Assembly (NCBI GenBank): GCA_022072025.1
Contig: JAJVIP010000007.1
Span: 124,001 to 188,000, forward strand
Direction: 5' to 3'
Length of the DNA stretch: 64,000 nucleotides
Origin: Elusimicrobiota bacterium
GTDB lineage: Bacteria > Elusimicrobiota > Elusimicrobia > F11
In this document: piece by piece, positions 1 to 64,000 of the stretch
How positions within the stretch are numbered: the first letter of the stretch is position 1
Layout of the letters: each line of letters begins with the position of its first letter
Translations under genes and position numbers: made by a program
Notes under the pieces: generated by a model
Told to the model about the DNA's origin: nothing
The model's database searches: none
Seen by the model: only the letters and a program-made list of their open reading frames with translations

Positions 1-537
1 TAGCTCCGGAATATTCATGCCTTTGCGTTTGGAATCCAAAACCTGAAATTCGGGGATCCCCACCGGCTTGTGGTTATTTTCAAAAGAAACAGGAAAACCA
101 GAAACCGCCAACAATCGTTCCACCAATGATTGATCCGCCGACTGTGTTTTTAAACGATTGTCGATCAAGGTCGATGAGAACGATAAATTCACCGACAACC
201 ACAGAGGAGGGAGTCCCACGATTTCCCTCAGCGATAAGGGGAACAAATGAAATTTTTGGTACACCCCTCCCAAGTTTTTACGAACGAACGGCAACAGATC
301 CAAACGAGCGCTTCCCGCCACCCAGAGCGGTCCCTGGTTTTTCTTCGAATCCACCACCCCGCGCATCTCTTGACTCCAACGGGACCGAGTTTGAATTTCG
401 TCAAATATTTTCGCTGTGGGAATTTTCATGGACCCGAGCAAGGTTGTTTTTCCACACGAACGCGGACCCATCAGAAACCGAACGGGAGTCGGATCTTTAA
501 CGTTTGATAATACATGGGGCAGATGGCGGGGGATCAT
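1..537 (-). CDS. AAA_14/DUF4143-type ATPase, N-terminal part (cut by window edge)
   Basis: The frame is open from an ATG at 537 to the window edge (179 codons, 3' end missing). Seen: a Walker A loop GPRSCGKTT at residues 24-32, a Walker B-like FDEIQ at 45-49, GSARL at 75-79 and PLSLREI at 100-106. This order is that of the AAA_14/DUF4143 ATPases, often found as accessory genes of unknown substrate. Odd: in the family Walker B normally follows Walker A by some 50-60 residues, but here only about a dozen residues separate them, so the segment carrying strands 2-3 of the ATPase core seems deleted. The gene may be a decayed copy. No clear Shine-Dalgarno precedes the ATG, and the gene points away from rimO with an 86-nt gap. 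Confidence 0.7.
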   Translation of the reverse strand, partial: MIPRHLPHVLSNVKDPTPVRFLMGPRSCGKTTLLGSMKIPTAKIFDEIQTRSRWSQEMRGVVDSKKNQGPLWVAGSARLDLLPFVRKNLGGVYQKFHLFPLSLREIVGLPPLWLSVNLSFSSTLIDNRLKTQSADQSLVERLLAVSGFPVSFENNHKPVGIPEFQVLDSKRKGMNIPEL

Positions 538-623
538 GAGGTCAATTTACCTTTCCTACCCAGTAAACGGGGAAACATTTTCATTGCCCCTCAAAATGTC
601 CTATTTTCCGTCTAGACCACATT

Positions 624-1928
624 ATGAAAAAGGTATCCATCATCACTCTGGGTTGCGCGAAAAACACGAATGACACTGAGAACCTGTCGGGCCTCTTAAA
701 AAAACAAGGCTATGAAGTTGAAAAAGACGCTTCGCTCGCCGACGCGATTGTGATCCACACCTGCTCCTTCATTGAAGCGGCCAAAAAGGAATCCATACAA
801 ACCATCTTGGATGCGGCCAAACTGAAAGGGGAAAAAAAGAAACTTTATGTGACGGGGTGTATGGTCCAACAACATGGAAAGGAAATGATGACCGAACTTC
901 CCGAGGTGGACGCGTTCTTGGGAACAGGGCAATTGGCCCAAATCCCGGACCTTCTCAAAAACCCCCGTCAACGGTTTTTGGACCGCACCAATCCCGGAGG
1001 ACTCACCGACCCCGACGCTGAGCGAGAACTCTCAAATGAGGGGCCCACTGCCAATCTCAGATTATCTGAAGGCTGCAGCCATCCTTGTTCATTCTGTGTG
1101 ATCCCAAAGTTGCGCGGCGGATTGCAAAGCCGACCAGAAGAAAAAATATTAGAAGAGGCCCGCCAGCTGGTTCGACGCGGAATCGAAGAAATTGTGATCA
1201 TCGGCCAAGACACCGGCGACTATGGACGGGACCTGACTCAAGAATACCGCCTCCCCGCCTTGCTTCGGAAAATACGAGACATCAAAGGTCTTCGATGGGT
1301 ACGTCTCATGTATATGCATCCCCATTCCTTCTCCAAAGAATTGATGGACGTATTTTCGGAGTCTCCTGAAATTTTCCCCTACTTGGATATGCCGCTGCAG
1401 CATATCGACAACAACTTGCTGATCGATATGAAAAGAAAATTGGAGGAAGGCGACTTACGCCGGCTATTGGACAACCTCCACGTTCGGCTTCCGAATTTAA
1501 GTTTGCGAACCACTTTCATCGTGGGATATCCCGGAGAAACCGACGAACAATTCACCAAACTCAATGATTTTGTCAACGAAGGTCATTTTAATTACATGGG
1601 CGCGTTCACCTATTCCAAAGAAGAGAACACCCCCGCTGCCCTTAAACAAAATCAAATACCTGAAGACATCAAACAAGAACGACTTGAAGCGCTCATGTCA
1701 ACGCAATACAACGTCGCTCATTTCAAAGCCCAGAAACGGCTGGGAAGTGTGGAAACGGTCATCATTGAGGATGAGGGAGAGGGAAGTCTATGGGGTCGAA
1801 CCCCGCAAGAAGCGCCGGAAATTGACGCGGTGGTGCGGCTTCCACATACAGCCGCCAGAAAAGGCCGGTTCATCAAAGCCCAACTCACCCACTACGACGC
1901 CTACGAATACACCGCAAAACCGGTGTGA
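624..1928 (+). CDS. rimO: Ribosomal protein uS12 methylthiotransferase RimO
   Basis: RimO adds a methylthio group to the conserved aspartate of ribosomal protein S12, using two [4Fe-4S] clusters and S-adenosylmethionine. Seen in 434 residues: the N-terminal UPF0004 cluster cysteines C11 (LGCAKN), C47 and C79; the radical-SAM triad C151, C155, C158 (CSHPCSFC); the GQDTGDYG and YLDMPLQH motifs that separate RimO from MiaB; and a C-terminal TRAM-like segment. The length is normal for the family. The ATG at 624 lacks a good Shine-Dalgarno but is the only start that keeps the N-terminal strand before LGC. It converges on the hydrolase gene with an 11-nt gap and no visible terminator. Confidence 0.93.
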   Translation: MKKVSIITLGCAKNTNDTENLSGLLKKQGYEVEKDASLADAIVIHTCSFIEAAKKESIQTILDAAKLKGEKKKLYVTGCMVQQHGKEMMTELPEVDAFLGTGQLAQIPDLLKNPRQRFLDRTNPGGLTDPDAERELSNEGPTANLRLSEGCSHPCSFCVIPKLRGGLQSRPEEKILEEARQLVRRGIEEIVIIGQDTGDYGRDLTQEYRLPALLRKIRDIKGLRWVRLMYMHPHSFSKELMDVFSESPEIFPYLDMPLQHIDNNLLIDMKRKLEEGDLRRLLDNLHVRLPNLSLRTTFIVGYPGETDEQFTKLNDFVNEGHFNYMGAFTYSKEENTPAALKQNQIPEDIKQERLEALMSTQYNVAHFKAQKRLGSVETVIIEDEGEGSLWGRTPQEAPEIDAVVRLPHTAARKGRFIKAQLTHYDAYEYTAKPV

Positions 1929-1939
1929 GCGGTTGGGAG

Positions 1940-3259
1940 TTAACTAATCCAGTCGGGTCCGGCTTCTCCGGTTATCTTCTGATAGGAGAAATTCTTCGTG
2001 ATTTCAAAAACTTTTTTGTTGATGCGCCGATTTAAAATCACTTCCACGAATGTGGTTTGATTGGGTTTGACCACACTTTCAACATTGAGGGGCGCCAACA
2101 GCGTGGCTTCCTGATAATTGATCAGCGGTGTATTGGCCGCTGAATTGAGGCGGAAACCCACTTTCCCCCCCTGGATTTCACTCATGCGATCATAGTTCAG
2201 AAAATAAACAAATTTCTCAGGGGCAACCAAATTTTTGTGTTTGTCGCCGAAAAATCCGGAGGGCATACGGTCTCCCCGAAGAGACGCGTCAACAATCTCA
2301 AGAGCGTAATCACCAAGCGCATTCCCTTGATTGTCCATCACGCGAAAAACAACTTGGCAGTATCGGTCCAATTTCGATCCATCGTAATAAGTTTCTTTTC
2401 TTTGAAGCAGCGTTGTCTTCATTGCAAAATCAGCCTCAAGCGCCTGATATTCTTCGCGCGAATCAACTTCCAACGCGGATAAAATACCTGCCAATACCGG
2501 GTGGTTTCCTCTCAACGGTATGCTGCCCATGATGCCGTATTTTTCATCGGAATGAGCGGTTTTGGGCGTCACCAAAAATGGGATACCCCCCATGACTTCT
2601 CGTAAAATCTGTCCTTTGTCTGTTACCGTTATTTTTTGCATGTTCAGATTGGCCGACGCGGCCCGGACAACTCCATCGGATCCCCGTTCATAAGTGGCAG
2701 GAATAATTGAATCCCAAAGTTTTTTATCAATCCATTGGCCAGTAATGACAATGGGGTAAAAACCCGGTGCTGCGTGCAATTTCTTTTGGATCCAACTCGT
2801 GTTAAGGTCCCACTGAAATTCACTGCCCAACTCAAGTGCATCCAATACTTTCATGCCGGGTTCAACGCCCACCAAACTTCGAAGACGACTGAGACGTGAT
2901 TTTCCCAATTCCGCCAAACGGGATCCATTATTGGGAGGGGCCAACATAATCAGATGGGTCATCGGGTTCGATGCCATCGAATCCCCAAAATACAGGTCCA
3001 CCCAGGATCTCGCCACAAGGCCCCCCGTGGAATGAGTGATACAAGCAAACGGGCGGTTCAGTTCCCCTTTATAGGTATCCAACAAGGCCGACTGAAACGC
3101 ACGGACGATATCTTTAAGCGTGATGTCGTCATCCAGAGTGACATACTTGCTTAAGTAGACATCCTTCACCTTGTGCCCTGCCGCTCTTAGGCGTTGAGGC
3201 AGCACCCCATAGGTTTTGGTGGAGGTAACGTTATAACCGTGTACGAGGAGAACGTCCAT
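1940..3259 (-). CDS. Alpha/beta hydrolase (lipase/esterase-like)
   Basis: A 439-residue protein opening directly with the first strand and oxyanion segment (LLVHGYN, residues 4-10). The nucleophile elbow THSTGG puts the serine at 77, followed by a lipase-like SWVDLYFG helix and LAPPNNGS. D195 (GSDG) and H236 or H253 can complete the triad. The first 260 residues form the hydrolase; the last 180 look beta-rich and unassigned. No signal peptide is present, so it is cytoplasmic unless exported by another route. It is the last gene of a five-gene lipoprotein operon and overlaps the csgG-like stop by 1 nt (base 3259), so it is translationally coupled to it. Substrate unknown. Confidence 0.75.
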   Translation of the reverse strand: MDVLLVHGYNVTSTKTYGVLPQRLRAAGHKVKDVYLSKYVTLDDDITLKDIVRAFQSALLDTYKGELNRPFACITHSTGGLVARSWVDLYFGDSMASNPMTHLIMLAPPNNGSRLAELGKSRLSRLRSLVGVEPGMKVLDALELGSEFQWDLNTSWIQKKLHAAPGFYPIVITGQWIDKKLWDSIIPATYERGSDGVVRAASANLNMQKITVTDKGQILREVMGGIPFLVTPKTAHSDEKYGIMGSIPLRGNHPVLAGILSALEVDSREEYQALEADFAMKTTLLQRKETYYDGSKLDRYCQVVFRVMDNQGNALGDYALEIVDASLRGDRMPSGFFGDKHKNLVAPEKFVYFLNYDRMSEIQGGKVGFRLNSAANTPLINYQEATLLAPLNVESVVKPNQTTFVEVILNRRINKKVFEITKNFSYQKITGEAGPDWIS

Positions 3260-4191
3260 CAGTCAACCAGTCGGCAGAGATCCTTTGGTTTGGGGGTGGC
3301 TCCAGATATAACAGTCGCGATGGCGCCATTTTCTCCAAAGAAAGAAGCGACCTTCAATGTTCCAATTTCCTCTTCTTCTTGGCCAAGCACAAGTCCGGTG
3401 GTGGGATCTAAAATTTCAGCGCCCTGAGAGAAGGCTTTTAATTTCTGCCCTATTTCAATACCCGCCTCGAGCCCCGCATTTAAATACACTTTTCCGTCTT
3501 TAACAGCAGCCACACGACAGCTCCATGGTTTTTTGTTGACTTGAGAAATAATGTTGTCGGTAAATTTCACAATAGCGGCGCGAAGCGCTTCGCCCTCCAA
3601 GGTTTCGTCATATTTGGATTGGTTCCCCATTCCCAGGAATTTTCCAGAGGACTTTTTGACCACTCCTTTTCCGGAATCGGCCAAAAGCACTTGACCCGTT
3701 TCGGTGTCAACCACGCGAATATCCACCGTGCATTCGACAATTTGTTGTTTGCTTTCCGAAATAATGAAATCCTTGCCTTCCTTCTTCACTCCAAACTGCG
3801 AAACCGACCCCGTAACGATGGCATTGAGGCCTAAAATTTTTCCAACCTTGGCGGCTGTATTTGGATCCACAACGCCGGATTGACCAAATTTTTGTTCCGC
3901 CAGCAATTGATCTATTTTGTCTCGCTCCACCACGATAAATTTCCCGGACTTGGTGAGTTCCGTGATGAGAATATCCGTCGCGGTTTGACCGATGCGCGCC
4001 TGAGCATAGGGCGCTTTGTTTTCAAACGCCACCACACCGATACGGCGCTTGGGGCCCGTATATTTGGAAACCACTTTTTCTGTGACCTGAACAGTGGTTG
4101 AATCTTTTTGTCGAATTTTGGTTCCGGGCGCGCATGAGACGAGAAAGAGCGCCCCGCCAACCATAACGGATAAAATTTTTAAATGAATCAT
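3259..4191 (-). CDS. CsgG/HfaB-family outer-membrane lipoprotein
   Basis: CsgG-family proteins form outer-membrane export channels or cap-like rings (curli, holdfast). Seen in 310 residues: a lipoprotein signal with lipobox LVSC (C20); the CsgG core signatures RIGVVAFENKA, TDILITELTKSGKF, VERDKIDQLLAEQ and GLNAIVTGSVSQFG; then VDTETGQVL. The C-terminal 70 residues (from about KVYLNAGLEAG) are an extra beta-rich segment seen in CsgG-like proteins outside curli systems. A strong Shine-Dalgarno (AAGGAGG) precedes the ATG at 4191. It lies in an operon with LPP20-, FlgT- and GNA1162-like genes; no curlin subunit or CsgE/F was found in the window, so the cargo is unknown. Confidence 0.85.
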   Translation of the reverse strand: MIHLKILSVMVGGALFLVSCAPGTKIRQKDSTTVQVTEKVVSKYTGPKRRIGVVAFENKAPYAQARIGQTATDILITELTKSGKFIVVERDKIDQLLAEQKFGQSGVVDPNTAAKVGKILGLNAIVTGSVSQFGVKKEGKDFIISESKQQIVECTVDIRVVDTETGQVLLADSGKGVVKKSSGKFLGMGNQSKYDETLEGEALRAAIVKFTDNIISQVNKKPWSCRVAAVKDGKVYLNAGLEAGIEIGQKLKAFSQGAEILDPTTGLVLGQEEEEIGTLKVASFFGENGAIATVISGATPKPKDLCRLVD

Positions 4192-4211
4192 TGGTTCCTC
4201 CTTGGGTCAAC

Positions 4212-4880
4212 CTATTTATTTATTTTGAAAGATTTTTCACTGCCTCCATGAAAATGGAGAGATTCTTTTGGCCGGTATTGTAAATTTTTCAAATTCAAAC
4301 CAGGAAAATTCCGCAAGGCTCGGAGTGTAGCAAGGTGAGATTCTTCTGCCAAAGGGTTCTTCGACAATTTATCCTTCAATTGGTCGGCCAATCCTTCAAT
4401 AAAAGTCTTTCCGGTTTCATTGTTGTTACTCGGCACTTTTCGGGTTACGCTCTCCGCCGCATTTTCCCATAGTGTTTCTCCTGTGGCCACCTCCACCAGT
4501 TTAAGTTCCAATCCCACTTTTCTTTGGTAATAGAACCCCAGGTTGGCATAACCAAAATTTGTGACATTTCCGAATAAAAGAGCTTGTACTCCCAAATCTT
4601 TCCCGAGTTTTACAGGATCCACAACCGCCAATTGACCGCCATCCACAATTCCCACGTTTTCCAAAAATTTATTGGTGGTTTGAATGTCCGAAACCTGATA
4701 ACCCGTTTTGAGCATGTCGGCCACCAAACGCTGTAGGATATCGGGAGCGTCCAAATTGTTGGCTTCACAATCGAAGGGCAGAACCGCAATGGTTTGAATG
4801 GGACGCGGGAATGACACCACAGGAGATTCTTTGACACAACCGATCAAAAATATTCCCGTGAGAGAAACGGCGACAGCCAT
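4212..4880 (-). CDS. DUF799/GNA1162-like lipoprotein
   Basis: A 222-residue lipoprotein from the ATG at 4880, with lipobox LIGC (C15). IAVLPFDCEANN, GVQALLFGNVTNFGY and a VGLELKLVEVATGETLW stretch match the fold of DUF799/GNA1162 lipoproteins, distant relatives of CsgG that travel with it. Start uncertain: the frame is open to a GTG at 4976 (8 nt after the flgT-like stop), and a TTG at 4886 would add a lysine to an otherwise uncharged signal peptide; none of the three has a good Shine-Dalgarno. The stop is 20 nt before the csgG-like gene. Probably a partner of that channel in the periplasm or outer membrane (inference). Confidence 0.75.
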   Translation of the reverse strand: MAVAVSLTGIFLIGCVKESPVVSFPRPIQTIAVLPFDCEANNLDAPDILQRLVADMLKTGYQVSDIQTTNKFLENVGIVDGGQLAVVDPVKLGKDLGVQALLFGNVTNFGYANLGFYYQRKVGLELKLVEVATGETLWENAAESVTRKVPSNNNETGKTFIEGLADQLKDKLSKNPLAEESHLATLRALRNFPGLNLKNLQYRPKESLHFHGGSEKSFKINK

Positions 4881-4983
4881 TTTCAAGAAAACATGGGCCG
4901 CTGCCCGACAGCCGGCAGGCGCGCCAGCCAAATACAGGCCAAAGCGACGAGGCAGAAGGAGGATTTGGGTTCCCACGAAGCGG

Positions 4984-6066
4984 TTATTCCAGGGCCAAAC
5001 GAAGCGCTTGCGGCTTGGCCTCCAATACTTTTAATGGAAGGGTTTGACTTTGCTCAAGCGACGCGGCCAACTCAGTGGAAGAAATCGACCCCAACTGAAC
5101 TTCAAATTGGGCCATGGCTTCATCATAAAAACGCAACGTCAAATCTTGAACTCCCGGCTGCGAAACCAAGTGTTTACGGACACGCTCGACATCTGAAAAA
5201 GATTTCACTCCTTCCACCATCACAAGGAGGTTTTTCCCTTTCGACCAGGCCTCGGCCAAACTGGGCCCTATTTCTCGTCCGGCCAATTCCCCCACCGTTT
5301 CAAATGATTTTAGGGCGGCCAAATCCGCGTTTCCTCCAAGACCGCTGGCTTCTTTGGAAACGGTCAACAGCACTTCCTGAGTACCAGGTCGAATGGCGGT
5401 TAACGTAACTCGAGCCCGGTAGGAAACAAACCCGCCCAGTCCTTCGGATTGAAACGGAAAGGAAGAGGCTTTGCCTTGGAGAATAATTTCGGCTTCTTTT
5501 TTTCTCTCATTCTGAACCACCACAAACCCCTGCTCCAAAAGGGTTCTCTGAAGAGCCGCGGCGGTGGTGTTGTCATTGGAGATGGCGACATCGGCCTGTT
5601 CGGTCAACTCAATGAAAAGCCGGGGCCGCTTGAGTTCGGTGGTTTTAAGGAGAGACATGTCTTTCAAATCTCTCTCTAAGTCTTTAATCGCCACCAAAGC
5701 CCGAATGCGCGTTCGATAGAGGTTGTTTTCAACCACGCCTTCGCTTAACACGTCGTACTTCTTAATGTAACCATCCGTTCGAGAGAGGATGTTGTTCTCA
5801 ATGGCCACTGCTTTTTCAACCAAAGTCCTCGCCGAGACGAATACACCCACCGCTTTTTCAATGGCGTTTCGTTGAGCGTCCACCAGCGACCCGCGCTTTG
5901 TGTTGATTAAATCTTTGGCATCGTGTGGCGCGAAGCCTTCGGCTTCCACCACTTCTCCTTCAACACTTTTCCCCATTTTAAGGCGGGTTTTTCCCCCGGC
6001 GCAGGCCCCCAATAAGACGGTCAATGCGAGAGGAACAACGAGGACTTTGGAATGTGCAAAGCGCAT
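4984..6066 (-). CDS. FlgT/LPP20-like lipoprotein
   Basis: A 360-residue lipoprotein with lipobox LGAC (C22). After the signal, VEAEGFAPHDAKDL followed by AQRNAIEKAVGVFVSA resembles the N-terminal domain of FlgT and the LPP20 family, in which an Ala-rich helix packs on a small sheet. The middle (residues about 150-230, RPRLFIELTEQADVAI) looks like a FlgT middle/TolB-N-like alpha-beta domain, and a third similar unit follows. FlgP (LPP20) and FlgT form outer-membrane rings in Vibrio flagella, but no flagellar gene is visible here, so another envelope complex is likelier. Its ATG overlaps the upstream stop in TAATG (1 nt), coupling translation. Confidence 0.65.
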   Translation of the reverse strand: MRFAHSKVLVVPLALTVLLGACAGGKTRLKMGKSVEGEVVEAEGFAPHDAKDLINTKRGSLVDAQRNAIEKAVGVFVSARTLVEKAVAIENNILSRTDGYIKKYDVLSEGVVENNLYRTRIRALVAIKDLERDLKDMSLLKTTELKRPRLFIELTEQADVAISNDNTTAAALQRTLLEQGFVVVQNERKKEAEIILQGKASSFPFQSEGLGGFVSYRARVTLTAIRPGTQEVLLTVSKEASGLGGNADLAALKSFETVGELAGREIGPSLAEAWSKGKNLLVMVEGVKSFSDVERVRKHLVSQPGVQDLTLRFYDEAMAQFEVQLGSISSTELAASLEQSQTLPLKVLEAKPQALRLALE

Positions 6067-6503
6067 TATTTGAATTTAATGCCCATCTGATCCTGAAGGC
6101 GCTTTTTATCAAGGCGAATAGTCACCAAACAGCCGTCATCATTGGTCCATTCTGATTTGATGATTTCAGCCCCTTTTATGGAAGCGTCAATTTTTGTTTG
6201 GAGAACAGAATCGGTTTCCATGGCTTTCTCAACCCGAATGCCTCCTTCCAAGTCCAAACCTTTGATCATGGAAAGCATTTCGTATTGAGCGGCCACTACA
6301 GCCGCGTTGCGAGAGGTAGCGCGTCTTTGGGTGGTGTTGTTTAATGTGGGATCGGCCGCCCCTATGCCAATGGCCTCAAGGTATTTTTTCTGAATGGACT
6401 CTTGATCAAGTGTTTTCTCAATTTCGCCTTTTTTGACGTAGCTTTTGCTGCCCCCACAACCCACAAAAAAAAGAACCGCCACAACTGAAACGAAGTACTT
6501 CAT
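6066..6503 (-). CDS. LPP20-family lipoprotein
   Basis: A 145-residue lipoprotein starting at the ATG 6503, chosen because AAGGAGG lies 8 nt upstream and a signal peptide with lipobox FVGC (C16) begins there; a longer frame to 6602 has no signal. EAIGIGAADPTLNN followed by RRATSRNAAVVAAQYEML is the LPP20 pattern of a glycine strand followed by an alanine-rich helix. It is the first gene of the five-gene lipoprotein/CsgG operon. It probably sits at the inner face of the outer membrane; the partner relation to the FlgT-like protein is inferred from adjacency (FlgP/FlgT in Vibrio). Confidence 0.75.
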   Translation of the reverse strand: MKYFVSVVAVLFFVGCGGSKSYVKKGEIEKTLDQESIQKKYLEAIGIGAADPTLNNTTQRRATSRNAAVVAAQYEMLSMIKGLDLEGGIRVEKAMETDSVLQTKIDASIKGAEIIKSEWTNDDGCLVTIRLDKKRLQDQMGIKFK

Positions 6504-6545
6504 CTGAATTGCCTCCTTGAAATCCCTTAACGTTGAATATGTAGC

Positions 6546-6572
6546 AAAAATACCATGGGGAGCCCCCCACGG
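6546..6572 (-). terminator. Intrinsic terminator after mrp
   Basis: On the minus strand an 8-bp GC-rich stem (CCGTGGGG pairing with CCCCATGG, one G-T wobble, 4-nt loop) is followed by TATTTTTGC. It starts 10 nt after the mrp stop and ends 43 nt before the LPP20-like start, separating the two operons. Confidence 0.75.
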
Positions 6573-6582
6573 CAAGCGGTTT

Positions 6583-7641
6583 TTAAACATTTGCCAATGC
6601 AAATTGTTGCACGCTGATATTGGCGGCTACGCGTTCAGCGATCTGAAAAAGTTTGATGGCCGCAACCGAATCCGGATGAGAAATCACCACAGGGGTTCCC
6701 TGGTCGCCCCCCGTGACAATTTGCGGATCAATGGGAACCGCATTAAGAAATGGCATGTGTAATCGCATTGCTTCTCGTTCCCCGCCCCCTTTCGAAAAGA
6801 TATCAGTGACCTGCTGACAATGCGGACATTCAAACCCCGACATATTTTCAACAAGCCCCAACAAAGGAATCTTCAACTTCTGGAACATGCCAATTCCTTT
6901 GGCTCCGTCCAAGAGAGAAACGGCCTGTGGGGTTGTGACGATCACAACTCCCGACAGGGGTACAGACTGAACGACGGTTAACTGAGCGTCTCCGGTTCCA
7001 GGCGGCAAGTCAATAATAAGGTAGTCCAACTCTCCCCATTCCGTGTCCCGAAGCAATTGTTGAACAGCGCCATGAATCATGGGGCCCCGCCATATCTTGG
7101 GAGAATCGGATTCCATCACATAGGCCAAGGACATGGTCTTGACGTTGTGAGCGCGCAGAGGGGTTATTTTGTTTTTCTCAGACACCTCAGCCTTGCCAGA
7201 GGCGCCCATCATCAAAGGAATATTGGGGCCATGAATATCGGCGTCCAAGAGCCCCACCTGAGCTCCTTTTAAGGCGAGAGCACAAGCAAGGTTGGTGGCT
7301 ACCGTTGATTTTCCCACACCGCCCTTGCAAGCATAAACCGCCACAATATGTTTCACACCCGGAATCGGGGCTTTCGCTTGCACGGGACGGGCCGCCACCA
7401 CACGGGAAGTAAACTCGACTTGAACATCCATCACACCTGGCAAAGCGCTTACGGCTTTAACAATACGGGCTTTCATTTCATCTTTAAGCGGACAAGCGGG
7501 GGTGGTCAACTCCACAACAAGATTCACACGACCTTGGCTTTCCGCAATACTTTTCACCATGTTGAGGGACACAATATCGCGGTGAAGTTCCGGCTCCTCC
7601 ACTTTGGAGAGAGCGCTGCGAATGTCTTGAATCGAAATCAT
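6583..7641 (-). CDS. mrp: Mrp/ApbC-family iron-sulfur carrier ATPase
   Basis: Mrp/ApbC (NBP35 family) binds and transfers [4Fe-4S] clusters in the cytoplasm. In 352 residues: an N-terminal MIP18/DUF59 domain (1-80, with TTPACPLKDEM around C50), the deviant Walker A KGGVGKS at 106-112, DADIHGPN, DLPPGTGDAQL, and the cluster-binding CPHC pair near residue 275. The length is usual for the family. It overlaps nfu by 1 nt (TAATG at 7641), so scaffold and carrier are co-translated; this pairing supports a shared role in Fe-S maturation, perhaps supplying rimO or the GlcF- and CysH-type enzymes encoded further on (inference). Confidence 0.93.
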   Translation of the reverse strand: MISIQDIRSALSKVEEPELHRDIVSLNMVKSIAESQGRVNLVVELTTPACPLKDEMKARIVKAVSALPGVMDVQVEFTSRVVAARPVQAKAPIPGVKHIVAVYACKGGVGKSTVATNLACALALKGAQVGLLDADIHGPNIPLMMGASGKAEVSEKNKITPLRAHNVKTMSLAYVMESDSPKIWRGPMIHGAVQQLLRDTEWGELDYLIIDLPPGTGDAQLTVVQSVPLSGVVIVTTPQAVSLLDGAKGIGMFQKLKIPLLGLVENMSGFECPHCQQVTDIFSKGGGEREAMRLHMPFLNAVPIDPQIVTGGDQGTPVVISHPDSVAAIKLFQIAERVAANISVQQFALANV

Positions 7642-7913
7642 TATTCCATTGACATGGCTTCAACAGCCGTGATTTCTGGAACCTCCATACGCACCACCCG
7701 CTCAATGCCTTGCTTGAGCGTCATGGTTGACATGGCACATCCCCCACAAGCTCCCATCAGTTGTAGAGTCACCACGCCTTGCGGAGATATGTCCACAATT
7801 TCCGCATCGCCGCCATCGGCTTGGAGCGCGGGCCTCACTCGATCCAGCGCGGCTTCCACTCGTTTTTTCGTTTCTTCCATATTGGTCACCGTAATTTCGC
7901 CATCATTGTTCAT
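7641..7913 (-). CDS. NifU C-terminal-domain (Nfu) iron-sulfur scaffold
   Basis: A 90-residue stand-alone Nfu domain. The hallmark GACGGCAMS gives the CxxC pair C56/C59 that bridges a [4Fe-4S] cluster between two subunits; RPALQADGGD at 27-36 is the other conserved block. The start at 7913 has AAGGAG 10 nt upstream. It is the first gene of the nfu-mrp operon, behind a long folded leader (about 7973-8074) with no obvious Fe-S or riboswitch consensus. Role: intermediate carrier delivering clusters to apoproteins. Confidence 0.92.
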   Translation of the reverse strand: MNNDGEITVTNMEETKKRVEAALDRVRPALQADGGDAEIVDISPQGVVTLQLMGACGGCAMSTMTLKQGIERVVRMEVPEITAVEAMSME

Positions 7914-7972
7914 TGTTTTAAATCTCCTTAAAAGAACTTGATCTATACAGATAAACCAGATTAAATCCAGGC

Positions 7973-8074
7973 ACCGTAAATGCCATGAAAAATTCCCTCT
8001 GGCCTACATTCTTGGCAACCGTCAGCAAAGACTTTTGTTCCCTACTTGCCGACATGGTAGCAGAGGCCAACGGT
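7973..8074 (-). ncRNA. Candidate structured leader or small RNA upstream of nfu
   Basis: A long interrupted hairpin without coding signal. Outer pairing: 7973-7977 with 8070-8074; then 7996-8001 with 8061-8066 and 8004-8007 with 8057-8060 (10 bp, one 2-nt bulge); apex 8021-8030 with 8045-8053. The one mismatch at the apex (A-C on the plus strand) becomes a G-U pair on the minus strand, which points to the minus strand as the RNA. It could be an nfu leader element or a 6S-like RNA. No family was recognised. Confidence 0.35.
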
Positions 8075-8144
8075 TCCAAACAAATCCCCCACCAGATCCA
8101 AGCGGTCAACACGATTATCCCTAATTTTGCAATGGGAAAAGGTA

Positions 8145-8194
8145 GTCACCCCCGAATTTCTCTGTCGGTACCGACAGAGAAATTCGAAAGTGAC
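8145..8194. repeat. 50-bp near-perfect palindrome (34-bp perfect core)
   Basis: Positions 8153-8186 are a perfect 34-bp inverted repeat without a spacer, centred on TCGGTACCGA. Three unpaired bases on each side (8150-8152, 8187-8189) are followed by GTCAC (8145-8149) and its complement GTGAC (8190-8194). It lies at the left border of the accessory island, just before the first long repeat copy. It may be a REP/MITE-like element, an attachment site or a cruciform. Confidence 0.85.
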
Positions 8195-8280
8195 GGAGCT
8201 CATTCAGAAACCAAATGGATCGTAGGAGGGTGGATTTATTCGAATGGATGGTTAATTTGGAACAAACCTAATATCTCATA

Positions 8281-8369
8281 ACCTTTCAATCAAATTTCAG
8301 CCGGACTTTGACTACTTTCACCGCTCTCGGCCCATCCTTCTGTCAAGAAATGCATGATGCGACAGGCTT
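8281..8369. repeat. Island repeat, subtype A, copy 1 (3' module only)
   Basis: An 89-bp block running from ACCTTTCAATC to GACAGGCTT, nearly identical to 9050-9138 and 10928-11016. It lacks the shared 5' module (TAACGAGGCTGTAGAAAAA) that starts the other copies. It ends 12 nt before the stop of the HTH antitoxin gene. With the 50-bp palindrome and the nfu leader it fills the gene-free stretch 7914-8381. Confidence 0.9.
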
Positions 8370-8381
8370 TACAAAGATTGG

Positions 8382-8657
8382 TTATGCTGCTCGTTGAATT
8401 TGTTCGGCCTCATATTCGGGGAACATTATGATAGCGGGGTGCACTCCAAAAGCCTGCGCTAGTTGCTCCGCTCGTTTTTTACCGATGTCAACACGATCAT
8501 TTTCCAGCATGCTTAAATTGGTCGCAGAAATACCCGAACGACGAGCCAACTCATCCTGTGTCCATTCTTTCTTCCCTCGAAGAATGCGGATTACTTCACC
8601 CGATGTCACTCGCGCATGCTGCCGCGCAGGCCCAAACTCACTTTTGTTAATTTTCAT
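8382..8657 (-). CDS. XRE-family HTH antitoxin
   Basis: A 91-residue DNA-binding protein. The helix-turn-helix covers about residues 20-75 (GEVIRILRGKKEWTQDELA, then RRSGISATNLSMLEN), the usual XRE/HigA form. It follows the RelE-like gene by 9 nt with its own Shine-Dalgarno (AGGAG). The toxin-first order is that of higBA modules: the antitoxin would neutralise the nuclease and repress the shared promoter. Its last codons lie next to the repeat copy at 8281-8369. Confidence 0.88.
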   Translation of the reverse strand: MKINKSEFGPARQHARVTSGEVIRILRGKKEWTQDELARRSGISATNLSMLENDRVDIGKKRAEQLAQAFGVHPAIIMFPEYEAEQIQRAA

Positions 8658-8666
8658 AACTCACTC

Positions 8667-8939
8667 CTAATATTCATGCGGGGTTAATTCAAGGATGTAC
8701 ACTGTTACAACCCGGCGATCCACAAAATAAATAACCCGATATTGCTGATTCAACCGCGATGACCGCTGCCCCTCTCTTGTACCTCTAAGTTTTTCATCAT
8801 GATAACCTGGGTACTGTCGTAGAATTTCCGGCCCGTGTCGATGGACCAAATCTTTCCAAGTTTCATATTCCTTCAAAATCCACGCTGGCAAACGCCGGGC
8901 TGCCTTGTAAATATTCCGATGCTCTCTTATCTCCCACAT
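8667..8939 (-). CDS. RelE/HigB-type mRNA-interferase toxin
   Basis: A 90-residue basic protein of the RelE/ParE superfamily. The last half has the hallmark order KLRGTREGQRSSRLNQQYRV, then IYFVDRRVVTVYILEL and the terminal PHEY; the RLNQQYRVIY strand and the C-terminal His/Tyr are where ribosome-dependent mRNases of the HigB group keep their catalytic residues. A well-formed promoter (8948-8976) puts its -10 only 8 nt before the ATG and there is no Shine-Dalgarno, so the transcript would be practically leaderless. Paired with the HTH gene downstream. Confidence 0.87.
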   Translation of the reverse strand: MWEIREHRNIYKAARRLPAWILKEYETWKDLVHRHGPEILRQYPGYHDEKLRGTREGQRSSRLNQQYRVIYFVDRRVVTVYILELTPHEY

Positions 8940-8947
8940 TCTGAGAT

Positions 8948-8976
8948 ATGATAAGTTCTTAGATTTGAGAGGTCAA
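8948..8976 (-). promoter_or_regulatory. Promoter of the RelE/HTH toxin-antitoxin operon
   Basis: On the minus strand TTGACC (8976-8971), a 17-nt spacer and TATCAT (8953-8948) form a good sigma70-type promoter. Transcription would begin near 8941, about two bases before the toxin ATG. Confidence 0.65.
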
Positions 8977-8985
8977 GGAGAATAC

Positions 8986-9138
8986 TAACGCAGAAAAAGC
9001 CTCTCCACAGCGCCCTCATTTATGAAATCTTTATTTTTTGAATTATCGCAACCTTCCATTCAAATTTCAGCCGGTCTTTGACTACTTTCACCGCTCTCAG
9101 CCCATTCTTACATCGAGAAATACATTATGTGACAGGCT
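8986..9138. repeat. Island repeat, subtype A, copy 2
   Basis: A complete copy starting TAACGCAGAAAAAGCC and ending GACAGGCT. The 5' module (about 65 nt, ending in TTTTTTGAATTATC) is shared with all other copies; the 3' module matches 8281-8369. Seven bases of the 5' consensus (AGGCTGT) are missing. With the two toxin-antitoxin promoters it fills the gene-free stretch 8940-9254. Confidence 0.9.
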
Positions 9139-9195
9139 CTGTGTGCGTTGGTTGGCCAGCCAAAACACTGCGTATTAACAACGCATAAATTGGGG

Positions 9196-9225
9196 TTGAA
9201 AGGACCCAATTATTGGTTGTACAAT
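9196..9225 (+). promoter_or_regulatory. Promoter and operator-like site of the AbrB/Doc operon
   Basis: TTGAAA at 9196-9201, an 18-nt spacer and TACAAT at 9220-9225. Between the two boxes lies a perfect inverted repeat, CCAAT-T-ATTGG (9206-9216), well placed for autorepression by the AbrB-type antitoxin. Transcripts would have a leader of about 20 nt containing GGAGG. Confidence 0.6.
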
Positions 9226-9254
9226 GTATATACGTTGGAATTACGGAGGATATC

Positions 9255-9500
9255 ATGATTAAGAAAATGACCAAACACGGAAATAGCTGGGCAATCGTCA
9301 TCGATCGAAGTGTTCTCGAACTTTTGAAAATTAGCCCAAGCGACCCTTTAGATGTTTCAACTGATGGAAAATGCCTCATTGTTTCACCCATAAATGATCC
9401 TAAAAGACGTCAAAAGCTGGCTCGTGCTCTTACCAAGACCAACCAAAAATACAGTCGGATGTACCAAAGACTTGCGGAAGCTCCGGGTGCTCTTTCCTGA
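9255..9500 (+). CDS. AbrB/MazE-type antitoxin
   Basis: An 81-residue protein starting at the ATG 9255, with GGAGG 7 nt upstream; an upstream in-frame ATG at 9213 lies too close to the -10 to be used. The N-terminal swapped-hairpin pattern KKMTKHGNSWAIVIDRSVL is typical of SpoVT/AbrB DNA-binding antitoxins; the basic C-terminal tail would hold the toxin. Its end overlaps the Doc gene by 14 nt in another frame, which couples translation. AbrB-type antitoxins do occur with Doc toxins, though the textbook Doc partner is Phd. Confidence 0.85.
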   Translation: MIKKMTKHGNSWAIVIDRSVLELLKISPSDPLDVSTDGKCLIVSPINDPKRRQKLARALTKTNQKYSRMYQRLAEAPGALS

Positions 9501-9885
9501 TTTCTTAACTAAAGAAGACGTTCTTATAATCCACGGAGACCTCGTTGCCCGGTACGGTGGCTTAGATGCTGTTCGTAGTCACGATCTACTTGAGTCAGCA
9601 ATTGAACAACCTAAAACCATGTTTCATGGTCGATTCCTTCACAAAACGATATTCGATATGGCTGCCGCGTATTTGTTTCATATTGTGATGAACCACCCAT
9701 TTGTGGACGGCAATAAACGAACTGGTGCTGCTTGTGCTGACGTTTTCCTTTATATGAACAATATTGCAGTCCACGCCTCATCGGATCTTTTCACCGAAGT
9801 TACTCTTGAAACTGCTGAGGGTGAATTAACCAAATCTGAAATTGCCCTCTTTCTAAAAAAATCTTCCCGTCCCTTGGCTGGCTAA
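9487..9885 (+). CDS. doc: Doc (death-on-curing) Fic-family toxin
   Basis: A 132-residue Fic/Doc domain protein. The active loop HPFVDGNKRTG (residues 70-80) contains the catalytic His and the Asn-Lys-Arg anion-binding residues; Doc phosphorylates EF-Tu and halts translation. The N-terminal VLIIHGDLVARYGG and RSHDLLESAIEQP helices are typical. GTG 9487 is chosen because GGAAG lies 9 nt upstream and the fold begins right after it; a longer frame from 9394 runs inside the antitoxin gene. The TAA stop is part of CTAACGGGGCTGTAG, the opening of an island repeat, so gene and repeat are fused at the boundary. Confidence 0.9.
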   Translation: MLFPDFLTKEDVLIIHGDLVARYGGLDAVRSHDLLESAIEQPKTMFHGRFLHKTIFDMAAAYLFHIVMNHPFVDGNKRTGAACADVFLYMNNIAVHASSDLFTEVTLETAEGELTKSEIALFLKKSSRPLAG

Positions 9886-9905
9886 CGGGGCTGTAGAAAA
9901 ATTCG
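9881..9905. repeat. Island repeat, truncated 5' module
   Basis: GCTAACGGGGCTGTAGAAAAA matches the first about 20 bases of the repeats at 10857, 11371 and 11981 and then breaks off. It contains the Doc stop codon. A second fragment, AAACGAGGCTGTAG, lies at 10007-10020. Confidence 0.7.
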
Positions 9906-9913
9906 GGAATTCG

Positions 9914-9979
9914 GGGGGTTAGATCACGACATTCGACATGCGAAGCCAGCGAAAATGTCCAATGTCGAGATCTGCCCCC
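9914..9979. repeat. REP-like imperfect palindrome
   Basis: About 31-nt arms (9914-9944 and 9949-9979) pair imperfectly around a very short loop: GGGGGTTAGATC..CGACATT..GACAT on the left against AATGTC..AATGTCGAGATCTGCCCCC on the right. It sits between the truncated 5' module and a second fragment of it, in the 218 bp between doc and the zinc-ribbon gene. Possibly a REP/MITE left by a Y1 transposase; no transposase is present. Confidence 0.6.
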
Positions 9980-10103
9980 ACCACTAAATAAACGACGGAG
10001 CCGCTCAAACGAGGCTGTAGCAGTACCGGCATTGTTATCATTGTCGAACGGTATCGACAGTGACATCGGAGGTCACAACCTTTTTCCATCGAAAAATCCA
10101 GGA

Positions 10104-10325
10104 TTAAGATCGAGATACATCTTCGCCGTCCTCTTGCATCTTTTGCAGCTTCTGAGAGTGAATGCGCATCGCTCGCGATTCTTCTTCGAGTTTTTTCAAT
10201 TCAACCTCGGTTAGAAGAAAATCCTCCGGAAGTGGCTTTAAGCATTGCGCGCAGAAATTGATCTTCCTGCTCAGAACTACCGCGCCATAGTGTGGACAAC
10301 TGTATCCCTCTGATCGGGGTTTCAC
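10104..10325 (-). CDS. Small zinc-ribbon-like hypothetical protein
   Basis: A 73-residue protein of unknown function. Residues 8-30 look like a decayed zinc ribbon: CPHY where a second cysteine is expected, then CAQC. The rest is a charged helix (LTEVELKKLEEESRAMRI) likely to form a coiled coil. It starts with a GTG that overlaps the stop of the lipoprotein gene upstream in TAGTG (1 nt), so the two are probably translated together. No family recognised; the gene is real mainly by this coupling and its composition. Confidence 0.5.
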   Translation of the reverse strand: MKPRSEGYSCPHYGAVVLSRKINFCAQCLKPLPEDFLLTEVELKKLEEESRAMRIHSQKLQKMQEDGEDVSRS

Positions 10326-10885
10326 TATTCCTTCCGCAAAGTTCTCACGCTTTTATCGATCTCTGGCTCCAGACCGCGAAACCGGTCAACACTCGTCGTA
10401 AAAGAGAATTCGTATCTATGGTCATCGATATCGAAGATATAGCTGTTAGTAAGCATTTCGACCGACTTAAACCATTTCCTTGTTGCGAATTTGATTCCAT
10501 CTAAACTTGGGCTTATCTTAAAGTCTTCAAGATGAACTATAGAGGCGTCAGGGAATGTCTTTTTAACGTTCACGATATGTATGGCGACGTGTTCTTTCAG
10601 CGAGGTCTTTCGCTCCGTTTCCAGAAACATAAGTGTTGCATAAGCAAGACCATCTTCATTTATTGCAGACAATCTAGAACGGGATATTTCGTCATCGTCA
10701 ATTTTGAAATCGACAGGCGGGACAAACGAAAATTCCCCATAGATATCGTAAACGCGCCCATCAGCTCCCCTGGTACTTTTCGACTCGCATCCAGTCATTA
10801 GCAAGGTGGACACTGACACAAGAACGATAAGGACTTCAAAATACCTCCCGGCGGCCGAACGATGCTGTAGAAAAAACCTCTCCAC
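10325..10885 (-). CDS. Island lipoprotein (PsbP-like guess)
   Basis: A 186-residue predicted lipoprotein: a hydrophobic signal (EVLIVLVSVSTLLMTGC) with lipobox MTGC near residue 33, then FSFVPPVDFKI and about 120 residues ending YEFSFTTSVDRFRG. The layout recalls PsbP-like lipoproteins, but this is only a guess. No in-frame start lies between the signal core and the GTG at 10885, which falls inside the 5' module of the repeat at 10857-11016; GAGGAG stands just before it. The first 14 or so residues are thus encoded by repeat DNA. Confidence 0.6.
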   Translation of the reverse strand: MERFFLQHRSAAGRYFEVLIVLVSVSTLLMTGCESKSTRGADGRVYDIYGEFSFVPPVDFKIDDDEISRSRLSAINEDGLAYATLMFLETERKTSLKEHVAIHIVNVKKTFPDASIVHLEDFKISPSLDGIKFATRKWFKSVEMLTNSYIFDIDDHRYEFSFTTSVDRFRGLEPEIDKSVRTLRKE

Positions 10886-11016
10886 AGCTCCTCTGCTATT
10901 AAAATTGTTATTTTTTTGAATTATCGCAACCTTTCAATCAAATTTCAGCTGGACTTTGACTACTTTCACCGCTCTCGGCCCATCCTCCCGTCGAAAAATG
11001 CATTATGTGACAGGCT
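10857..11016. repeat. Island repeat, subtype A, copy 3
   Basis: A complete copy: GAACGATGCTGTAGAAAAAA at the start, a TTTTTTTGAATTATCGC centre and GTGACAGGCT at the end. It matches 8986-9138 over its whole length. The lipoprotein gene reads out of its left end on the minus strand. Confidence 0.9.
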
Positions 11017-11027
11017 GCAACGATTTC

Positions 11028-11351
11028 TTAGGCATTTCCTTTCCAGGCTGACCAAATAATAATCGCGATCAAGATTGCCGATACCATGATCACAATGCCA
11101 CGTACGATAAAGTCGGCGATCTCTGTTTTTCGCGCACAGGAGGAACACATCTCGAGTTGACTCGTGCTACGAGCGAATGCGACACGAACCATTTTTGTAT
11201 CACCAAGGCGAAGTGGCTCGCCGCACCGGGCGCACTTGGATTCAATATTCAATCGCTCTTTGCTCATTGCGCGCCACAAACCGAATCCCCAGACTGCCAG
11301 TACGACAACCCAAAAAAGCGGTTGTTCTCTAATTGCGGGATCGATAGTCAT
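11028..11351 (-). CDS. Two-TM protein with internal zinc finger
   Basis: A 107-residue protein of unknown function. One membrane helix at about residues 11-27 (LFWVVVLAVWGFGLW), then CARC and CSSC (about residues 40-72) forming a four-cysteine zinc site on the loop, then a second helix (IVIMVSAILIAIIIWSAW) near the C-terminus. It lies alone between two repeat copies, 11 nt from one and 19 nt from the other, like a single-gene cassette. A weak Shine-Dalgarno (AGGA) stands 10 nt before the ATG. Confidence 0.6.
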   Translation of the reverse strand: MTIDPAIREQPLFWVVVLAVWGFGLWRAMSKERLNIESKCARCGEPLRLGDTKMVRVAFARSTSQLEMCSSCARKTEIADFIVRGIVIMVSAILIAIIIWSAWKGNA

Positions 11352-11370
11352 TAGTTCGTTTTCCTGAAAT

Positions 11371-11490
11371 GCCTAACGAGGCTGTAGAAAAAGCCTTTCC
11401 ACATCTCCCTCGTTTATGAAACTGATATTTTTTTGAATCATCAGACTTAGTGTGACTTCTGTTTTATTGGAATTCCATTGGAATATTTTT
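11371..11490. repeat. Island repeat, subtype B, copy 1
   Basis: It opens GCCTAACGAGGCTGTAGAAA like subtype A and shares the first 65-70 nt with it up to TTTTTTTGAATCATC, then switches to a different 3' module (AGACTTAGTGTGACTTCTG, TTTTATTGGAATTCCATT). The only other B copy is 11981-12100. The rest of the gap to 11575 shows nothing recognisable. Confidence 0.88.
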
Positions 11491-11575
11491 TGCATTTAGG
11501 TGCTTTGTTTAATGCCGGCCCCATTTTACCTGGACCAGGAGCTGCATTTATCTACCGCGGCCCTCGGCTACTCGA

Positions 11576-11959
11576 TTAGCCGCCATCGTGAGTCCAAACC
11601 CAATTTTGAGCAGGTTCATACTTACCCCCGCAGGAACAAGACCAGCCTAAAGACAGGCGACCTTTAAAACAATTTGTGCATCGTTTAAAAGTCAAATGGA
11701 ATAAACCGATAATAATTTTGAAACCAAATAAAGGGAGAAAAGTAGCCAAGAAGACCAATAGAAAACGAGGAAGAAATGCATCAAGAAACTGAAGAAATGT
11801 TGTGGGTGTTTCGACAGGGTTTGAGTAACCACGAAAACCCAAGACTCTTTGAAAGCTTGCTGTGGCAGCAATGGCAACCGCGAAGACTAAATATGCCACT
11901 GGATTAAACCTATCATGTTTCTGTTTCCCAATTATTTCTTGGCTCAGTCGAACCCACAT
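11576..11959 (-). CDS. Membrane protein with C-terminal zinc ribbon
   Basis: A 127-residue protein of unknown function with two or three hydrophobic helices (AYLVFAVAIAATASF; RFLLVFLATFLPLFGFKI) and a C-terminal CTNC...CSCGGKY that could bind zinc. Like its neighbour at 11028 it is a small membrane/zinc-ribbon protein enclosed by repeats. No Shine-Dalgarno is visible at the ATG. Kept as real because it is the only long open frame between the two B repeats and has coherent topology. Confidence 0.55.
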   Translation of the reverse strand: MWVRLSQEIIGKQKHDRFNPVAYLVFAVAIAATASFQRVLGFRGYSNPVETPTTFLQFLDAFLPRFLLVFLATFLPLFGFKIIIGLFHLTFKRCTNCFKGRLSLGWSCSCGGKYEPAQNWVWTHDGG

Positions 11960-11980
11960 TGTTTAAGGTCTCATAGGGGG

Positions 11981-12100
11981 GTTAACGAGGCTGTAGAAAA
12001 AGCCTCTCCTCAAATATCCCGTTTATGTAATTTTTATTTTTTTGAATCATCAGACTTAGTCTGGCCTCTGTTTTATTGGAATTCCATTAAAATATTTTGA
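11981..12100. repeat. Island repeat, subtype B, copy 2
   Basis: GTTAACGAGGCTGTAGAAAA, then AGCCTCTCC; here GAGGCT (11987-11992) and AGCCTC (12001-12006) form a perfect 6-bp hairpin. The 3' module (AGACTTAGTCTGGCCTCTG, TTTTATTGGAATTCCATT) matches the copy at 11371. It is the last copy and marks the right border of the island; 12101-12190 has no recognisable feature. Confidence 0.88.
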
Positions 12101-12190
12101 GGATAGGTTCTGATGTTTACAATTTACATTTTGGGGTCAATAACCATCCGTTGATGGTCCGCAAATACATCGATTTTTTTACGATTCCGT

Positions 12191-13045
12191 TTAATTAAGA
12201 ACGTTGGGTCGGGGGAGACGTCTATCCCAATAACTCCAACGGGCCCGTCCATAGAGCAACCGCTTTCGCCCGTCAGAAGTTTCCATCTTCACAAGAATGT
12301 GCGGGGCTTTTACTTCGAACCAATAGAGATCAGTTCCTGTAGGCTTTTTTAATTCAACCATCCAACAAGGGATGGAGCCGGCTCGAGACCGGATTGTTTC
12401 TTTGGCCTGAACTTTAAGCTGAACCTCCACCACTTGGGGAGGGACGCCTCGATTTGTGGTCAGCGAATCCCATACACGAATTTTTTTTTCAAAACCTTCT
12501 TTTAACGGCAAGGCCCGAAGCGATAGCGGCAATTGGTCTTCAAAATAATCATCTTTTCCAAGAGTTAATTCAGTGGATTGATCCGCTTCACCGTCAAAAT
12601 AGGAATTCCACATCAATGTGCCCGCCTCATTGTTGGGGCTCCCCTTATAAATCTTGAAGGTATTCCCGCACCATTCTTGGGACCCCACCGTCATTTTTAC
12701 CACCTGTTGGATGGGGTCGTCTTTCACAAAAACACTGGTCATATAATTGTACGGATAATTTTGAGTGTCAATCTTTTGAATTTGGTTTAACTTGAAAACT
12801 CGCATGATTGGTTGTTTCTTTGGATCATCTGCTTTGACCAGAGTGTCCATTCTCATATCTTCTTTAACGATGATCAAATGCTCTTTGAAATGCCGGGGTT
12901 GGCCGTAAATAATTCGTTCGGAGTCGTACACCGCCACCTCAGCGCGACCGTCGTTCCACAAACTGTCTTTCCCCCAAGAACCAGCGACTCCCGCCGCTCC
13001 CGGAACAACCGAGAGCGTGAGAGCCAACAAGAAAAGACGATTCAT
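12191..13045 (-). CDS. Secreted hypothetical protein (DUF3108-like guess)
   Basis: A 284-residue protein with a Sec signal peptide (RLFLLALTLSVVPGAAGVAGS) and a beta-rich mature part. Alternating strands such as EVAVYDSERIIYGQ and TDLYWFEVKAPHILVKMETS recall DUF3108-type periplasmic beta proteins, whose function is unknown; the resemblance is loose. It ends a minus-strand operon that starts with the GGDEF/EAL gene and follows the 107-residue membrane protein by 1 nt, so it is very likely coupled to it. Confidence 0.55.
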   Translation of the reverse strand: MNRLFLLALTLSVVPGAAGVAGSWGKDSLWNDGRAEVAVYDSERIIYGQPRHFKEHLIIVKEDMRMDTLVKADDPKKQPIMRVFKLNQIQKIDTQNYPYNYMTSVFVKDDPIQQVVKMTVGSQEWCGNTFKIYKGSPNNEAGTLMWNSYFDGEADQSTELTLGKDDYFEDQLPLSLRALPLKEGFEKKIRVWDSLTTNRGVPPQVVEVQLKVQAKETIRSRAGSIPCWMVELKKPTGTDLYWFEVKAPHILVKMETSDGRKRLLYGRARWSYWDRRLPRPNVLN

Positions 13046-13046
13046 G

Positions 13047-13370
13047 TTATTTTTCTACAGGTGGAGTTGTGACTGGAGAACTGTCCGGAGCAACTTGGCC
13101 CATGGGACAATAGGATTTGGGTTTGGAATAATCACAAGACATATTTGCACCCTTTGAACAGGCAGCCATTTTGCATTTGATTCCGCAGGCGGCGATACAA
13201 ATGAGGCCGATGGCCGAAACCAACACAATCAAACCACCAATAATGCGGCCCAAAATATCCAACGGCCGTTCCTGTTTGTTGGCAAATACCAAAACCGCAT
13301 AACCAACCGCCAAACTAATCAACAAGTGTGATACTTTTCCAACTCCTCCACCCATCATGGGACCCATCAT
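13047..13370 (-). CDS. Small inner-membrane protein
   Basis: A 107-residue protein with a Met/Gly-rich start (MMGPMMGGGVGKV), two predicted membrane helices (LLISLAVGYAVLVF; IIGGLIVLVSAIGLICIAACGI) and a cysteine-bearing C-terminal tail (CKMAACSKGANMSCDYSKP). The clustered cysteines could bind a metal or make disulfides. Good Shine-Dalgarno (AGGAGG). It lies 15 nt after the PerM-like gene and 1 nt before the secreted protein. Function unknown. Confidence 0.55.
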   Translation of the reverse strand: MMGPMMGGGVGKVSHLLISLAVGYAVLVFANKQERPLDILGRIIGGLIVLVSAIGLICIAACGIKCKMAACSKGANMSCDYSKPKSYCPMGQVAPDSSPVTTPPVEK

Positions 13371-13385
13371 AAAGAACCTCCTGAA

Positions 13386-14453
13386 TTAAGAAACAATGTG
13401 GTGAGCTTCAAGCGTCAGATCAACTTTCCTTCGATTGAGAATGGCAAGCACAATCACCTTCGTAATCGCCGCCAGAGGCACAGCGAAGACCAAACCCAAA
13501 AAACCGCCCACCTCAACCCCGGCCAGAATGGAAAACAACATGATAACCGGATGCAACCTGACTCTTTGTCCCACCACAAACGGCATGAAAACGAAATCAT
13601 CGCATAGACGGACCAATAAGAAAAGAGAGACGATGCCGACCAAAGTCGATAGAGGCAAACCTTGGAACGAGGCCAACAGGAGAGTCAGCCCACCTCCCAG
13701 AATTGGAGCCAAAAAAGGAATGGGATTTAAAAGGCCAGAGAGGATGCCCATCAAAACAGCTTGTTCAAAACCCAACACCCACAGTCCAGCCATGGTCATC
13801 GACCCCACACAAATGGCATCCAACAATTGACCGCGAACATATCCTCCCAGCGTCGCGTTCACTTCTGCCATCAGGCCCAACAAATGTTCCACGTAATCGC
13901 TGGGTGTCCAATCAAACAGGGTTTTCATCCAGTTTTTTCCCTGAGCCAACCCAAAATAACAAACGAAAGGAATAATAACGATCCACATTCCAAAATGGGC
14001 CAGACTAGAGATATTTTCAGGGATATGAGAAAAGAATTGACTCGCAAGCTTATCGACATGAAAGGGGAGACTGATATGAGCCGTTCCTTTTCCCATATAA
14101 CGTGCCAGCCAAGCATTGATCGTTAGGGTTATTTGATCGTTGAACGCATTGAATTTTTTGGCATAAATGGGAATCGATTCAAGAGAGGAATTGACTTCCA
14201 CAATTAATGTGGGAACCAACCAAAAGCTGGCGAAGAGAACCGAGAGCAAGCACCCCAAGTAAAGCAAAAGAACAATGCGATCCCGACGAAGGCCCATCGC
14301 CACAAACCGGTCCACCAAGGGTTGAATCAAATAAGCCAACACCAGTCCCAAAAGAAACGGGATCAGAATGGACCAGACCTTAATAAAAAACCAAATGGTT
14401 AATGCCAAACCGAGAACTGATAAAAGAACTCGCCAAAAGGGAAGACCTTTCAC
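13386..14453 (-). CDS. AI-2E/PerM-family transporter
   Basis: A 355-residue polytopic membrane protein of the AI-2E transporter (PerM/TqsA) family. Seen: paired N-terminal helices ending in FLLGLVLAYLIQPLVDRF, a central soluble part, and the conserved GYVRGQLLDAICVGSMTMAG and GLLNPIPFLAPILGGG segments, then a last helix LVFAVPLAAITKVIV. Members export small molecules or act as Na+/H+ antiporters; the substrate here cannot be told. It overlaps the cNMP-binding gene by 4 nt (ATGA), suggesting that the pair acts together. Confidence 0.85.
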   Translation of the reverse strand: MKGLPFWRVLLSVLGLALTIWFFIKVWSILIPFLLGLVLAYLIQPLVDRFVAMGLRRDRIVLLLYLGCLLSVLFASFWLVPTLIVEVNSSLESIPIYAKKFNAFNDQITLTINAWLARYMGKGTAHISLPFHVDKLASQFFSHIPENISSLAHFGMWIVIIPFVCYFGLAQGKNWMKTLFDWTPSDYVEHLLGLMAEVNATLGGYVRGQLLDAICVGSMTMAGLWVLGFEQAVLMGILSGLLNPIPFLAPILGGGLTLLLASFQGLPLSTLVGIVSLFLLVRLCDDFVFMPFVVGQRVRLHPVIMLFSILAGVEVGGFLGLVFAVPLAAITKVIVLAILNRRKVDLTLEAHHIVS

Positions 14454-14968
14454 GCGGCCAGGCCTTCTTTCATTCTTCTGTCCAACTCTTGATTGGTGCG
14501 CCTTAGAAGCGCGGAGAGCATGATGGCCATATTACGCAATAACTTAACTCCAATCGCCGGATGGTCCCGAATCAAAGCGTCCAAGGTAGCGGTGTAAAGC
14601 AAATATATTTCGCCGTCCTCCACAATCTTGGCCGTGGCGGTTCGCTTCATTTGTTCAAGAAGCGCCATTTCTCCAAACATCTGCCCCGAACCCAACACCC
14701 CCAAACTCCTTTCCTTTCCCGCTGATGACCGGGTGAGTTCCACTTGACCTGACTTGATAATGAATACCGCTTTTCCCACCTGACCTTCTTCAAACAATTG
14801 TTCTCCCACATGATAAAGGCGAGGTTGCATGGAAAGCATCACGCGGCCCAATTGGCGGGTGGAGAGGGAGTGAAACAGCGGCACGGACCGGAAAAACTCG
14901 AGTTCTTGAGTGTGTTGCTCGTTTCTAAAAAATCGTCGAAACCACCGAGGAGACGCCGGGGTCAGCAT
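14450..14968 (-). CDS. Cyclic-nucleotide-binding domain protein
   Basis: A 172-residue protein that is essentially one cNMP-binding domain: SVPLFHSLSTRQL, VGEQLFEEGQVGKAVFIIKS, then FGEMALLEQMKRTATAK, where the FGEMALL..R.A phosphate-binding cassette is intact. There is no HTH, unlike Crp. A short basic N-terminus (RWFRRFFRNEQ) precedes it and a helix with a small charged tail follows. It lies between the GH94 gene (15-nt gap) and the PerM-like transporter (4-nt overlap), so it may sense a nucleotide and act on the transporter (inference). Confidence 0.85.
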   Translation of the reverse strand: MLTPASPRWFRRFFRNEQHTQELEFFRSVPLFHSLSTRQLGRVMLSMQPRLYHVGEQLFEEGQVGKAVFIIKSGQVELTRSSAGKERSLGVLGSGQMFGEMALLEQMKRTATAKIVEDGEIYLLYTATLDALIRDHPAIGVKLLRNMAIMLSALLRRTNQELDRRMKEGLAA

Positions 14969-14983
14969 AGCCCCCCCTGCGGG

Positions 14984-17704
14984 TCATTCGAGAACCACCT
15001 CAAAATTCCATTGAGCCTTCCGCGAAACCACATCACGTTTGATCACGACCTCCCGGTCAGATAAGCGAAAATATTCAACCAACTCGCCATCTGAACGAAC
15101 ATCTCTAATTTTCATCTTGTCGAAGGACTTTTTGGTGGGGTTGACATACTCAACCCTGACCTCGGATCCGGCAAATCGAACCGACACCGCTGCGCGTCCC
15201 CGTTTATCAAACTGCTCAGGTGTCAACTTGGGCGCCAACAAAAGATCTCCCTTCAACCCTCTGACCCCAAAGACCTGCGTTAACAACGTCAGAACATACC
15301 AGCTGGCCGATCCCGTCAAATACATGTAGCGACCTCGACCCTCGTTGTTGAAGTATTCAGGAAGTCCAGGAAAAATTCTACTTCTCTGTGAATTTTGAGC
15401 CATCTTAAAAAGAGAACTAAAAACGAAGTGTCCTTCTTTAACGAAATTTCTTTGATAAAGAGCATTCGCGTACATGACGGCCATGTGGCTAAAAACGGCC
15501 CCATTTTCTTTCTCGCCAAAAGCAAATGAAAAAGCGCGCCCCAATTCAGGTTGAATACAACCAAAATCCGTGTTGAGACGAACCCCGCCCAACTTCGAAT
15601 CAAACAAATACTTATCGACCGCTTTCACCACCGATTGAATCCGACCCTGATCCGCGGTACCCGCCATAATTGGATACACCTGCCCTGACAACGTCATTCG
15701 CACTTGGCCTTTGGTATTTTTCCCCTCCACTCTGTTCCCCTTGTTGTCATAGTAACCGTTGTACCAGGCATGACCATTCTCTTCGACCCATTCTTGCTGG
15801 TTGATTTTTTGTCGGATCCAGTCCGCTTTTTCTCTTAAATCACGAGCCAACTCAGAAATAGGCAAGGACGCCTGTTTGCCCGATAATCCCCGCGCGACGG
15901 TTTGAAAATAGTTTTCCAACCTATTCTTCTTCTCATGCGCCCGTTCATAATCCACCCGGTTTTCCAAACGGTCCAACAGAAGTTTTAACTCTTGGGCCAC
16001 CTTGACCTCGGTCCAGGACGCGTTATCAGCCAAAGTTTGGAGCAAGTCCGCCAACGCAGCGAGGTTTCCACCATAAAGATTGGTAAAGGCCACACTTTCA
16101 CCTCGCGCATGCGCCATATCGAGGCCATCGTTCCAGTCGGCATCTTCGAGCCGGATCATGTTGTGTTCGCCAACATTAAAAAACTGGACGAGCGTTTGGA
16201 TCAAAATATGTTCGAGCAAACTGCCCTGCTCTTTGGGTCGAGAGGAATCTATTCGCCAAGACGCGTCCACCCTTTTCCCACGATGGGTCAAAGCATCCCT
16301 GAAATAGGGAACCGTTTCACGCAGAATGTTCCAATCTCCGGTTTGGTTCAAATAAAGAAGGGTGGTTAAAAACGGCCAAACTCCATGATCCATCCAGGTT
16401 CGGGCAATGTTGTTTCGGTCCGCGATAAATTCAGGTTTCCATTTCCCTGCCACTTGTAGTCTTCCAATAATAGTGGCATTGGAGCCGTCCACGCGAACCC
16501 CTCCAAAATTGTGGACGATATCTTCGCGCACTTCTTCCGGGTTTTGCAAAAGAAGCGCCAAACAGTCTTGCCACAAATCTCTCCAGCCTCGTCCGCCGCG
16601 CCCATAATCGAAATCAGGCAGAAATGAGCACCCAAACAATTTCCGTAAGATGGGTTGGCATTGCACCCAACGAATCCAAGAGTTGAATTGAGGATCTCCT
16701 GTCTCAAAACCAATCGTGCCAAGTTTTTCATTCCAATAAGCCTTGGTGTTATCCAACCACTGATATACGGTTTCCGGGATTGGAACAACCGGCAGCTTTT
16801 TGCGGGGATCTTTTTCAATTCCCAACAAAAGAACAAAACTAGTCTTTTCGCCCGCCTTCAGCGTTACGGGTTTAAATTGCAAAGCCCCCATGGCCTCTTT
16901 GCCTTGGTCAGCTTCTGAAATATTTTTGAAAGCCTTTTTATCTTCCACCAAAGCGAGCGGCCGTTCCAAGTCTCCGCTTTCCCCCATAAACGCGGCCTGT
17001 GTTGGAAACAACCCAACGGGCGAGTGACCCCGTCCATCCGCTCCCAAAACGTAATAGGTGGTATTGTTGATTAAATGACCGCGTTCATTGAAGGTCATGG
17101 TGGGACGCAGCGACAAGCCATAGGGTTCTTTATTCAAGCGATGCAAAAGAGACGTGACATGGCGATGATCGCGTAAATTGTCGGCAGACCGCCCAAAAAG
17201 CGGGATCGCGGATGTGGCCGTGAAGGAGAGAGATTTCTTGGAGATATTTTTAACTTCCACCATCATGATTTCAAAGGTGACCTCTTGTGAAGGGACAAAA
17301 TTGAGCACACTGGCCTCAAGACCCCATGTTTTGTTGGTTCGAACCACCCGTTGCCAGAGGGGTCCCGCCTCCATATGGACATGATCTTTCCCCTGGGCGC
17401 GTTGCCACACACTGCGGCCATTGAGAGCCCAATGCGCCTTTTTGGATTTCACGCTTCCTTTTGGATGGAACGACAGCCAAAAATTTCTGGCGGCTCTTGA
17501 CAAATGGAGGTCTTCGTAAGAAACCGGAAGTGTTAAAAAAGAATGTTGATCGATTTTTATATCGCCCCCCAAATCTGGCGAAATGGAGGACATCAAACCT
17601 TGTTCATTGACCAAAGGAAAATAAACCGAACCCTGTTGGCAAGCATCATCAACGCGAAACGAACCCGTAGAATCCAAATAACGATAGAGAGATAATTTCT
17701 TCAA
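14984..17704 (-). CDS. GH94-family glycoside phosphorylase
   Basis: A 906-residue protein of the cellobiose/chitobiose phosphorylase family (old GT36), which splits beta-glucosidic disaccharides with phosphate. Seen: an N-terminal beta-sandwich (FWLSFHPKGS, FEIMMVEVKNISKK), then an (alpha/alpha)6 barrel with GGRGWRDLWQDCLALL, the catalytic-acid segment EDADWNDGLDMAHARGE, GQVYPIMAG and a C-terminal small sheet. Slightly longer than usual (about 800). No signal peptide, so cytoplasmic, fitting phosphorolysis of imported sugars. It follows the GGDEF/EAL gene by 17 nt in one operon. Exact sugar not determinable. Confidence 0.85.
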   Translation of the reverse strand: MKKLSLYRYLDSTGSFRVDDACQQGSVYFPLVNEQGLMSSISPDLGGDIKIDQHSFLTLPVSYEDLHLSRAARNFWLSFHPKGSVKSKKAHWALNGRSVWQRAQGKDHVHMEAGPLWQRVVRTNKTWGLEASVLNFVPSQEVTFEIMMVEVKNISKKSLSFTATSAIPLFGRSADNLRDHRHVTSLLHRLNKEPYGLSLRPTMTFNERGHLINNTTYYVLGADGRGHSPVGLFPTQAAFMGESGDLERPLALVEDKKAFKNISEADQGKEAMGALQFKPVTLKAGEKTSFVLLLGIEKDPRKKLPVVPIPETVYQWLDNTKAYWNEKLGTIGFETGDPQFNSWIRWVQCQPILRKLFGCSFLPDFDYGRGGRGWRDLWQDCLALLLQNPEEVREDIVHNFGGVRVDGSNATIIGRLQVAGKWKPEFIADRNNIARTWMDHGVWPFLTTLLYLNQTGDWNILRETVPYFRDALTHRGKRVDASWRIDSSRPKEQGSLLEHILIQTLVQFFNVGEHNMIRLEDADWNDGLDMAHARGESVAFTNLYGGNLAALADLLQTLADNASWTEVKVAQELKLLLDRLENRVDYERAHEKKNRLENYFQTVARGLSGKQASLPISELARDLREKADWIRQKINQQEWVEENGHAWYNGYYDNKGNRVEGKNTKGQVRMTLSGQVYPIMAGTADQGRIQSVVKAVDKYLFDSKLGGVRLNTDFGCIQPELGRAFSFAFGEKENGAVFSHMAVMYANALYQRNFVKEGHFVFSSLFKMAQNSQRSRIFPGLPEYFNNEGRGRYMYLTGSASWYVLTLLTQVFGVRGLKGDLLLAPKLTPEQFDKRGRAAVSVRFAGSEVRVEYVNPTKKSFDKMKIRDVRSDGELVEYFRLSDREVVIKRDVVSRKAQWNFEVVLE

Positions 17705-17721
17705 GTCGGGGATGCCTCCGT

Positions 17722-19497
17722 TTAACGCTTGATTTTTTCAGGATTGGCGGGAATTTGCGAAGGCCGCGCAAACAAGAAACCTTGACCGAGACGAATTCCG
17801 GATTTCAAAGCCAAATAACTGTCTGATCTGGACTCCAGTTTGGTGCAAATCACTTCCGCTCCCGTTTGCCGAATAGCACCGATCAAATTCGAAAAACTGT
17901 TTTGTTTTTGATGATCATTGAGCATCCCTTTAAAAGTCACCATATTCAGTTTGATGTAGTGGGGTTTCAGTTCTGTCAAAAACCGATACCCCTGGTCTAA
18001 AGCGGCAGTGGCCGCATCAATACACACCTTGAAACCTCGGTCTTTGTAAGGAGCCAATTCGGCAAACAACTCCAATGGATCGTTCGAACGGTGAGCCCCC
18101 GTGAGCTCCAATATGATTTCTTGTGGGAGGGAGCTCAAGGAGTCAAAAATATCTTGATTGCTTTTTTCACGATCAAGAAAAGTTTCAGGGAAAATATTGA
18201 TAAAAATTTTAAGTCCACGATTGAGCTGCGAGGAGGCTTCAAGAATTTTTTTCATACACAAGCGGTCCAAACTGAGAACCTGATTGGAAGTTCGTGCTGT
18301 TTGGAAAAGCGCATCGGGATACTCAAGAGGCGTGTTTGCGGGCCCTCGCACCAACGCCTCCACTCCAACCACATCATCTGTTTTCATGTCGAGGATGGGT
18401 TGAAATAAAACCGAGATGGTTCCGGTTTTAATGATTTCAGTGAGTTGCCCTGGCAAAAAACCGCTAATGGCGCTGGTGATTTGTTCAAGGACCTTGGGGG
18501 ACCCCGCCGCAGATCCGGGACCCCATGTAAATTCCGCCAAAGGAGCGTTCGCGGTCCGGCGATCTCTGACGTAAGCGCTTCCATGAAATGATTTCGCGTA
18601 TTTTTTCAATTGGGTCAGAGAATGATTGATCTGTCCCAAATTAGAAAACTTCCCGCCCTCATCTGAAGCCAATCCAATGGACATGGACACGAGTGGGATT
18701 TGAGAGACCACTCCCCGCCGATCCTCAACCACCACATATCCATTCTTGCGGTCTTCTTCGCTGTAAAAATTTTTAGCTCCTTTATCGAATTCATCCGTCA
18801 TTTTTTGGCATATCTCCGAGGCATTCTCATAGGCACATATGAAAACAAAATCGTCTCCTCCCACGTGACCAATGAAATTTAAATTCGGAGATAACTTTTC
18901 AACCACATTCACGATGGTTTTCGCTGTATAACGAAGAACCTCATCTCCATTTGAAAACCCATATTTGTCATTGAAGGCTTTAAAATTATTGAGGTCCACA
19001 TAACCCACAGCATAGGGTTTTCCTGAACCGATCCGCATTTGGAGAGATTTCACAATCGCCGTATTTCCAGGCAACCGCGTGAGTGGGTTCGCATCCAAAT
19101 GAGCCTGCGCCCGTTCTTTAACAAGTTGGGTTCGAAGTAATAAATCATTGACATCAATGGGCTTGACTAAATATTCATCCATGATGATATCGAGGCTTCG
19201 CATCTTGTCCAAAAAATCAATGCGGTTGGAAAGGACAATCAAAGGAACATCGCGAAACATCAGATTGCGCTTGAGTTCACGGGCGATATGAAACCCGTCC
19301 AAGTCGGGCAAGTTGATATCGAGGATCACTACATCTGGAGGAGATTTAAAAATAGCCGTGAAAGCTTGTTCAGAAGAAGAGGAGGTGGTTAAGGTATACC
19401 CCGCCTGAGTAAGCGCCTGGGTAACAATCTCTACAAGTTCTGGATCATCCTCGATTAAATGGACGGACCCCAAATTCTTGGCAGGTATGTTGGCCAT
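17722..19497 (-). CDS. Response regulator with GGDEF and degenerate EAL domain
   Basis: A 591-residue three-domain regulator. REC (about 10-130) has the acidic pair IEDD and the phospho-acceptor D60 (VVILDINLPDLDG). GGDEF (about 140-310) has GGDDF, compatible with diguanylate cyclase activity. The EAL-type domain (about 345-590) keeps VEALVRGP but has LELTG where active enzymes have the metal-binding ExTE, and lacks the DDFGTG loop (CIDAATAALDQGY instead), so it probably binds rather than cuts c-di-GMP. It heads a six-gene operon with GH94, cNMP-binding and PerM-like proteins. TATAAT stands 6 nt before the ATG: probably a leaderless mRNA. Confidence 0.9.
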   Translation of the reverse strand: MANIPAKNLGSVHLIEDDPELVEIVTQALTQAGYTLTTSSSSEQAFTAIFKSPPDVVILDINLPDLDGFHIARELKRNLMFRDVPLIVLSNRIDFLDKMRSLDIIMDEYLVKPIDVNDLLLRTQLVKERAQAHLDANPLTRLPGNTAIVKSLQMRIGSGKPYAVGYVDLNNFKAFNDKYGFSNGDEVLRYTAKTIVNVVEKLSPNLNFIGHVGGDDFVFICAYENASEICQKMTDEFDKGAKNFYSEEDRKNGYVVVEDRRGVVSQIPLVSMSIGLASDEGGKFSNLGQINHSLTQLKKYAKSFHGSAYVRDRRTANAPLAEFTWGPGSAAGSPKVLEQITSAISGFLPGQLTEIIKTGTISVLFQPILDMKTDDVVGVEALVRGPANTPLEYPDALFQTARTSNQVLSLDRLCMKKILEASSQLNRGLKIFINIFPETFLDREKSNQDIFDSLSSLPQEIILELTGAHRSNDPLELFAELAPYKDRGFKVCIDAATAALDQGYRFLTELKPHYIKLNMVTFKGMLNDHQKQNSFSNLIGAIRQTGAEVICTKLESRSDSYLALKSGIRLGQGFLFARPSQIPANPEKIKR

Positions 19498-19503
19498 TAA
19501 TCC

Positions 19504-19511
19504 ATTATACT
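19504..19511. promoter_or_regulatory. Overlapping divergent -10 elements
   Basis: TATAAT on the minus strand (19509-19504) and TATACT on the plus strand (19506-19511) share four bases in the 21-nt gap between two divergent start codons. Each lies 6-7 nt before its ATG. No clear -35 on either side. Confidence 0.6.
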
Positions 19512-19518
19512 TTGCTTT

Positions 19519-22500
19519 ATGCGAATCCTATCCAGGGGGATTTTCCCCCTCCTTCTGATTTGTTGGGCCATGAAGGGTTCCGCCCAAGATCCCAATGAGA
19601 TATTAAATTCCACAATGGAGGGAGATAACGGCTCTCCCGCCGAACAAGTGGCGCCCAAAATTAAAACCCAGCTTGAGGCACTGCGAATGGACGCTCAAGA
19701 TTTCAGATTGTCTCCGGGCTGGCCTCTGCCCTATACCATCGCCTCAATTGAAACTTTTTTCAACACGCCCCTCGACATCCCCGTTTCGGCCGGCCACTGG
19801 GCTGATCATGTTGAAAATGCCACCCAGCTTTTAGATTACCTCACAACCGCCGCCAATATTTTGAACCTCTCTTTACCAACCACCGCTCTCAACCCGCTGA
19901 AAAGTATAAACAAAACGATTCCAATCGAACTCCATAAACCGGTGGGAATTCTGCTTGGAAGCCTCCAACAAGCGCAACCCTATCTCAACCGCGCGGTTGA
20001 TTCATTGTCTAAAGAAGCGCGCCAAGGATTGCTCGACCTCAACAGTTGGCCCGACGTCCACACCGGAGCCATCAAGCAAGAAATATCCTCCCGTCGAATA
20101 AAAGCCAATTACGACAACCTCTCAACATTTTCGGAATCTGATTTATATACCGCAGGTGCGGTTCTTTTTAAAGCGTTGGATGCCGCATTGCCTGAGATCA
20201 CGTCTTCTGTCTCTCTCAGGAAAAATATCCGCTGGAGAACCCCTCAAGGCACAGTCCTCATCAGCGGCGGTGGCGATGATATCTATGAGAGAAAGGATCT
20301 CGAGGGAGTCAGTTTGTTGATTGATTTGGGAGGGAAAAACACCTACCGCACCCCGGTGGCCAGGGCCTACGAAAAAGAGATTCGCATGGTCATCGATTTG
20401 GGAACCGATGTGAGGGTTGAAGGAGAAAATGACTTCCACGGCAATGCGGGCAGTGGCGTGTTTGGAATTGGCATTTTAATTCTGCCGAACGCAGCAGGGC
20501 TTAAATCCATCAACACAGACAACTTCAGCCAAGGTTTCGGCATGGCTGGAATTGGCGTTCTCCTCGTCCATGGGAAAGCCCATTTGAGCGCGCAACGATC
20601 CACTCAAGGCATGGGTATTTTTGGTTTGGGCCTTTTGATTGCCAAAGAGGCCCATGGCTCATCCTATGTGGCCACAAGAAGCGGTCAAGGTTCCGCTCTC
20701 ACGCGCGGCGTGGGAGTGTTTCTTCATGAGGGAAACGAAGGCGATATCAAAGGCGGCCTTGTGCAGCCCGATCCGCGCGAACCCTTGGGATCGGTGAGCC
20801 TCTGTCAAGGAGTCGGCTTTGGGCCTCGGGCTTATGCCGGAGGGGGAGTGGGCATCGCCGTCATAAAAGGAAACAACAACACCGTCAAAGGCAGCTACTT
20901 CTCTCAAGGGGTGGGATATTGGCATGGGTTCGGAGTGTACCGGTTGCATGGAAACCACAACATCACTCAAGCCCGACGGTACGACATGGGTTCCGGTGTT
21001 CACAGCGCCTTTGGACATATGGACGTATTTGGTGATCACAACCGCATTCTCAACTGGGGTGTGGGGCCCGCCTATGGATGGGACAAAGCCATCGGGTCTT
21101 CTTTAATAATAGGAGATCACAACGAAATGCAGACCGAATGGGGAGCGGGAACCGCCTCCATTGGGAGCTTGTCGTTTTCGCTGATCCAAGGCCAATACAA
21201 CAAGCTTAAACTCTGTGACTTTGGAACAAATAATTTCTTTCGAGACGAGCCAGCCTATTCCGTTCAAGTTATCGAAGGTCTCAACAACCAATTGCAATGT
21301 CAAGGCGTGGCCCCGACAAATGGAGAACGATTGAGACGCTTGCGTTCCCCCTGGGGCCTTTTTCAAATAAACCAAACTGAACTGGTCGACAATCTGGAAC
21401 TGATGGCCCCTGTATGGCCTGAACTTCCGCGTGAAGAGGGAATCGAACGAGAGAGCGTGGACCTTCAAGCGCATATGGAACAAGCGAGGGAAAAACCCGC
21501 GCTTGATGAAGTCGGTGACTTGCTTGACGTCGCCGCCGCTTTTAGTCTCGACAAAGTGACACCTCGGAAAGCGTTGTTGGAGATATTGAAACTCCCTCCT
21601 GAAAAAGCGACCTTGTTGGTGGACATTGTGGAACCCGCCGCGTTGGATCAACTCATTCAACTGAGCATTGCCATCCCGGCCCATGGAACCGTAAGCGCTG
21701 ATAAACTTCTCGCAACATTAACGAACGAACAATCACCACAGAAGAAAGCCACCCTCATCAACTTTCTGAGGCTCCACCGACCCAGCCTGGTGGTTCCGGC
21801 TCTCCTTGAGATCATGAAAACAGAACTGAAGGAAGAATTTAAAGTCCAACTTCTCCGCACCTTAAGCGCGCTTCTCAACAAAGACAGCGGCAATGAACCC
21901 GGACCCCGTGCTGCGTGGCTCCAGTTGGAGCCCTATTTAAAAAACCCGAACAAAGACCGCCGCGAAAGGGTTCACCGCCTTCTTCAACGAATCCGCTTTG
22001 GAGAATGCTTTGGTTTATTGGCGAGCACGCTTGATTTATCTCCAGAGGAACGGGAGGAGTTTTTCGAGAGCGCCCCCCCCGACCTTACAGGCAATTCAGG
22101 ACCTGAAAGCGCCACAGCCTTTCTAAAAATATTAAATGGACGGAAAAAGGAGAGCTTGGCGGGAGTCACAGATCAACTCAAAACTCTTGCGAAATTGGAA
22201 CCCCTGGTTCGCTCTAATCTCACGGAACTCTTGCAAAGCACAAAGACGGCCAGTATCAACAACTCCCTCATCGGATTGGGGCATATTGGGAACGCGGAAG
22301 ACGCTCAACATGTGGCCCCCTTTTTGCAACATACCGACACCCGCGTTCGCGAATCAGCCACCATCGCTTTGGGCCGACTGGGACAGGCAGGAATCCCTTT
22401 TTTGCTTCAAGCGCTGACCAGTGATTCATTTCGAGACCGCTCATTGGCACTCGTGGCCATTACTCAGGCCACCCACCCAAAAACACTTTCATTACTGAAT

Positions 22501-22671
22501 AAAGGATGGGGAGATTCGAACCCTCTGGTGCGTTTGACCGCGCTGACCGTTCTCGACAATCTTTCCGAATCGCTCCGAACACACCGCCCCAAACTTGTTA
22601 AACGCGCGAAAAAAATCTTAGCCAACGATTCTGACCCCGACGTCCGTCTCGCCCTTCAGCTGCTCAAGTGA
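19519..22671 (+). CDS. Exported glycine-repeat and HEAT-repeat protein
   Basis: A 1050-residue protein of unknown function. Signal peptide (LSRGIFPLLLICWAMKGSAQ); a helical N-terminal part to about 240; then a repetitive block (about 245-595) that begins GGGDDIYERK and repeats units like QGFGMAGIGVLLVHG, QGMGIFGLGLLIAK and QGVGYWHGFGVYRLHG, probably a beta-solenoid; then HEAT repeats (about 655-1050; GHIGNAEDAQHVAPFL, RVRESATIALGRLGQAG). Likely periplasmic or on the outer surface, as a scaffold or binding protein (inference). TATACT stands 7 nt before the ATG and no Shine-Dalgarno is present. uup follows after 13 nt. Confidence 0.75.
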   Translation: MRILSRGIFPLLLICWAMKGSAQDPNEILNSTMEGDNGSPAEQVAPKIKTQLEALRMDAQDFRLSPGWPLPYTIASIETFFNTPLDIPVSAGHWADHVENATQLLDYLTTAANILNLSLPTTALNPLKSINKTIPIELHKPVGILLGSLQQAQPYLNRAVDSLSKEARQGLLDLNSWPDVHTGAIKQEISSRRIKANYDNLSTFSESDLYTAGAVLFKALDAALPEITSSVSLRKNIRWRTPQGTVLISGGGDDIYERKDLEGVSLLIDLGGKNTYRTPVARAYEKEIRMVIDLGTDVRVEGENDFHGNAGSGVFGIGILILPNAAGLKSINTDNFSQGFGMAGIGVLLVHGKAHLSAQRSTQGMGIFGLGLLIAKEAHGSSYVATRSGQGSALTRGVGVFLHEGNEGDIKGGLVQPDPREPLGSVSLCQGVGFGPRAYAGGGVGIAVIKGNNNTVKGSYFSQGVGYWHGFGVYRLHGNHNITQARRYDMGSGVHSAFGHMDVFGDHNRILNWGVGPAYGWDKAIGSSLIIGDHNEMQTEWGAGTASIGSLSFSLIQGQYNKLKLCDFGTNNFFRDEPAYSVQVIEGLNNQLQCQGVAPTNGERLRRLRSPWGLFQINQTELVDNLELMAPVWPELPREEGIERESVDLQAHMEQAREKPALDEVGDLLDVAAAFSLDKVTPRKALLEILKLPPEKATLLVDIVEPAALDQLIQLSIAIPAHGTVSADKLLATLTNEQSPQKKATLINFLRLHRPSLVVPALLEIMKTELKEEFKVQLLRTLSALLNKDSGNEPGPRAAWLQLEPYLKNPNKDRRERVHRLLQRIRFGECFGLLASTLDLSPEEREEFFESAPPDLTGNSGPESATAFLKILNGRKKESLAGVTDQLKTLAKLEPLVRSNLTELLQSTKTASINNSLIGLGHIGNAEDAQHVAPFLQHTDTRVRESATIALGRLGQAGIPFLLQALTSDSFRDRSLALVAITQATHPKTLSLLNKGWGDSNPLVRLTALTVLDNLSESLRTHRPKLVKRAKKILANDSDPDVRLALQLLK

Positions 22672-22684
22672 TTCAACTTCATTC

Positions 22685-24460
22685 ATGTCCATCCTCCTGA
22701 GCTGCCGCAACCTCTCCAAGAGTTTCAGCACACGTCCGCTTTTTGAAGGGCTCTCATTGGGTCTGTTTGAAGGCGAACGAACAGGCCTCATTGGACCCAA
22801 TGGCGCAGGCAAGTCGACCTTGTTGAAGATATTGGCCGGACTAGAAACACCGGACAGTGGAGAATTGTCAATACGCCGCGGCCTCAAAGTCCGTTATTTG
22901 GCGCAACAAGACATCTTCTCCAAAGTCGCCCAAGGAACCACCGTTCGCGAGGAACTCACACAGGCTTTACAAGGATTGAATCTGGAAGACTGGGAAGTCG
23001 ACATGCGCGTGGATGTGGGCATGACCGACGCGGGGTTTGACGGCAATCAAAAAGTCGACAGCCTTTCTGGGGGGTGGCGCAAACGATTGGCGATTCTGGC
23101 GCAAGTTCTCTGTGAACCAGACCTGTTGTTATTGGATGAGCCAACCAATCATTTGGATCTTGAGGGTGTGCTATGGCTGGAGAACTTTTTGTCGGCCCTC
23201 GACTTTTCCTTTCTTGTGATCACCCACGACCGCCGTTTTCTGGAATCCGTTTGTAACCGAGTGATTGAACTCAACAAGCACTATGAAAATGGCCATTTCA
23301 GCAGCGTTGGGAACTACAGCCAATTTATTGAAAACCGTGAGGCCCTCTTCAGCGCGCAGGCGGCGCAAGAAGAATCAGTCCGCAACACGGTTCGGCGTGA
23401 AATTGAATGGCTGCGCCGCGGCCCCAAAGCCCGCACCACCAAACAGAAAGCCCGCATTGACCGGGCAGGGGAGTTGATCGAGGAATTGGCGGAACTCAGT
23501 TTCCGCAATGCTCAAGACCGTTCAGCCAACATCGATTTTTCCGGCAGCAACCGCCAATCCAAAAGTTTAATTAACGCCCATCAAATCACAAAAAGCATGG
23601 GGGGCCGAAAACTCTTTGGCCCCTTGGACCTGCCGCTGGGCCCAGGGGATAAACTGGGTTTGTTGGGTGGCAACGGAAGCGGAAAAAGCACGTTGTTAAA
23701 AATATTGGCGGGTCAACTCTCTGCGGATTCGGGCACCATCAAACGAGCTGAAGGGCTAAAGGTGGTCACTTTTGACCAACACCGCGAACAACTGGACCTT
23801 TCTCTCACGTTGCGAAAAGCGCTCTGTGAAAATGGAGAGAAGGTTCATTACAAAGACAGCTTTATTCATGTCGTGGGTTGGGCCGAGCGGTTTCTTTTTT
23901 CCAAAGGACAATTGGATTTGCCTTTGAGTCGTCTCTCCGGTGGCGAGCAATCACGCGTTATGATTGCTCGCCTGATGCTGCGCCCCGCTGATTTGTTGCT
24001 TTTGGATGAACCCACCAATGACTTGGACATCAACTCCCTGGAGGTGCTGGAGGCGAGCATGGTGGATTTCCCTGGCGCCTTGGTTCTCGTAACGCACGAT
24101 CGGTACCTGTTGGACCGCGTGAGCGATCAGATCCTCTATTTGGATGGAAAAGGCCATGCGCGATATTTCGCCGACTTGGATCAATGGGAAAGCCGGTTGA
24201 CCGAAGAGGCGGAAATTGAAACTCCAACCAAAAAGAAAAAACTTGTGTCTGAAAAAAACTCCAAGGAATTAAAACAATTGGAAACAAGCCTTGAGAAAGC
24301 GGAACAAGAACGGGATCAGGCCCGTGCTGCTTTGGCCGACCCTGCCGTTGCTTCAAATGCCACCGAACTGTTCAAACGCCAAGAAGCGCTGGATAGCGCT
24401 CAAAAAAATGTCGACGCTCTGTTCAAACGCTGGGAAGAGCAAATCAAGAATAGTTCATAG
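22685..24460 (+). CDS. uup: ABC-F ATPase, Uup-like
   Basis: A 591-residue soluble protein with two ABC ATPase domains: Walker A GPNGAGKST and GGNGSGKST, signatures LSGGWRKR and LSGGEQSR, Walker B LLLLDEPTNHLDL and LLLLDEPTNDLDI. The linker (about 230-290, basic, RRGPKARTTKQKARI) and a C-terminal coiled coil (about 520-590, KELKQLETSLEKAEQERDQA) are typical of Uup, which acts on ribosomes or branched DNA. It lies 13 nt after the HEAT protein, probably co-transcribed, and its last 17 bases overlap the convergent MFS gene. Confidence 0.88.
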   Translation: MSILLSCRNLSKSFSTRPLFEGLSLGLFEGERTGLIGPNGAGKSTLLKILAGLETPDSGELSIRRGLKVRYLAQQDIFSKVAQGTTVREELTQALQGLNLEDWEVDMRVDVGMTDAGFDGNQKVDSLSGGWRKRLAILAQVLCEPDLLLLDEPTNHLDLEGVLWLENFLSALDFSFLVITHDRRFLESVCNRVIELNKHYENGHFSSVGNYSQFIENREALFSAQAAQEESVRNTVRREIEWLRRGPKARTTKQKARIDRAGELIEELAELSFRNAQDRSANIDFSGSNRQSKSLINAHQITKSMGGRKLFGPLDLPLGPGDKLGLLGGNGSGKSTLLKILAGQLSADSGTIKRAEGLKVVTFDQHREQLDLSLTLRKALCENGEKVHYKDSFIHVVGWAERFLFSKGQLDLPLSRLSGGEQSRVMIARLMLRPADLLLLDEPTNDLDINSLEVLEASMVDFPGALVLVTHDRYLLDRVSDQILYLDGKGHARYFADLDQWESRLTEEAEIETPTKKKKLVSEKNSKELKQLETSLEKAEQERDQARAALADPAVASNATELFKRQEALDSAQKNVDALFKRWEEQIKNSS

Positions 24461-25652
24461 ACGCCCCTCGAGGATGGGCGCGCATGAGGATTGAAAGAGC
24501 GAGGCTCGCCAAAAATACGAGGGAAGCGCCAGACCAAAATGCCAAACGGGGCCCACCCACGGTCCACAAATATCCAAACAATAAACCTGCGGGGAGCGCG
24601 CACAAACCAACCGTCAAATTGTGAATGCCAAAAGCGGTGGCACGGGATTCATCTGCGACCAAACCCGCGATTAAAGCCCGCTCCGCGCTTTCGGTCAGCG
24701 CGGGATAGAGTCCGTAGAATAGAAAGACCACCAAAACAATCGCCGGGTGAGTAAAAAATCCCAACAAAAGGTAAACGCCCCCCAACACCATCCATCCCAT
24801 CAAGATGGCATGGCGGTATCCGATTCTATCCGCCAGTTTTCCGCCAGGCATCGAACAAAGAGATTTGATCACATGAAGAAGCGCCCACGAGACAGGAATC
24901 CACTTGGGAGCCAAACCGATCGATTGTAGTTTCAACAACAGAAACACATCATTCGCGCTTCCCAACGTGAAGACCATGAGAATCATCAAATATCGCTTGA
25001 ACATGAGAGGCAATGCCGCCGCCAACCGTGGAGTTACAAGGGGCCCTTTGGGTCGAGGCGGTTCATTACTGGCGCGTTTGGCAAGAACGATAAAGTAGAC
25101 CGCACATATCCCCGGGATGACTGAAATGAGGAATAGGGATCTATAATTCCCTGGGTAAAACCACAAAAATAAAGTCGCCAAAAGGGGCCCCACCACCGCT
25201 CCAGCATGATCCATCGCGCGATGGAATCCGAATATGGTTCCACGGCGATGATGATCCACCAAACCTGACAACCAAGCGTCCCGAGGGGCTGTGCGCATTC
25301 CCTTTCCAATCCGGTCGATAAACCTCAATACAAGCACATGCCATGGAAATAGCGCCAAACCAATCAGCGGTCGAAAAAGATTCGCAATGCTATACCCCAT
25401 CACGACAAAGCGAGTCCGTTTCTTGAGGCGGTCAGATAACCACCCAAAATAAAACTTGGCGACCGAGGCAGTTGAATCGGCCACACCCTCGACCAATCCA
25501 ATAAACGCCGCGGAGGCGCCCAGCTGTTGCGCCAAAAAAAGCGGCAGCAAGGGGTAAATCATCTCGCTGGCCGCGTCGGTGAAAAAACTGACCACCCCAA
25601 GAAAGAAGGCGGATTTTGGAATTCCAAAACGGGACAAGCGGTTGGTCAACAT
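24444..25652 (-). CDS. Major facilitator superfamily transporter
   Basis: A 402-residue, 12-helix MFS protein. Seen: FLGVVSFFTDAASEMIYPLL in helix 1, the loop 2-3 motif GWLSDRLKKRTR, the RTAPRDAWLSGL loop after helix 4 and the pseudo-repeat GGKLADRIGYRHAI in the second half. The fold is clear, the substrate is not. The ATG at 25652 is chosen because TATAAT lies 6 nt upstream and the first helix starts just after; the frame is open to 25874 but that part has no membrane helix. Leaderless by appearance. The 231 bp up to the beta-CASP gene hold nothing else recognised. Confidence 0.85.
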   Translation of the reverse strand: MLTNRLSRFGIPKSAFFLGVVSFFTDAASEMIYPLLPLFLAQQLGASAAFIGLVEGVADSTASVAKFYFGWLSDRLKKRTRFVVMGYSIANLFRPLIGLALFPWHVLVLRFIDRIGKGMRTAPRDAWLSGLVDHHRRGTIFGFHRAMDHAGAVVGPLLATLFLWFYPGNYRSLFLISVIPGICAVYFIVLAKRASNEPPRPKGPLVTPRLAAALPLMFKRYLMILMVFTLGSANDVFLLLKLQSIGLAPKWIPVSWALLHVIKSLCSMPGGKLADRIGYRHAILMGWMVLGGVYLLLGFFTHPAIVLVVFLFYGLYPALTESAERALIAGLVADESRATAFGIHNLTVGLCALPAGLLFGYLWTVGGPRLAFWSGASLVFLASLALSILMRAHPRGASMNYS

Positions 25653-25658
25653 TCGGGC

Positions 25659-25664
25659 ATTATA
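25659..25664 (-). promoter_or_regulatory. -10 element of the MFS gene
   Basis: A perfect TATAAT on the minus strand with 6 nt (GCCCGA) to the ATG at 25652. No -35 match at 16-18 nt. Suggests a leaderless transcript. Confidence 0.5.
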
Positions 25665-25883
25665 GAGAAATCTTATTTTGAAACCTTTGATATGAGAGAA
25701 TCGCTCTATGAAATGGAATCGTGGGATCTTTTTTTTATACGAAGAAATGTCTGAAGGCCGCCGTCGCCCCGGCCCAGCTTTTAAGAGGAGTGATGGTTGG
25801 CAAGTGTATAAGCCGGGGCCCAGTCGTTCCGACAGAAGGGGTGATGGGATCCCCTCCTTGTTGGGTGGCGGCAAAACCGCGCT

Positions 25884-27287
25884 ATGAATATCTCCTTACG
25901 CTTTTCGGGTGGGGCTGATGAAGTCACTGGTTCTCGGCATTTGTTGAGCTATGGGTCCGCGCAATTTCTGCTTGATTGCGGCCTCTTTCAAGGCCACCGA
26001 CACGAGGCCATTGAAAAGAACAGATCATTCACCTTCTCTGTCTCCGAGTTAAACGCGGTGCTTCTCTCTCATGCCCACATCGATCATTCAGGCGGCCTTC
26101 CTTTTTTGGTGAAACAGGGCTACAAGAACCCCATACATTGCACGCGACCCACGGTGGATTTGTGCCGGATCATGCTGATGGATTCCGCTTTTCTACAAGA
26201 AGAAGACGCCAAGTTTTTCAACAAGATCCATCAATCCGATGGTCAAACAATTGAGGCGCTCTACACGCGTGAAGACGCCGAAAACGCCATTCGCCGGTTT
26301 GTGCCACATGAATATGGAGAGTTTTTCCAACTGGGAGAGGGCCTTCGGGCCTGTTTTATTAACGCAGGCCATGTGCTGGGTTCGGCCATGATTCAGATTG
26401 AAATGGACACGCCCAAAGGAAAAAGGCGTCTCCTTTTCACGGGAGATTTGGGACGCAGAAAATCAATCCTTATGGAGCCACCCTCCATACCCAATCCAGT
26501 CGATTATTTGCTCATTGAAAGCACTTATGGGAATCGGGTACATGAGTCCATCCGAGAAGCGGAAAAAATACTCGCAGAAATCATTCAACAAGCAACTCAA
26601 GAAAAGGGCCGCATTCTGATACCAAGCTTCGCGCTTGAACGAACACAAGAGATCGTTTTTATTTTAGAGAAACTGCGCCGGGAAAAACGGATTCCACCTA
26701 TTCATATTTATGTGGACAGCCCCATGGCGGTCAACATCACTGAAATTTTTAACCGTTATCTGGATTGCGCCTGTCTTTCTCCGGAATTCAAAACCTATGT
26801 TGATAAGAGAGGCGACCCTTTTGGGCTGGACACCGTCCGCTATATCCGCCTGGTCGAAGAGTCAAAAGCCCTGAATGATTTGCCGGGACAAAAAATCATC
26901 ATTGCGGGCTCGGGTATGTGCGAAGGAGGACGGATTCTTCACCATTTACGCAACAACATCGGAAAAGACAGCACCACCGTTATTTTGGTGGGCTTCCAAG
27001 CCTCCGGCACGTTGGGACGGCGTTTGGCCGAAGGGGCCAAGAAAGTCAAAATATTTGGATTGGAACATGAAGTTCGCGCGCGCGTGCGCCAACTTCAGAA
27101 CTTTTCATCTCACGCCGACAAAGACGATTTACAGTGGTTCATCCGCAGTTTGGACCCTCGTCCCAAAAGAATCTTTCTCGTCCATGGCGATGAGAAAGAA
27201 CGCCAAGCGCTGAGCGAACAGTTGGCGCTTCTGGGCATCGACCGCGTCGAAAGGCCCCGCTTCGGAGATGAATTCCAACTGACCTGA
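25884..27287 (+). CDS. Beta-CASP metallo-beta-lactamase ribonuclease
   Basis: A 467-residue nuclease of the CPSF/YSH1-like beta-CASP family, which processes or degrades RNA. The metallo-beta-lactamase motifs are complete: LLDCGLFQG, SHAHIDHSG, AGHVLGSA and FTGDLGR; the beta-CASP insert shows ESTYGNR, IPSFALERTQEIVFIL, VDSPMAVNITEIF and SGMCEGGRILHHL; the C-terminal RMMBL block has FSSHADKDDLQWF and FLVHGDEKE. No Shine-Dalgarno; a small hairpin (GCGG-CAAAA-CCGC) stands just before the ATG. Single gene, no operon partner. Confidence 0.92.
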   Translation: MNISLRFSGGADEVTGSRHLLSYGSAQFLLDCGLFQGHRHEAIEKNRSFTFSVSELNAVLLSHAHIDHSGGLPFLVKQGYKNPIHCTRPTVDLCRIMLMDSAFLQEEDAKFFNKIHQSDGQTIEALYTREDAENAIRRFVPHEYGEFFQLGEGLRACFINAGHVLGSAMIQIEMDTPKGKRRLLFTGDLGRRKSILMEPPSIPNPVDYLLIESTYGNRVHESIREAEKILAEIIQQATQEKGRILIPSFALERTQEIVFILEKLRREKRIPPIHIYVDSPMAVNITEIFNRYLDCACLSPEFKTYVDKRGDPFGLDTVRYIRLVEESKALNDLPGQKIIIAGSGMCEGGRILHHLRNNIGKDSTTVILVGFQASGTLGRRLAEGAKKVKIFGLEHEVRARVRQLQNFSSHADKDDLQWFIRSLDPRPKRIFLVHGDEKERQALSEQLALLGIDRVERPRFGDEFQLT

Positions 27288-27350
27288 CGTTGTTGTGAGC
27301 TCTCGAAAAGGCCTGCTGATAATTTGCCGGAAAACTTCAGTTACCAATGT

Positions 27351-27378
27351 CGTCATCCTCGCGAAAGATGGGATCCAG
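27351..27378. repeat. Degenerate GTCATTCCCGCG-type repeat
   Basis: GTCATCCTCGCGAAAGATGG followed by GATCCAG resembles the widespread palindromic repeat GTCATTCCCGCGAAAGCGGG...ATCCAG found in many bacterial genomes, with several substitutions that weaken its stem. It lies in the 226 bp between the beta-CASP and glnQ-like stops. Confidence 0.5.
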
Positions 27379-27475
27379 TCTTCCAACTTGTTGGGATGAA
27401 GGATTATGATCTAGATTTCCGTTTTCATACCGTTGAATATTGATCTTGGTCGGTGTGAAAATCCAGGTTGATAAT

Positions 27476-27504
27476 GGTTCTATTTTTCGGAGAATATTAG
27501 AACC
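27476..27504 (-). terminator. Possible terminator after the ABC transporter operon
   Basis: GGTTCTA (27476-27482) and TAGAACC (27498-27504) pair, with further partial pairing inside. It lies 10 nt after the glnQ-like stop. The following minus-strand sequence (ATTATCAACC) has no U run, so this is weak; it may equally serve the convergent beta-CASP gene. Confidence 0.35.
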
Positions 27505-27513
27505 GTATCTCTT

Positions 27514-28176
27514 TCACACAATGCGGCCGTCTTGCATTTCCCAAATACGGTCGGCCACTTTCTCCGCCAAACGGTGTTCATGCGTCACAATCAACAGGGT
27601 CATTCCACTGGCGGACAATTCTTTCATCACATCCAGGACTTCCTGTCGCATGTTGGGATCCAAGGCGCTGGTGGGTTCGTCGAACAAAAGCACACGTGGC
27701 TTCTGTGCCAAAGCCCGGGCAATGGCCACCCGTTGCTGTTGGCCCCCCGAAAGTTGAGAAGGATAGGAACCCGCGCGATCCCGCAAGCCCACGCGCTCCA
27801 GCAATTTCAGGGCATCGAGTTCCGCCTCTTGCGTGGAAGCGCCCCCAATCACGCGAGGCGCCAGCGCTATATTTTCCAGCGCGGTCAAATGAGGGAACAA
27901 ATTGAATTGTTGAAAGACCATGCCCACGGTGGCACGCAACCGTCGCAATTCTTGTTTATGCCCATGCGACAGGCCGGGAACCAAGTGAAAACCCGCGATA
28001 TGGATGCTGCCTTCATCAAAGGCCTCCAAATAATTCAAACAGCGCAGAAGCGTACTTTTACCAACGCCTGAAGGCCCCGTGATCGCGATGGTTTCCCCTT
28101 TTTTTACGAAAGCGTCAATTTGATTAAGAACGAGGCGGGGGCCGTGCCGCTTACACAGTCCGCGGATGGTGATCAA
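27514..28176 (-). CDS. Polar amino-acid ABC transporter ATPase (GlnQ-like)
   Basis: A 220-residue ABC ATPase with the full motif set: Walker A GPSGVGKST, Q-loop VFQQFNLFPHLTALEN, signature LSGGQQQRVAIARALA, Walker B VLLFDEPTSALDP and the switch His (IVTHEHRLA). GlnQ-type enzymes (about 240 aa) drive uptake of glutamine, arginine and similar amino acids. Its start overlaps the end of the fused binding protein-permease by 26 nt, so the two make one transporter. The ligand is not determinable. Confidence 0.9.
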   Translation of the reverse strand: MITIRGLCKRHGPRLVLNQIDAFVKKGETIAITGPSGVGKSTLLRCLNYLEAFDEGSIHIAGFHLVPGLSHGHKQELRRLRATVGMVFQQFNLFPHLTALENIALAPRVIGGASTQEAELDALKLLERVGLRDRAGSYPSQLSGGQQQRVAIARALAQKPRVLLFDEPTSALDPNMRQEVLDVMKELSASGMTLLIVTHEHRLAEKVADRIWEMQDGRIV

Positions 28177-29617
28177 GCTGCAACCTCCTCTCCAAAATCC
28201 TCGCCAAACGCGCCAAAGGAAAACTGAGCGAAAAATAAAAACCGGCGCATAAAAGTCCCGGTATAAACCAACTGCGCATATCGACCGCCGCGATGGTCAT
28301 CCGTTTGGTCAGTTCCACAACAGCGATGACGCCCACCAAAGAAGAATCTTTAAGGAGCGCAATAAAGTCATTGGTCATCGGAGGCAACGCCACGCGAAAG
28401 GCCTGCGGGAAAAGAACATACCTCAAGGTTTGAAGAGTCCCGAACCCAAGGGATTGGGCTGCCTCTGTTTGGCCTCTGGACAAGGATAAAAACGCACCCC
28501 GATATATTTCAGCCTCATAGGCCGCATAGTTAAGACCCAAACCCAACACCGCTGCTTGGATGGCGCTCAACTTAATATAAGGGGCAATGCCGAAATAGAG
28601 AATGTACAACTGCAGAAGAACGGGGGTCCCGCGAAAAATTTCAACATAGGTGGCCGCGAAAAATTTAAAAGGTTGACGGCCATAAATTCGAGTCGAGGCC
28701 AGAACAAAACCCAACGGCACGGCGAGAAGAAATGAACACACCGACAATTGAAGAGTTACCAACGTTCCCTTCACAAACAAAAAGAATTGCTCGAAGGAGA
28801 ATTGCCTTTTCCGGTCCACCCTTCCCAAAGTCGGAATCGATTCGGTTTGCCGATGATCCCACAAATTCCATTTTCGGAGGATCCGTTCAAGAGTTCCATC
28901 GCTTCGCATTCCTAACAAAGCGGCATCGATTGTACCTTTGAGATCACTATCCCCTTTCCTCATTAAGATGACATATACCCCTCTCGCCACTTCTTGAGGA
29001 AGACAATCCACCCCCGGCAAAGGACAACCATAACGGTCTGCGATGATGTTATCCAACAAGACCGCGTCGATTTTTCCATTCACCAAATCCAAATAGGGTT
29101 CCTGCACCCCTTCGTAAATCCCCCCATAGGAGGAGGGGTCGAATCCATTTTTATAGAGGAGGTCATAGGCATAGGTTTGATTTAAGGTGGCCACCTTGCG
29201 GCCCTTTAGATCCTGGAGAGACCGAGCAGAATCCCCCTTTCTAACGGCCAAGGTTTCCGAATAAACATAATAAGGATCGGAGAGAAGGGCTCGCTCCATT
29301 CGTTCCGTGGTGGCCTCAAGGCCATTTAAGGCAATGTCAAAATCGCCCCGTTCGAGCGCCGGAACCAAACTGGACCAAGCATTGTGTTTAAAACTTGATC
29401 GAACCCCCATTCGGCGGGCCAATTCCTCCGCTATTTCCACCTCAAATCCAATAATTTGTTTTGGATTATTTGGATCCTCAAACACATAGGGCTCTCCGCC
29501 CTGCAAGTCCCCCCCCCAAATCAAGGTTCCTTTCTTTTGGATGGTGGTGAGCGTAGATGCCGACAGATAAGGAGAAAAACAGAAAAAGAAGAGAAAAAAA
29601 ATAATAATACTATTCAC
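28151..29617 (-). CDS. Fused amino-acid-binding protein and ABC permease
   Basis: A 488-residue fusion. After a signal/anchor helix, residues about 25-255 are a family 3 solute-binding protein (TIQKKGTLIWGGDLQG, FEVEIAEELARRMGV, RKVATLNQTYAYDLLY, DAVLLDNIIADRYG); residues about 275-480 are a HisM/GlnP-type permease with EIFRGTPVLLQLYILYFG and the EAA loop EAAQSLGFGTLQTLRYVLFPQA. The same architecture is known from Lactococcus GlnP. The binding domain would face the periplasm, tethered to the permease. It starts at GTG 29617 with GGAG upstream and is followed by its ATPase. Confidence 0.9.
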   Translation of the reverse strand: MNSIIIFFLFFFCFSPYLSASTLTTIQKKGTLIWGGDLQGGEPYVFEDPNNPKQIIGFEVEIAEELARRMGVRSSFKHNAWSSLVPALERGDFDIALNGLEATTERMERALLSDPYYVYSETLAVRKGDSARSLQDLKGRKVATLNQTYAYDLLYKNGFDPSSYGGIYEGVQEPYLDLVNGKIDAVLLDNIIADRYGCPLPGVDCLPQEVARGVYVILMRKGDSDLKGTIDAALLGMRSDGTLERILRKWNLWDHRQTESIPTLGRVDRKRQFSFEQFFLFVKGTLVTLQLSVCSFLLAVPLGFVLASTRIYGRQPFKFFAATYVEIFRGTPVLLQLYILYFGIAPYIKLSAIQAAVLGLGLNYAAYEAEIYRGAFLSLSRGQTEAAQSLGFGTLQTLRYVLFPQAFRVALPPMTNDFIALLKDSSLVGVIAVVELTKRMTIAAVDMRSWFIPGLLCAGFYFSLSFPLARLARILERRLQLDHHPRTV

Positions 29618-29630
29618 TTTAAACTCTCCA

Positions 29631-31373
29631 CTAAGATTCCACGTGGCGATAAGGAACTCGAACTCTTAATGCCTTGACATTAAGTATCAGCATCCACCAA
29701 CCAATTAAATATAGACCCAATACAACTTTAAAATAGAAAGGTTGATAAACGATTCTTAATTTCCCGGAACTTTGAAATGTTTCAATTGTGAGTAATTGGA
29801 AATTGTTGGGGATGATCTTTGCATTCCCTTCCTTTATTTTCCATCCCAATAATTGGTTCGTATTAAACTGAATAATGGCTGGAGCATTCGATTCAAACTC
29901 GACTTCGATTTCTCCTGGAATAAAAGATACGAGCTTTACGTCTCCCTTACCATAAACAAAATATACTTCACCCTGATAAGCCGGGTTATTGGATGGTATA
30001 ACCCATGAGGGCGCACAGGCAGGCAATCTGGGGCTTATTGAATTTTTCTCAAGGTAATAGTGACGAGGCAAATTGGCTTTGTGCACAGTTTCGTATATCG
30101 ATTTATTAGAGATTAGTTGGTTCGAATCATTAGGCCGCCCTAAATCTTTAATCCCTTTCCAAAACGGATAATTATGAACAAACAATGATTCTGCCAATAA
30201 CCATAAACCTACTACCTTCCAACTGATTGGGTTTTTCCACTCTGAAAGTATGCGGCAAACGAGAATAATTACGATCAAATAAAAGAGAATAAAAAACCGA
30301 CTTGGGACGCGAAAATTCTTCACATAGGGCAATTGTTCAATGATCCAATATGGATTGAGTGGATAAAACCATCCTGCCCCTATCCAAAGAAAAAGAGTCG
30401 CTAAAAGCAAAAAAGGGTAATTCTTTATAAGAAACTCGCGTCGAAATAGATTTATGGCCAGCAGTAATACTACGACCACTCCCAGGTATAAGCCATATTC
30501 ATGATAACCCCAATGGTCCCCTTTTGTGGGAAATCGGCTTAACAAATGACCAAATGGATTGAGGAAGATATGACTCAAAACATCCAGAGGCAATGACACT
30601 GATTTGATGTAAGGAGTTCGACCACGTAAAAATAATATAGATGGAATAATTTTCGTGGCTGAGAGCCCCAGAAACATGCCCAAGAGAAGCGCGATCTGAA
30701 CTGGCGAGATATTAAGAGGACGAATAAGATTTTTCGGTCGGATAAAAACAGCGCACCCCACAAGTATAAGCGCATAAAAAAAAGCGTAATTCCCGCCATT
30801 GATTAAAAAAAATGCCATCAACAAGAAAAATAAGAACAACATTTTTTTGTTTCGAAACCGTAACGAAGAATAAAAAGCTAGCGGGAGTAGTTGAATTAAT
30901 CCAAAGGGAATGTGCCCTTCTGCAAAATGAAGTGCAAACCAGCTGGAGTTAACGAAAAGCATAGAGCCCAATGCAGATAATAACCAGCGAACTCGGAATA
31001 ATCGAAGTAGGGAATACATTCCCAAACTTCCCAAAAACGCCAAAAAAATAAGTGAAAGTAAATTGGCCCAAGCAGGAGGGAAAAAAACATCAAGCAGAAT
31101 AATAGGGGAAAATATCCGGTTTTGTGGGTTGAATAAAATATCCAAGCCCCCACATAGCCATGGATCGTGTAAAGGAAATTTGTGGTAGGTGAGGACGCTT
31201 GATCTTATCAACAAACTCAGTGAATTAAATTCGTCCCAATCTCTTCCTATAGTTATAGAGGAAAATGAAAAAAGAGGAGTGATAAATGTGGCGATTGCAT
31301 TAAAAAAAAGAACAAGACATAGGCCGTATTTGTGTCTGAGATTAGATCTTGATAATCGATATTGTGTGATCAA
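29631..31373 (-). CDS. Polytopic membrane protein (YfhO/GT-C-like), AT-rich
   Basis: A 580-residue membrane protein with about 10-12 helices in the first 400 residues and a C-terminal periplasmic beta-rich part (FESNAPAIIQFNTNQLLGW). The first-loop acidic residues (TIGRDWDEFNS), HDPWLCGG and the overall layout recall YfhO-like/GT-C polyprenol-linked sugar transferases, but no signature proves it. Base composition is clearly AT-richer than both neighbours, which suggests recent acquisition. It starts at TTG 31373 with GGAGAG upstream, and the stop is 13 nt before the ABC transporter start. Confidence 0.6.
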   Translation of the reverse strand: MITQYRLSRSNLRHKYGLCLVLFFNAIATFITPLFSFSSITIGRDWDEFNSLSLLIRSSVLTYHKFPLHDPWLCGGLDILFNPQNRIFSPIILLDVFFPPAWANLLSLIFLAFLGSLGMYSLLRLFRVRWLLSALGSMLFVNSSWFALHFAEGHIPFGLIQLLPLAFYSSLRFRNKKMLFLFFLLMAFFLINGGNYAFFYALILVGCAVFIRPKNLIRPLNISPVQIALLLGMFLGLSATKIIPSILFLRGRTPYIKSVSLPLDVLSHIFLNPFGHLLSRFPTKGDHWGYHEYGLYLGVVVVLLLAINLFRREFLIKNYPFLLLATLFLWIGAGWFYPLNPYWIIEQLPYVKNFRVPSRFFILFYLIVIILVCRILSEWKNPISWKVVGLWLLAESLFVHNYPFWKGIKDLGRPNDSNQLISNKSIYETVHKANLPRHYYLEKNSISPRLPACAPSWVIPSNNPAYQGEVYFVYGKGDVKLVSFIPGEIEVEFESNAPAIIQFNTNQLLGWKIKEGNAKIIPNNFQLLTIETFQSSGKLRIVYQPFYFKVVLGLYLIGWWMLILNVKALRVRVPYRHVES

Positions 31374-31416
31374 TCGTCTCTCCAGAATTGGACATAAAGT
31401 GTCTGCTAATATCTAA

Positions 31417-31450
31417 GTTGACAGGGATACTCAATCAGCCTACTGTCAAC
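31417..31450. promoter_or_regulatory. Perfect 8-bp inverted repeat upstream of the GT-C-like gene
   Basis: GTTGACAG (31417-31424) and CTGTCAAC (31443-31450), centres 26 nt apart, in the 98-bp gap between the HEAT protein stop and the AT-rich membrane-protein gene. Each arm contains TTGACA in one direction. Could be an operator or a weak terminator; undecided. Confidence 0.35.
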
Positions 31451-31471
31451 TCAATAACTGCTAGGACAGGT

Positions 31472-32554
31472 TCATTTCATGCCTTGCAAGGCTTTTTCCG
31501 CGATGGGCGCAAACCCCTCCAGATTGGACTTTTGAGCGCGAGCCACGGCGGCTTTAATCAAAGGATACGCTCGTTTTTTTATCCGCTCGGTCTTATCAAT
31601 TCCCATTCGGGTGAGGCCCGCCAACGCCCTTGCTGAGACATGGACATCAGAGTCTGGAAGCGCATCGACCAACATTTCCATGGCCCCCAAATTGGGCGGG
31701 TTCATCTCTGAAATCAAATAGGCGGCGCGGTAACGAATCACGGGGTCTTTCTGTTTGAGGTCGAATTTCAAATCCACCAAAGTTCGTCGACGGGGATCCA
31801 ACTTTTCAAGAAGACTCACCAGCCGGGCTCTCGAAGAATATGGATCGATGTAACTTTCTTTTGATTTTAAAAGGTCAACCCCCAAGCGCGGCGCGGCGCT
31901 TTTGTTTAAGAGGCCCAACTCAAACAAAGCCTCGGCAGATTCCAAACGAAAGTCTATGTCTTGAGAATCGAACAACGTGAGAAGAACGGGCGTGGCCTCC
32001 TTGGCGGATTTTCCCATGAGCTTCAACGTCCGCACCGCCGCTAATTTGCCCTGAGGCGGATTCTCATTGATGAAAGCAACGAGAGCGGGCACCGCTTTAC
32101 CCTCCAGTTTGCTTAAAACTTTGGCGGCGGCTTCAACAGCGGGGCCCTCTCCTTTTCTAAATACATCAATAAGGTTGGGAATCGGGGTTTCACCAAACCG
32201 GTAGAGGACCGCCAAGGCTTCTTCTCGTACTTTGGGGTCCGCATCGGTCATGGATCGAATGGCGAAAGTGATCACGTCCCCATTGGCTTCACCCAGTTGA
32301 CGTAAACCGTACAGAGCGTAACGCCTCACCACCGGATTCGTATCGTTTTGGTATTGGGTTAAAGCTTGCACAGTTTCTGATTTAAGTTTGGGAGAAAGTT
32401 TGGGAAGTTTTGAGAGGGCCATGGTCCGCTCATCATCATTGATCGAAACCAACAGGGGAGCCAAGGGCCGCGAAGACAAATAAGTGTACACTCCTCCTAC
32501 CACGACCAAGATGATCAACAAACCCCCTCTAACCAGCCATTTCCTATTCGACAT
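31472..32554 (-). CDS. Membrane-anchored HEAT-repeat protein
   Basis: A 360-residue protein with one N-terminal membrane helix (WLVRGGLLIILVVVGGVYTYL) followed by about nine HEAT/armadillo-like repeats: VVRRYALYGLRQLGEANGD, DPKVREEALAVLYRFGE, AVEAAAKVLSKLEG, DFRLESAEALFELGL and so on. The repeats would face the periplasm and form a binding solenoid. A Shine-Dalgarno (AAGGAGG) precedes the ATG. It follows the GlcF-like gene by 2 nt, so it is in the GlcDE-GlcF operon. Partner unknown. Confidence 0.8.
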   Translation of the reverse strand: MSNRKWLVRGGLLIILVVVGGVYTYLSSRPLAPLLVSINDDERTMALSKLPKLSPKLKSETVQALTQYQNDTNPVVRRYALYGLRQLGEANGDVITFAIRSMTDADPKVREEALAVLYRFGETPIPNLIDVFRKGEGPAVEAAAKVLSKLEGKAVPALVAFINENPPQGKLAAVRTLKLMGKSAKEATPVLLTLFDSQDIDFRLESAEALFELGLLNKSAAPRLGVDLLKSKESYIDPYSSRARLVSLLEKLDPRRRTLVDLKFDLKQKDPVIRYRAAYLISEMNPPNLGAMEMLVDALPDSDVHVSARALAGLTRMGIDKTERIKKRAYPLIKAAVARAQKSNLEGFAPIAEKALQGMK

Positions 32555-32556
32555 CT

Positions 32557-33891
32557 TTACATCCTCCTTTTTTCTAAAACTCTGGTCAGAAACTCAGTTA
32601 TATGGAGCGCCTCAATGGAGCTCCCTTGTTTTCTTAAACCCGACGACAACTGAATCAAACAAGACACACTGGAGGTAACCACAATTTTGCAACCGGACTC
32701 AACAATGTTTTTTATTTTCTCATCTAAAATCGACCGAGACAATTTTGGATGGGTCACACTAAAACTTCCGCCACCGCCGCAGCATTGATCAGAATCATGA
32801 ATGGGAACAATCATAAGCCTCGGTATGGCCGAGAGGAGATCCCGTGGGGGTTGAGTTGATTTCAAACCATATTGAGCTTTACAAGGATCATGGTAGGCCA
32901 CGGGGCCGCCAGTCCAACCGGCCAGTTTCAAATGATTCGTGAGGCCTTTCTCAATGAAAAATGAGGACAACCCGCGCACCCGTTGAGAAATGTCCTGCGC
33001 GCGCTTGAGCCATTCCAGATCATTTTGAAAAAGCGTGGGCCACTCTTTGAGTTGAGCGGCACAGGAGGTGTCATCAACCACGATGGATTCATAATGCCCT
33101 TTTTCAAATCGACCAACGTTTTCCTTGGCCATATGAAGCGCCTGAGACGTGAAGCCAGAACTCGAAGCTGGAAGTCCGCAACACAAAGCCTCAGGGATGA
33201 CCACATCCACTTTAAGCAAATCGAATAATTTCAAAGTGGCCAAACCTATGTCAGGCAATAAATACTGACTTCCACAAACAGGCATATAGGCCACCCTGGT
33301 TCGCTGAAAAGGAGGCAAGGAGGGGGACTGCCGAGTGGGATCTCCTTTTGGAACGAACCGCTTATTGGCGGAAGAATACTCCAGCAAAAATTTAAGTGAC
33401 ACATGATCCATCAACGCATCAGCGGCTTCTGCGGAGGGAAAATACCGACCCAAAAGACCCGATTTTCTCAATAAAAAGGGAAGGCCCAACTTTTTCAAGA
33501 AAAAGAAAAACTTAAGAACCCATTTAAGTCGCTGTGGGAAACAAAGGATTTTTTCAATGAAAAATTTTATTCCCCAAGGTGCGCCACCCTCTTTGTTGAG
33601 ATAATGACGGGCCGTCATCATCAATTGGGCGGTGGGGACTTCCGAAAAACAAACCGAGGTGCATTCCCCACACAACAGACAGGTATCAATGCTTGATTTT
33701 GCGGCAGCGGAATTTTGTACTTTTCCCTCCAGCAAAGCTCGAAACAGTTGGTTTCGGCCTCGGGGACTCAAGGCTTCGTTACCTGTGGTTTTGTAGGTCG
33801 GGCAATAAGACGTGCAAAAACCGCAACGGTTGCATGCCGCCGCTAACTCTTCATACTTTTTGAGGATCGATACCGACTCTTTTGTCTCCAT
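32557..33891 (-). CDS. glcF: GlcF-like iron-sulfur subunit of a glycolate/lactate oxidase
   Basis: A 444-residue protein with two N-terminal [4Fe-4S] motifs (CNRCGFCTSYCP near 20-31 and CLLCGECTSVC near 71-81) and two C-terminal CCG (DUF3483-type) domains (EALCCGLPASSSG; HDPCKAQYG ... DQCCGGGGSF). This is the layout of GlcF, which passes electrons from the flavin subunit to the quinone pool at the inner membrane. It lies 5 nt after the fused GlcD-GlcE gene, so all subunits of the complex are encoded together. The 2-hydroxy-acid substrate (glycolate or D-lactate) is not determinable. Confidence 0.88.
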   Translation of the reverse strand: METKESVSILKKYEELAAACNRCGFCTSYCPTYKTTGNEALSPRGRNQLFRALLEGKVQNSAAAKSSIDTCLLCGECTSVCFSEVPTAQLMMTARHYLNKEGGAPWGIKFFIEKILCFPQRLKWVLKFFFFLKKLGLPFLLRKSGLLGRYFPSAEAADALMDHVSLKFLLEYSSANKRFVPKGDPTRQSPSLPPFQRTRVAYMPVCGSQYLLPDIGLATLKLFDLLKVDVVIPEALCCGLPASSSGFTSQALHMAKENVGRFEKGHYESIVVDDTSCAAQLKEWPTLFQNDLEWLKRAQDISQRVRGLSSFFIEKGLTNHLKLAGWTGGPVAYHDPCKAQYGLKSTQPPRDLLSAIPRLMIVPIHDSDQCCGGGGSFSVTHPKLSRSILDEKIKNIVESGCKIVVTSSVSCLIQLSSGLRKQGSSIEALHITEFLTRVLEKRRM

Positions 33892-33896
33892 GTCCT

Positions 33897-36053
33897 CTAC
33901 ATCCAGAACTTGTCTTCAAGCGATTTGAGATCAGCCTCATCCGATGTATTTTTCTTGTGTTGATCCCTGGGTTTGGACGCCAACGCCAATTCTTTTTCAG
34001 TCACCTGCGACATGCGCATGCCGAAAAGACTGTTGGGGTCAAAGGCCTTTTTAATGGTTCGGTGAATTTCCCTAAAAATAAAGGGTTGAGGGTTTTCCTC
34101 AAATTTTTGCGAAGGCGCAGGCATGGGAAACAATCTCAAAGTCACATCCACAATAATGCCAAGCGTTCCCCACGAGCCCAACAACAATTTCGCGACGTCA
34201 TAACCGGCCACATTCTTCATGGTTTTGGCCCCAAACTTCACCAACTCACCTGTTGGAAGTAGGACCCGCATTCCCAAAATCTGATCCCGCAAGGCGGGAA
34301 AAAGGCTCGAGCGGGTCGCGAGAATGCCACCCACGGTTCCATGTCCACTCATCCACAAGAATCGATTTTCTTTTTCGATGATTTCTTTCACAGCCGTCAA
34401 AACCGCGCCAGCTTGAACGGTCAACGTGAAATTGGATTGATCGAAATCCACAATGGCCGACAAATTTTTCATGCTGAGTTGTATTCGTTCAGGCAAATTA
34501 AATTTGGATTGCGTCCCTTCCACGCCAAAATTTTGTTTTCGATGAGAAAATTCTGTGACTTTCTCAACCAATTCTTTTTCGCTATTGAGACTCACAGCTT
34601 TTTCAGGCAAAGCGCTCACTTCATCTTTTGAAGCGGACTTATCTCCAGCGGTTGTCGATTTGCTGACCAAAGGAATCAATTTATCAGGATTACACAGATT
34701 TTCAGGATCAAAGGCATTTTTCAATCGACGAAAAAGTAACAGAGTCTCTCGTGAAAACAGCCATTTCATGGCCTCTCGCTTATCAGTGCCGATTCCATGC
34801 TCGCCAGAAATGGTCCCTCCCAAATCAACACAGACCTTGAGCATTTTCTGGCCCGCCTCTTTGACAATTTTCGTGTGTTCCTTGTTGCGCTCATCGAAAA
34901 TAATTTGCGGATGAAGATTGCCATCTCCCGCATGAAACAAGAGAGCCACGCGAAGACCCGCCTCTTCCGCGATCCTTTTTATTTGCCTGAGCGCCTCAGG
35001 AAGTTGAGTCCGAGGAACAGCCCCATCCTCGACCAAAACATTGGGCGCCAAGCGGGCCATGGCCGGGTAAGCACCTCGTCGGCCTTCCCACAATTTGGCT
35101 CTCTCCTCCTCGCTTTTGGCAAACTTGAATTCCAATCGGTTTTTTTTCCGACACACCTGATCGATTTTTTCCATTTGCAGGTCCAATTCTTGGGGCGTTT
35201 CCCCATCCACTTCAATGAGGAGAACCGCTTCCGCGCCGAGCGGATACCCCGCGTGGGCAAAAGCTTCCACCGCGGCGATGGTGGTTTTATCCATTGCCTC
35301 GAGAGTAGCCGGCAGAAGTCCGCTCGCGATGATATCGGTCACAGACTCAATGGCCTCTTCAATCGAGCCAAAGCTAACCAACATGGTGCGAATGACTTTG
35401 GGTTGAGGGAGAAGTTTTAAACGAATGCGCGTGGCGATTCCCAACGTCCCCTCCGAACCCACCAAAAAACCCAAAATGTCATACCCCGGGTCGTCCAACT
35501 TAAAATGCATGCGTTCCCCACTGGGGAAAACCCAATCCAACCCAGCCACAAAGTTAGAAGTGACCCCATATTTCAAACAGTGCGGACCTCCCGCATTCGT
35601 GGCCACATTGCCCCCAATTGTGCACGCCTTTTGGCTTCCAGGATCAGGCGGGTAAAAAAGACCGTCGGGAGAAACTCTTTGTTGGAGTTGCAGATTGATC
35701 ACACCTGGCTCCACTAGAATTTCACGTTTTTCTTTTTCAAATTTTATGACTCGGTTGAGTTTCGCAAGCCCAATAACAACCCCTCCTTGCAGGGCCACTG
35801 GCCCCCCACACAAACTGGTGGCGGCGCCGCGTGCCACAAACGGTTTTTTATTTTTGAAGAGGACCCCCACCACAAGCGCTACTTGATCGGAGGTTTCAGG
35901 AAGGACCACTGCGGAGGGGATAGCACGATCCAAAGCGGAATCAAAAGAATACAGGAACAAGTCAGACGGGCTGGTTAAAACATTTTTTTCTCCGACAATT
36001 TGTTTGAGCTGATCAATGATCTGACTATTTAGAACAGGAGCGGAGAGGGACAT
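33897..36053 (-). CDS. Fused GlcD-GlcE FAD-linked oxidase
   Basis: A 718-residue protein. Residues 1-470 are a full GlcD-type VAO/PCMH flavoprotein (PFVARGAATSLCGG, GGNVATNAGGPHCLKYG, VGSEGTLGIAT, then HAGDGNLHP and GTISGEHGIG near the C-terminal end of the domain). After a charged linker, residues about 500-690 repeat only the FAD-binding half, as GlcE does (MSGHGTVGGILATRSS, TMKNVAGYDVAKLLLGSWG). GlcD and GlcE are usually separate genes. It heads the operon GlcDE-GlcF-HEAT. TATAAT ends 10 nt before the ATG and no Shine-Dalgarno is present. Confidence 0.88.
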   Translation of the reverse strand: MSLSAPVLNSQIIDQLKQIVGEKNVLTSPSDLFLYSFDSALDRAIPSAVVLPETSDQVALVVGVLFKNKKPFVARGAATSLCGGPVALQGGVVIGLAKLNRVIKFEKEKREILVEPGVINLQLQQRVSPDGLFYPPDPGSQKACTIGGNVATNAGGPHCLKYGVTSNFVAGLDWVFPSGERMHFKLDDPGYDILGFLVGSEGTLGIATRIRLKLLPQPKVIRTMLVSFGSIEEAIESVTDIIASGLLPATLEAMDKTTIAAVEAFAHAGYPLGAEAVLLIEVDGETPQELDLQMEKIDQVCRKKNRLEFKFAKSEEERAKLWEGRRGAYPAMARLAPNVLVEDGAVPRTQLPEALRQIKRIAEEAGLRVALLFHAGDGNLHPQIIFDERNKEHTKIVKEAGQKMLKVCVDLGGTISGEHGIGTDKREAMKWLFSRETLLLFRRLKNAFDPENLCNPDKLIPLVSKSTTAGDKSASKDEVSALPEKAVSLNSEKELVEKVTEFSHRKQNFGVEGTQSKFNLPERIQLSMKNLSAIVDFDQSNFTLTVQAGAVLTAVKEIIEKENRFLWMSGHGTVGGILATRSSLFPALRDQILGMRVLLPTGELVKFGAKTMKNVAGYDVAKLLLGSWGTLGIIVDVTLRLFPMPAPSQKFEENPQPFIFREIHRTIKKAFDPNSLFGMRMSQVTEKELALASKPRDQHKKNTSDEADLKSLEDKFWM

Positions 36054-36063
36054 GTTGGTCGGA

Positions 36064-36069
36064 ATTATA
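36064..36069 (-). promoter_or_regulatory. -10 element of the GlcDE-GlcF operon
   Basis: TATAAT on the minus strand, 10 nt before the ATG at 36053; TTGAGT stands 19 nt upstream as a possible -35. The leader would be about 3 nt. Confidence 0.5.
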
Positions 36070-36100
36070 ACCGGAAAATGACGCCAAAACTCAAGAATTA

Positions 36101-36143
36101 CCCACCCCTAACCCAACCTCGAAGGAGGTGGGTTAAGGGTGGG
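36101..36143 (-). terminator. Long hairpin after ppdK (terminator or REP-like)
   Basis: Arms of 20 and 19 nt (36101-36120 and 36125-36143) with a 4-nt loop pair almost fully: one wobble/mismatch and one bulge. It lies 15 nt after the ppdK stop. The minus-strand continuation TAATTCTTGAGTTTT is only moderately U-rich. The CCCACCC..TAACCC arms resemble widespread REP-like hairpins. Confidence 0.65.
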
Positions 36144-36157
36144 AACATATTCAATTT

Positions 36158-38806
36158 TTATTTATTGGAGTACTTGGTTTTCCCTTCGATGACGGCTTGT
36201 GCGCCAGCCAAACGGGCAATGGGAACACGGAATGGACTCGCCGATACATAGGAAAAGCCTGATCGGTAACAGAATTTCACGGATTCCGAATCTCCCCCAT
36301 GCTCGCCGCAGATGCCCACTTTCAGATCTTTTTTCACTTTACGCGCGCTGGTGATCGCATGATTGATGAGTTTTCCAACTCCTGTTTGATCCAAGGTTTG
36401 GAACGGATCTTCTTTGAATATTTTTTTGTCCATATAAACCTTAATGAATTTTCCAGCGTCATCTCGAGAGAAACCGAGGGTCATTTGCGTTAAGTCATTG
36501 GTTCCAAACGAGAAGAAATCCGCGCTTTGAGCGATTTCATCGGCCACCATGGCAGCCCGAGGAACCTCGATCATGGTCCCAACCGTATAGGCCACTTTGA
36601 CTCCCAATTCCTTCATGACTTCATGAGCCACACGATCGATAATCGCGCGTTGGTCTTTGAGTTCGTTTGAAAAACCCACGAGGGGCACCATAATTTCCGG
36701 GGAACATTTCACTTTTTCCTTGGCCAACTCGCACGCCGCGGTGATGATCGCTTTGGCCTGCATTTCGGTAATTTCCGGATAGGTAATACCCAACCGGCAA
36801 CCCCGATGACCCAACATCGGGTTAAACTCATGGAGTTCTCCCGCCTTCTGCCAGATTTTTTCCTTGGGGATTCCGATTTTGTGAGAAAGTGCTTCGGAAT
36901 CCGCTTCAGTTTTTGGCAAGAACTCATGAAGAGGTGGATCGATGAGCCGAATGGTCACAGGTTGACCCTTCATTTCTTTAAAAAGTCCTTTGAAGTCTTC
37001 TTTTTGGAAATGAAACAATTTTTCAAGCGCAGTCCGACGAGCTTCCAACGTATCGGCCACAATCATTTCCTGCATAATGGGAAGTCTTTCTTCCGCAAAG
37101 AACATATGTTCCGTTCGGCACAACCCAATTCCTTGGGCGCCAAAACGCATGGCTTGAATGGCATCGCGTGGAATATCCGCATTGGCTCGAACTTTGATGC
37201 TTCGAATCGCATCGGCCCATTTCATGAACTCGGCAAATTCATCTGACAATTGAGCTTCTTTGGTTTCCACCTTTCCGTCAATGACCCGGCCGGTAGAACC
37301 GTCAATGGTCAACCAATCGTTCTCGCGAATGGTGGTTCCATTGATGTTGAATTGTTTGGCTTCTTCGTCCACGCGAATGGTTTCACATCCCGAAACGCAG
37401 GGTTTGCCCATCCCACGCGCAACAACGGCCGCATGTGAAGTCATTCCACCCCGGGCAGTTAAAATGCCGCGAGCCGCATCCATTCCATGAATATCATCCG
37501 GATTGGTTTCCGTTCGAACAAGAATAATAGGTTCCGATCCGCCACGCTCGGCAGCCGCATCGGCGGTAAAGACAACTTTTCCTGTGGCAGCTCCCGGAGA
37601 GGCTGGAAGTCCTGAGGTCAGCACTTTAATTTTGGCTGAGGGATCAATAACCGGATGAAGCAGTTGGTTGATTTGGTCCGGTTCCACCCGCATGAGTGCT
37701 TCTTCCTTCGAGATGAGTTTCTCTTTCACCATGGCGACTGCAATTTTCACAGCGGCTTGCGCGGTCCGCTTACCGTTTCTCGTTTGAAGCATGTAAAGTT
37801 TCCCTTTCTCAAAGGTAAACTCGAAGTCTTGAACATCACGGTAATGTTTTTCCAACTTGGCAGTGATGCTGCGGAGTTCCGCATACACCTTGGGCATATC
37901 GTTCTCAAGTTCGCGAATGGGTTTTGGGGTGCGAATGCCAGCCACCACGTCTTCACCCTGGGCGTTGGTCAAATATTCGCCATAGAATTCTTTGACGCCT
38001 GTGGAGGGATTTCTCGTAAATCCAACACCTGTGCCGGAGTCGTTGCCCATATTTCCAAACACCATGGATTGCACGTTCACGGCCGTTCCCAAATCGTCAG
38101 AGATCTTATTGAGTTTTCGGTAGGTGATGGCGCGTTCATTCATCCATGAACGGAAAACGGCGTTACGGGCCCCAACCAATTGCTCCCATGGGTCCTGAGG
38201 AAATTCTTTCCCTGTCCCTTGATGGAACAACGCTTTGAAACGAGATACGGCTTCTTTCAAATCGTCTGTGGTGAGTTCGGTATCGAGCTGGACCCCTTTC
38301 GCCCGTTTAATCGACTGCAGTTCATGTTCACACTTTTCTTTGGGAACTTCAAAAACAACGTCGCCAAACATCATGATGAAACGACGATAGGCGTCCCACG
38401 CAAAACGGGGATTTCCTGTTCCCGCCGCCAAACCTTCCACCGCTTCGTCATTGAGACCCAAGTTGAGAATGGTGTCCATCATTCCTGGCATCGAAAATTT
38501 CGCGCCGGACCGAACTGACACGAGCAAGGGGTTTTTATTGTCACCAAATTGTTTCCCGGCCGTTTTTTCCAGTTTGGCCATGGCTTCTTTCATTTGACCG
38601 TCGAAATCCTTGGGAAGTTTTCTGCCGTTCGCATAGTAATAACGGCACACGTCCGTTGTGATGGTAAATCCCGGAGGAACGGGCACGCCCGAGGAGGACA
38701 TTTCCGCCAGTCCCGCTCCTTTACCTCCGAGTAAATCTTTCATTTTTCCGTTGCCATCGGCTTTGCCACCGCCGAATGAATATATGTACTTCACTTTCTT
38801 TGCCAT
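36158..38806 (-). CDS. ppdK: Pyruvate, phosphate dikinase
   Basis: PPDK reversibly makes phosphoenolpyruvate from pyruvate, ATP and phosphate; in fermentative bacteria it often works as a PPi-linked glycolytic enzyme. Seen in 882 residues (usual length): the nucleotide-binding N-terminal domain (LLGGKGAGLAEMSS, VSVRSGAKFSMPGMMDT), the phospho-histidine swivelling domain with GGMTSHAAVVARGMGKPCV, and the C-terminal PEP-binding barrel (GLCRTEHMFF, MLGHRGCRLGITYPE, FFSFGTNDLTQ, CGEHGGDSESV). Shine-Dalgarno AAGGAG 12 nt upstream. Monocistronic: a hairpin follows, and 162 bp without recognised features separate it from the Yip1-like gene. Confidence 0.96.
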   Translation of the reverse strand: MAKKVKYIYSFGGGKADGNGKMKDLLGGKGAGLAEMSSSGVPVPPGFTITTDVCRYYYANGRKLPKDFDGQMKEAMAKLEKTAGKQFGDNKNPLLVSVRSGAKFSMPGMMDTILNLGLNDEAVEGLAAGTGNPRFAWDAYRRFIMMFGDVVFEVPKEKCEHELQSIKRAKGVQLDTELTTDDLKEAVSRFKALFHQGTGKEFPQDPWEQLVGARNAVFRSWMNERAITYRKLNKISDDLGTAVNVQSMVFGNMGNDSGTGVGFTRNPSTGVKEFYGEYLTNAQGEDVVAGIRTPKPIRELENDMPKVYAELRSITAKLEKHYRDVQDFEFTFEKGKLYMLQTRNGKRTAQAAVKIAVAMVKEKLISKEEALMRVEPDQINQLLHPVIDPSAKIKVLTSGLPASPGAATGKVVFTADAAAERGGSEPIILVRTETNPDDIHGMDAARGILTARGGMTSHAAVVARGMGKPCVSGCETIRVDEEAKQFNINGTTIRENDWLTIDGSTGRVIDGKVETKEAQLSDEFAEFMKWADAIRSIKVRANADIPRDAIQAMRFGAQGIGLCRTEHMFFAEERLPIMQEMIVADTLEARRTALEKLFHFQKEDFKGLFKEMKGQPVTIRLIDPPLHEFLPKTEADSEALSHKIGIPKEKIWQKAGELHEFNPMLGHRGCRLGITYPEITEMQAKAIITAACELAKEKVKCSPEIMVPLVGFSNELKDQRAIIDRVAHEVMKELGVKVAYTVGTMIEVPRAAMVADEIAQSADFFSFGTNDLTQMTLGFSRDDAGKFIKVYMDKKIFKEDPFQTLDQTGVGKLINHAITSARKVKKDLKVGICGEHGGDSESVKFCYRSGFSYVSASPFRVPIARLAGAQAVIEGKTKYSNK

Positions 38807-38968
38807 AACTTTTTAGTCTCCTTAACCATTACCTCAGTAACAATTTAAATTCTCTACACACCTATAACTTGAGTCGTTTTCGCCCCAACAGGCTCCTTGG
38901 CCGGGAGGGAAACATGCCTCAAATAAATGCGGAACCGCACACCCTTATGAGATTAGGGAAGAACCTCT

Positions 38969-39679
38969 TTACTTCTTGGGTTGATCGGCCTTGGCCTTCT
39001 CGGTGAGTTCCTTCAGCTGTTCTTCAAGCTTATCACTGGCTTCTCCCAAATCATCAGTCGCCGCGCCAAATTCTCCCGCGCCAAATTCTCCAAATTCACC
39101 AGGGTTCGTTCCAAGCTGACGTTGAGCGGCCATTCGGGCAACAAGACCCAATGAAAACAAGAAAGCGAAGAGGACACCACAAGTCACCCACGTTCTAACC
39201 GGCGGCGTATCGCGAATAATAATAATGCCGCGAATCATGACCACCGTCCCCCAAATAAAGATCAGAATGCCCAGCCATTGCCCAACTTTGGGGATGGGAG
39301 ATAAAAGTGACGACGCGGGAGAAAAGGCCGACACAAGAGCCCACAGACGATAGGAGGTTTTATACTGAGGAACCGTTCCCCTGAGAATTCCGTCAACCAA
39401 AGCCCAGATAAAAAATGCGCTGATAAAACTACTGATAAATAAAACCAAGGGAACCATCGGAGCGGCCAACCACGCGGCGGCTTTAGAAGCTCCGGCCAAG
39501 GCTGGGTTGGGAAGGAACATGCCGAAAACAGATGTAATAATTCCACTTAAAAGGCCCATAACAACAACAAAAATCATGGAGGAACCAATGGAGGCGTTCT
39601 CCCCTTCTTGCTTCACCGACTCCATCGTTTGCCACGGATGCAACCAGACCGCCACAAACTTACTGATGATGCTGTTCAT
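38969..39679 (-). CDS. Yip1-domain membrane protein
   Basis: A 236-residue integral membrane protein with five hydrophobic helices in residues about 30-180 (SMIFVVVMGLLSGIITSVFG; PMVPLVLFISSFISAFFIWA), the Yip1-like pattern. The N-terminus (FVAVWLHPWQTMESVKQEGE) is typical of bacterial Yip1-family proteins, and the C-terminal 50 residues form a Gly/Glu-rich stretch and a charged coiled coil. Function unknown in bacteria. It follows cysH by 18 nt with a good Shine-Dalgarno (GAGGAG), so it is the last gene of the sulfur/adhesin unit. Confidence 0.75.
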   Translation of the reverse strand: MNSIISKFVAVWLHPWQTMESVKQEGENASIGSSMIFVVVMGLLSGIITSVFGMFLPNPALAGASKAAAWLAAPMVPLVLFISSFISAFFIWALVDGILRGTVPQYKTSYRLWALVSAFSPASSLLSPIPKVGQWLGILIFIWGTVVMIRGIIIIRDTPPVRTWVTCGVLFAFLFSLGLVARMAAQRQLGTNPGEFGEFGAGEFGAATDDLGEASDKLEEQLKELTEKAKADQPKK

Positions 39680-39697
39680 ATATTTCTCCTCATAGGT

Positions 39698-40384
39698 TTA
39701 AGATTTTCTCTCTAAGAATGTGTGAATACCACATTCTTTCTTGCTTAGACCCGCCCAACGGCCACTTCGTTCGCCTTCCCCCGCCGCCGGCAGGCTGGTG
39801 CAGGGTTCGCATCCGATGCTGGTATAACCTTTTTCCCAGAGAGGATGGAACGGCAACTGATGTTCTTTCATATACGAATAAATTTGTTTGCCGCTCCAAT
39901 TGGCGAGCGGGTGCACTTTTACCAAACCAGAGCGGTATTCCTCAACAATCCCGATGTTTTTTCGGGTTTCGCCTTGGGAGCGTCGAAGCCCGGCGATCCA
40001 ACAATCCAACCCTGCCAGGGACTTTTGCATCAAGTCCACCTTGGTTGCGTCGCAACAGATACCCGATGAATCGGTTCGTGCATCCAAATTCTTTTTCGTG
40101 ACAGCCATTTGTTCTGGAGAGGCTCTAAAAACTTTAAGATTCAGGTGAAATTTATTTCTCAACTCTTCCACGAATTCGTGAGTTTCTTTAAACAAAAAAC
40201 CCGTGTCCAAAAATAATATGGGAATGGACGGTTCGATTTGAGTGGCCATGTGGATCAGCGCCGCACTCTGGCCGCCAAACGAAGAAGAGAGTCCGACTCT
40301 TGGAGCATAGGTTTTAATGGCCCAGGTCAATATCTCCTGAGGCGAAGCGGATTCAAACTTTTTGTTGAGGTCTTGTATATTCAT
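39698..40384 (-). CDS. cysH: Adenylylsulfate (APS) reductase, CysH type
   Basis: CysH reduces (P)APS to sulfite with thioredoxin. In 228 residues: the PP-loop SSSFGGQSAALIH, LDTGFLFKET, the ICC pair at 110-111 and CEPC at 192-195, together a [4Fe-4S] site that marks APS- rather than PAPS-type reductases; and the catalytic C-terminal ECGIH (C218). RRSQGETR is the sulfonucleotide-binding arginine loop. The start overlaps the PHP gene by 32 nt. A Gly/Arg/Glu-rich insert (PAAGEGERSGRW) between CEPC and the tail lies where other CysH proteins are shorter. Confidence 0.9.
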   Translation of the reverse strand: MNIQDLNKKFESASPQEILTWAIKTYAPRVGLSSSFGGQSAALIHMATQIEPSIPILFLDTGFLFKETHEFVEELRNKFHLNLKVFRASPEQMAVTKKNLDARTDSSGICCDATKVDLMQKSLAGLDCWIAGLRRSQGETRKNIGIVEEYRSGLVKVHPLANWSGKQIYSYMKEHQLPFHPLWEKGYTSIGCEPCTSLPAAGEGERSGRWAGLSKKECGIHTFLERKS

Positions 40385-41216
40385 TTCTCTTTTCCAGCAA
40401 AGGCTCTAAAAATTCGTCGGGAACGTTTAAATGTCCGGTTCCAGTGCCAATTTTAATATGAGGTTTATTGTCTCCATGGAAATCCGATCCCCCCGTTCGA
40501 ATGAAACCGTACTTGGTTGCTATTCGCTCAAAATAAGCGGTTTGTTCCAAAGAATAACTGGGGTACACCGCCTCAATTCCATCCAATCCCCAGGAACGCC
40601 ATTCTTTGAGAGAAGATTCCAACGCTTCTGGCACCCGTTTGAGGAGGCCTGGGTGCGCCACTGAGGCGACAGCGCCAGCCTCATGGAGAAGATCAATGGC
40701 TTCACGAAGAGGGAGCTCATCTTTGGGATAATAAGCGGAACCATTGCTGCTCAAATAGCGGTCAAAAGCCTCTTGTAATGTTTTAACCACCCCTTTCTCA
40801 ATGAGAAGACGCGCGATATGGGGCCGACCGACGGTGGCGCTCCCCGCTACGCGGTACACATCTTCTTCATTGACCGATATGCCCAAAGATTGAAGTCGCT
40901 CCACAATTTTTTTGTTACGAACCCGTCGACCTTCGCACAGATAGGCCAACCGGCCTTCTAATTTCTCAAGAGGGCCTTCCAAAAAATACCCCAGCAGATG
41001 AACGGTCTGTCCGTTTTCCGTCGTGCTGAGCTCAACTCCCGGAATGGCCATGGCTTCATTGGCTTTGGCCCAAGCGAGAATATCATTGCGCCGCACGATG
41101 GTGTCATGATCGGTAATCGCAAAAGCAGTCAGCCGTAAATCGAGGCATTTCTCAAGAACCTGTTTCCATCCCCAAGTGCCATCGGAATCGCTGGTATGCA
41201 ATTGAAGGTCGATCAT
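40353..41216 (-). CDS. PHP-domain phosphoesterase (RNase AM/pAp phosphatase-like)
   Basis: A 287-residue stand-alone PHP protein of the YciV/TrpH group. Metal-binding motifs: LHTSDSDG (residues 6-13), ITDHDT, IPGVELSTTE, HLLGYF, SVAHPGLL and GSDFHGDNKPH. Related enzymes hydrolyse 3',5'-bisphosphonucleotides such as pAp or trim short RNAs from the 5' end. Lying between cysC and cysH (4-nt and 32-nt overlaps), it would suit removal of pAp formed when PAPS is used; this is inference from position. Length is usual for the family. Confidence 0.85.
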   Translation of the reverse strand: MIDLQLHTSDSDGTWGWKQVLEKCLDLRLTAFAITDHDTIVRRNDILAWAKANEAMAIPGVELSTTENGQTVHLLGYFLEGPLEKLEGRLAYLCEGRRVRNKKIVERLQSLGISVNEEDVYRVAGSATVGRPHIARLLIEKGVVKTLQEAFDRYLSSNGSAYYPKDELPLREAIDLLHEAGAVASVAHPGLLKRVPEALESSLKEWRSWGLDGIEAVYPSYSLEQTAYFERIATKYGFIRTGGSDFHGDNKPHIKIGTGTGHLNVPDEFLEPLLEKRNEYTRPQQKV

Positions 41217-41764
41217 GCTTGGGTGGACGCTCCCTCACGAGGAACACAGCCCTTTTGTTCGAGAAAAGAGAGGATTTTTCCAACACTTTGTTCGATTGTT
41301 TCCTTTTCAGAATTCACGGTGATATCGGCCTGGAGCGGAGGTTCATAAGGGTCGGAAACCCCGGTAAAATTTTTCACTTCCCCGGCCAACGCTTTTTTGT
41401 AAAGGCCTTTGACATCGCGTTCAGCCAATTTGTTAATTGAACATTCCACATAAATCTCTATAAAGTTACCGATGAGGGACCGATTGAATTCTCTGGCCTC
41501 GCGGTAAGGAGAAATGGCGGCAGAAATCGCCCAAATTCCATTGCGGGTGAGCAAATGGCACACATAGCCAATGCGTTTGATGTTGATGTCACGATCTTCT
41601 TTGCTGAAACTCAACCCCTTGCTCAAGTGGGTGCGAACCTCATCTCCATCCAGAACTTCAACTTTTTGCCCTCGCTTGCGCAATTCAACCGCAACACGTT
41701 CAGACAAGGTGGATTTCCCGGAACCGGAAAGGCCGGTGAACCATAAAGTGTAAGCCGTGGACAT
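41213..41764 (-). CDS. cysC: Adenylylsulfate kinase
   Basis: CysC phosphorylates APS to PAPS. Seen in 183 residues: P-loop GLSGSGKST (11-19), LDGDEVRTHLSKGLSFSKED, RDINIKRIGYVCHLL, then ISPYREARE and GLYKKALAGEVKNFTGVSDP, all typical. The start at 41764 is chosen for AAGGAG 10 nt upstream; the frame is open to 41833, where it would run into the PorV-like stop. A 68-nt gap follows the second PorV/TPR gene. No ATP sulfurylase (cysN/D or sat) lies in the window. Confidence 0.95.
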   Translation of the reverse strand: MSTAYTLWFTGLSGSGKSTLSERVAVELRKRGQKVEVLDGDEVRTHLSKGLSFSKEDRDINIKRIGYVCHLLTRNGIWAISAAISPYREAREFNRSLIGNFIEIYVECSINKLAERDVKGLYKKALAGEVKNFTGVSDPYEPPLQADITVNSEKETIEQSVGKILSFLEQKGCVPREGASTQA

Positions 41765-41832
41765 CAACACAATCTCCTTATTATTAAGTGAATGAGGGAC
41801 AAGGGTGGGGAAGCGGCCGGGATTATAGAACA

Positions 41833-43671
41833 TTACCGCTTTTTCTCACGCAGCTCCATTTGGGCTCGATTATAGGCATTGCGGGCCAAGGCATTGTGGG
41901 TGTCCGATGAAACCGCTTGCTCCCATAAACGCACCGCTTCTTGAAGATTCCCTTGAGAGTAGAAAAGCAACCCTTTGCTGTAGAGCATACGGCTTTGTTC
42001 GGTGTTGCGCTCTATATTCACCACGGGACGGCTCGGATCTGAAATCGAAGTCTCAGCGGCCGTAGCGGCCAAACGCTCCAAAGCTTCGATGGATTTGGCA
42101 ATGTAATCCGACGCCTCTTGATGATCAGGGCTCATTTCTTTGACTCGTTGGAAACTCTTAATGGCATCCAAATAATCCGCTCTTTCAAATTTGGCCACCG
42201 CTATCTTCATTTCACGTTCTATCGGCTCATTGATGCGATTACGAACATCTTCCATATAAGTGGTGGCTTCAATGTTGTCGGGACGGAAACTGAGAATTTT
42301 TTCACATGACTTTAGCGCGGCCTTCCAATCACCTTTCTCATACGTGTCTTTCAGCCGTTTGAGTTCCGAGGTCACGATTTCCTCGGTTCGCTCCGCCGTT
42401 AATTGCGCACGAACGCTTTCCAAATGACGCGCCAAAGTTTCATCTTGGGGTTTTAGCACCAACGCTTCTCCCAATGCCTGAACACTTCTTTCAAATTGCC
42501 CTTCGAAATAGGACACATATCCCTGGGCTTCATAAAGGTCTTCCGCTTTTAAATAACCCTGTCGGCGAATAACTTGGCGGGTGCTGGCGATAAGTTTGTC
42601 GAGCCCCATATCGCGCACGGTGTTGGGGCCATCCATTTTTTCTCGTAGTTTCGCCAGATTGTCTTGTCCCTGTTTTTGCCAACGCACGCTGGCGGCCACT
42701 TCGTTGATTTTCTTTCCAAAATCAAGATGAAACCCCAGCCGATGAGAGGAGCCCAAATCTTTCACACCCGCCGCCGCATCGTTGTAACCAAATGAATAAT
42801 CCAGCCCCCAATCCTTGAATACAAAACCAAGCCCTGTGGTCATTTCTGTCTCATTGATTCCTGCCCGCAACACCAACAGCGGGCTCAAGGCCCATTCGGT
42901 TCCCAAGCGAATTTTGGCCGTACGGTCGGCTGTTTGATTGATATCGGCCGCCAACATCCATTTGGCGGCCATTTGCCACCGAGCCCCCAGGCGAAGATCC
43001 AAAGGATAGGTATCGGTTTGATTGCGAAGTTTAATTTTGGGCGCCAAGATATTTCGAAGAGTCAGCCCCAAATTGAGTTTGGGATTGATTTTCATCATCG
43101 CAGCGCCGTCGAAGCCATAACCAGTCGCTGAAAATTCATCAACCTGTTGACGAATGACTTTAAGACTGGATCCAAGAGAAAAGCGATTTCCCATTTCAAT
43201 ACCATGAGACAACAGAAGGGCCGTTTCGGAAATACCAAATGAACCATCGCGGGTTCCATTCACATCACGACGATCGAAACTGCCCGAATGAAGGTTGACG
43301 ACACCCAACCCAAAAGTTCCCATATCGATGTGGGGATGAGCATAATTGATTACGCTGAATTTTGTGTCCTCAAATAGAGTGGAATAACTCATCACCAAAT
43401 TTTTTCGTTGGACCTGGGCGAGACCCGCGGGGTTGGAAATAACAGCGCTGGCATCTTCTGACACGGCCGTCCCAGCCCCAGCCATGGCCAAAGTTCGGGC
43501 GCTGTTGGCAAATTCGAGAAAGGCGCCAGGTTGCCCTGCATCTTCTTTGGCAAACCCAAAATCAAGGGCCGCATGAGCCGAAGCTCCCAACAACAGAAAA
43601 GCAACAAACACTGTTAAATCATTCTTAAAATTCAGCTCGTATTTATTATGTTTCGCCCGGATTTTAATCAT
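41833..43671 (-). CDS. PorV-like barrel fused to TPR repeats (copy B)
   Basis: A 612-residue exported protein. The signal peptide (LTVFVAFLLLGASAHAA) is followed by the PorV/PorQ opening AGQPGAFLEFANSARTLAMA and VSEDASAVISNPAGLAQV, then amphipathic strands to about 330 (GYNDAAAGVKDLGSSHRLGF), an outer-membrane barrel. Residues about 370-610 are TPR units (YLKAEDLYEAQGYVSYFEGQ, ...YTRAE-like helices, LFYSQGNLQEAVRLWEQAV), facing the periplasm. PorV shuttles type IX cargo; a barrel with a TPR tail is unusual. It overlaps adhesin B by 4 nt (ATGA) and is a close paralogue of the protein at 49483. Confidence 0.8.
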   Translation of the reverse strand: MIKIRAKHNKYELNFKNDLTVFVAFLLLGASAHAALDFGFAKEDAGQPGAFLEFANSARTLAMAGAGTAVSEDASAVISNPAGLAQVQRKNLVMSYSTLFEDTKFSVINYAHPHIDMGTFGLGVVNLHSGSFDRRDVNGTRDGSFGISETALLLSHGIEMGNRFSLGSSLKVIRQQVDEFSATGYGFDGAAMMKINPKLNLGLTLRNILAPKIKLRNQTDTYPLDLRLGARWQMAAKWMLAADINQTADRTAKIRLGTEWALSPLLVLRAGINETEMTTGLGFVFKDWGLDYSFGYNDAAAGVKDLGSSHRLGFHLDFGKKINEVAASVRWQKQGQDNLAKLREKMDGPNTVRDMGLDKLIASTRQVIRRQGYLKAEDLYEAQGYVSYFEGQFERSVQALGEALVLKPQDETLARHLESVRAQLTAERTEEIVTSELKRLKDTYEKGDWKAALKSCEKILSFRPDNIEATTYMEDVRNRINEPIEREMKIAVAKFERADYLDAIKSFQRVKEMSPDHQEASDYIAKSIEALERLAATAAETSISDPSRPVVNIERNTEQSRMLYSKGLLFYSQGNLQEAVRLWEQAVSSDTHNALARNAYNRAQMELREKKR

Positions 43672-46600
43672 TTGGCGACACCTACTTTATAGCGAGCCCG
43701 CGTTGTTTTTCCTGAATTGTCTTTTGCGGTGATTTGGAGGATATATCCTCCATTCGCTACTATCTCTCCAGCACCATTCCTGCCATCCCAATGGACGACA
43801 TTGGGGCCAAATTTTCCGCCGTTGGACCCGCTCCCAAATTCCATTTTCTTGACCATCCCCCCAAACAGGTCATACATCACCAGAGTCACTTCACTGTCCG
43901 AACCCAACAAATAGTTGAAATCTGTTCCCCCTTCGGCCGGCGAAAACGGATTGGGCATATTCAATAAATTGGAAATTCCTTCGGGAGGGACCGCCAAAGA
44001 AGTAATTCTGATAACCCCAAATTGCTCTATGGAAACAGTCACACCACGGACTTGCGGATTGTCTTTGGTCGTTGCAGCGATTCCACTGGGGCCCAATACT
44101 TTCCAGAAATTGGTTGAATATATTTCGGCTTGATCAACGAACCCATAGCGTCGAGGTTCAGGAATCTCGTTAATGTTGCGCTTAAATTCCATACGTGCCG
44201 CAACTTGCAAGGTTGTGGCCAAACCATTGGCATCAATGGCCCTAATTTCAATGGGCCCGTAAACGATTTCTTTTCCATCCAGAGGCAATTCGCCCGCTGG
44301 CGACTTGACCATTCTGATCAAAGCGTCATTTTTGAGAGCTTCGGCTGGAATCGAAAGCGTCAACAAATCATCGGGATACAATTTGACGGTGCCGCCCAAT
44401 GAACGATCCATGCCACTGGTGAAACTTTTTGTTCTGCGTATGAGTCGTTCAATGTTATCTGTTCCTTTTTCAATCACCCGCAATAGACAGGTCACATTGG
44501 CGTTGCTGGGAATAACCCCCTGAAATTTCACCGTTCGCCCGTCCAGAACAGCCCGCCCGGGAATGGAGTTGCTCTGGCCGTCTTTATCCGCAACACAAGT
44601 TAACGCGCTTTCATTCACCGAAGTAGGAACCAATTCAACGTTGCTGATAGTGGCGCTGACGGCGGTGCGGGTGGGTCCCACCGCAAAACTTTCCACCGGT
44701 GTCCAATCCACCTGGGCCCCAGAGGAAATGGGCGGTTCTGCATTGTTAATTTGAAAGGGGACAATGACCGTGGTTTCATTCCCCGCTTTGTCTTGTGCGG
44801 TAACCATGAGACTGTAAGAGCCATCTGGAAATGCCGAATTCGTTGTATCAAGCGCGTAGGAATAGGTGTTATTTGAAAGGTCGGTGTGACCAGGGAAAAA
44901 AGCCAAGGGAGTCGACCCCAAGCTAAGTCGAACCTCTTGTAATGGAATGTTTGAGGCGCTGGAATTATCGGAAGCCCGAACAATGATGTTTTTTATGAGA
45001 AATATTGACTGCCCATTGGTGGGGGCTTCAACCACAACCGTAGGAGCGATGTTGTCGAAGTACACATTGGCCGTCACAAACGTTGTATCCGCTACAAACT
45101 TAATGATGTGCGGCCCTGGAGTGGGAATCGTCGTATTGATATTGGTTCGATATTCATTCGTTCCAGGAACTTGCACAGCAGGGATGAGAGGACCATCATC
45201 AATTCGGATTCCAACACTCGAAAAAGTTCCTTGAACCAACATTCTAAACGGAGTGATGCCGCTGATGGCGTCTCCCGTTCTGGGTTCTAATATGGTGATG
45301 GTTGGAAGCACAGCAGGCCCGTTCAGAACCGTCACGTTACGCGTCTCAGTTTTAATATTCCCCGCCTGATCCATCACTTCCACTTGAATCCCGTGGGTTC
45401 CATTGGAAAAGAGGGTTGTGTCCCAGGAATAACTTAAAGAAGTGGAAGCCAATGATCCATTCGGCTGAGACACGGCCACGGACTCTCCATCAACAAGAAT
45501 CCGAACAGAATTGACCGATTGGTTATCTGTGATTGCGACTACAATCGGCATTACGCCCGACACATTCTGACCTTGCGCCGGGACGAAAGATGTGACCTCA
45601 GGATTCGTCCGATCAATTGAAACCGTTACTGATTGTTGCGCAGTCGTGCTCCCATTTTCTGATCGGATTTCAAGGGTGGTGGATCCTTCCGGGTATTGAT
45701 TTGTGTCCACATCCAATTTCCAGATGCCGTCTCCATCATTGATCAATGGCAATGAATTCGCACCATTGATGGACACAACGATCGATGTCACAGTTGGATC
45801 CGGATTAAAGACACGAAGGGGATACTGCCCCGCTATTTCCTGTCCATGTAGAGGAGAAATAAATTGAACTGTGTTGCCTCCTCCCGGAACGGTTCCCCCT
45901 GTTAAGACAATGGTTCGCAACTCGGATGATCCTTGGTTGCCCACGCTGTCTTTGGCGCGCACCACCAATGAATGAGGACCATTGGAAGAAAGTGCAGATG
46001 CAAGGCTAAAAATATTCCCAGATCGGGTGTGTGACATGACGACTCCATCCACAACAATTTCAATGGAAGAATCGTCAATACCATTGAGATCGGTGAGGGT
46101 GGCGTGAAGTTGGTTGAAACCCGCAGCTACTCTCGAACCCTCCAAAGGCTGGGTAATGGTGATGAGAGGGGCGGATTGATCAAAATTCAAATTTCGTGAA
46201 CTCGTTGCTTTATTGCCAAGGTTGTCCTCCACTTCTGCCTCCAAAGTGTGAAAACCTTCCGGATATCCAGCGGAGTTCAGGGAAAATGGGAAAGAAGTGG
46301 CCAGAAGGCTTCCATCTAACTTTAGACTCACCCGCGACACTCCCGAGCCAGTGCCATCATTTCCAATGACATTGACTGTTGCCAAACCTCGAAGCACTTG
46401 ACCTGAAGGAAGAGGATCGAATGTTAGAGTGGGAGCAGGAACAACGTTGTCCACATTCAAATTTCTGGGAATACGACCGCTGATATTGCCGGCCCGGTCA
46501 AAACATTCAGATTCAAAAAGATTAGGGCCATCTGCCAACAACCAGGTATTGAAATTTTCAAACAACCAATCGGCGCTTCCTGCCACCCGCAAATACGGGT

Positions 46601-47735
46601 AGATTTGCCCATTATGGGGCCCCACCAAATTGACGCCCTGAACTCCACTTCCACCAACGTTGTCGATCGATGTGACGGTGAAAGATACATTTCCCTTGAC
46701 CCAGGTATTTTCATCCGGGGTTCCAACGGGGTTATAAACGCAAGTGGGAGGCGTGTTATCAATGATAACGCGCACAGATTGGCTGGCAACACGCCCTGTT
46801 TGGTCACCAGCCACGGCCACAAAAGTTCGCTCTCCATCTGGAAATACAGTTGTATCGACCCGTGCGGTTTGTTCTCCATAATTCAAACCGAAGGTGGCCA
46901 CGACGGGCCCCGTAAATGTTCCATCTCGCAACTCAGCGGACATAACTTGAGGTTCGGATATATCCAAATGAACGATGGCTGAAATATAGTTATCACCAGA
47001 CTTGGCGGTATAAACCATGGCATCATCATCAGCCCTATAAGCATTTGGGGTGTAAGTAACAATTCCACTCTCTGATAAGGTGGCGGCCCCACGATGCGGC
47101 AAAGGCTCCGTCAAATGGTGGATTAGCCCTTTGTAATCTAAAGAAAATGACAGGGGATTCCCAAACGTAACTGATTCAGTGAGATTCTCCGCTTCCGGAA
47201 GATCTCCGCTTGGATTTCCTATTCTTACGTTAATAACTCTATATCCACGCCCCCCACGTCCATCATCTTCAAGCAAAACAAACGTATCAATAATGTTATT
47301 CACGCCTTGTCCAGGTGTGTATTCAGCGAAGTTGTTATAGACCAAAACTGTCCCATGATAGGGACCTGATATGAGCGAGTATGTTATGGAATCGTTATCG
47401 CCGTCAAAGGAAGGCATCCAGACATTGAGTTGAGAAGGGTTTGCCAATAGGTAATCTTCTAACTCAGTGGGAGGATCGGTGTTGAGGATTGAACGGACTG
47501 TGTGAATATTGAAGAGAAAATCAGCCCCCCTCAAGGGACTATCTTGCGGTGTACCGACTTCCACAGAAATCACGTCATTTTCTTCGAGGCATGCTCCCAG
47601 AGTATCATCGTAGAATCCATTGCAAGGATAGTCGGCGACTACAGTTTCTGGAGTAATCGCGACCAAGACCAATGGCACTACAAACAGAAATTTCGCCAAT
47701 GAAATAGAATGTCCCCGATGGATCTTTGTGATCAT
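43668..47735 (-). CDS. Giant surface protein B (Ig-like repeats, FlgD-Ig/T9SS-like C-terminus)
   Basis: A 1355-residue secreted protein. Signal peptide (KFLFVVPLVLVAITPETVVA); a cadherin/Big_9-like unit near 75-165 (DNDSITYSLISGPYHGTV); about eight bacterial Ig-like domains with linkers such as VIIDNTPPTC, ITQPLEGSRV and SFVPAQGQNVSGVMPI; a beta-rich domain about 1010-1250; and a final 90-residue unit, NMPNPFSPAEGG ... VHWDGRNGAGEIVANGGYIL, of the FlgD-Ig type that also resembles type IX sorting domains. Its whole second part is homologous to adhesin A, which has an extra repeat array. Shine-Dalgarno AAGGAGG; it overlaps the kinase by 4 nt and PorV/TPR B by 4 nt. Confidence 0.82.
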   Translation of the reverse strand: MITKIHRGHSISLAKFLFVVPLVLVAITPETVVADYPCNGFYDDTLGACLEENDVISVEVGTPQDSPLRGADFLFNIHTVRSILNTDPPTELEDYLLANPSQLNVWMPSFDGDNDSITYSLISGPYHGTVLVYNNFAEYTPGQGVNNIIDTFVLLEDDGRGGRGYRVINVRIGNPSGDLPEAENLTESVTFGNPLSFSLDYKGLIHHLTEPLPHRGAATLSESGIVTYTPNAYRADDDAMVYTAKSGDNYISAIVHLDISEPQVMSAELRDGTFTGPVVATFGLNYGEQTARVDTTVFPDGERTFVAVAGDQTGRVASQSVRVIIDNTPPTCVYNPVGTPDENTWVKGNVSFTVTSIDNVGGSGVQGVNLVGPHNGQIYPYLRVAGSADWLFENFNTWLLADGPNLFESECFDRAGNISGRIPRNLNVDNVVPAPTLTFDPLPSGQVLRGLATVNVIGNDGTGSGVSRVSLKLDGSLLATSFPFSLNSAGYPEGFHTLEAEVEDNLGNKATSSRNLNFDQSAPLITITQPLEGSRVAAGFNQLHATLTDLNGIDDSSIEIVVDGVVMSHTRSGNIFSLASALSSNGPHSLVVRAKDSVGNQGSSELRTIVLTGGTVPGGGNTVQFISPLHGQEIAGQYPLRVFNPDPTVTSIVVSINGANSLPLINDGDGIWKLDVDTNQYPEGSTTLEIRSENGSTTAQQSVTVSIDRTNPEVTSFVPAQGQNVSGVMPIVVAITDNQSVNSVRILVDGESVAVSQPNGSLASTSLSYSWDTTLFSNGTHGIQVEVMDQAGNIKTETRNVTVLNGPAVLPTITILEPRTGDAISGITPFRMLVQGTFSSVGIRIDDGPLIPAVQVPGTNEYRTNINTTIPTPGPHIIKFVADTTFVTANVYFDNIAPTVVVEAPTNGQSIFLIKNIIVRASDNSSASNIPLQEVRLSLGSTPLAFFPGHTDLSNNTYSYALDTTNSAFPDGSYSLMVTAQDKAGNETTVIVPFQINNAEPPISSGAQVDWTPVESFAVGPTRTAVSATISNVELVPTSVNESALTCVADKDGQSNSIPGRAVLDGRTVKFQGVIPSNANVTCLLRVIEKGTDNIERLIRRTKSFTSGMDRSLGGTVKLYPDDLLTLSIPAEALKNDALIRMVKSPAGELPLDGKEIVYGPIEIRAIDANGLATTLQVAARMEFKRNINEIPEPRRYGFVDQAEIYSTNFWKVLGPSGIAATTKDNPQVRGVTVSIEQFGVIRITSLAVPPEGISNLLNMPNPFSPAEGGTDFNYLLGSDSEVTLVMYDLFGGMVKKMEFGSGSNGGKFGPNVVHWDGRNGAGEIVANGGYILQITAKDNSGKTTRARYKVGVAK

Positions 47736-49273
47736 TTGGGACCTCCTTGGGAAAGATTGACAGGCAGTCTCGCGACCGCCATTTGAGGTGGCAAAGACAA
47801 GGCCTTCGCCACCTGAGAGGTTGACGCCGTCACTTTTTGCTGCATTTCCTTTGGAGCAAACGGCAGTTGGAAAATGAACGTGGATCCCTTGTCCACTTCA
47901 CTCTCAACCCAAATCTTTCCACCCTGCGCCTTGATGGAATTTTGAACGATGTTGAGGCCCAAACCGGAACCCGGCACCGGCTTTTCAACACGGTCACGGG
48001 TATCTTTTAAACACTCGAATTTTTTAAACACGCTGGACAATTTTTCCTTGGGAATACCCACCCCCGTGTCTTGCACGCCAATGGTGGCCATGCCGTCTCG
48101 TTCCTTAAGCCAAAGCACAATTCCACCTTTGTTGGTGAATTTGATGGCATTGTGGGTTAGGTTGGAGATCACTTGCCGAATTTTTTCCGAATCGGCCATT
48201 ACCAACGGAAATTCCGCGGGGACAATCGCCTGAATTTTGAGGCCTTTCTCCATGGCGCGAGGTTCAAAGAAATCGGCCATTTCACACAACAATCCCCCGA
48301 TGTTGACGGGCTGAATATCGAATGGCATTTTGCCGGCTTCCATGCGTGTTAAGTCCAAGATATTATCGATCAATCGATTCAACCGTTCGGACCCATAGAT
48401 CAGACGGTCGATGGACCGGCGGACTTTGGGGTCTTTGTTGGCGAGGGGCATTTCGGACATCAGCTCAACAGTTGAAATAATGCTCGTGAGTGGAGAGCGA
48501 AGCTCGTGAGAAACGTGAGACATGAAATCATCCTTCAATTGATCAAGTTTTATCAGCTCGTCCGACATATGGTTAAAAGTTTTTGTCAGTTTTCCGATTT
48601 CATCATTGCGTCCTTCCGGAACTTTAATTCCTTTTTCACCACGGGCGATGGCCTCAGCGGCGTTCATCAAGTTTTTTATAGGTCGACCCAAAGCAACACT
48701 GAAAAAGTGGGCCAATATCAAGCCGAATCCAATGGCAATGAGTCCCACAACAGTAAAACGTTGCACGGATTTCTCAATGGTTCGAGCGAATAACGCGGCC
48801 AACGCATCAACGGAATATCCCAAACGCACGTAACCAATGCGGCCCACGGGTTTTGAGAGTTCCAGGATTTTTTGCCCATTCAATTGGAATTGTCTGCGCA
48901 TCAACATGCCAGAGTCTTGAATGATTTTTATATGGGAATCATCTTCAGCGAGATAGGTCAGACGATCGGAACCGTTTTCCCACATCCAGGGGCTTCCTTC
49001 AGTCTTCTTGGGATAGACAAAACCCGCGTAGACAATACGGGGATGTGAAAGAGTCACGAGGTTCTTGGCGTACTTGAAAAGGGCCGGCTCATCATAAACG
49101 ATCATGCTGTCTTCACACACACGGGCCAACTTATCCAGTTCTTCCATTTGCTGTTGTGAGATTTCGGCCATGAGTCTTTTCTTTTCATAAACCAAAAGAG
49201 AAACCATGGTTCCACCCACCGCCATTAGAATCAAACATGAACTGGCCAAGTGAAATTTTGTTCGTAAATTCAT
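47732..49273 (-). CDS. Membrane sensor histidine kinase
   Basis: A 513-residue kinase: helix 1 (about 10-30), a periplasmic sensor domain of about 140 residues (including YAKNLVTLSHPRIVYAGFV), helix 2 (VGLIAIGFGLILAHFFSVAL), HAMP (RPIKNLMNAAEAIARGEKG), HisKA with SHVSHELRSPLTS, and an HATPase with NLTHNAIKFTNKGG, DTGVGIPKEK and GSGLGLNIV: all catalytic boxes are intact. The start at 49273 is chosen for GGAGGAG 5 nt upstream. No response regulator lies nearby (the only REC protein here is at 17722). It stands between the two adhesin modules and overlaps adhesin B by 4 nt, so it is probably tied to their control. Confidence 0.9.
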   Translation of the reverse strand: MNLRTKFHLASSCLILMAVGGTMVSLLVYEKKRLMAEISQQQMEELDKLARVCEDSMIVYDEPALFKYAKNLVTLSHPRIVYAGFVYPKKTEGSPWMWENGSDRLTYLAEDDSHIKIIQDSGMLMRRQFQLNGQKILELSKPVGRIGYVRLGYSVDALAALFARTIEKSVQRFTVVGLIAIGFGLILAHFFSVALGRPIKNLMNAAEAIARGEKGIKVPEGRNDEIGKLTKTFNHMSDELIKLDQLKDDFMSHVSHELRSPLTSIISTVELMSEMPLANKDPKVRRSIDRLIYGSERLNRLIDNILDLTRMEAGKMPFDIQPVNIGGLLCEMADFFEPRAMEKGLKIQAIVPAEFPLVMADSEKIRQVISNLTHNAIKFTNKGGIVLWLKERDGMATIGVQDTGVGIPKEKLSSVFKKFECLKDTRDRVEKPVPGSGLGLNIVQNSIKAQGGKIWVESEVDKGSTFIFQLPFAPKEMQQKVTASTSQVAKALSLPPQMAVARLPVNLSQGGPK

Positions 49274-49482
49274 GGATCTCCTCCACATGCTTTTAATTGT
49301 TTAACTCACACCATGAAGATCGCCTTAACTCTTGATTAAATTCCTATTAAGGTCCTATCCCATGAAACTGTGACTTTTTTCAACTCATAGAAAGGTTATG
49401 CACCGAAGTGGCCAAACATCAAATCTGATTGGATTTTCAATATGAATTTAAAAATCAATCAATGAATAAGGAGGGGACACCT

Positions 49483-51288
49483 TCACTGCTTATCGCGAAG
49501 TTCGATTTGGGCCCGGTTGTAAGCATTACGAGCCAAGGCATTTTGTGTGTCGTATTGCACCGCTTTTTCCCAAAGACGAACAGCGTCCTGGAGGTTTCCT
49601 TGGGAATAGGAAATTAATCCTTTGCTATACAATTCACGGCTTTGGTCAATGTTGCGACCGATTTCATAAACAGAGGAAACAAATGATTCTGAAACCGGAT
49701 CTGGCATTGTCGCGGCCAATCTCTCCAAGGCCGCAATAGATTTGGCGATATAGTCGTTGGCTTCTTTACTTTCTGGATTGAGTTCTTTGACGCGTTGAAA
49801 ACTTTTTATGGCATCCAAATATTCACCACGATTAAATTTGGCCACAGCGATTTTCATTTCACGTTCGATGGGCTCATTAATCTGTTTGCGAGCATCAACC
49901 AGATACATCGACGCTTCAATGTGATCGGGATGAAAACTTAAGATTTTTTCGCATGATTTCAGGGCCGATTTCCAATCTCCCTTGGAATAAAATTCTTTAA
50001 GACGTCTCAATTCATAATTCACTATTTCGCGAGTGCGCTCCTCTGTCATCTGTTTTCTCGCCATTTCCAAATGCTTGGCCAAAACACCATCTTGCGGAGT
50101 TAACGTGAGCGCCTCTCCCAAGGCCTGAACACTGCGTTCATAGGAACCTTCGAAATAGGAAACGTATCCTTGAGCCGTGTAGAGATCTTCGGCTTTAAGA
50201 TATCCCTGCCGACGAATCACTTGGCGAACCGTGGTGAGCAATTCCTCCAATTCAGAATCTCGAATGCTTGAAGAGGAGTTCATTCGTTTACGAAGCTGGG
50301 CCAAACCCTCACGCCCTTTCTTTTGCCATCGAATATTGGCCTCTTGTTCAGAAATGCTCTTGCCAAATTTCATATGTAGCCCCAATCGATGAGAGGAACC
50401 CAAATCCTGTAAACCCGCAGCAGCATCGTTATAACCAAAGGCATAATCAATGCCCCAATCTTTCAATTTAAGACCAAGGCCTGTGGTGAGTTCTGTTTCA
50501 TTGATCCCAAGACGGAATACCAATAGCGATGTGGTAACCCATTCGCCGCCCAATCGGACTTTGATCGAACGACCGCTGGTTTGGTTAAAGTCGGTGGCGA
50601 TCATGAGCTTCCGAGTGGCCTGCCAACGAGATCCCAGCCGTATGTCATAGGGATAACGATCTGACTCGTGGCGAAGCTTGATGTGTGGCGCCAATACATT
50701 GCGCAAAGTCAATCCAACACTTAATAACGGATTTAATTTCATCATGGCGGCACCATCCAAACCATAGCCGGTTCCTGAAAATTCATCCACTTGTTGTCGA
50801 ATGACTTTAAAGCTGGAACCGATGGAAAAACGATTTCCCATATCCAACCCATGCGAGAGAATTAAAGCTGAGTCTGAAATTCCAAACGATCCGTTTTTTT
50901 CTCCGACAGTATCGCGCCGTTCAAAATCACCCGATTGAAGGTTGATAAAACCCAATCCAAATGTTCCCGTGACAGCGGTGGGCTGGGCATAGTTAATAAC
51001 ACTGAATTTTGTGTTTTCAAATAAGGTGGAATAACTGGCAATGAATTCTTTGCGTTCAACCTGGGAGAGCCCAGCGGGATTGGAGAATACGGCACTGGCA
51101 TCATCAGAAACTGCGGTGGAAGCTCCGGCCATGGCAAGGGTTCGCGCACTGTTGGCATATTCAAGGAACGCGCCCGCATGGCCTGCATCGGCGCTGGCAA
51201 AACCAAAATCAACCGCTGCCGAGGTTGGTGCCCCGAAAACGAGGGAAATGACCACCGAATAAAAAACAGATTGAAAAATCAATCTCAC
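49483..51288 (-). CDS. PorV-like barrel fused to TPR repeats (copy A)
   Basis: A 601-residue paralogue of the protein at 41833 with the same layout: signal peptide (SVFYSVVISLVFGAPTSAA), PorV opening AGHAGAFLEYANSARTLAMA and VSDDASAVFSNPAGLSQV, barrel to about 330, TPR units to the end (YLKAEDLYTAQGYVSYFEGS; LISYSQGNLQDAVRLWEKAV). It starts at a GTG that overlaps the adhesin A stop (GTGA), so barrel synthesis depends on complete translation of the giant gene. The 194-210 bp after it, up to the kinase, hold no recognised element. Confidence 0.8.
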   Translation of the reverse strand: MRLIFQSVFYSVVISLVFGAPTSAAVDFGFASADAGHAGAFLEYANSARTLAMAGASTAVSDDASAVFSNPAGLSQVERKEFIASYSTLFENTKFSVINYAQPTAVTGTFGLGFINLQSGDFERRDTVGEKNGSFGISDSALILSHGLDMGNRFSIGSSFKVIRQQVDEFSGTGYGLDGAAMMKLNPLLSVGLTLRNVLAPHIKLRHESDRYPYDIRLGSRWQATRKLMIATDFNQTSGRSIKVRLGGEWVTTSLLVFRLGINETELTTGLGLKLKDWGIDYAFGYNDAAAGLQDLGSSHRLGLHMKFGKSISEQEANIRWQKKGREGLAQLRKRMNSSSSIRDSELEELLTTVRQVIRRQGYLKAEDLYTAQGYVSYFEGSYERSVQALGEALTLTPQDGVLAKHLEMARKQMTEERTREIVNYELRRLKEFYSKGDWKSALKSCEKILSFHPDHIEASMYLVDARKQINEPIEREMKIAVAKFNRGEYLDAIKSFQRVKELNPESKEANDYIAKSIAALERLAATMPDPVSESFVSSVYEIGRNIDQSRELYSKGLISYSQGNLQDAVRLWEKAVQYDTQNALARNAYNRAQIELRDKQ

Positions 51289-54200
51289 TTTGCAACGCCC
51301 ACCTTATAGCGAGCCCGCGTTACGCTTCCTGAACTATCTTTTGCGGTGATTTGGAGGATATAACCCCCATTCGCTACTACCTTTCCAGCACCATTCTTGC
51401 CATCCCAATGGACCGTGTTTTGACCAATTTTGGCACCCTCGTTGCCAATGGAAATTTCCATTCGGCGCACCAGGTTTCCGAACAGGTCGTACAACACCAA
51501 GTCCACATCGCTATCCGCGCCCAACAGATAGCTTATGTCGGTCCCGCCTTCGGCTGGAGAAAACGGGTTGGGCATGTTGAACAAATTAGAAACACCTTTG
51601 GCGGGAAGAGCCAAGGCCGTAATGCGGAAGATGCCAAACTGCTCAATTGGAACACTGATGGTCCTGGCCCCTGGAGTATCGGATTTGGTGAGCGTGGTAA
51701 TACCACTGCCCCCCAAAATTTTCCAATACTGATCCTGGCTATAGACTTCCGCCTGATCAATAAAATTATTTCGTTGTGGTTCTGGTATCGCTTGGATAGA
51801 CCGTTCAAACCGCATGCGCCCAGGAGCCACCAAAACCGTGGGATGCCCTTGTGAATCAGCGGCTCTGATCTGAATGGGGCCGTAAACGATTTCTCGACCA
51901 TCCAATTCAAATTGCTCCGCGGGCAGCTTAACCATCTCAACGAAAGCGTCTGTTTTCAACGCGTAGGGAGGAATAGAGAACTTCAACAGACCCTCCGGCA
52001 AGAGCGTAACAGTACCCCCGAGAGTGTGATCCATCCCACTGATGAAATGATGAGTTTGACGAATGGCTTTTCCATCCATATCCAAGACATTCAGAGTGCA
52101 ATGGACCATCGCGTTACTGGGAATGGATCCCCAAAATCTCAATGTGTTACCGACCAGTCGAACCGATCCAGGCAGTTGTCTTGTTTGACCATCCACCGTC
52201 ACGGTACATTTCAACGCCGCATCAGTGACAGACGTACCGTCAACACTAGCGTTTGAAATTTTCGCGCTTACAACCGTGTTTTCTGGGCCCACAACAAAAG
52301 AAGCCGCGGGCGTCCAATCGACAAGGGCATTGGAAATGGGCACATTCACATTGTCAATGCGGAACGGCACTGTCACCTGAGTTTCATTGCCGGCCTTGTC
52401 TTGCGCGATCACGACAAAATTGTAGTCCCCGTCCAGATATTCTGCCGCCGATGTATCCAAGGTATAGGAGTAAATGTGATTGCTGGGATCAACGTTCCCT
52501 GGGAAAAAAGCCAAAGGAGAAGCATTAATAAACATCCGGACTCCGGTCAGGGGAAGATTTGAACTATCGAAAGCTCGGGCGATAAAATTCTTAACCAAGA
52601 AAATTATTTGGTTGTTGACGGGAATATCTATATTTACCACCGGTGGCGTGTTGTCAATAAATACGGTGGTGGTTAAAGTTGTGGGCCCCGCGGCATTCAT
52701 GGCGACAAATTCAATGTTGTGATTCCCATCTGCATACAACGTGCTATTTAAATTGATCTTATATTCATTGGTTCCCGCCACCTGTGTGGCGGGAATGAGG
52801 GCCCCTCCGTCAATGCGAAAACCGGCGTTTAACAAGGGACCATCGACCACCATACGCAAGGGGGTGATGGCACTGATGGCGTCATTGTTTTGGGGCGTTA
52901 AAATCGTAATAACTGGGGAAAGCACTGTTCCATTCTCAACAACCAAATGTCGTGTCACACTTCGACTGTTTCCAGATTTATCCCGAACAATCACGGCAAC
53001 CTCATGCGTCCCCTCGGTTACTCCGGTACTATCCCACAAGTAAGTTAAATTGTCTGATGTAACCGTTCCTGAAGGATGAGAGACGGCAACCACCTGACCA
53101 TCCAGCATTATCAAAATCTCATGAACGGAAAAGTTATCGGTTACACTCATTTCAATCGGAACTGCTCCTGACACCTGATCCCCCTCAATCAGATTGAGTT
53201 GAGTGATGCTGGGCAATGTGTTGTCAATCGTCACATTGACCGATTGCTGAACAGTCGCTCCGGTTCCATCCTGAAAAGTCAATGAAAGTGTGGCAGACCC
53301 TTGTGAAAACGCCGTTGTATTCAAATCATAAGTCCACACATTGTCACCGGAAGTGGTCATCACCAGCGGGGACCCTCCGTTGACATTTAACACAACGCCC
53401 GACACGGGCCCACTGTTATCGGTTATATAGGCTCGAACGGGAAAACCACCCCCCCCAATGAAACTGTTGGCAGCGGGGGTGATAAATTCAGCTTGGTCGG
53501 GGAGTGGTATATTGTTGCCTCCCAATAAAACAAATGAACTTTCAATGGTGCCCACGTTACCCACAGTGTCCTGTGTCTCAATAAGAATGAAATGAAGACC
53601 ATTGGACGTCACGGCGGGGAGGAATGTGTAAATATCTCCGGATTTCGTGAAGGACACTTGTGCCCCGTCGATATACATCTTGGGTGAATCAGGTGAGATT
53701 CCATTCGATTCTGTGATTGTAAATTGGACTTGATTTAATGAACCGACCACGGAAGCGCCATTGACAGGTGAAGCGACTTCCATTATGGGCTCTGACCTGT
53801 CAAAAACCAATGTTTGTGTCGTAACGCCTAAATTTCCCAAGGTATCAATGGCTTCCGCCGTCAAAACATGTGTTCCTTCCGAATAACTATCTGTGTTAAG
53901 TAAATAAGGGAATGAAGTGGCGAGCAATTGACCATCCAATAGCAATCGAAGTTGGACGACCCCTGATCCCATGGCATCGGTTGCTGTCACGTCCACTGAA
54001 ACCTGCGATTGAATGATCCCGTTAATGGCATTGGGAGACAAGGCCATCGTCACGGTCGGAGCCGTGTTATCGACGAACAGGTTTCGTGAAACTTTTCCGC
54101 TCACATTGTTGGCTCGGTCAAAACATTCCGAATTGAAGATGTGATGGCCATCAGCCAATAATAAAGTGTTGAAATTTTGAAACGTCCAATCAGACGTTCC

Positions 54201-57200
54201 ACTGATGCGGATATAAGGAAGGGGTTGCGAATTTCGAGGGTCCACCAAATTGGCCCCTTGGACACCGCTGCCATTGGTGTCGTCAACAACTGTTACCACG
54301 AATGAAATGTTTTCCTTCACCCAAGAATTTTCCAAAGGAGACTCTGAAACTGAATAGGCGCAGGTGGGAGGCGTATTATCAATGATGACGTTGATCGCAG
54401 AAGAAGCCTTGAGACCAGCGGCATCCTGAACGACCGCCACAAATGTGTGAAGCCCATTTGGATACACAGTGGTATCAATATCAGCGGTTTGAATTCCCAA
54501 AGTTGTCCCCATTGTCGCCACCACGGGCCCATTTTCAGTTTCGTCATGCCACTTGGCACTCGTTATCTCGGGAGAAGAAATAGGGAGAAGAATGACGGCA
54601 GACAAATAATTTTCCCCAACGTTGGCCATGTAAATCATGGCATCATTGTCAGCCCGTGTGAGGCTGGGTGAATAAGTGACAATAGAATTATTCACAGTGC
54701 GATATCCACGATAAGGGAGTGGCGGAGAAACAGTGGTGAGATTAACCGCGTAATTCAAAGAAAATATTTTTTCATCCGGAAACGTAATAGGAATCATACG
54801 ATCCTGAACAACTGGAAAAGGAACCCCTGGTGAACCAACGGTTATGTTAAGCCCCAAATATCCAGTTCCAGCTCGTTGATCGTCTATCAGAAGAACGGCT
54901 GAATCCATAACATCACATTTCCCTGGAGATGGGACATAGGTTGCCACAGCCCCAGTTATTGTCAGGACTCCGTGTTTAAAACCAATACCCGGCATCACCG
55001 TGTAAGTCAAAAGATCATTATCGATATCTCTTTCTGGCAATTGCATAACCAAGGGCATGCCGCAACTCGTAGAGAAGGTTTTGGTTGAAGTCATCGGATC
55101 ATTGTTATTGAGATCTCTGGACAACACCAATTCAAATTGAGTGATACCCGATACAACTGCCCCTTGTTGTGTTTGCACCTCCACCTCAGGCACATTTCCA
55201 TATTCGGATACCTGGTCAGGAACAGATTCTGTGGTTACCTGAAGCGATATGACCGCGATATTACTGTCACTAAAGCCATCATTGGCTTTATAGGTCAAGC
55301 CATCGGATCCAATATAACCTGCCTGGGGCGTGTAACGAATTTGACTTCCAATGACGATGGCTGCCCCGTGAGAAGGTCCATTCACAATGTCGATAGAAAA
55401 TGGGTCCCCATTCTCATCATAAACGATGGGATTGATTACCAATGACGAATCGACCGTGGTACGTTCAAATGAATTATTTGCAATGGGAGATGGATTCGCT
55501 CCTTCAATCAAGATCGTCACGTTTGCGACATTGCTATCCACAATTCCATCATTCACTTTGTAGGTGAAACTGTCGGCGCCGTTGTAACCGGCAGCGGGTG
55601 TGTAGGTAACCGAATTGCCACTCACCAAACCCAAGCTTCCATGTGAGGGACCCGAAACGATCACATAGGTCAGAGCGTCCCCATCTCCATCGGTCCCCAC
55701 CATCGTTACTGTTTTTGCTGTGTCCTCCGAGGTTGTCTCTGAAACATTGCTCGCCACTGGGACATCATTGACCGCATTCACTTGAATTGAAACGGTGGCT
55801 ACGTTACTGTCCACGGTTCCATCGTTCACTTTGTAGGTGAAGCTATCGCTTCCGTTGTAACCGGCAGCGGGTGTGTAGGTAACCGAATTGCCACTCACCA
55901 AACCCAAGCTTCCATGCGAGGGGTCCGAAACAATCGCATAGGTCAGGGCGTCCCCATCCCCATCAGTCCCCACCATCGTTACTGTTTTTGCTGTGTCCTC
56001 CGAGGTCGTCTCTGAAACATTGCTCGCCATCGGGGCATCATTGGCTGGGTTTACCGCAATTGAAACGGTGGCTACATTACTGTCCACGGTTCCATCATTC
56101 ACCTTGTAAGTGAAGCTATCGGCACCGTTGTAATTGGATGCGGGCGTGTAGGTGACCTGATTACCAGCAACAGCACTGAGCGTTCCGTGCGATGGAGTTA
56201 AAACGATTGAATAAGTGAGAGTGTCGCCATCGACGTCACTTCCGCTGAGCGTGAGGGTCTTCTGAGTATCTTCAGTTGTCGAGTCATTGACTTCATTGGC
56301 CGTTGGCGCATGATTATCATCTTCAACAAGTATTGAAACCATCGCGATGTTGCTGTTAACCGACCCATCATTCGCTTGATAACTGAATGTGTCCGTCCCA
56401 AGATATCCTGTGACAGGAGTATATACGACAGTGTTCCCCGTCACTGAACCCAAACTTCCGTGTGAGGGTCCAGTAACAATCGAATAGGTCAGAGGGTCTC
56501 CATCTCCATCTGATGCCACCATCGTTACCGCATAGGCCGTATCTAAAAATGTTCCTCCAGAAATATTGTTGGCAACGGGTGCTTCATTGACTGCATTTAC
56601 TTGAAGGGAAACGGTGGCCACATTACTGTCCACGGTTCCATCGTTCACTTTGTAGGTAAAGCTATCGCTTCCGTTGTAACCGGCAGCGGGTGTGTAGGTA
56701 CCTTGGTTTCCCGAAACAGCGCTGAGCGTTCCATGCGACGGAGTTAAAACGATTGAATAAGTAAGAGTGTCTCCATCACTATCACTCGCAATGAGCGTAA
56801 CTATTTTCGCTGTGTCCTCGGAGGTTGTCTCAGAAACATTGCTCGCCACCGGCGCATCATTGACTGGGTTTACCGTAATTGAAACGGTCGCCACATTACT
56901 ATCCACGGTTCCATCGTTCACTTTGTAGGTGAAACTGTCGCTTCCGTTGTAACCTGCAGCGGGCGTGTAGGTAACCGAATTGCCACTCACCAAACCCAAG
57001 CTTCCATGCGAGGGACCCGACACAATCACATAGGTCAGAGCGTCCCCATCTCCATCGGTCCCCACCATCGTTACTGTTTTTGCTGTGTCTTCTGAGGTCG
57101 TCTCGGAAACATTGGCGGCGGTCGGTGCATCATTCACTGCATTTACTTGAAGGGAAACGGTGGCCACATTGCTATCCACAGTTCCATCATTCACTTTGTA

Positions 57201-60200
57201 GGTAAAGCTATCGCTTCCGTTGTAACCGGCGGCAGGTGTGTAGGTCACTTGATTTCCAGAAACAGCACTGAGCGTTCCATGCGACGGAGTTAAAACGATT
57301 GAATAAGTAAGAGTGTCTCCATCACTATCACTCGCAATGAGCGTAACTATTTTCGCTGTGTCCTCGGAGGTTGTCTCAGAAACATTGCTCGCCACCGGCG
57401 CATCATTGACTGGGTTTACCGTAATTGAAACGGTCGCCACATTACTATCCACGGTTCCATCGTTCACTTTGTAGGTGAAACTGTCGCTTCCGTTGTAACC
57501 TGCAGCGGGCGTGTAGGTAACCGAATTGCCACTCACCAAACCCAAGCTTCCATGCGAGGGACCCGACACAATCACATAGGTCAGAGCGTCCCCATCTCCA
57601 TCGGTCCCCACCATCGTTACTGTTTTTGCTGTGTCTTCTGAGGTCGTCTCGGAAACATTGGCGGCGGTCGGTGCATCATTCACTGCATTTACTTGAAGGG
57701 AAACGGTGGCCACATTGCTATCCACAGTTCCATCATTCACTTTGTAGGTAAAGCTATCGCTTCCGTTGTAACCGGCGGCAGGTGTGTAGGTCACTTGATT
57801 TCCAGAAACAGCGCTGAGCGTTCCATGCGACGGAGTTAAAACGATTGAATAAGTAAGAGTGTCTCCATCACTATCACTCGCACTGAGCGTAACTATTTTC
57901 GCTGTGTCCTCGGAGGTTGTCTCAGAAACATTGCTCGCCATCGGCGCATCATTGACTGCATTTACTTGAATTGAAACGGTCGCCACATTGCTATCCACAG
58001 ATCCGTCGTTCACTTTGTAGGTGAAACTGTCGCTTCCGTTGTAACCGGCAGCAGGTGTGTAGGTCACTTGGTTTCCAGAAACAGCACTGAGCGTTCCATG
58101 CGACGGAGTTAAAACGATTGAATAAGTGAGAGTGTCACCATCACCATCACTCGCACTGAGCGTAACCATTTTTGCCGTATCCTCCGAGGTCGTCTCTGAA
58201 ACATTGCTCGCCACCGGCGCATCATTGACTGCATTTACTTGAATTGAAACGGTGGCTACGTTACTATCCACGGTTCCATCGTTCACTTTGTAAGTGAAGC
58301 TATCGCTTCCGTTGTAACCGGCAGCGGGTGTGTAGGTCACTTGGTTTCCCGAAACAGCGCTGAGCGTTCCATGCGACGGAGTTAAAACGATTGAATATGT
58401 AAGAGTGTCTCCATCACTATCACTCGCACTGAGCGTAACCATTTTCGCTGTGTCCTCCGAGGTTATCTCTGAAACATTGCTCGCCACTGGGGCATCATTG
58501 ACTGGATTTACTTGAAGGGAAACGGTCGCCACATTGCTATCCACTGTTCCGTCGTTCACTTTGTAGGTAAAGCTATCGCTTCCGTTGTAACCGGCAGCGG
58601 GTGTGTAGGTAACCGAATTGCCACTCACCAAACCCAAGGTCCCGTGCGAGGGGCCCGACACAATCGCATAGGTCAGGGCGTCCCCATCTCCATCGGTTCC
58701 CACCATCGTGACTGTTTTCGCTGTGTCCTCGGAGGTTGTCTCAGAAACATTGCTCGCCACCGGCGCATCATTGACTGCATTTACTTGAATTGAAACGGTC
58801 GCCTCATTGCTATCCACAGTTCCATCATTCACTTTGTAGGTAAAGCTATCGCTTCCGTTGTAACCGGCAGCGGGTGTGTAGGTCACTTGATTTCCAGAAA
58901 CAGCACTGAGCGTTCCATGTGAGGGAGTTAAAACGATTGAATAAGTAAGAGTGTCTCCATCACTATCACTCGCACTGAGCGTAACTATTTTCGCTACGTC
59001 CTCGGAGGTCGTCTCTGAAACATTGCTCGCCACCGGCGCATCATTGACTGCATTTACTTGAATTGAAACGGTGGCTACGTTACTATCCACGGTTCCATCG
59101 TTCACTTTGTAAGTGAAGCTATCGCTTCCGTTGTAACCGGCAGCGGGTGTGTAGGTCACTTGGTTTCCCGAAACAGCGCTGAGCGTTCCATGCGACGGAG
59201 TTAAAACGATTGAATATGTAAGAGTGTCTCCATCACTATCACTCGCACTGAGCGTAACCATTTTCGCTGTGTCCTCCGAGGTTATCTCTGAAACATTGCT
59301 CGCCACTGGGGCATCATTGACTGGATTTACTTGAAGGGAAACGGTCGCCACATTGCTATCCACTGTTCCGTCGTTCACTTTGTAGGTAAAGCTATCGCTT
59401 CCGTTGTAACCGGCAGCGGGTGTGTAGGTAACCGAATTGCCACTCACCAAACCCAAGGTCCCGTGCGAGGGGCCCGACACAATCGCATAGGTCAGGGCGT
59501 CCCCATCTCCATCGGTTCCCACCATCGTGACTGTTTTCGCTGTGTCCTCGGAGGTTGTCTCAGAAACATTGCTCGCCACCGGCGCATCATTGACTGCATT
59601 TACTTGAATTGAAACGGTCGCCTCATTGCTATCCACAGTTCCATCATTCACTTTGTAGGTAAAGCTATCGCTTCCGTTGTAACCGGCGGCAGGTGTGTAG
59701 GTCACTTGATTTCCAGAAACAGCACTGAGCGTTCCATGCGACGGAGTTAAAACGATTGAATAAGTAAGAGTGTCTCCATCACTATCACTCGCAATGAGCG
59801 TAACTATTTTCGCTGTGTCCTCGGAGGTTGTCTCAGAAACATTGCTCGCCATCGGCGCATCATTGACTGCATTTACTTGAATTGAAACGGTGGCTACATT
59901 ACTGTCCACGGTTCCATCATTCACCTTGTAAGTGAAGCTATCGGCACCGTTGTAATTGGATGCGGGTGTGTAGGTAACCGAATTGCCACTCACCAAACCC
60001 AAAGTCCCGTGCGAGGGACCCGACACAATCGCATAGGTCAGGGCGTCCCCATCCCCATCGGCCCCCACCATCGTGACTGTTTTCGCTGTGTCCTCGGAGG
60101 TTGTCTCAGAAACATTGCTCGCCACCGGCGCATCATTGACTGCATTTACTTGAATTGAAACGGTCGCCACATTACTATCCACGGTTCCGTCGTTCACTTT

Positions 60201-61301
60201 GTAGGTAAAGCTATCGCTTCCGTTGTAACCGGCAGCAGGTGTGTAGGTCACTTGATCTCCTGAAACAGAATCGAGTGTTCCATGTAAGGGGCCCGAAACT
60301 ATTACATAGGTCAGGGTGTCTCCATCTCCATCACTCCCCAACATCGTTACCGCTATTGCTGTGTTCTCGGAAGTCGTCTCTGAAATATTGTTGGCCACCG
60401 GAGCATCATTGGCCGCATTCACTTGAATTGAAACGGCCGCCACATTGCTATCAACCGTTCCATCGTTCACCTTGTAAGTAAAACTATCGCTTCCGTTGTA
60501 ATTGGTGCCGGGCGTGTAAGTCACTTGGTTTCCAGATACGGCGCTGAGTGTTCCATGCAACGGACCAGAAACGATTGAGTAGGTCAGGGTGTCGCCATCC
60601 CCATCGCTCCCGACCATCGTTACCGCTTTAGGGGTGTCCTCTAAGGTGATATCGGAAACATTGTTGGCGACTGGCGCATCGTTCACCCCATTCACTTGCA
60701 GTGAAACCGTCGCCAGGTTGCTGTCTTCTGTTCCATCATTGACTTTATAAGTGAAACTATCGGGGCCAACATAGCCAGAAGTTGGAGTGTAATTAATGGA
60801 TGCACCCACGGGTGCGTCAACTGTTCCATGTGAGGGACCATCAACGACGATGTATTGTAAGGTGTCGCCGTCCCCATCACTGGCCATTAGCAAGATTGAG
60901 GTTTGTGTATTCTCATCCACATTCGCGGAAACATCATTTGCTATGGGACCATTGTTGCCGCCTTGAACCATGATTAACATTGTTGCTTCATTGCTATCAG
61001 CAAATCCATCGTTGGCAATAAATGTAAATGAATCAGTTCCGGTAAAATTTAAATTGGGAGTATAAGTAACTGCATCGCCCAGAACTTGCTCCAAACTTCC
61101 ATTGGAGACTCCGGTTACAATTGAAAATGTCAGCGGGTCCCCATCTGGATCAGTCGCAATGAGAGGAATCGTGATAGGCGTATTAATTAATGTTGTTTCT
61201 GCATGACTGGCTGCGACGGGAGGTTGGTTTTCACACCGTCCCAATGAAGGGAAAAAAATGACTCCTATTAACAATACCCCTAATGAATATTTTTGATTCA
61301 T
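51285..61301 (-). CDS. Giant surface protein A (about 22 cadherin/Big_9-type repeats)
   Basis: About 3338 residues from the ATG 61301 (AGGA 5 nt upstream; signal peptide YSLGVLLIGVIFFPSLG); an ATG 33 nt further up is possible. From about residue 25 to 2030 come some 22 repeats of 91 residues, core DGDGDALTYAIVSGPSHGTL ... VTYTPAAGYNGSDSFTYKVN, with Asp-rich loops fit for Ca2+ as in tandem-95/Big_9 proteins. Then about 1300 residues are homologous to adhesin B: Ig-like domains, a beta domain and the C-terminal FlgD-Ig/T9SS-like unit (NMPNPFSPAEGG, VHWDGKNGAG). It would be an elongated cell-surface or released fibre for adhesion. First gene of the long adhesin unit; no clear promoter seen. Confidence 0.87.
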   Translation of the reverse strand: MNQKYSLGVLLIGVIFFPSLGRCENQPPVAASHAETTLINTPITIPLIATDPDGDPLTFSIVTGVSNGSLEQVLGDAVTYTPNLNFTGTDSFTFIANDGFADSNEATMLIMVQGGNNGPIANDVSANVDENTQTSILLMASDGDGDTLQYIVVDGPSHGTVDAPVGASINYTPTSGYVGPDSFTYKVNDGTEDSNLATVSLQVNGVNDAPVANNVSDITLEDTPKAVTMVGSDGDGDTLTYSIVSGPLHGTLSAVSGNQVTYTPGTNYNGSDSFTYKVNDGTVDSNVAAVSIQVNAANDAPVANNISETTSENTAIAVTMLGSDGDGDTLTYVIVSGPLHGTLDSVSGDQVTYTPAAGYNGSDSFTYKVNDGTVDSNVATVSIQVNAVNDAPVASNVSETTSEDTAKTVTMVGADGDGDALTYAIVSGPSHGTLGLVSGNSVTYTPASNYNGADSFTYKVNDGTVDSNVATVSIQVNAVNDAPMASNVSETTSEDTAKIVTLIASDSDGDTLTYSIVLTPSHGTLSAVSGNQVTYTPAAGYNGSDSFTYKVNDGTVDSNEATVSIQVNAVNDAPVASNVSETTSEDTAKTVTMVGTDGDGDALTYAIVSGPSHGTLGLVSGNSVTYTPAAGYNGSDSFTYKVNDGTVDSNVATVSLQVNPVNDAPVASNVSEITSEDTAKMVTLSASDSDGDTLTYSIVLTPSHGTLSAVSGNQVTYTPAAGYNGSDSFTYKVNDGTVDSNVATVSIQVNAVNDAPVASNVSETTSEDVAKIVTLSASDSDGDTLTYSIVLTPSHGTLSAVSGNQVTYTPAAGYNGSDSFTYKVNDGTVDSNEATVSIQVNAVNDAPVASNVSETTSEDTAKTVTMVGTDGDGDALTYAIVSGPSHGTLGLVSGNSVTYTPAAGYNGSDSFTYKVNDGTVDSNVATVSLQVNPVNDAPVASNVSEITSEDTAKMVTLSASDSDGDTLTYSIVLTPSHGTLSAVSGNQVTYTPAAGYNGSDSFTYKVNDGTVDSNVATVSIQVNAVNDAPVASNVSETTSEDTAKMVTLSASDGDGDTLTYSIVLTPSHGTLSAVSGNQVTYTPAAGYNGSDSFTYKVNDGSVDSNVATVSIQVNAVNDAPMASNVSETTSEDTAKIVTLSASDSDGDTLTYSIVLTPSHGTLSAVSGNQVTYTPAAGYNGSDSFTYKVNDGTVDSNVATVSLQVNAVNDAPTAANVSETTSEDTAKTVTMVGTDGDGDALTYVIVSGPSHGSLGLVSGNSVTYTPAAGYNGSDSFTYKVNDGTVDSNVATVSITVNPVNDAPVASNVSETTSEDTAKIVTLIASDSDGDTLTYSIVLTPSHGTLSAVSGNQVTYTPAAGYNGSDSFTYKVNDGTVDSNVATVSLQVNAVNDAPTAANVSETTSEDTAKTVTMVGTDGDGDALTYVIVSGPSHGSLGLVSGNSVTYTPAAGYNGSDSFTYKVNDGTVDSNVATVSITVNPVNDAPVASNVSETTSEDTAKIVTLIASDSDGDTLTYSIVLTPSHGTLSAVSGNQGTYTPAAGYNGSDSFTYKVNDGTVDSNVATVSLQVNAVNEAPVANNISGGTFLDTAYAVTMVASDGDGDPLTYSIVTGPSHGSLGSVTGNTVVYTPVTGYLGTDTFSYQANDGSVNSNIAMVSILVEDDNHAPTANEVNDSTTEDTQKTLTLSGSDVDGDTLTYSIVLTPSHGTLSAVAGNQVTYTPASNYNGADSFTYKVNDGTVDSNVATVSIAVNPANDAPMASNVSETTSEDTAKTVTMVGTDGDGDALTYAIVSDPSHGSLGLVSGNSVTYTPAAGYNGSDSFTYKVNDGTVDSNVATVSIQVNAVNDVPVASNVSETTSEDTAKTVTMVGTDGDGDALTYVIVSGPSHGSLGLVSGNSVTYTPAAGYNGADSFTYKVNDGIVDSNVANVTILIEGANPSPIANNSFERTTVDSSLVINPIVYDENGDPFSIDIVNGPSHGAAIVIGSQIRYTPQAGYIGSDGLTYKANDGFSDSNIAVISLQVTTESVPDQVSEYGNVPEVEVQTQQGAVVSGITQFELVLSRDLNNNDPMTSTKTFSTSCGMPLVMQLPERDIDNDLLTYTVMPGIGFKHGVLTITGAVATYVPSPGKCDVMDSAVLLIDDQRAGTGYLGLNITVGSPGVPFPVVQDRMIPITFPDEKIFSLNYAVNLTTVSPPLPYRGYRTVNNSIVTYSPSLTRADNDAMIYMANVGENYLSAVILLPISSPEITSAKWHDETENGPVVATMGTTLGIQTADIDTTVYPNGLHTFVAVVQDAAGLKASSAINVIIDNTPPTCAYSVSESPLENSWVKENISFVVTVVDDTNGSGVQGANLVDPRNSQPLPYIRISGTSDWTFQNFNTLLLADGHHIFNSECFDRANNVSGKVSRNLFVDNTAPTVTMALSPNAINGIIQSQVSVDVTATDAMGSGVVQLRLLLDGQLLATSFPYLLNTDSYSEGTHVLTAEAIDTLGNLGVTTQTLVFDRSEPIMEVASPVNGASVVGSLNQVQFTITESNGISPDSPKMYIDGAQVSFTKSGDIYTFLPAVTSNGLHFILIETQDTVGNVGTIESSFVLLGGNNIPLPDQAEFITPAANSFIGGGGFPVRAYITDNSGPVSGVVLNVNGGSPLVMTTSGDNVWTYDLNTTAFSQGSATLSLTFQDGTGATVQQSVNVTIDNTLPSITQLNLIEGDQVSGAVPIEMSVTDNFSVHEILIMLDGQVVAVSHPSGTVTSDNLTYLWDSTGVTEGTHEVAVIVRDKSGNSRSVTRHLVVENGTVLSPVITILTPQNNDAISAITPLRMVVDGPLLNAGFRIDGGALIPATQVAGTNEYKINLNSTLYADGNHNIEFVAMNAAGPTTLTTTVFIDNTPPVVNIDIPVNNQIIFLVKNFIARAFDSSNLPLTGVRMFINASPLAFFPGNVDPSNHIYSYTLDTSAAEYLDGDYNFVVIAQDKAGNETQVTVPFRIDNVNVPISNALVDWTPAASFVVGPENTVVSAKISNASVDGTSVTDAALKCTVTVDGQTRQLPGSVRLVGNTLRFWGSIPSNAMVHCTLNVLDMDGKAIRQTHHFISGMDHTLGGTVTLLPEGLLKFSIPPYALKTDAFVEMVKLPAEQFELDGREIVYGPIQIRAADSQGHPTVLVAPGRMRFERSIQAIPEPQRNNFIDQAEVYSQDQYWKILGGSGITTLTKSDTPGARTISVPIEQFGIFRITALALPAKGVSNLFNMPNPFSPAEGGTDISYLLGADSDVDLVLYDLFGNLVRRMEISIGNEGAKIGQNTVHWDGKNGAGKVVANGGYILQITAKDSSGSVTRARYKVGVAK
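55240..61210 (-). repeat. Tandem array of 273-bp coding repeats
   Basis: About 22 in-frame units of 273 bp inside adhesin A. Two higher-order duplications are visible: about 680 bp at 58186-58867 recurs unchanged at 59005-59686 (period 819 = 3 units), and a block around 57001-57146 recurs at +546 (2 units). Outer units (first two, and the 18th, 19th and 22nd) have diverged most. Confidence 0.9.
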
Positions 61302-61461
61302 AATATTCCTAAATTTTTCCCTTTTCCTTTTCATTCATATGTATCCAGTGTAAAGGCTTCTTTTAGTTTAGTCTCTATGCGACACTTTTTCCCTCAAAAA
61401 AATCTAATTTCTCAGAGGGCAGAATAAGGGTTTGCAACAACGATGCCGTAACTAAAAATGG

Positions 61462-61467
61462 CATACT
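61462..61467 (+). promoter_or_regulatory. -10-like element of the PQ-loop gene
   Basis: CATACT with 7 nt (TTTCGAT) to the ATG at 61475, the same spacing as TATACT at 19506. No good -35. No Shine-Dalgarno. Confidence 0.4.
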
Positions 61468-61474
61468 TTTCGAT

Positions 61475-64000: not shown

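What the first reader, a model, noticed from the sequence alone, without database searches (positions are those of the whole stretch)
19495..19521. Divergent overlapping -10s between two start codons 21 nt apart
The c-di-GMP regulator and the glycine/HEAT protein are divergent with only 21 nt between start codons. ATTATACT carries a -10 for both strands, overlapping by four bases, each 6-7 nt from its ATG. RNA polymerase could bind in only one direction at a time, so the two genes would compete. Such symmetrical bidirectional promoters are known, but combined with two leaderless starts the arrangement is extremely compact.
Basis: partly seen in the sequence, partly recalled or inferred. Interest (0 to 1): 0.6.

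Follow-up and report, generated by a model that had tools for sequence, protein, structure and literature searches.

The report
Shared two-way promoter between leaderless genes
Two bacterial genes that point away from each other appear to share one tiny promoter with no room for ordinary ribosome-binding leaders, a compact layout that seems to turn up at several unrelated gene pairs in this little-studied bacterial group but has not been tested in the laboratory.

Summary
In an Elusimicrobiota genome a REC-GGDEF-EAL gene (ATG 19497, minus) and a signal-peptide/HEAT gene (ATG 19519, plus) are 21 nt apart; ATTATACT gives TATAAT 6 nt before one ATG and TATACT 7 nt before the other. The plus gene has no Shine-Dalgarno pairing, the minus gene only weak pairing, and neither has a good -35. 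Leaderless geometry is enriched here: TANNNT sits 6-7 nt upstream in 21 of 235 sampled no-SD, unit-first genes (6.7 expected), and in 36 of 108 in a related family (7.05 expected). The pair itself is not conserved: no other HEAT-homologue locus carries the REC-GGDEF-EAL gene, and no close relative is held. The layout recurs with other genes: a second 21-nt module in the same genome, and a coaD/HD-domain pair in family f10 where the palindromic -10 persists while coaD is leaderless-like or SD-led. Best reading: a bidirectional promoter, a known kind, in a doubly leaderless form. Competition between the genes is not shown; published E. coli work finds tested bidirectional promoters too weak for it at basal level. 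All evidence is sequence-only; no transcript ends were available.

The parts
19504..19509 (-). -10-like hexamer TATAAT for the REC-GGDEF-EAL gene, 6 nt before its ATG
19506..19511 (+). -10-like hexamer TATACT for the HEAT gene, 7 nt before its ATG (alternative register TACTTT 19508-19513)
19498..19518 (.). 21-nt spacer between the two start codons; ANTATANT core 19504-19511
17722..19497 (-). REC-GGDEF-EAL protein gene, 591 aa, ATG start, weak SD pairing (-2.4 kcal/mol; median of 591 genes -3.1)
19519..22671 (+). Signal-peptide protein with HEAT repeats, 1050 aa, ATG start, no SD pairing (+2.2; only 1.4% of 591 genes as weak)
14984..17704 (-). GH94-family gene, probable second gene of the minus unit (17 nt after the REC-GGDEF-EAL stop), with SD pairing (-8.8)
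22685..24460 (+). ABC-F-type ATPase gene, probable second gene of the plus unit (13 nt after the HEAT gene stop)

Best explanation
The 21-nt spacer is a minimal bidirectional promoter. Housekeeping sigma factor and RNA polymerase recognise the near-palindromic -10 ATTATACT in either orientation; each orientation starts a transcript at or within about a base of the A of the ATG, so both first genes are translated as leaderless or nearly leaderless mRNAs, each followed by one downstream gene. Shown here: sequence geometry, lack of SD on the plus side and only weak pairing on the minus side, lack of a good -35, genome- and class-level enrichment of -10 hexamers at leaderless distance, recurrence of the layout. 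Inferred: that the promoter is active in both directions, the exact start sites, translation of the leaderless mRNAs, and mutual exclusion of the two polymerases.
For: Geometry. Leaderless class: TANNNT 6-7 nt before ATG in 21 of 235 unit-first no-SD genes vs 6.7 expected (P 8e-6) and 13 of 89 divergent no-SD genes vs 2.55 (P 3e-6), two of each being the window pair; 36 of 108 vs 7.05 in family f10. No SD pairing at the plus start, while Elusimicrobia have the ordinary anti-SD (PMC10783764, table passage). A second exact 21-nt module in the same genome between two divergent long ORFs, TATAAT on both strands. In 235 class genomes the pattern CATN6ATTATANTN7ATG gives 29 sites vs 7 for the reversed control; 6 of 29 have ORFs of at least 100 aa starting at both ATGs vs 2 of 218 CAT-21-ATG sites without it (Fisher 3.8e-5; 2.4e-4 without the window site). 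coaD/HD pair: 24 of the 25 loci with a divergent HD gene (30 loci examined) have TATAAT/TATCAT 6 or 8 nt before the HD start, and 6 of 25 are leaderless-like on both sides.
Against: No transcript data. No good -35 on either strand (best at 16-18 nt spacing 2 of 6 on each side). The pair is absent elsewhere. The perfect-palindrome pattern is not clearly enriched: 11 sites vs 8 in the reversed control. One of three relaxed-pattern sites in the own genome lies inside a PhoH-like gene. Among other family-f1 genomes the leaderless peak is only 4 of 46 vs 1.4 (P 0.054). The ORF enrichment partly reflects that AT-rich sequence and divergent starts both sit between genes. Minus-gene SD pairing is weak but near the genome median.
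Confidence: 0.62

Rival explanations
1. Only one direction uses this -10 (most likely the minus one, with perfect TATAAT); the HEAT gene is transcribed from a promoter inside the REC-GGDEF-EAL gene and has a long leader.
For: The minus hexamer is the better one. A 10-of-12 plus-strand promoter-like site, TTGACA-16-AATATT, lies at 19148-19175, about 340 nt upstream.
Against: A long leader would still lack an SD at the HEAT start. One search found 7 such sites against 4.8 expected by shuffling, so that site is no evidence by itself.
Confidence: 0.23
2. Neither hexamer is used; the match is a chance feature of an AT-rich spacer, and both genes have promoters inside each other's coding sequence.
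For: Hexamers as good as these arise in 0.46% of shuffles of the same 21 bases, and many spacers exist in a genome; the pair is not conserved.
Against: Leaderless geometry is enriched in the own-genome sample and most of all in divergent genes; the layout recurs between divergent genes.
Confidence: 0.1
3. One or both start codons are misplaced, and the genes are SD-led from internal starts.
For: The plus ORF has a second in-frame ATG at 19570.
Against: Starting there removes the signal peptide, and the REC domain begins only 11 residues after the minus ATG, much as in orthologues.
Confidence: 0.05

Closest known systems
Bacterial bidirectional promoters with a shared symmetric -10 (Warman/Grainger; PMC12825309, PMC10268837 read in part; the 2021 paper PMC7612053 is not held)
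   Same: Overlapping -10s on opposite strands; predicted start sites 22 bp apart, inside the 7-25 bp definition and near the reported 23-bp class.
   Different: Not the commonest 18-bp register, and both start codons fall at the predicted start sites, so there is no leader on either side.
TA-led leaderless bacterial genes, -10 about 12 bp before the start codon (Zheng et al. 2011, PMC3160421, passages; Deinococcus-Thermus, PMC12340547, passages)
   Same: TANNNT whose first T is 12 (minus) and 13 (plus) nt before the start codon; no SD on the plus side.
   Different: Two such genes share one -10. 'divergent' has 0 hits in both papers; 'bidirectional' was searched only in PMC12340547, 0 hits.

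Membership tests
Bidirectional promoter | -10 elements on both strands that overlap | tested here: met
   ATTATA / TATACT share TATA
Bidirectional promoter | Divergent start sites 7-25 bp apart (definition in PMC10268837) | not testable with these tools
   Predicted 22 bp if both start at the A of ATG; no 5'-end data
Bidirectional promoter | Most common 18-bp register (-7 and -11 coincide, TANNNTA) | tested here: not met
   Register is ANTATANT; the 18-bp register is the commonest arrangement, not a required one
Bidirectional promoter | RNA made in both directions | not testable with these tools
   No RNA data
TA-led leaderless gene | TANNNT about 12 bp upstream of the start codon | tested here: met
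   Both strands
TA-led leaderless gene | No Shine-Dalgarno pairing | tested here: inconclusive
   Plus gene: none (+2.2). Minus gene: weak, -2.4, near the median -3.1
TA-led leaderless gene | mRNA begins at or next to the start codon | not testable with these tools
   No 5'-end data
Conserved regulatory pair | Same divergent pair and spacer in relatives | tested here: not met
   No other HEAT-homologue locus has the REC-GGDEF-EAL gene; nearest relatives held are other genera

The most novel reading that the evidence does not exclude
Elusimicrobiota use a recurrent class of 20-24-bp double-leaderless bidirectional promoters in which one palindromic -10 is the entire regulatory region of two operons; the shared -10 is kept by selection while one side can change between leaderless and SD-led translation by growth or shrinkage of its leader, as the coaD/HD series suggests.
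Probability: 0.4. Interest if true: 0.6.

Novelty: new variant of a known kind. Interest (0 to 1): 0.42.

Why it matters
It joins two known phenomena, bidirectional promoters and leaderless genes, in the smallest possible space. The coaD/HD series gives natural variants of one such promoter in related genomes, so how leaderless and SD-led starts interconvert, and whether opposed polymerases interfere, could be measured directly. It also suggests that leaderless genes are common in Elusimicrobiota, for which the searches of the held library listed no such report.

Tried and rejected
Operator idea: the inverted repeat AGGGGGATTTTCCCCCT (19534-19550) is the only exact copy in the genome; two other sites match with one mismatch, against one site for the reversed control, so it was dropped as a shared operator. 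DNA search for the spacer region in 60 relatives: none matched but the window itself. A genome-contig scan with the single HEAT protein found nothing. -35 search: mean best match 3.0 of 6 in 21 leaderless-type genes vs 2.5 in shuffles, little signal. Own-genome one-mismatch sites at C7:72125, C27:180790 and C3:100831 were checked by ORF length: the last two are not divergent pairs (17 and 3 aa; 12 and 9 aa), the first (112 and 290 aa) is undecided. C10:110905 was not checked. For a moment I took the C17:82264 site for a response-regulator/PP-loop pair; that pair is L172 from another genome, and C17 lies inside a PhoH-like gene (named by eye).

Limits of the counts: ORFs came from a simple caller of my own (at least 300 nt, first ATG), not from an annotation; the SD filter is a word list; the own-genome sample is 784 kb of 3.64 Mb including the window. 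In the coaD test only the 30 best loci of 78 matches in 77 of 90 genomes were examined; 25 had a divergent HD gene, 1 a same-strand one, 4 none. L188, counted among the 6 two-sided sites, has no Pfam match on either side.

Full report
What is there. The window lies in contig 7 of a 3.64-Mb genome in 43 contigs. At 19495-19521 two start codons face away from each other with 21 nt between them. The minus gene codes for a REC-GGDEF-EAL protein, the plus gene for a protein with a signal-peptide-like N-terminus and C-terminal HEAT repeats. Each is followed closely by one gene on its strand: a GH94-family gene, and an ABC-F-type ATPase.

The promoter signals. TATAAT on the minus strand and TATACT on the plus strand overlap by four bases and end 6 and 7 nt before their ATGs. 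Neither has a -35 at 16-18 nt with more than 2 of 6 matches; the best outside that range is TGGATA, 4 of 6, at 19 nt on the minus strand. SD pairing is absent for the plus gene and weak for the minus gene. Hexamers this good on both strands occur in 0.46% of shuffles of the spacer and in 6 of 19,127 intergenic 21-mers.

Are leaderless genes real in this organism? In 784 kb of own sequence I called 631 ORFs and 64 divergent pairs. SD-like words peak 5-10 nt before starts, but among 235 unit-first ATG genes without SD words, TANNNT at 6-7 nt occurs 21 times against 6.7 expected from positions 10-49 (P 8e-6); among 89 divergent ones 13 times against 2.55 (P 3e-6). The window pair supplies two of each; without it 19 and 11 remain. 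In family f10 the peak is far stronger: 36 of 108 against 7.05, 31 of them at exactly 6 nt. Other families: f14 4 of 23 vs 0.55; f3, f4 and f12 together 5 of 41 vs 0.9; other members of the window's family 4 of 46 vs 1.4, not significant.

Is the pair conserved? No. HEAT-protein matches were found in 22 of 60 genomes searched, the window's own included, some of them to the HEAT repeats alone, and at 29 loci of genome contigs. Apart from the window's own loci, no locus that holds a HEAT-protein homologue carries the full REC-GGDEF-EAL gene; L116 has a REC-only match downstream. Some of these loci end soon after the match, so for them a missing neighbour says little. In G002 the REC-GGDEF-EAL gene keeps its GH94 neighbour but faces a superoxide-dismutase-like gene 181 nt away (named by eye). 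In G001 the HEAT gene overlaps an upstream gene on the same strand, and in G003 it follows one by about 55 nt. So the head-to-head arrangement is particular to this lineage as far as the held genomes show; no other genome of its genus appeared, so close-range conservation cannot be tested.

Does the layout recur? In the own genome the relaxed pattern CATN{6,7}ANTATANTN{6,7}ATG has three sites and none in the reversed control: the window; C11:88195, between a 790-aa glycosyltransferase/PMT-type ORF and a 475-aa membrane-type ORF with weak TPR similarity, with TATAAT on both strands and the same 21-nt gap; and C17:82264, inside a PhoH-like gene and so a chance match. Across 235 class genomes the stricter pattern has 29 sites in 27 genomes against 7 control sites. 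Six of 29 start ORFs of at least 100 aa on both sides, against 2 of 218 comparable CAT-21-ATG sites without it; Pfam supports L172, L173 and L181 on both sides, L191 with one side weak, and L188 on neither. Against this, the perfect palindrome pattern gives 11 sites against 8 control sites, although 5 of those 11 have ORFs on both sides. Because AT-rich sequence and divergent starts both lie between genes, these enrichments do not by themselves prove a selected module.

A conserved example. Two of the sites belong to the same gene pair, a coaD-like gene and an HD-domain gene. In family f10, 30 loci were examined; 25 have the HD gene divergent. In 24 of 25 a TATAAT or TATCAT lies before the HD start (22 at 6 nt, 2 at 8 nt; L242 has none). 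In 6 of 25 the coaD side is leaderless-like too, with gaps of 20-24 nt; in the others coaD has a longer leader, mostly with an SD-like word by eye, beside a similar palindromic -10. This is the best sign that such an element is kept, and that one side can change its mode of translation start. It is a different gene pair from the window's.

Mechanism. The simplest account is one near-symmetric -10 read by RNA polymerase in either orientation, giving two leaderless or nearly leaderless mRNAs with start sites about 22 bp apart. Bidirectional promoters have been defined by divergent start sites 7-25 bp apart (PMC10268837, passages), with 18, 10 and 23 bp most common (PMC12825309, introduction). 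Opposed polymerases cannot bind at once, but that paper reports basal activity too low for competition at the five promoters tested, with interference when one direction is activated. Competition between the window's two genes is therefore possible but not expected by default.

Novelty. Both ingredients are known. Searches of the held library for leaderless with Elusimicrobia, Elusimicrobium with transcription start site, Elusimicrobiota with leaderless, and leaderless with bidirectional promoter listed no paper that by title or abstract describes this combination; only PMC10783764 of those was opened (passages). That is a limited search of open papers, so I call it a new variant of a known kind.

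Noticed in passing
window 24444-25652 (-): A transporter-like gene (by eye) whose ATG at 25652 also has TATAAT exactly 6 nt upstream and no SD word: a third leaderless candidate in the window.
   Followed up: partly
window 19534-19550: Inverted repeat AGGGGGATTTTCCCCCT, 16-32 nt into the HEAT coding sequence; could form a hairpin near the 5' end of a leaderless mRNA. Unique in the genome at 0 mismatches.
   Followed up: partly
window 17722-19497 (-): The GGDEF motif reads GGDDF, and the EAL domain seems to lack the usual DDFGTG stretch (motifs recalled), so the protein may sense rather than make or break c-di-GMP.
   Followed up: no
window 19519-22671 (+): The central glycine-rich region of the HEAT protein, with repeated QG/GxG motifs, holds most of its invariant columns in Elusimicrobiota and has no Pfam match; weaker relatives appear in Caldisericia and others.
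   Followed up: no
L058:13173-16090: Another divergent pair 23 nt apart in the own genome, the plus gene MurC-like by eye; TAAGTT 7 nt before the plus ATG, TAAAAT 4 nt before the minus ATG.
   Followed up: partly
L220-L249: coaD/HD divergent pair of family f10 with a conserved palindromic -10 and a coaD side that is either leaderless-like or SD-led.
   Followed up: partly

What the first reader, a model, noticed from the sequence alone, without database searches (positions are those of the whole stretch)
41833..61301. Duplicated giant-adhesin + PorV/TPR module around a sensor kinase
Adhesin A with PorV/TPR A and adhesin B with PorV/TPR B are paralogous pairs in the same order, each pair overlapping by 4 nt, with a kinase between them also overlapping adhesin B. 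PorV is known as a type IX secretion shuttle that binds C-terminal signals, and both adhesins end in an FlgD-Ig unit like a T9SS sorting domain. One barrel per cargo, always co-translated, suggests a dedicated two-component surface-display system in which the barrel receives its own giant cargo. No PorU/PorK/L/M/N is in the window. This is the best candidate for a little-described system here.
Basis: partly seen in the sequence, partly recalled or inferred. Interest (0 to 1): 0.78.

Follow-up and report, generated by a model that had tools for sequence, protein, structure and literature searches.

The report
Cargo-paired type IX shuttle barrels
In this Elusimicrobia bacterium nearly every large surface protein carrying a type IX secretion tail is made next to its own private outer-membrane barrel, which probably catches it as it leaves the cell and holds it on the surface; type IX secretion is described as confined to Bacteroidota and close kin, and there one shared barrel handles all cargo with this kind of tail.

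Summary
Two cargo/barrel pairs lie in one operon, each overlapping by 4 nt, with a histidine kinase between. The barrels are PorV/PorQ-family 14-strand barrels plus TPR (best fold match: PorV of the type IX translocon). The cargo tails are FlgD-Ig domains of the type A T9SS sorting class. The pattern is genome-wide: of about 21 PorV-family genes, 18 lie directly downstream of a tail-bearing cargo gene. Across eight genera barrel and tail counts match (184 vs 184, r=0.97); in 78 pairs their divergences correlate (r=0.62; 0 of 2000 shuffles). A SprA translocon homologue is present here and in 93 of 98 genomes searched. No PorU-type protease, GldM or GldN was found, but those searches had no positive control. 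Some sister barrels carry peptidoglycan-binding LysM or OmpA tails. Best reading: a divergent T9SS in which each PorV-like barrel collects its own cargo from SprA and stays bound as its anchor. Bacteroidota do this for type B tails (SprB/SprF); their type A tails share one PorV. "Always one per cargo" is too strong: there are three orphan cargoes, and arrays with one PorV-LysM per about ten cargoes. Binding is inferred, not shown.

The parts
51285..61334 (-). Giant cargo (3349 aa; alternative start at 61301): signal peptide by eye, about 22 Big_9/cadherin-like 'tandem-95' repeats, Big domains, C-terminal FlgD-Ig tail
   Evidence: translation; Pfam/NCBIfam; ~19-copy 273-bp DNA repeat at 55528-60762
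51288..51578 (-). T9SS type A-like C-terminal sorting domain of the giant
   Evidence: TIGR04183 over cut-off with neighbours; FlgD_ig 37.8 bits; profile A2 E=2.1e-24 (A2 contains this sequence)
49483..51288 (-). PorV/PorQ-family barrel plus TPR (601 aa, GTG start, 4-nt overlap with the giant)
   Evidence: NF033709 118.5 bits; model pLDDT 87, 14 strands; top fold hit PorV 8gl6_F E=2.5e-10
50365..51174 (-). Barrel domain of the upstream PorV-TPR gene
   Evidence: G000:C7:174365-175174
49513..50196 (-). TPR superhelix, predicted periplasmic (boundaries approximate)
47732..49288 (-). Membrane sensor histidine kinase (HAMP-HisKA-HATPase), no adjacent response regulator seen; 4-nt overlap with the next cargo
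   Evidence: syntenic orthologue 56% identical in relative G002, L062:15465-17003
43668..47735 (-). Second cargo (1355 aa): signal peptide by eye, Big_7/Big_13/Big_3_3 domains, FlgD-Ig tail
43671..43961 (-). C-terminal sorting domain of the second cargo
   Evidence: FlgD_ig 32.3 bits; also matches PorU C-terminal domain; model pLDDT 95
41833..43671 (-). Second PorV/PorQ-family barrel plus TPR (612 aa), 4-nt overlap with the second cargo
   Evidence: NF033709 129.8 bits, UPF0164 over cut-off; barrel domain 42718-43521

Best explanation
The locus holds two cargo/carrier units of a divergent type IX secretion pathway in an Elusimicrobiota bacterium. Each giant adhesin is exported by Sec (signal peptides, inferred), enters the SprA-like outer-membrane translocon encoded elsewhere in the genome, and is recognised by its C-terminal FlgD-Ig domain, which is of the T9SS type A class. 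Instead of one recycled PorV serving all cargo, each cargo has its own PorV-family barrel, made by translational coupling in about equal amount, that docks at SprA, takes the tail and leaves with it. Because no PorU-type protease was found, the tail probably stays on and the barrel remains bound as the cargo's anchor. The barrel's C-terminal TPR would reach into the periplasm; other barrels of this genome carry LysM or OmpA domains there, which would tie the display unit to peptidoglycan. Shown by computation: gene order, family membership, genome-wide pairing, copy-number match, co-divergence, presence of a SprA homologue. Inferred: docking on SprA, tail-barrel binding, permanent anchoring, direction of the TPR domain.
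For: Barrel profile finds PorV 6h3i_F at E=4.4e-39 and the model's best fold match is PorV in the CTD-loaded translocon. Tail profile finds T9SS tails of PorZ (1.7e-10), PorU (2e-7), RgpB, RemZ and NucA; TIGR04183 has 16 sites in the genome, 15 over cut-off; 19 of 24 tails have Lys at the sixth position from the end, recalling the near-invariant Lys close to the end of type A tails (PMC10994853). SprA homologue: TIGR04189 E=3e-26, profile to SprA 6h3i_A E=1.5e-30 in 4 stretches, present in 93 of 98 genomes searched. Pairing. Copy numbers 184 vs 184, r=0.97. Co-divergence: in this genome; in nine genomes, where nearest barrel and nearest tail in another genome are the same locus in 43 of 78 (shuffled mean 2, maximum 10). 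C25 protease absent from this genome and from 97 of 98 searched. LysM and OmpA on sister barrels. Precedent for cognate shuttles that also anchor: PMC9143113, PMC12618676.
Against: No interaction was tested or modelled. Co-divergence is also expected from joint duplication of linked genes without binding specificity. Absence of PorU, GldM and GldN rests on HMM searches without a positive control in the control panel; SprA itself scores below its curated cut-off, so diverged parts may be missed. GldK, GldL, SprE and PorE were not searched. The cargo at 43668-47735 reaches the FlgD_ig cut-off but was not listed by TIGR04183. The tail's fold alone fits FlgD at least as well as T9SS tails. Orphan cargoes and the PorV-LysM arrays show a barrel can be shared.
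Confidence: 0.7

Rival explanations
1. The barrels are ordinary recycled PorV-like shuttles with overlapping specificity; pairing only reflects joint duplication and operon dosage, and cargo is later released or attached by an unknown sortase.
For: Three tail-bearing giants lack an adjacent barrel; PorV-LysM arrays serve about ten cargoes each; joint duplication alone would give the co-divergence. Crosstalk exists among F. johnsoniae SprF-like shuttles (PMC12618676).
Against: A recycled shuttle needs no one-to-one copy number, yet counts match in eight genera; peptidoglycan-binding tails on sister barrels fit fixed anchors better than shuttles; no C25 protease.
Confidence: 0.17
2. Two-partner secretion: the paired barrel itself is the export pore for its cargo and SprA is irrelevant.
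For: One barrel per giant cargo in one operon resembles TpsA/TpsB genetics.
Against: The barrel has the 14-strand FadL/PorV fold, best matches PorV and FadL, with no POTRA domain found; the tails match T9SS sorting domains; a SprA homologue is nearly universal in the class.
Confidence: 0.05
3. The barrels are FadL-type nutrient channels that merely share operons with surface adhesins; the FlgD-Ig tails are structural Ig domains.
For: FadL structures are among the fold matches; FlgD_ig is a general fold.
Against: Observed versus expected adjacency (64 versus 0.4), co-divergence, and sequence-profile matches to PorV and T9SS tails.
Confidence: 0.06

Closest known systems
Type B CTD cargo with cognate PorP/SprF-like shuttles in Flavobacterium johnsoniae (SprB/SprF) and P. 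gingivalis PG1035-PorP-PorE (PMC9143113, PMC12618676)
   Same: FadL-family barrel encoded directly downstream of its cargo, one per cargo with some orphans; barrel needed for secretion and proposed as surface anchor, with a peptidoglycan-binding partner for fixed cargo
   Different: Here the barrels are PorV/PorQ family, not PorP/SprF, the tails are type A-like FlgD-Ig, and TPR, LysM or OmpA domains are fused to the barrel rather than on a separate PorE-like protein
PorV and type A CTD cargo of Bacteroidota T9SS (PMC10994853)
   Same: Related barrel and related Ig-like tail; SprA translocon homologue present
   Different: Bacteroidota use a single PorV for all type A tails (PMC12618676), with PorU cleaving the tail; here many PorV-family genes pair with cargo and no C25 protease was found
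UPF0164 / PorV-PorQ family proteins and 'T9SS type A sorting domain' proteins as named by NCBI models
   Same: Family membership of the single genes
   Different: The models say nothing about pairing or the system; full-length PorV and PorQ equivalog cut-offs are not reached

Membership tests
PorV/PorQ family (NF033709) | Score over curated cut-off and 14-strand FadL-type barrel | tested here: met
   129.8 and 118.5 bits vs 90; 14 strands, best fold match PorV
PorV proper (NF033710) or PorQ (NF033711) | Equivalog cut-offs 250 and 220 bits | tested here: not met
   At most 45.5 and 92.5 bits
PorP/SprF family | Match to PorP/SprF models | tested here: not met
   No such family listed for either barrel at E<=0.01 in Pfam or NCBIfam
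T9SS type A sorting domain (TIGR04183) | C-terminal domain over cut-off | tested here: met
   Giant 51285-61334: 23.1 bits with neighbours vs 23; 15 sites in the genome over cut-off. The cargo at 43668-47735 was not listed, but passes FlgD_ig
Type IX secretion system | SprA/Sov translocon | tested here: met
   Homology clear, though 91 bits is below the TIGR04189 cut-off of 200; conserved in 93 of 98 genomes searched
Type IX secretion system | PorU sortase (C25 protease) | tested here: not met
   No C25 in own genome; 1 of 98 genomes searched, in a contaminated assembly; no positive control available
Type IX secretion system | PorL/M motor and PorK/N ring | tested here: inconclusive
   GldM none in own genome, GldN none in 98 genomes; no positive control; GldK and GldL not searched
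Type IX secretion system | Export of the cargo depends on SprA and its barrel | not testable with these tools
   Needs genetics
Two-partner secretion (type Vb) | 16-strand TpsB barrel with POTRA domains | tested here: not met
   14-strand FadL-type fold, no POTRA hit

The most novel reading that the evidence does not exclude
Elusimicrobiota run a reduced type IX secretion system, SprA plus many private PorV-family barrels, without PorU sortase and without the PorL/M-K/N motor, in which permanent capture of the tail by a co-made, cell-wall-tethered barrel replaces shuttle recycling.
Probability: 0.35. Interest if true: 0.85.

Novelty: new variant of a known kind. Interest (0 to 1): 0.68.

Why it matters
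T9SS is described as confined to the Fibrobacteres-Chlorobi-Bacteroidetes group (PMC11205867, PMC12421860), and I found no paper in the held library on a T9SS in Elusimicrobiota. A class-wide SprA with type A-like tails and about as many PorV-family barrels as cargoes suggests that cognate barrels can serve type A tails too, and offers a natural set of matched pairs for finding what makes a shuttle specific. It also lets one ask whether the sortase and motor are dispensable.

Tried and rejected
SprA as a single sequence against PDB: no hit; a profile of 16 class members was needed. The one C25 protein in a relative (G001) looked like a natural experiment (sortase present, few PorV, many cargoes), but it carries its own tail inside the cargo array and that assembly is 14% contaminated, so it is not used as evidence. 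Fold search of the tail did not separate FlgD from T9SS tails; only sequence profiles linked it to T9SS tails. Barrels as transport pores (two-partner secretion) rejected on fold. One family scan failed on wrong coordinates and was repeated. No literature hit for PorV with FlgD or for T9SS in Elusimicrobiota.

Full report
What is there. The window lies on contig C7 of a 3.64 Mb genome whose nearest named relatives are Elusimicrobia MAGs. On the minus strand an operon-like run holds: giant cargo (3349 aa), PorV-TPR (601 aa), sensor kinase (518 aa), cargo (1355 aa), PorV-TPR (612 aa), then an APS kinase and a PHP-domain gene. Overlaps are 4 nt at 51285-51288, 47732-47735 and 43668-43671; there are 194 nt between the upstream PorV-TPR and the kinase. 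The barrels are 68% identical and the shared 1300-residue part of the cargoes 48%, so the pair was most likely duplicated as a unit, with one copy gaining the tandem-95 array. In relative G002 the locus has one pair only, with the kinase orthologue (56%) in the same place. The passenger there is only 26% identical, while the tail is clearly better conserved in the alignment. All five close orthologues of the barrel, in three genera, follow a cargo with a 4-nt overlap.

What the parts are. Both barrels pass the PorV/PorQ family cut-off but not those of PorV or PorQ proper. A profile of 24 barrels hits PorV 6h3i_F at 4.4e-39. AlphaFold gives a 14-strand barrel plus a TPR superhelix at pLDDT 87; Foldseek's best match is PorV from the translocon with bound RemA tail. 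The tails form a single alignment, WDG..N..G..VASG.Y......K..V.K, whose profile hits the tails of PorZ, PorU, RgpB, RemZ and NucA as well as FlgD. NCBI's type A sorting-domain model finds 16 sites in the genome, 15 over cut-off, the window's giant among them.

Genome-wide pairing. Of 21 PorV-family genes in the fetched regions, 18 lie directly downstream of a tail-bearing ORF, about half with 4-nt overlap; two more (L048, L052) precede their cargo; one (L044) stands alone. Three tail-bearing giants (L054, L058, L061) have no adjacent barrel. In nine genomes the listed hits give 64 of 116 PorV genes with a tail directly upstream, about 0.4 expected; this is a lower bound because the tail list was cut off. 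Per-genome match counts of barrels and tails are 32/29, 34/33, 17/16, 17/16, 28/28, 14/18, 18/19, 24/25 (184/184, r=0.97). G001, a contaminated assembly, has 28/43. Counts include some split hits, so they are approximate and the exact equality is a coincidence.

Co-divergence. Within this genome barrel and tail distances correlate (Mantel r=0.64, p about 5e-5; 0.44 without close duplicates, p=4.5e-4). In 78 pairs from nine genomes r=0.62 (0 of 2000 within-genome shuffles), still 0.24 for barrels under 35% identical (0 of 2000); nearest barrel and nearest tail in another genome are the same locus in 43 of 78, shuffled mean 2 and maximum 10. Pairs are therefore inherited as units. This does not by itself prove binding specificity.

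The rest of the machine. An 1822-aa ORF on C2 (L040:6492-11960) is a SprA homologue (E=3e-26). A profile of it and 15 class members hits only SprA in PDB, E about 1.5e-30, in four stretches. In most of the fetched class loci it sits beside a divergent LptF/LptG-like gene and a ComF-like gene (neighbours named from sequence by eye, the ComF-like one also by a Pfam phosphoribosyltransferase hit). It is present in 93 of 98 genomes searched (own plus relatives, all of the same class), 76 of 78 good ones. A C25 protease is absent from this genome and found in 1 of 98; GldM was not found in this genome, GldN in none of 98. None of these three families rang in the control genomes, so absence is provisional.

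Mechanism. In Bacteroidota PorV docks at SprA's lateral opening, takes the type A tail and leaves with it (PMC10994853); all type A tails share PorV, while type B cargoes have cognate PorP/SprF shuttles commonly encoded directly downstream, which also fix the final location (PMC12618676, PMC9143113). Here type A-like tails have cognate PorV-family barrels. Equal copy number and missing sortase fit a barrel that is consumed by its cargo, staying bound as anchor. Sister barrels carry LysM (L052, L060), OmpA (L050), TPR (L044, L053) or an FlgD-Ig domain (L059) after the barrel, which would face the periplasm; LysM and OmpA bind peptidoglycan in known proteins (general knowledge). This parallels PorP-PorE-PG1035, but fused. 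In relative G001 two PorV-LysM genes each head an array of about ten cargoes with similar tails, so barrels can apparently be shared when tails are alike.

Limits. The kinase's role is unknown. The literature search covers only the held open-access library.

Noticed in passing
L053:3-11066 (G000:C14) and G000:C5:99026-99271: Tail-bearing open frames of 8354 and 8613 aa, far larger than the window's giant.
   Followed up: no
L059:11928-13283: A PorV-family barrel fused to its own C-terminal FlgD-Ig domain (Pfam over cut-off), downstream of a 1961-aa cargo.
   Followed up: partly
L089-L091 (G001:C126:10736-68923): About 20 tail-bearing cargo genes in a 58-kb run, including a C25 protease with its own tail, with two PorV-LysM genes each at the head of an array; assembly 14% contaminated.
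   Followed up: partly
window 55528-60762: About 19 copies of a 273-bp unit, 76% matches, inside the giant adhesin; copy number may be affected by recombination or assembly.
   Followed up: no
L055:413-1513 and L055:8336-9427: Two ORFs sharing their sequence at both visible ends flank a cargo/PorV pair, suggesting a recent duplication or mobile unit.
   Followed up: no
window 41213-41833: APS kinase gene overlaps the end of the PorV-TPR gene by 1 nt; no such gene in the same place in relative G002 (L062).
   Followed up: no
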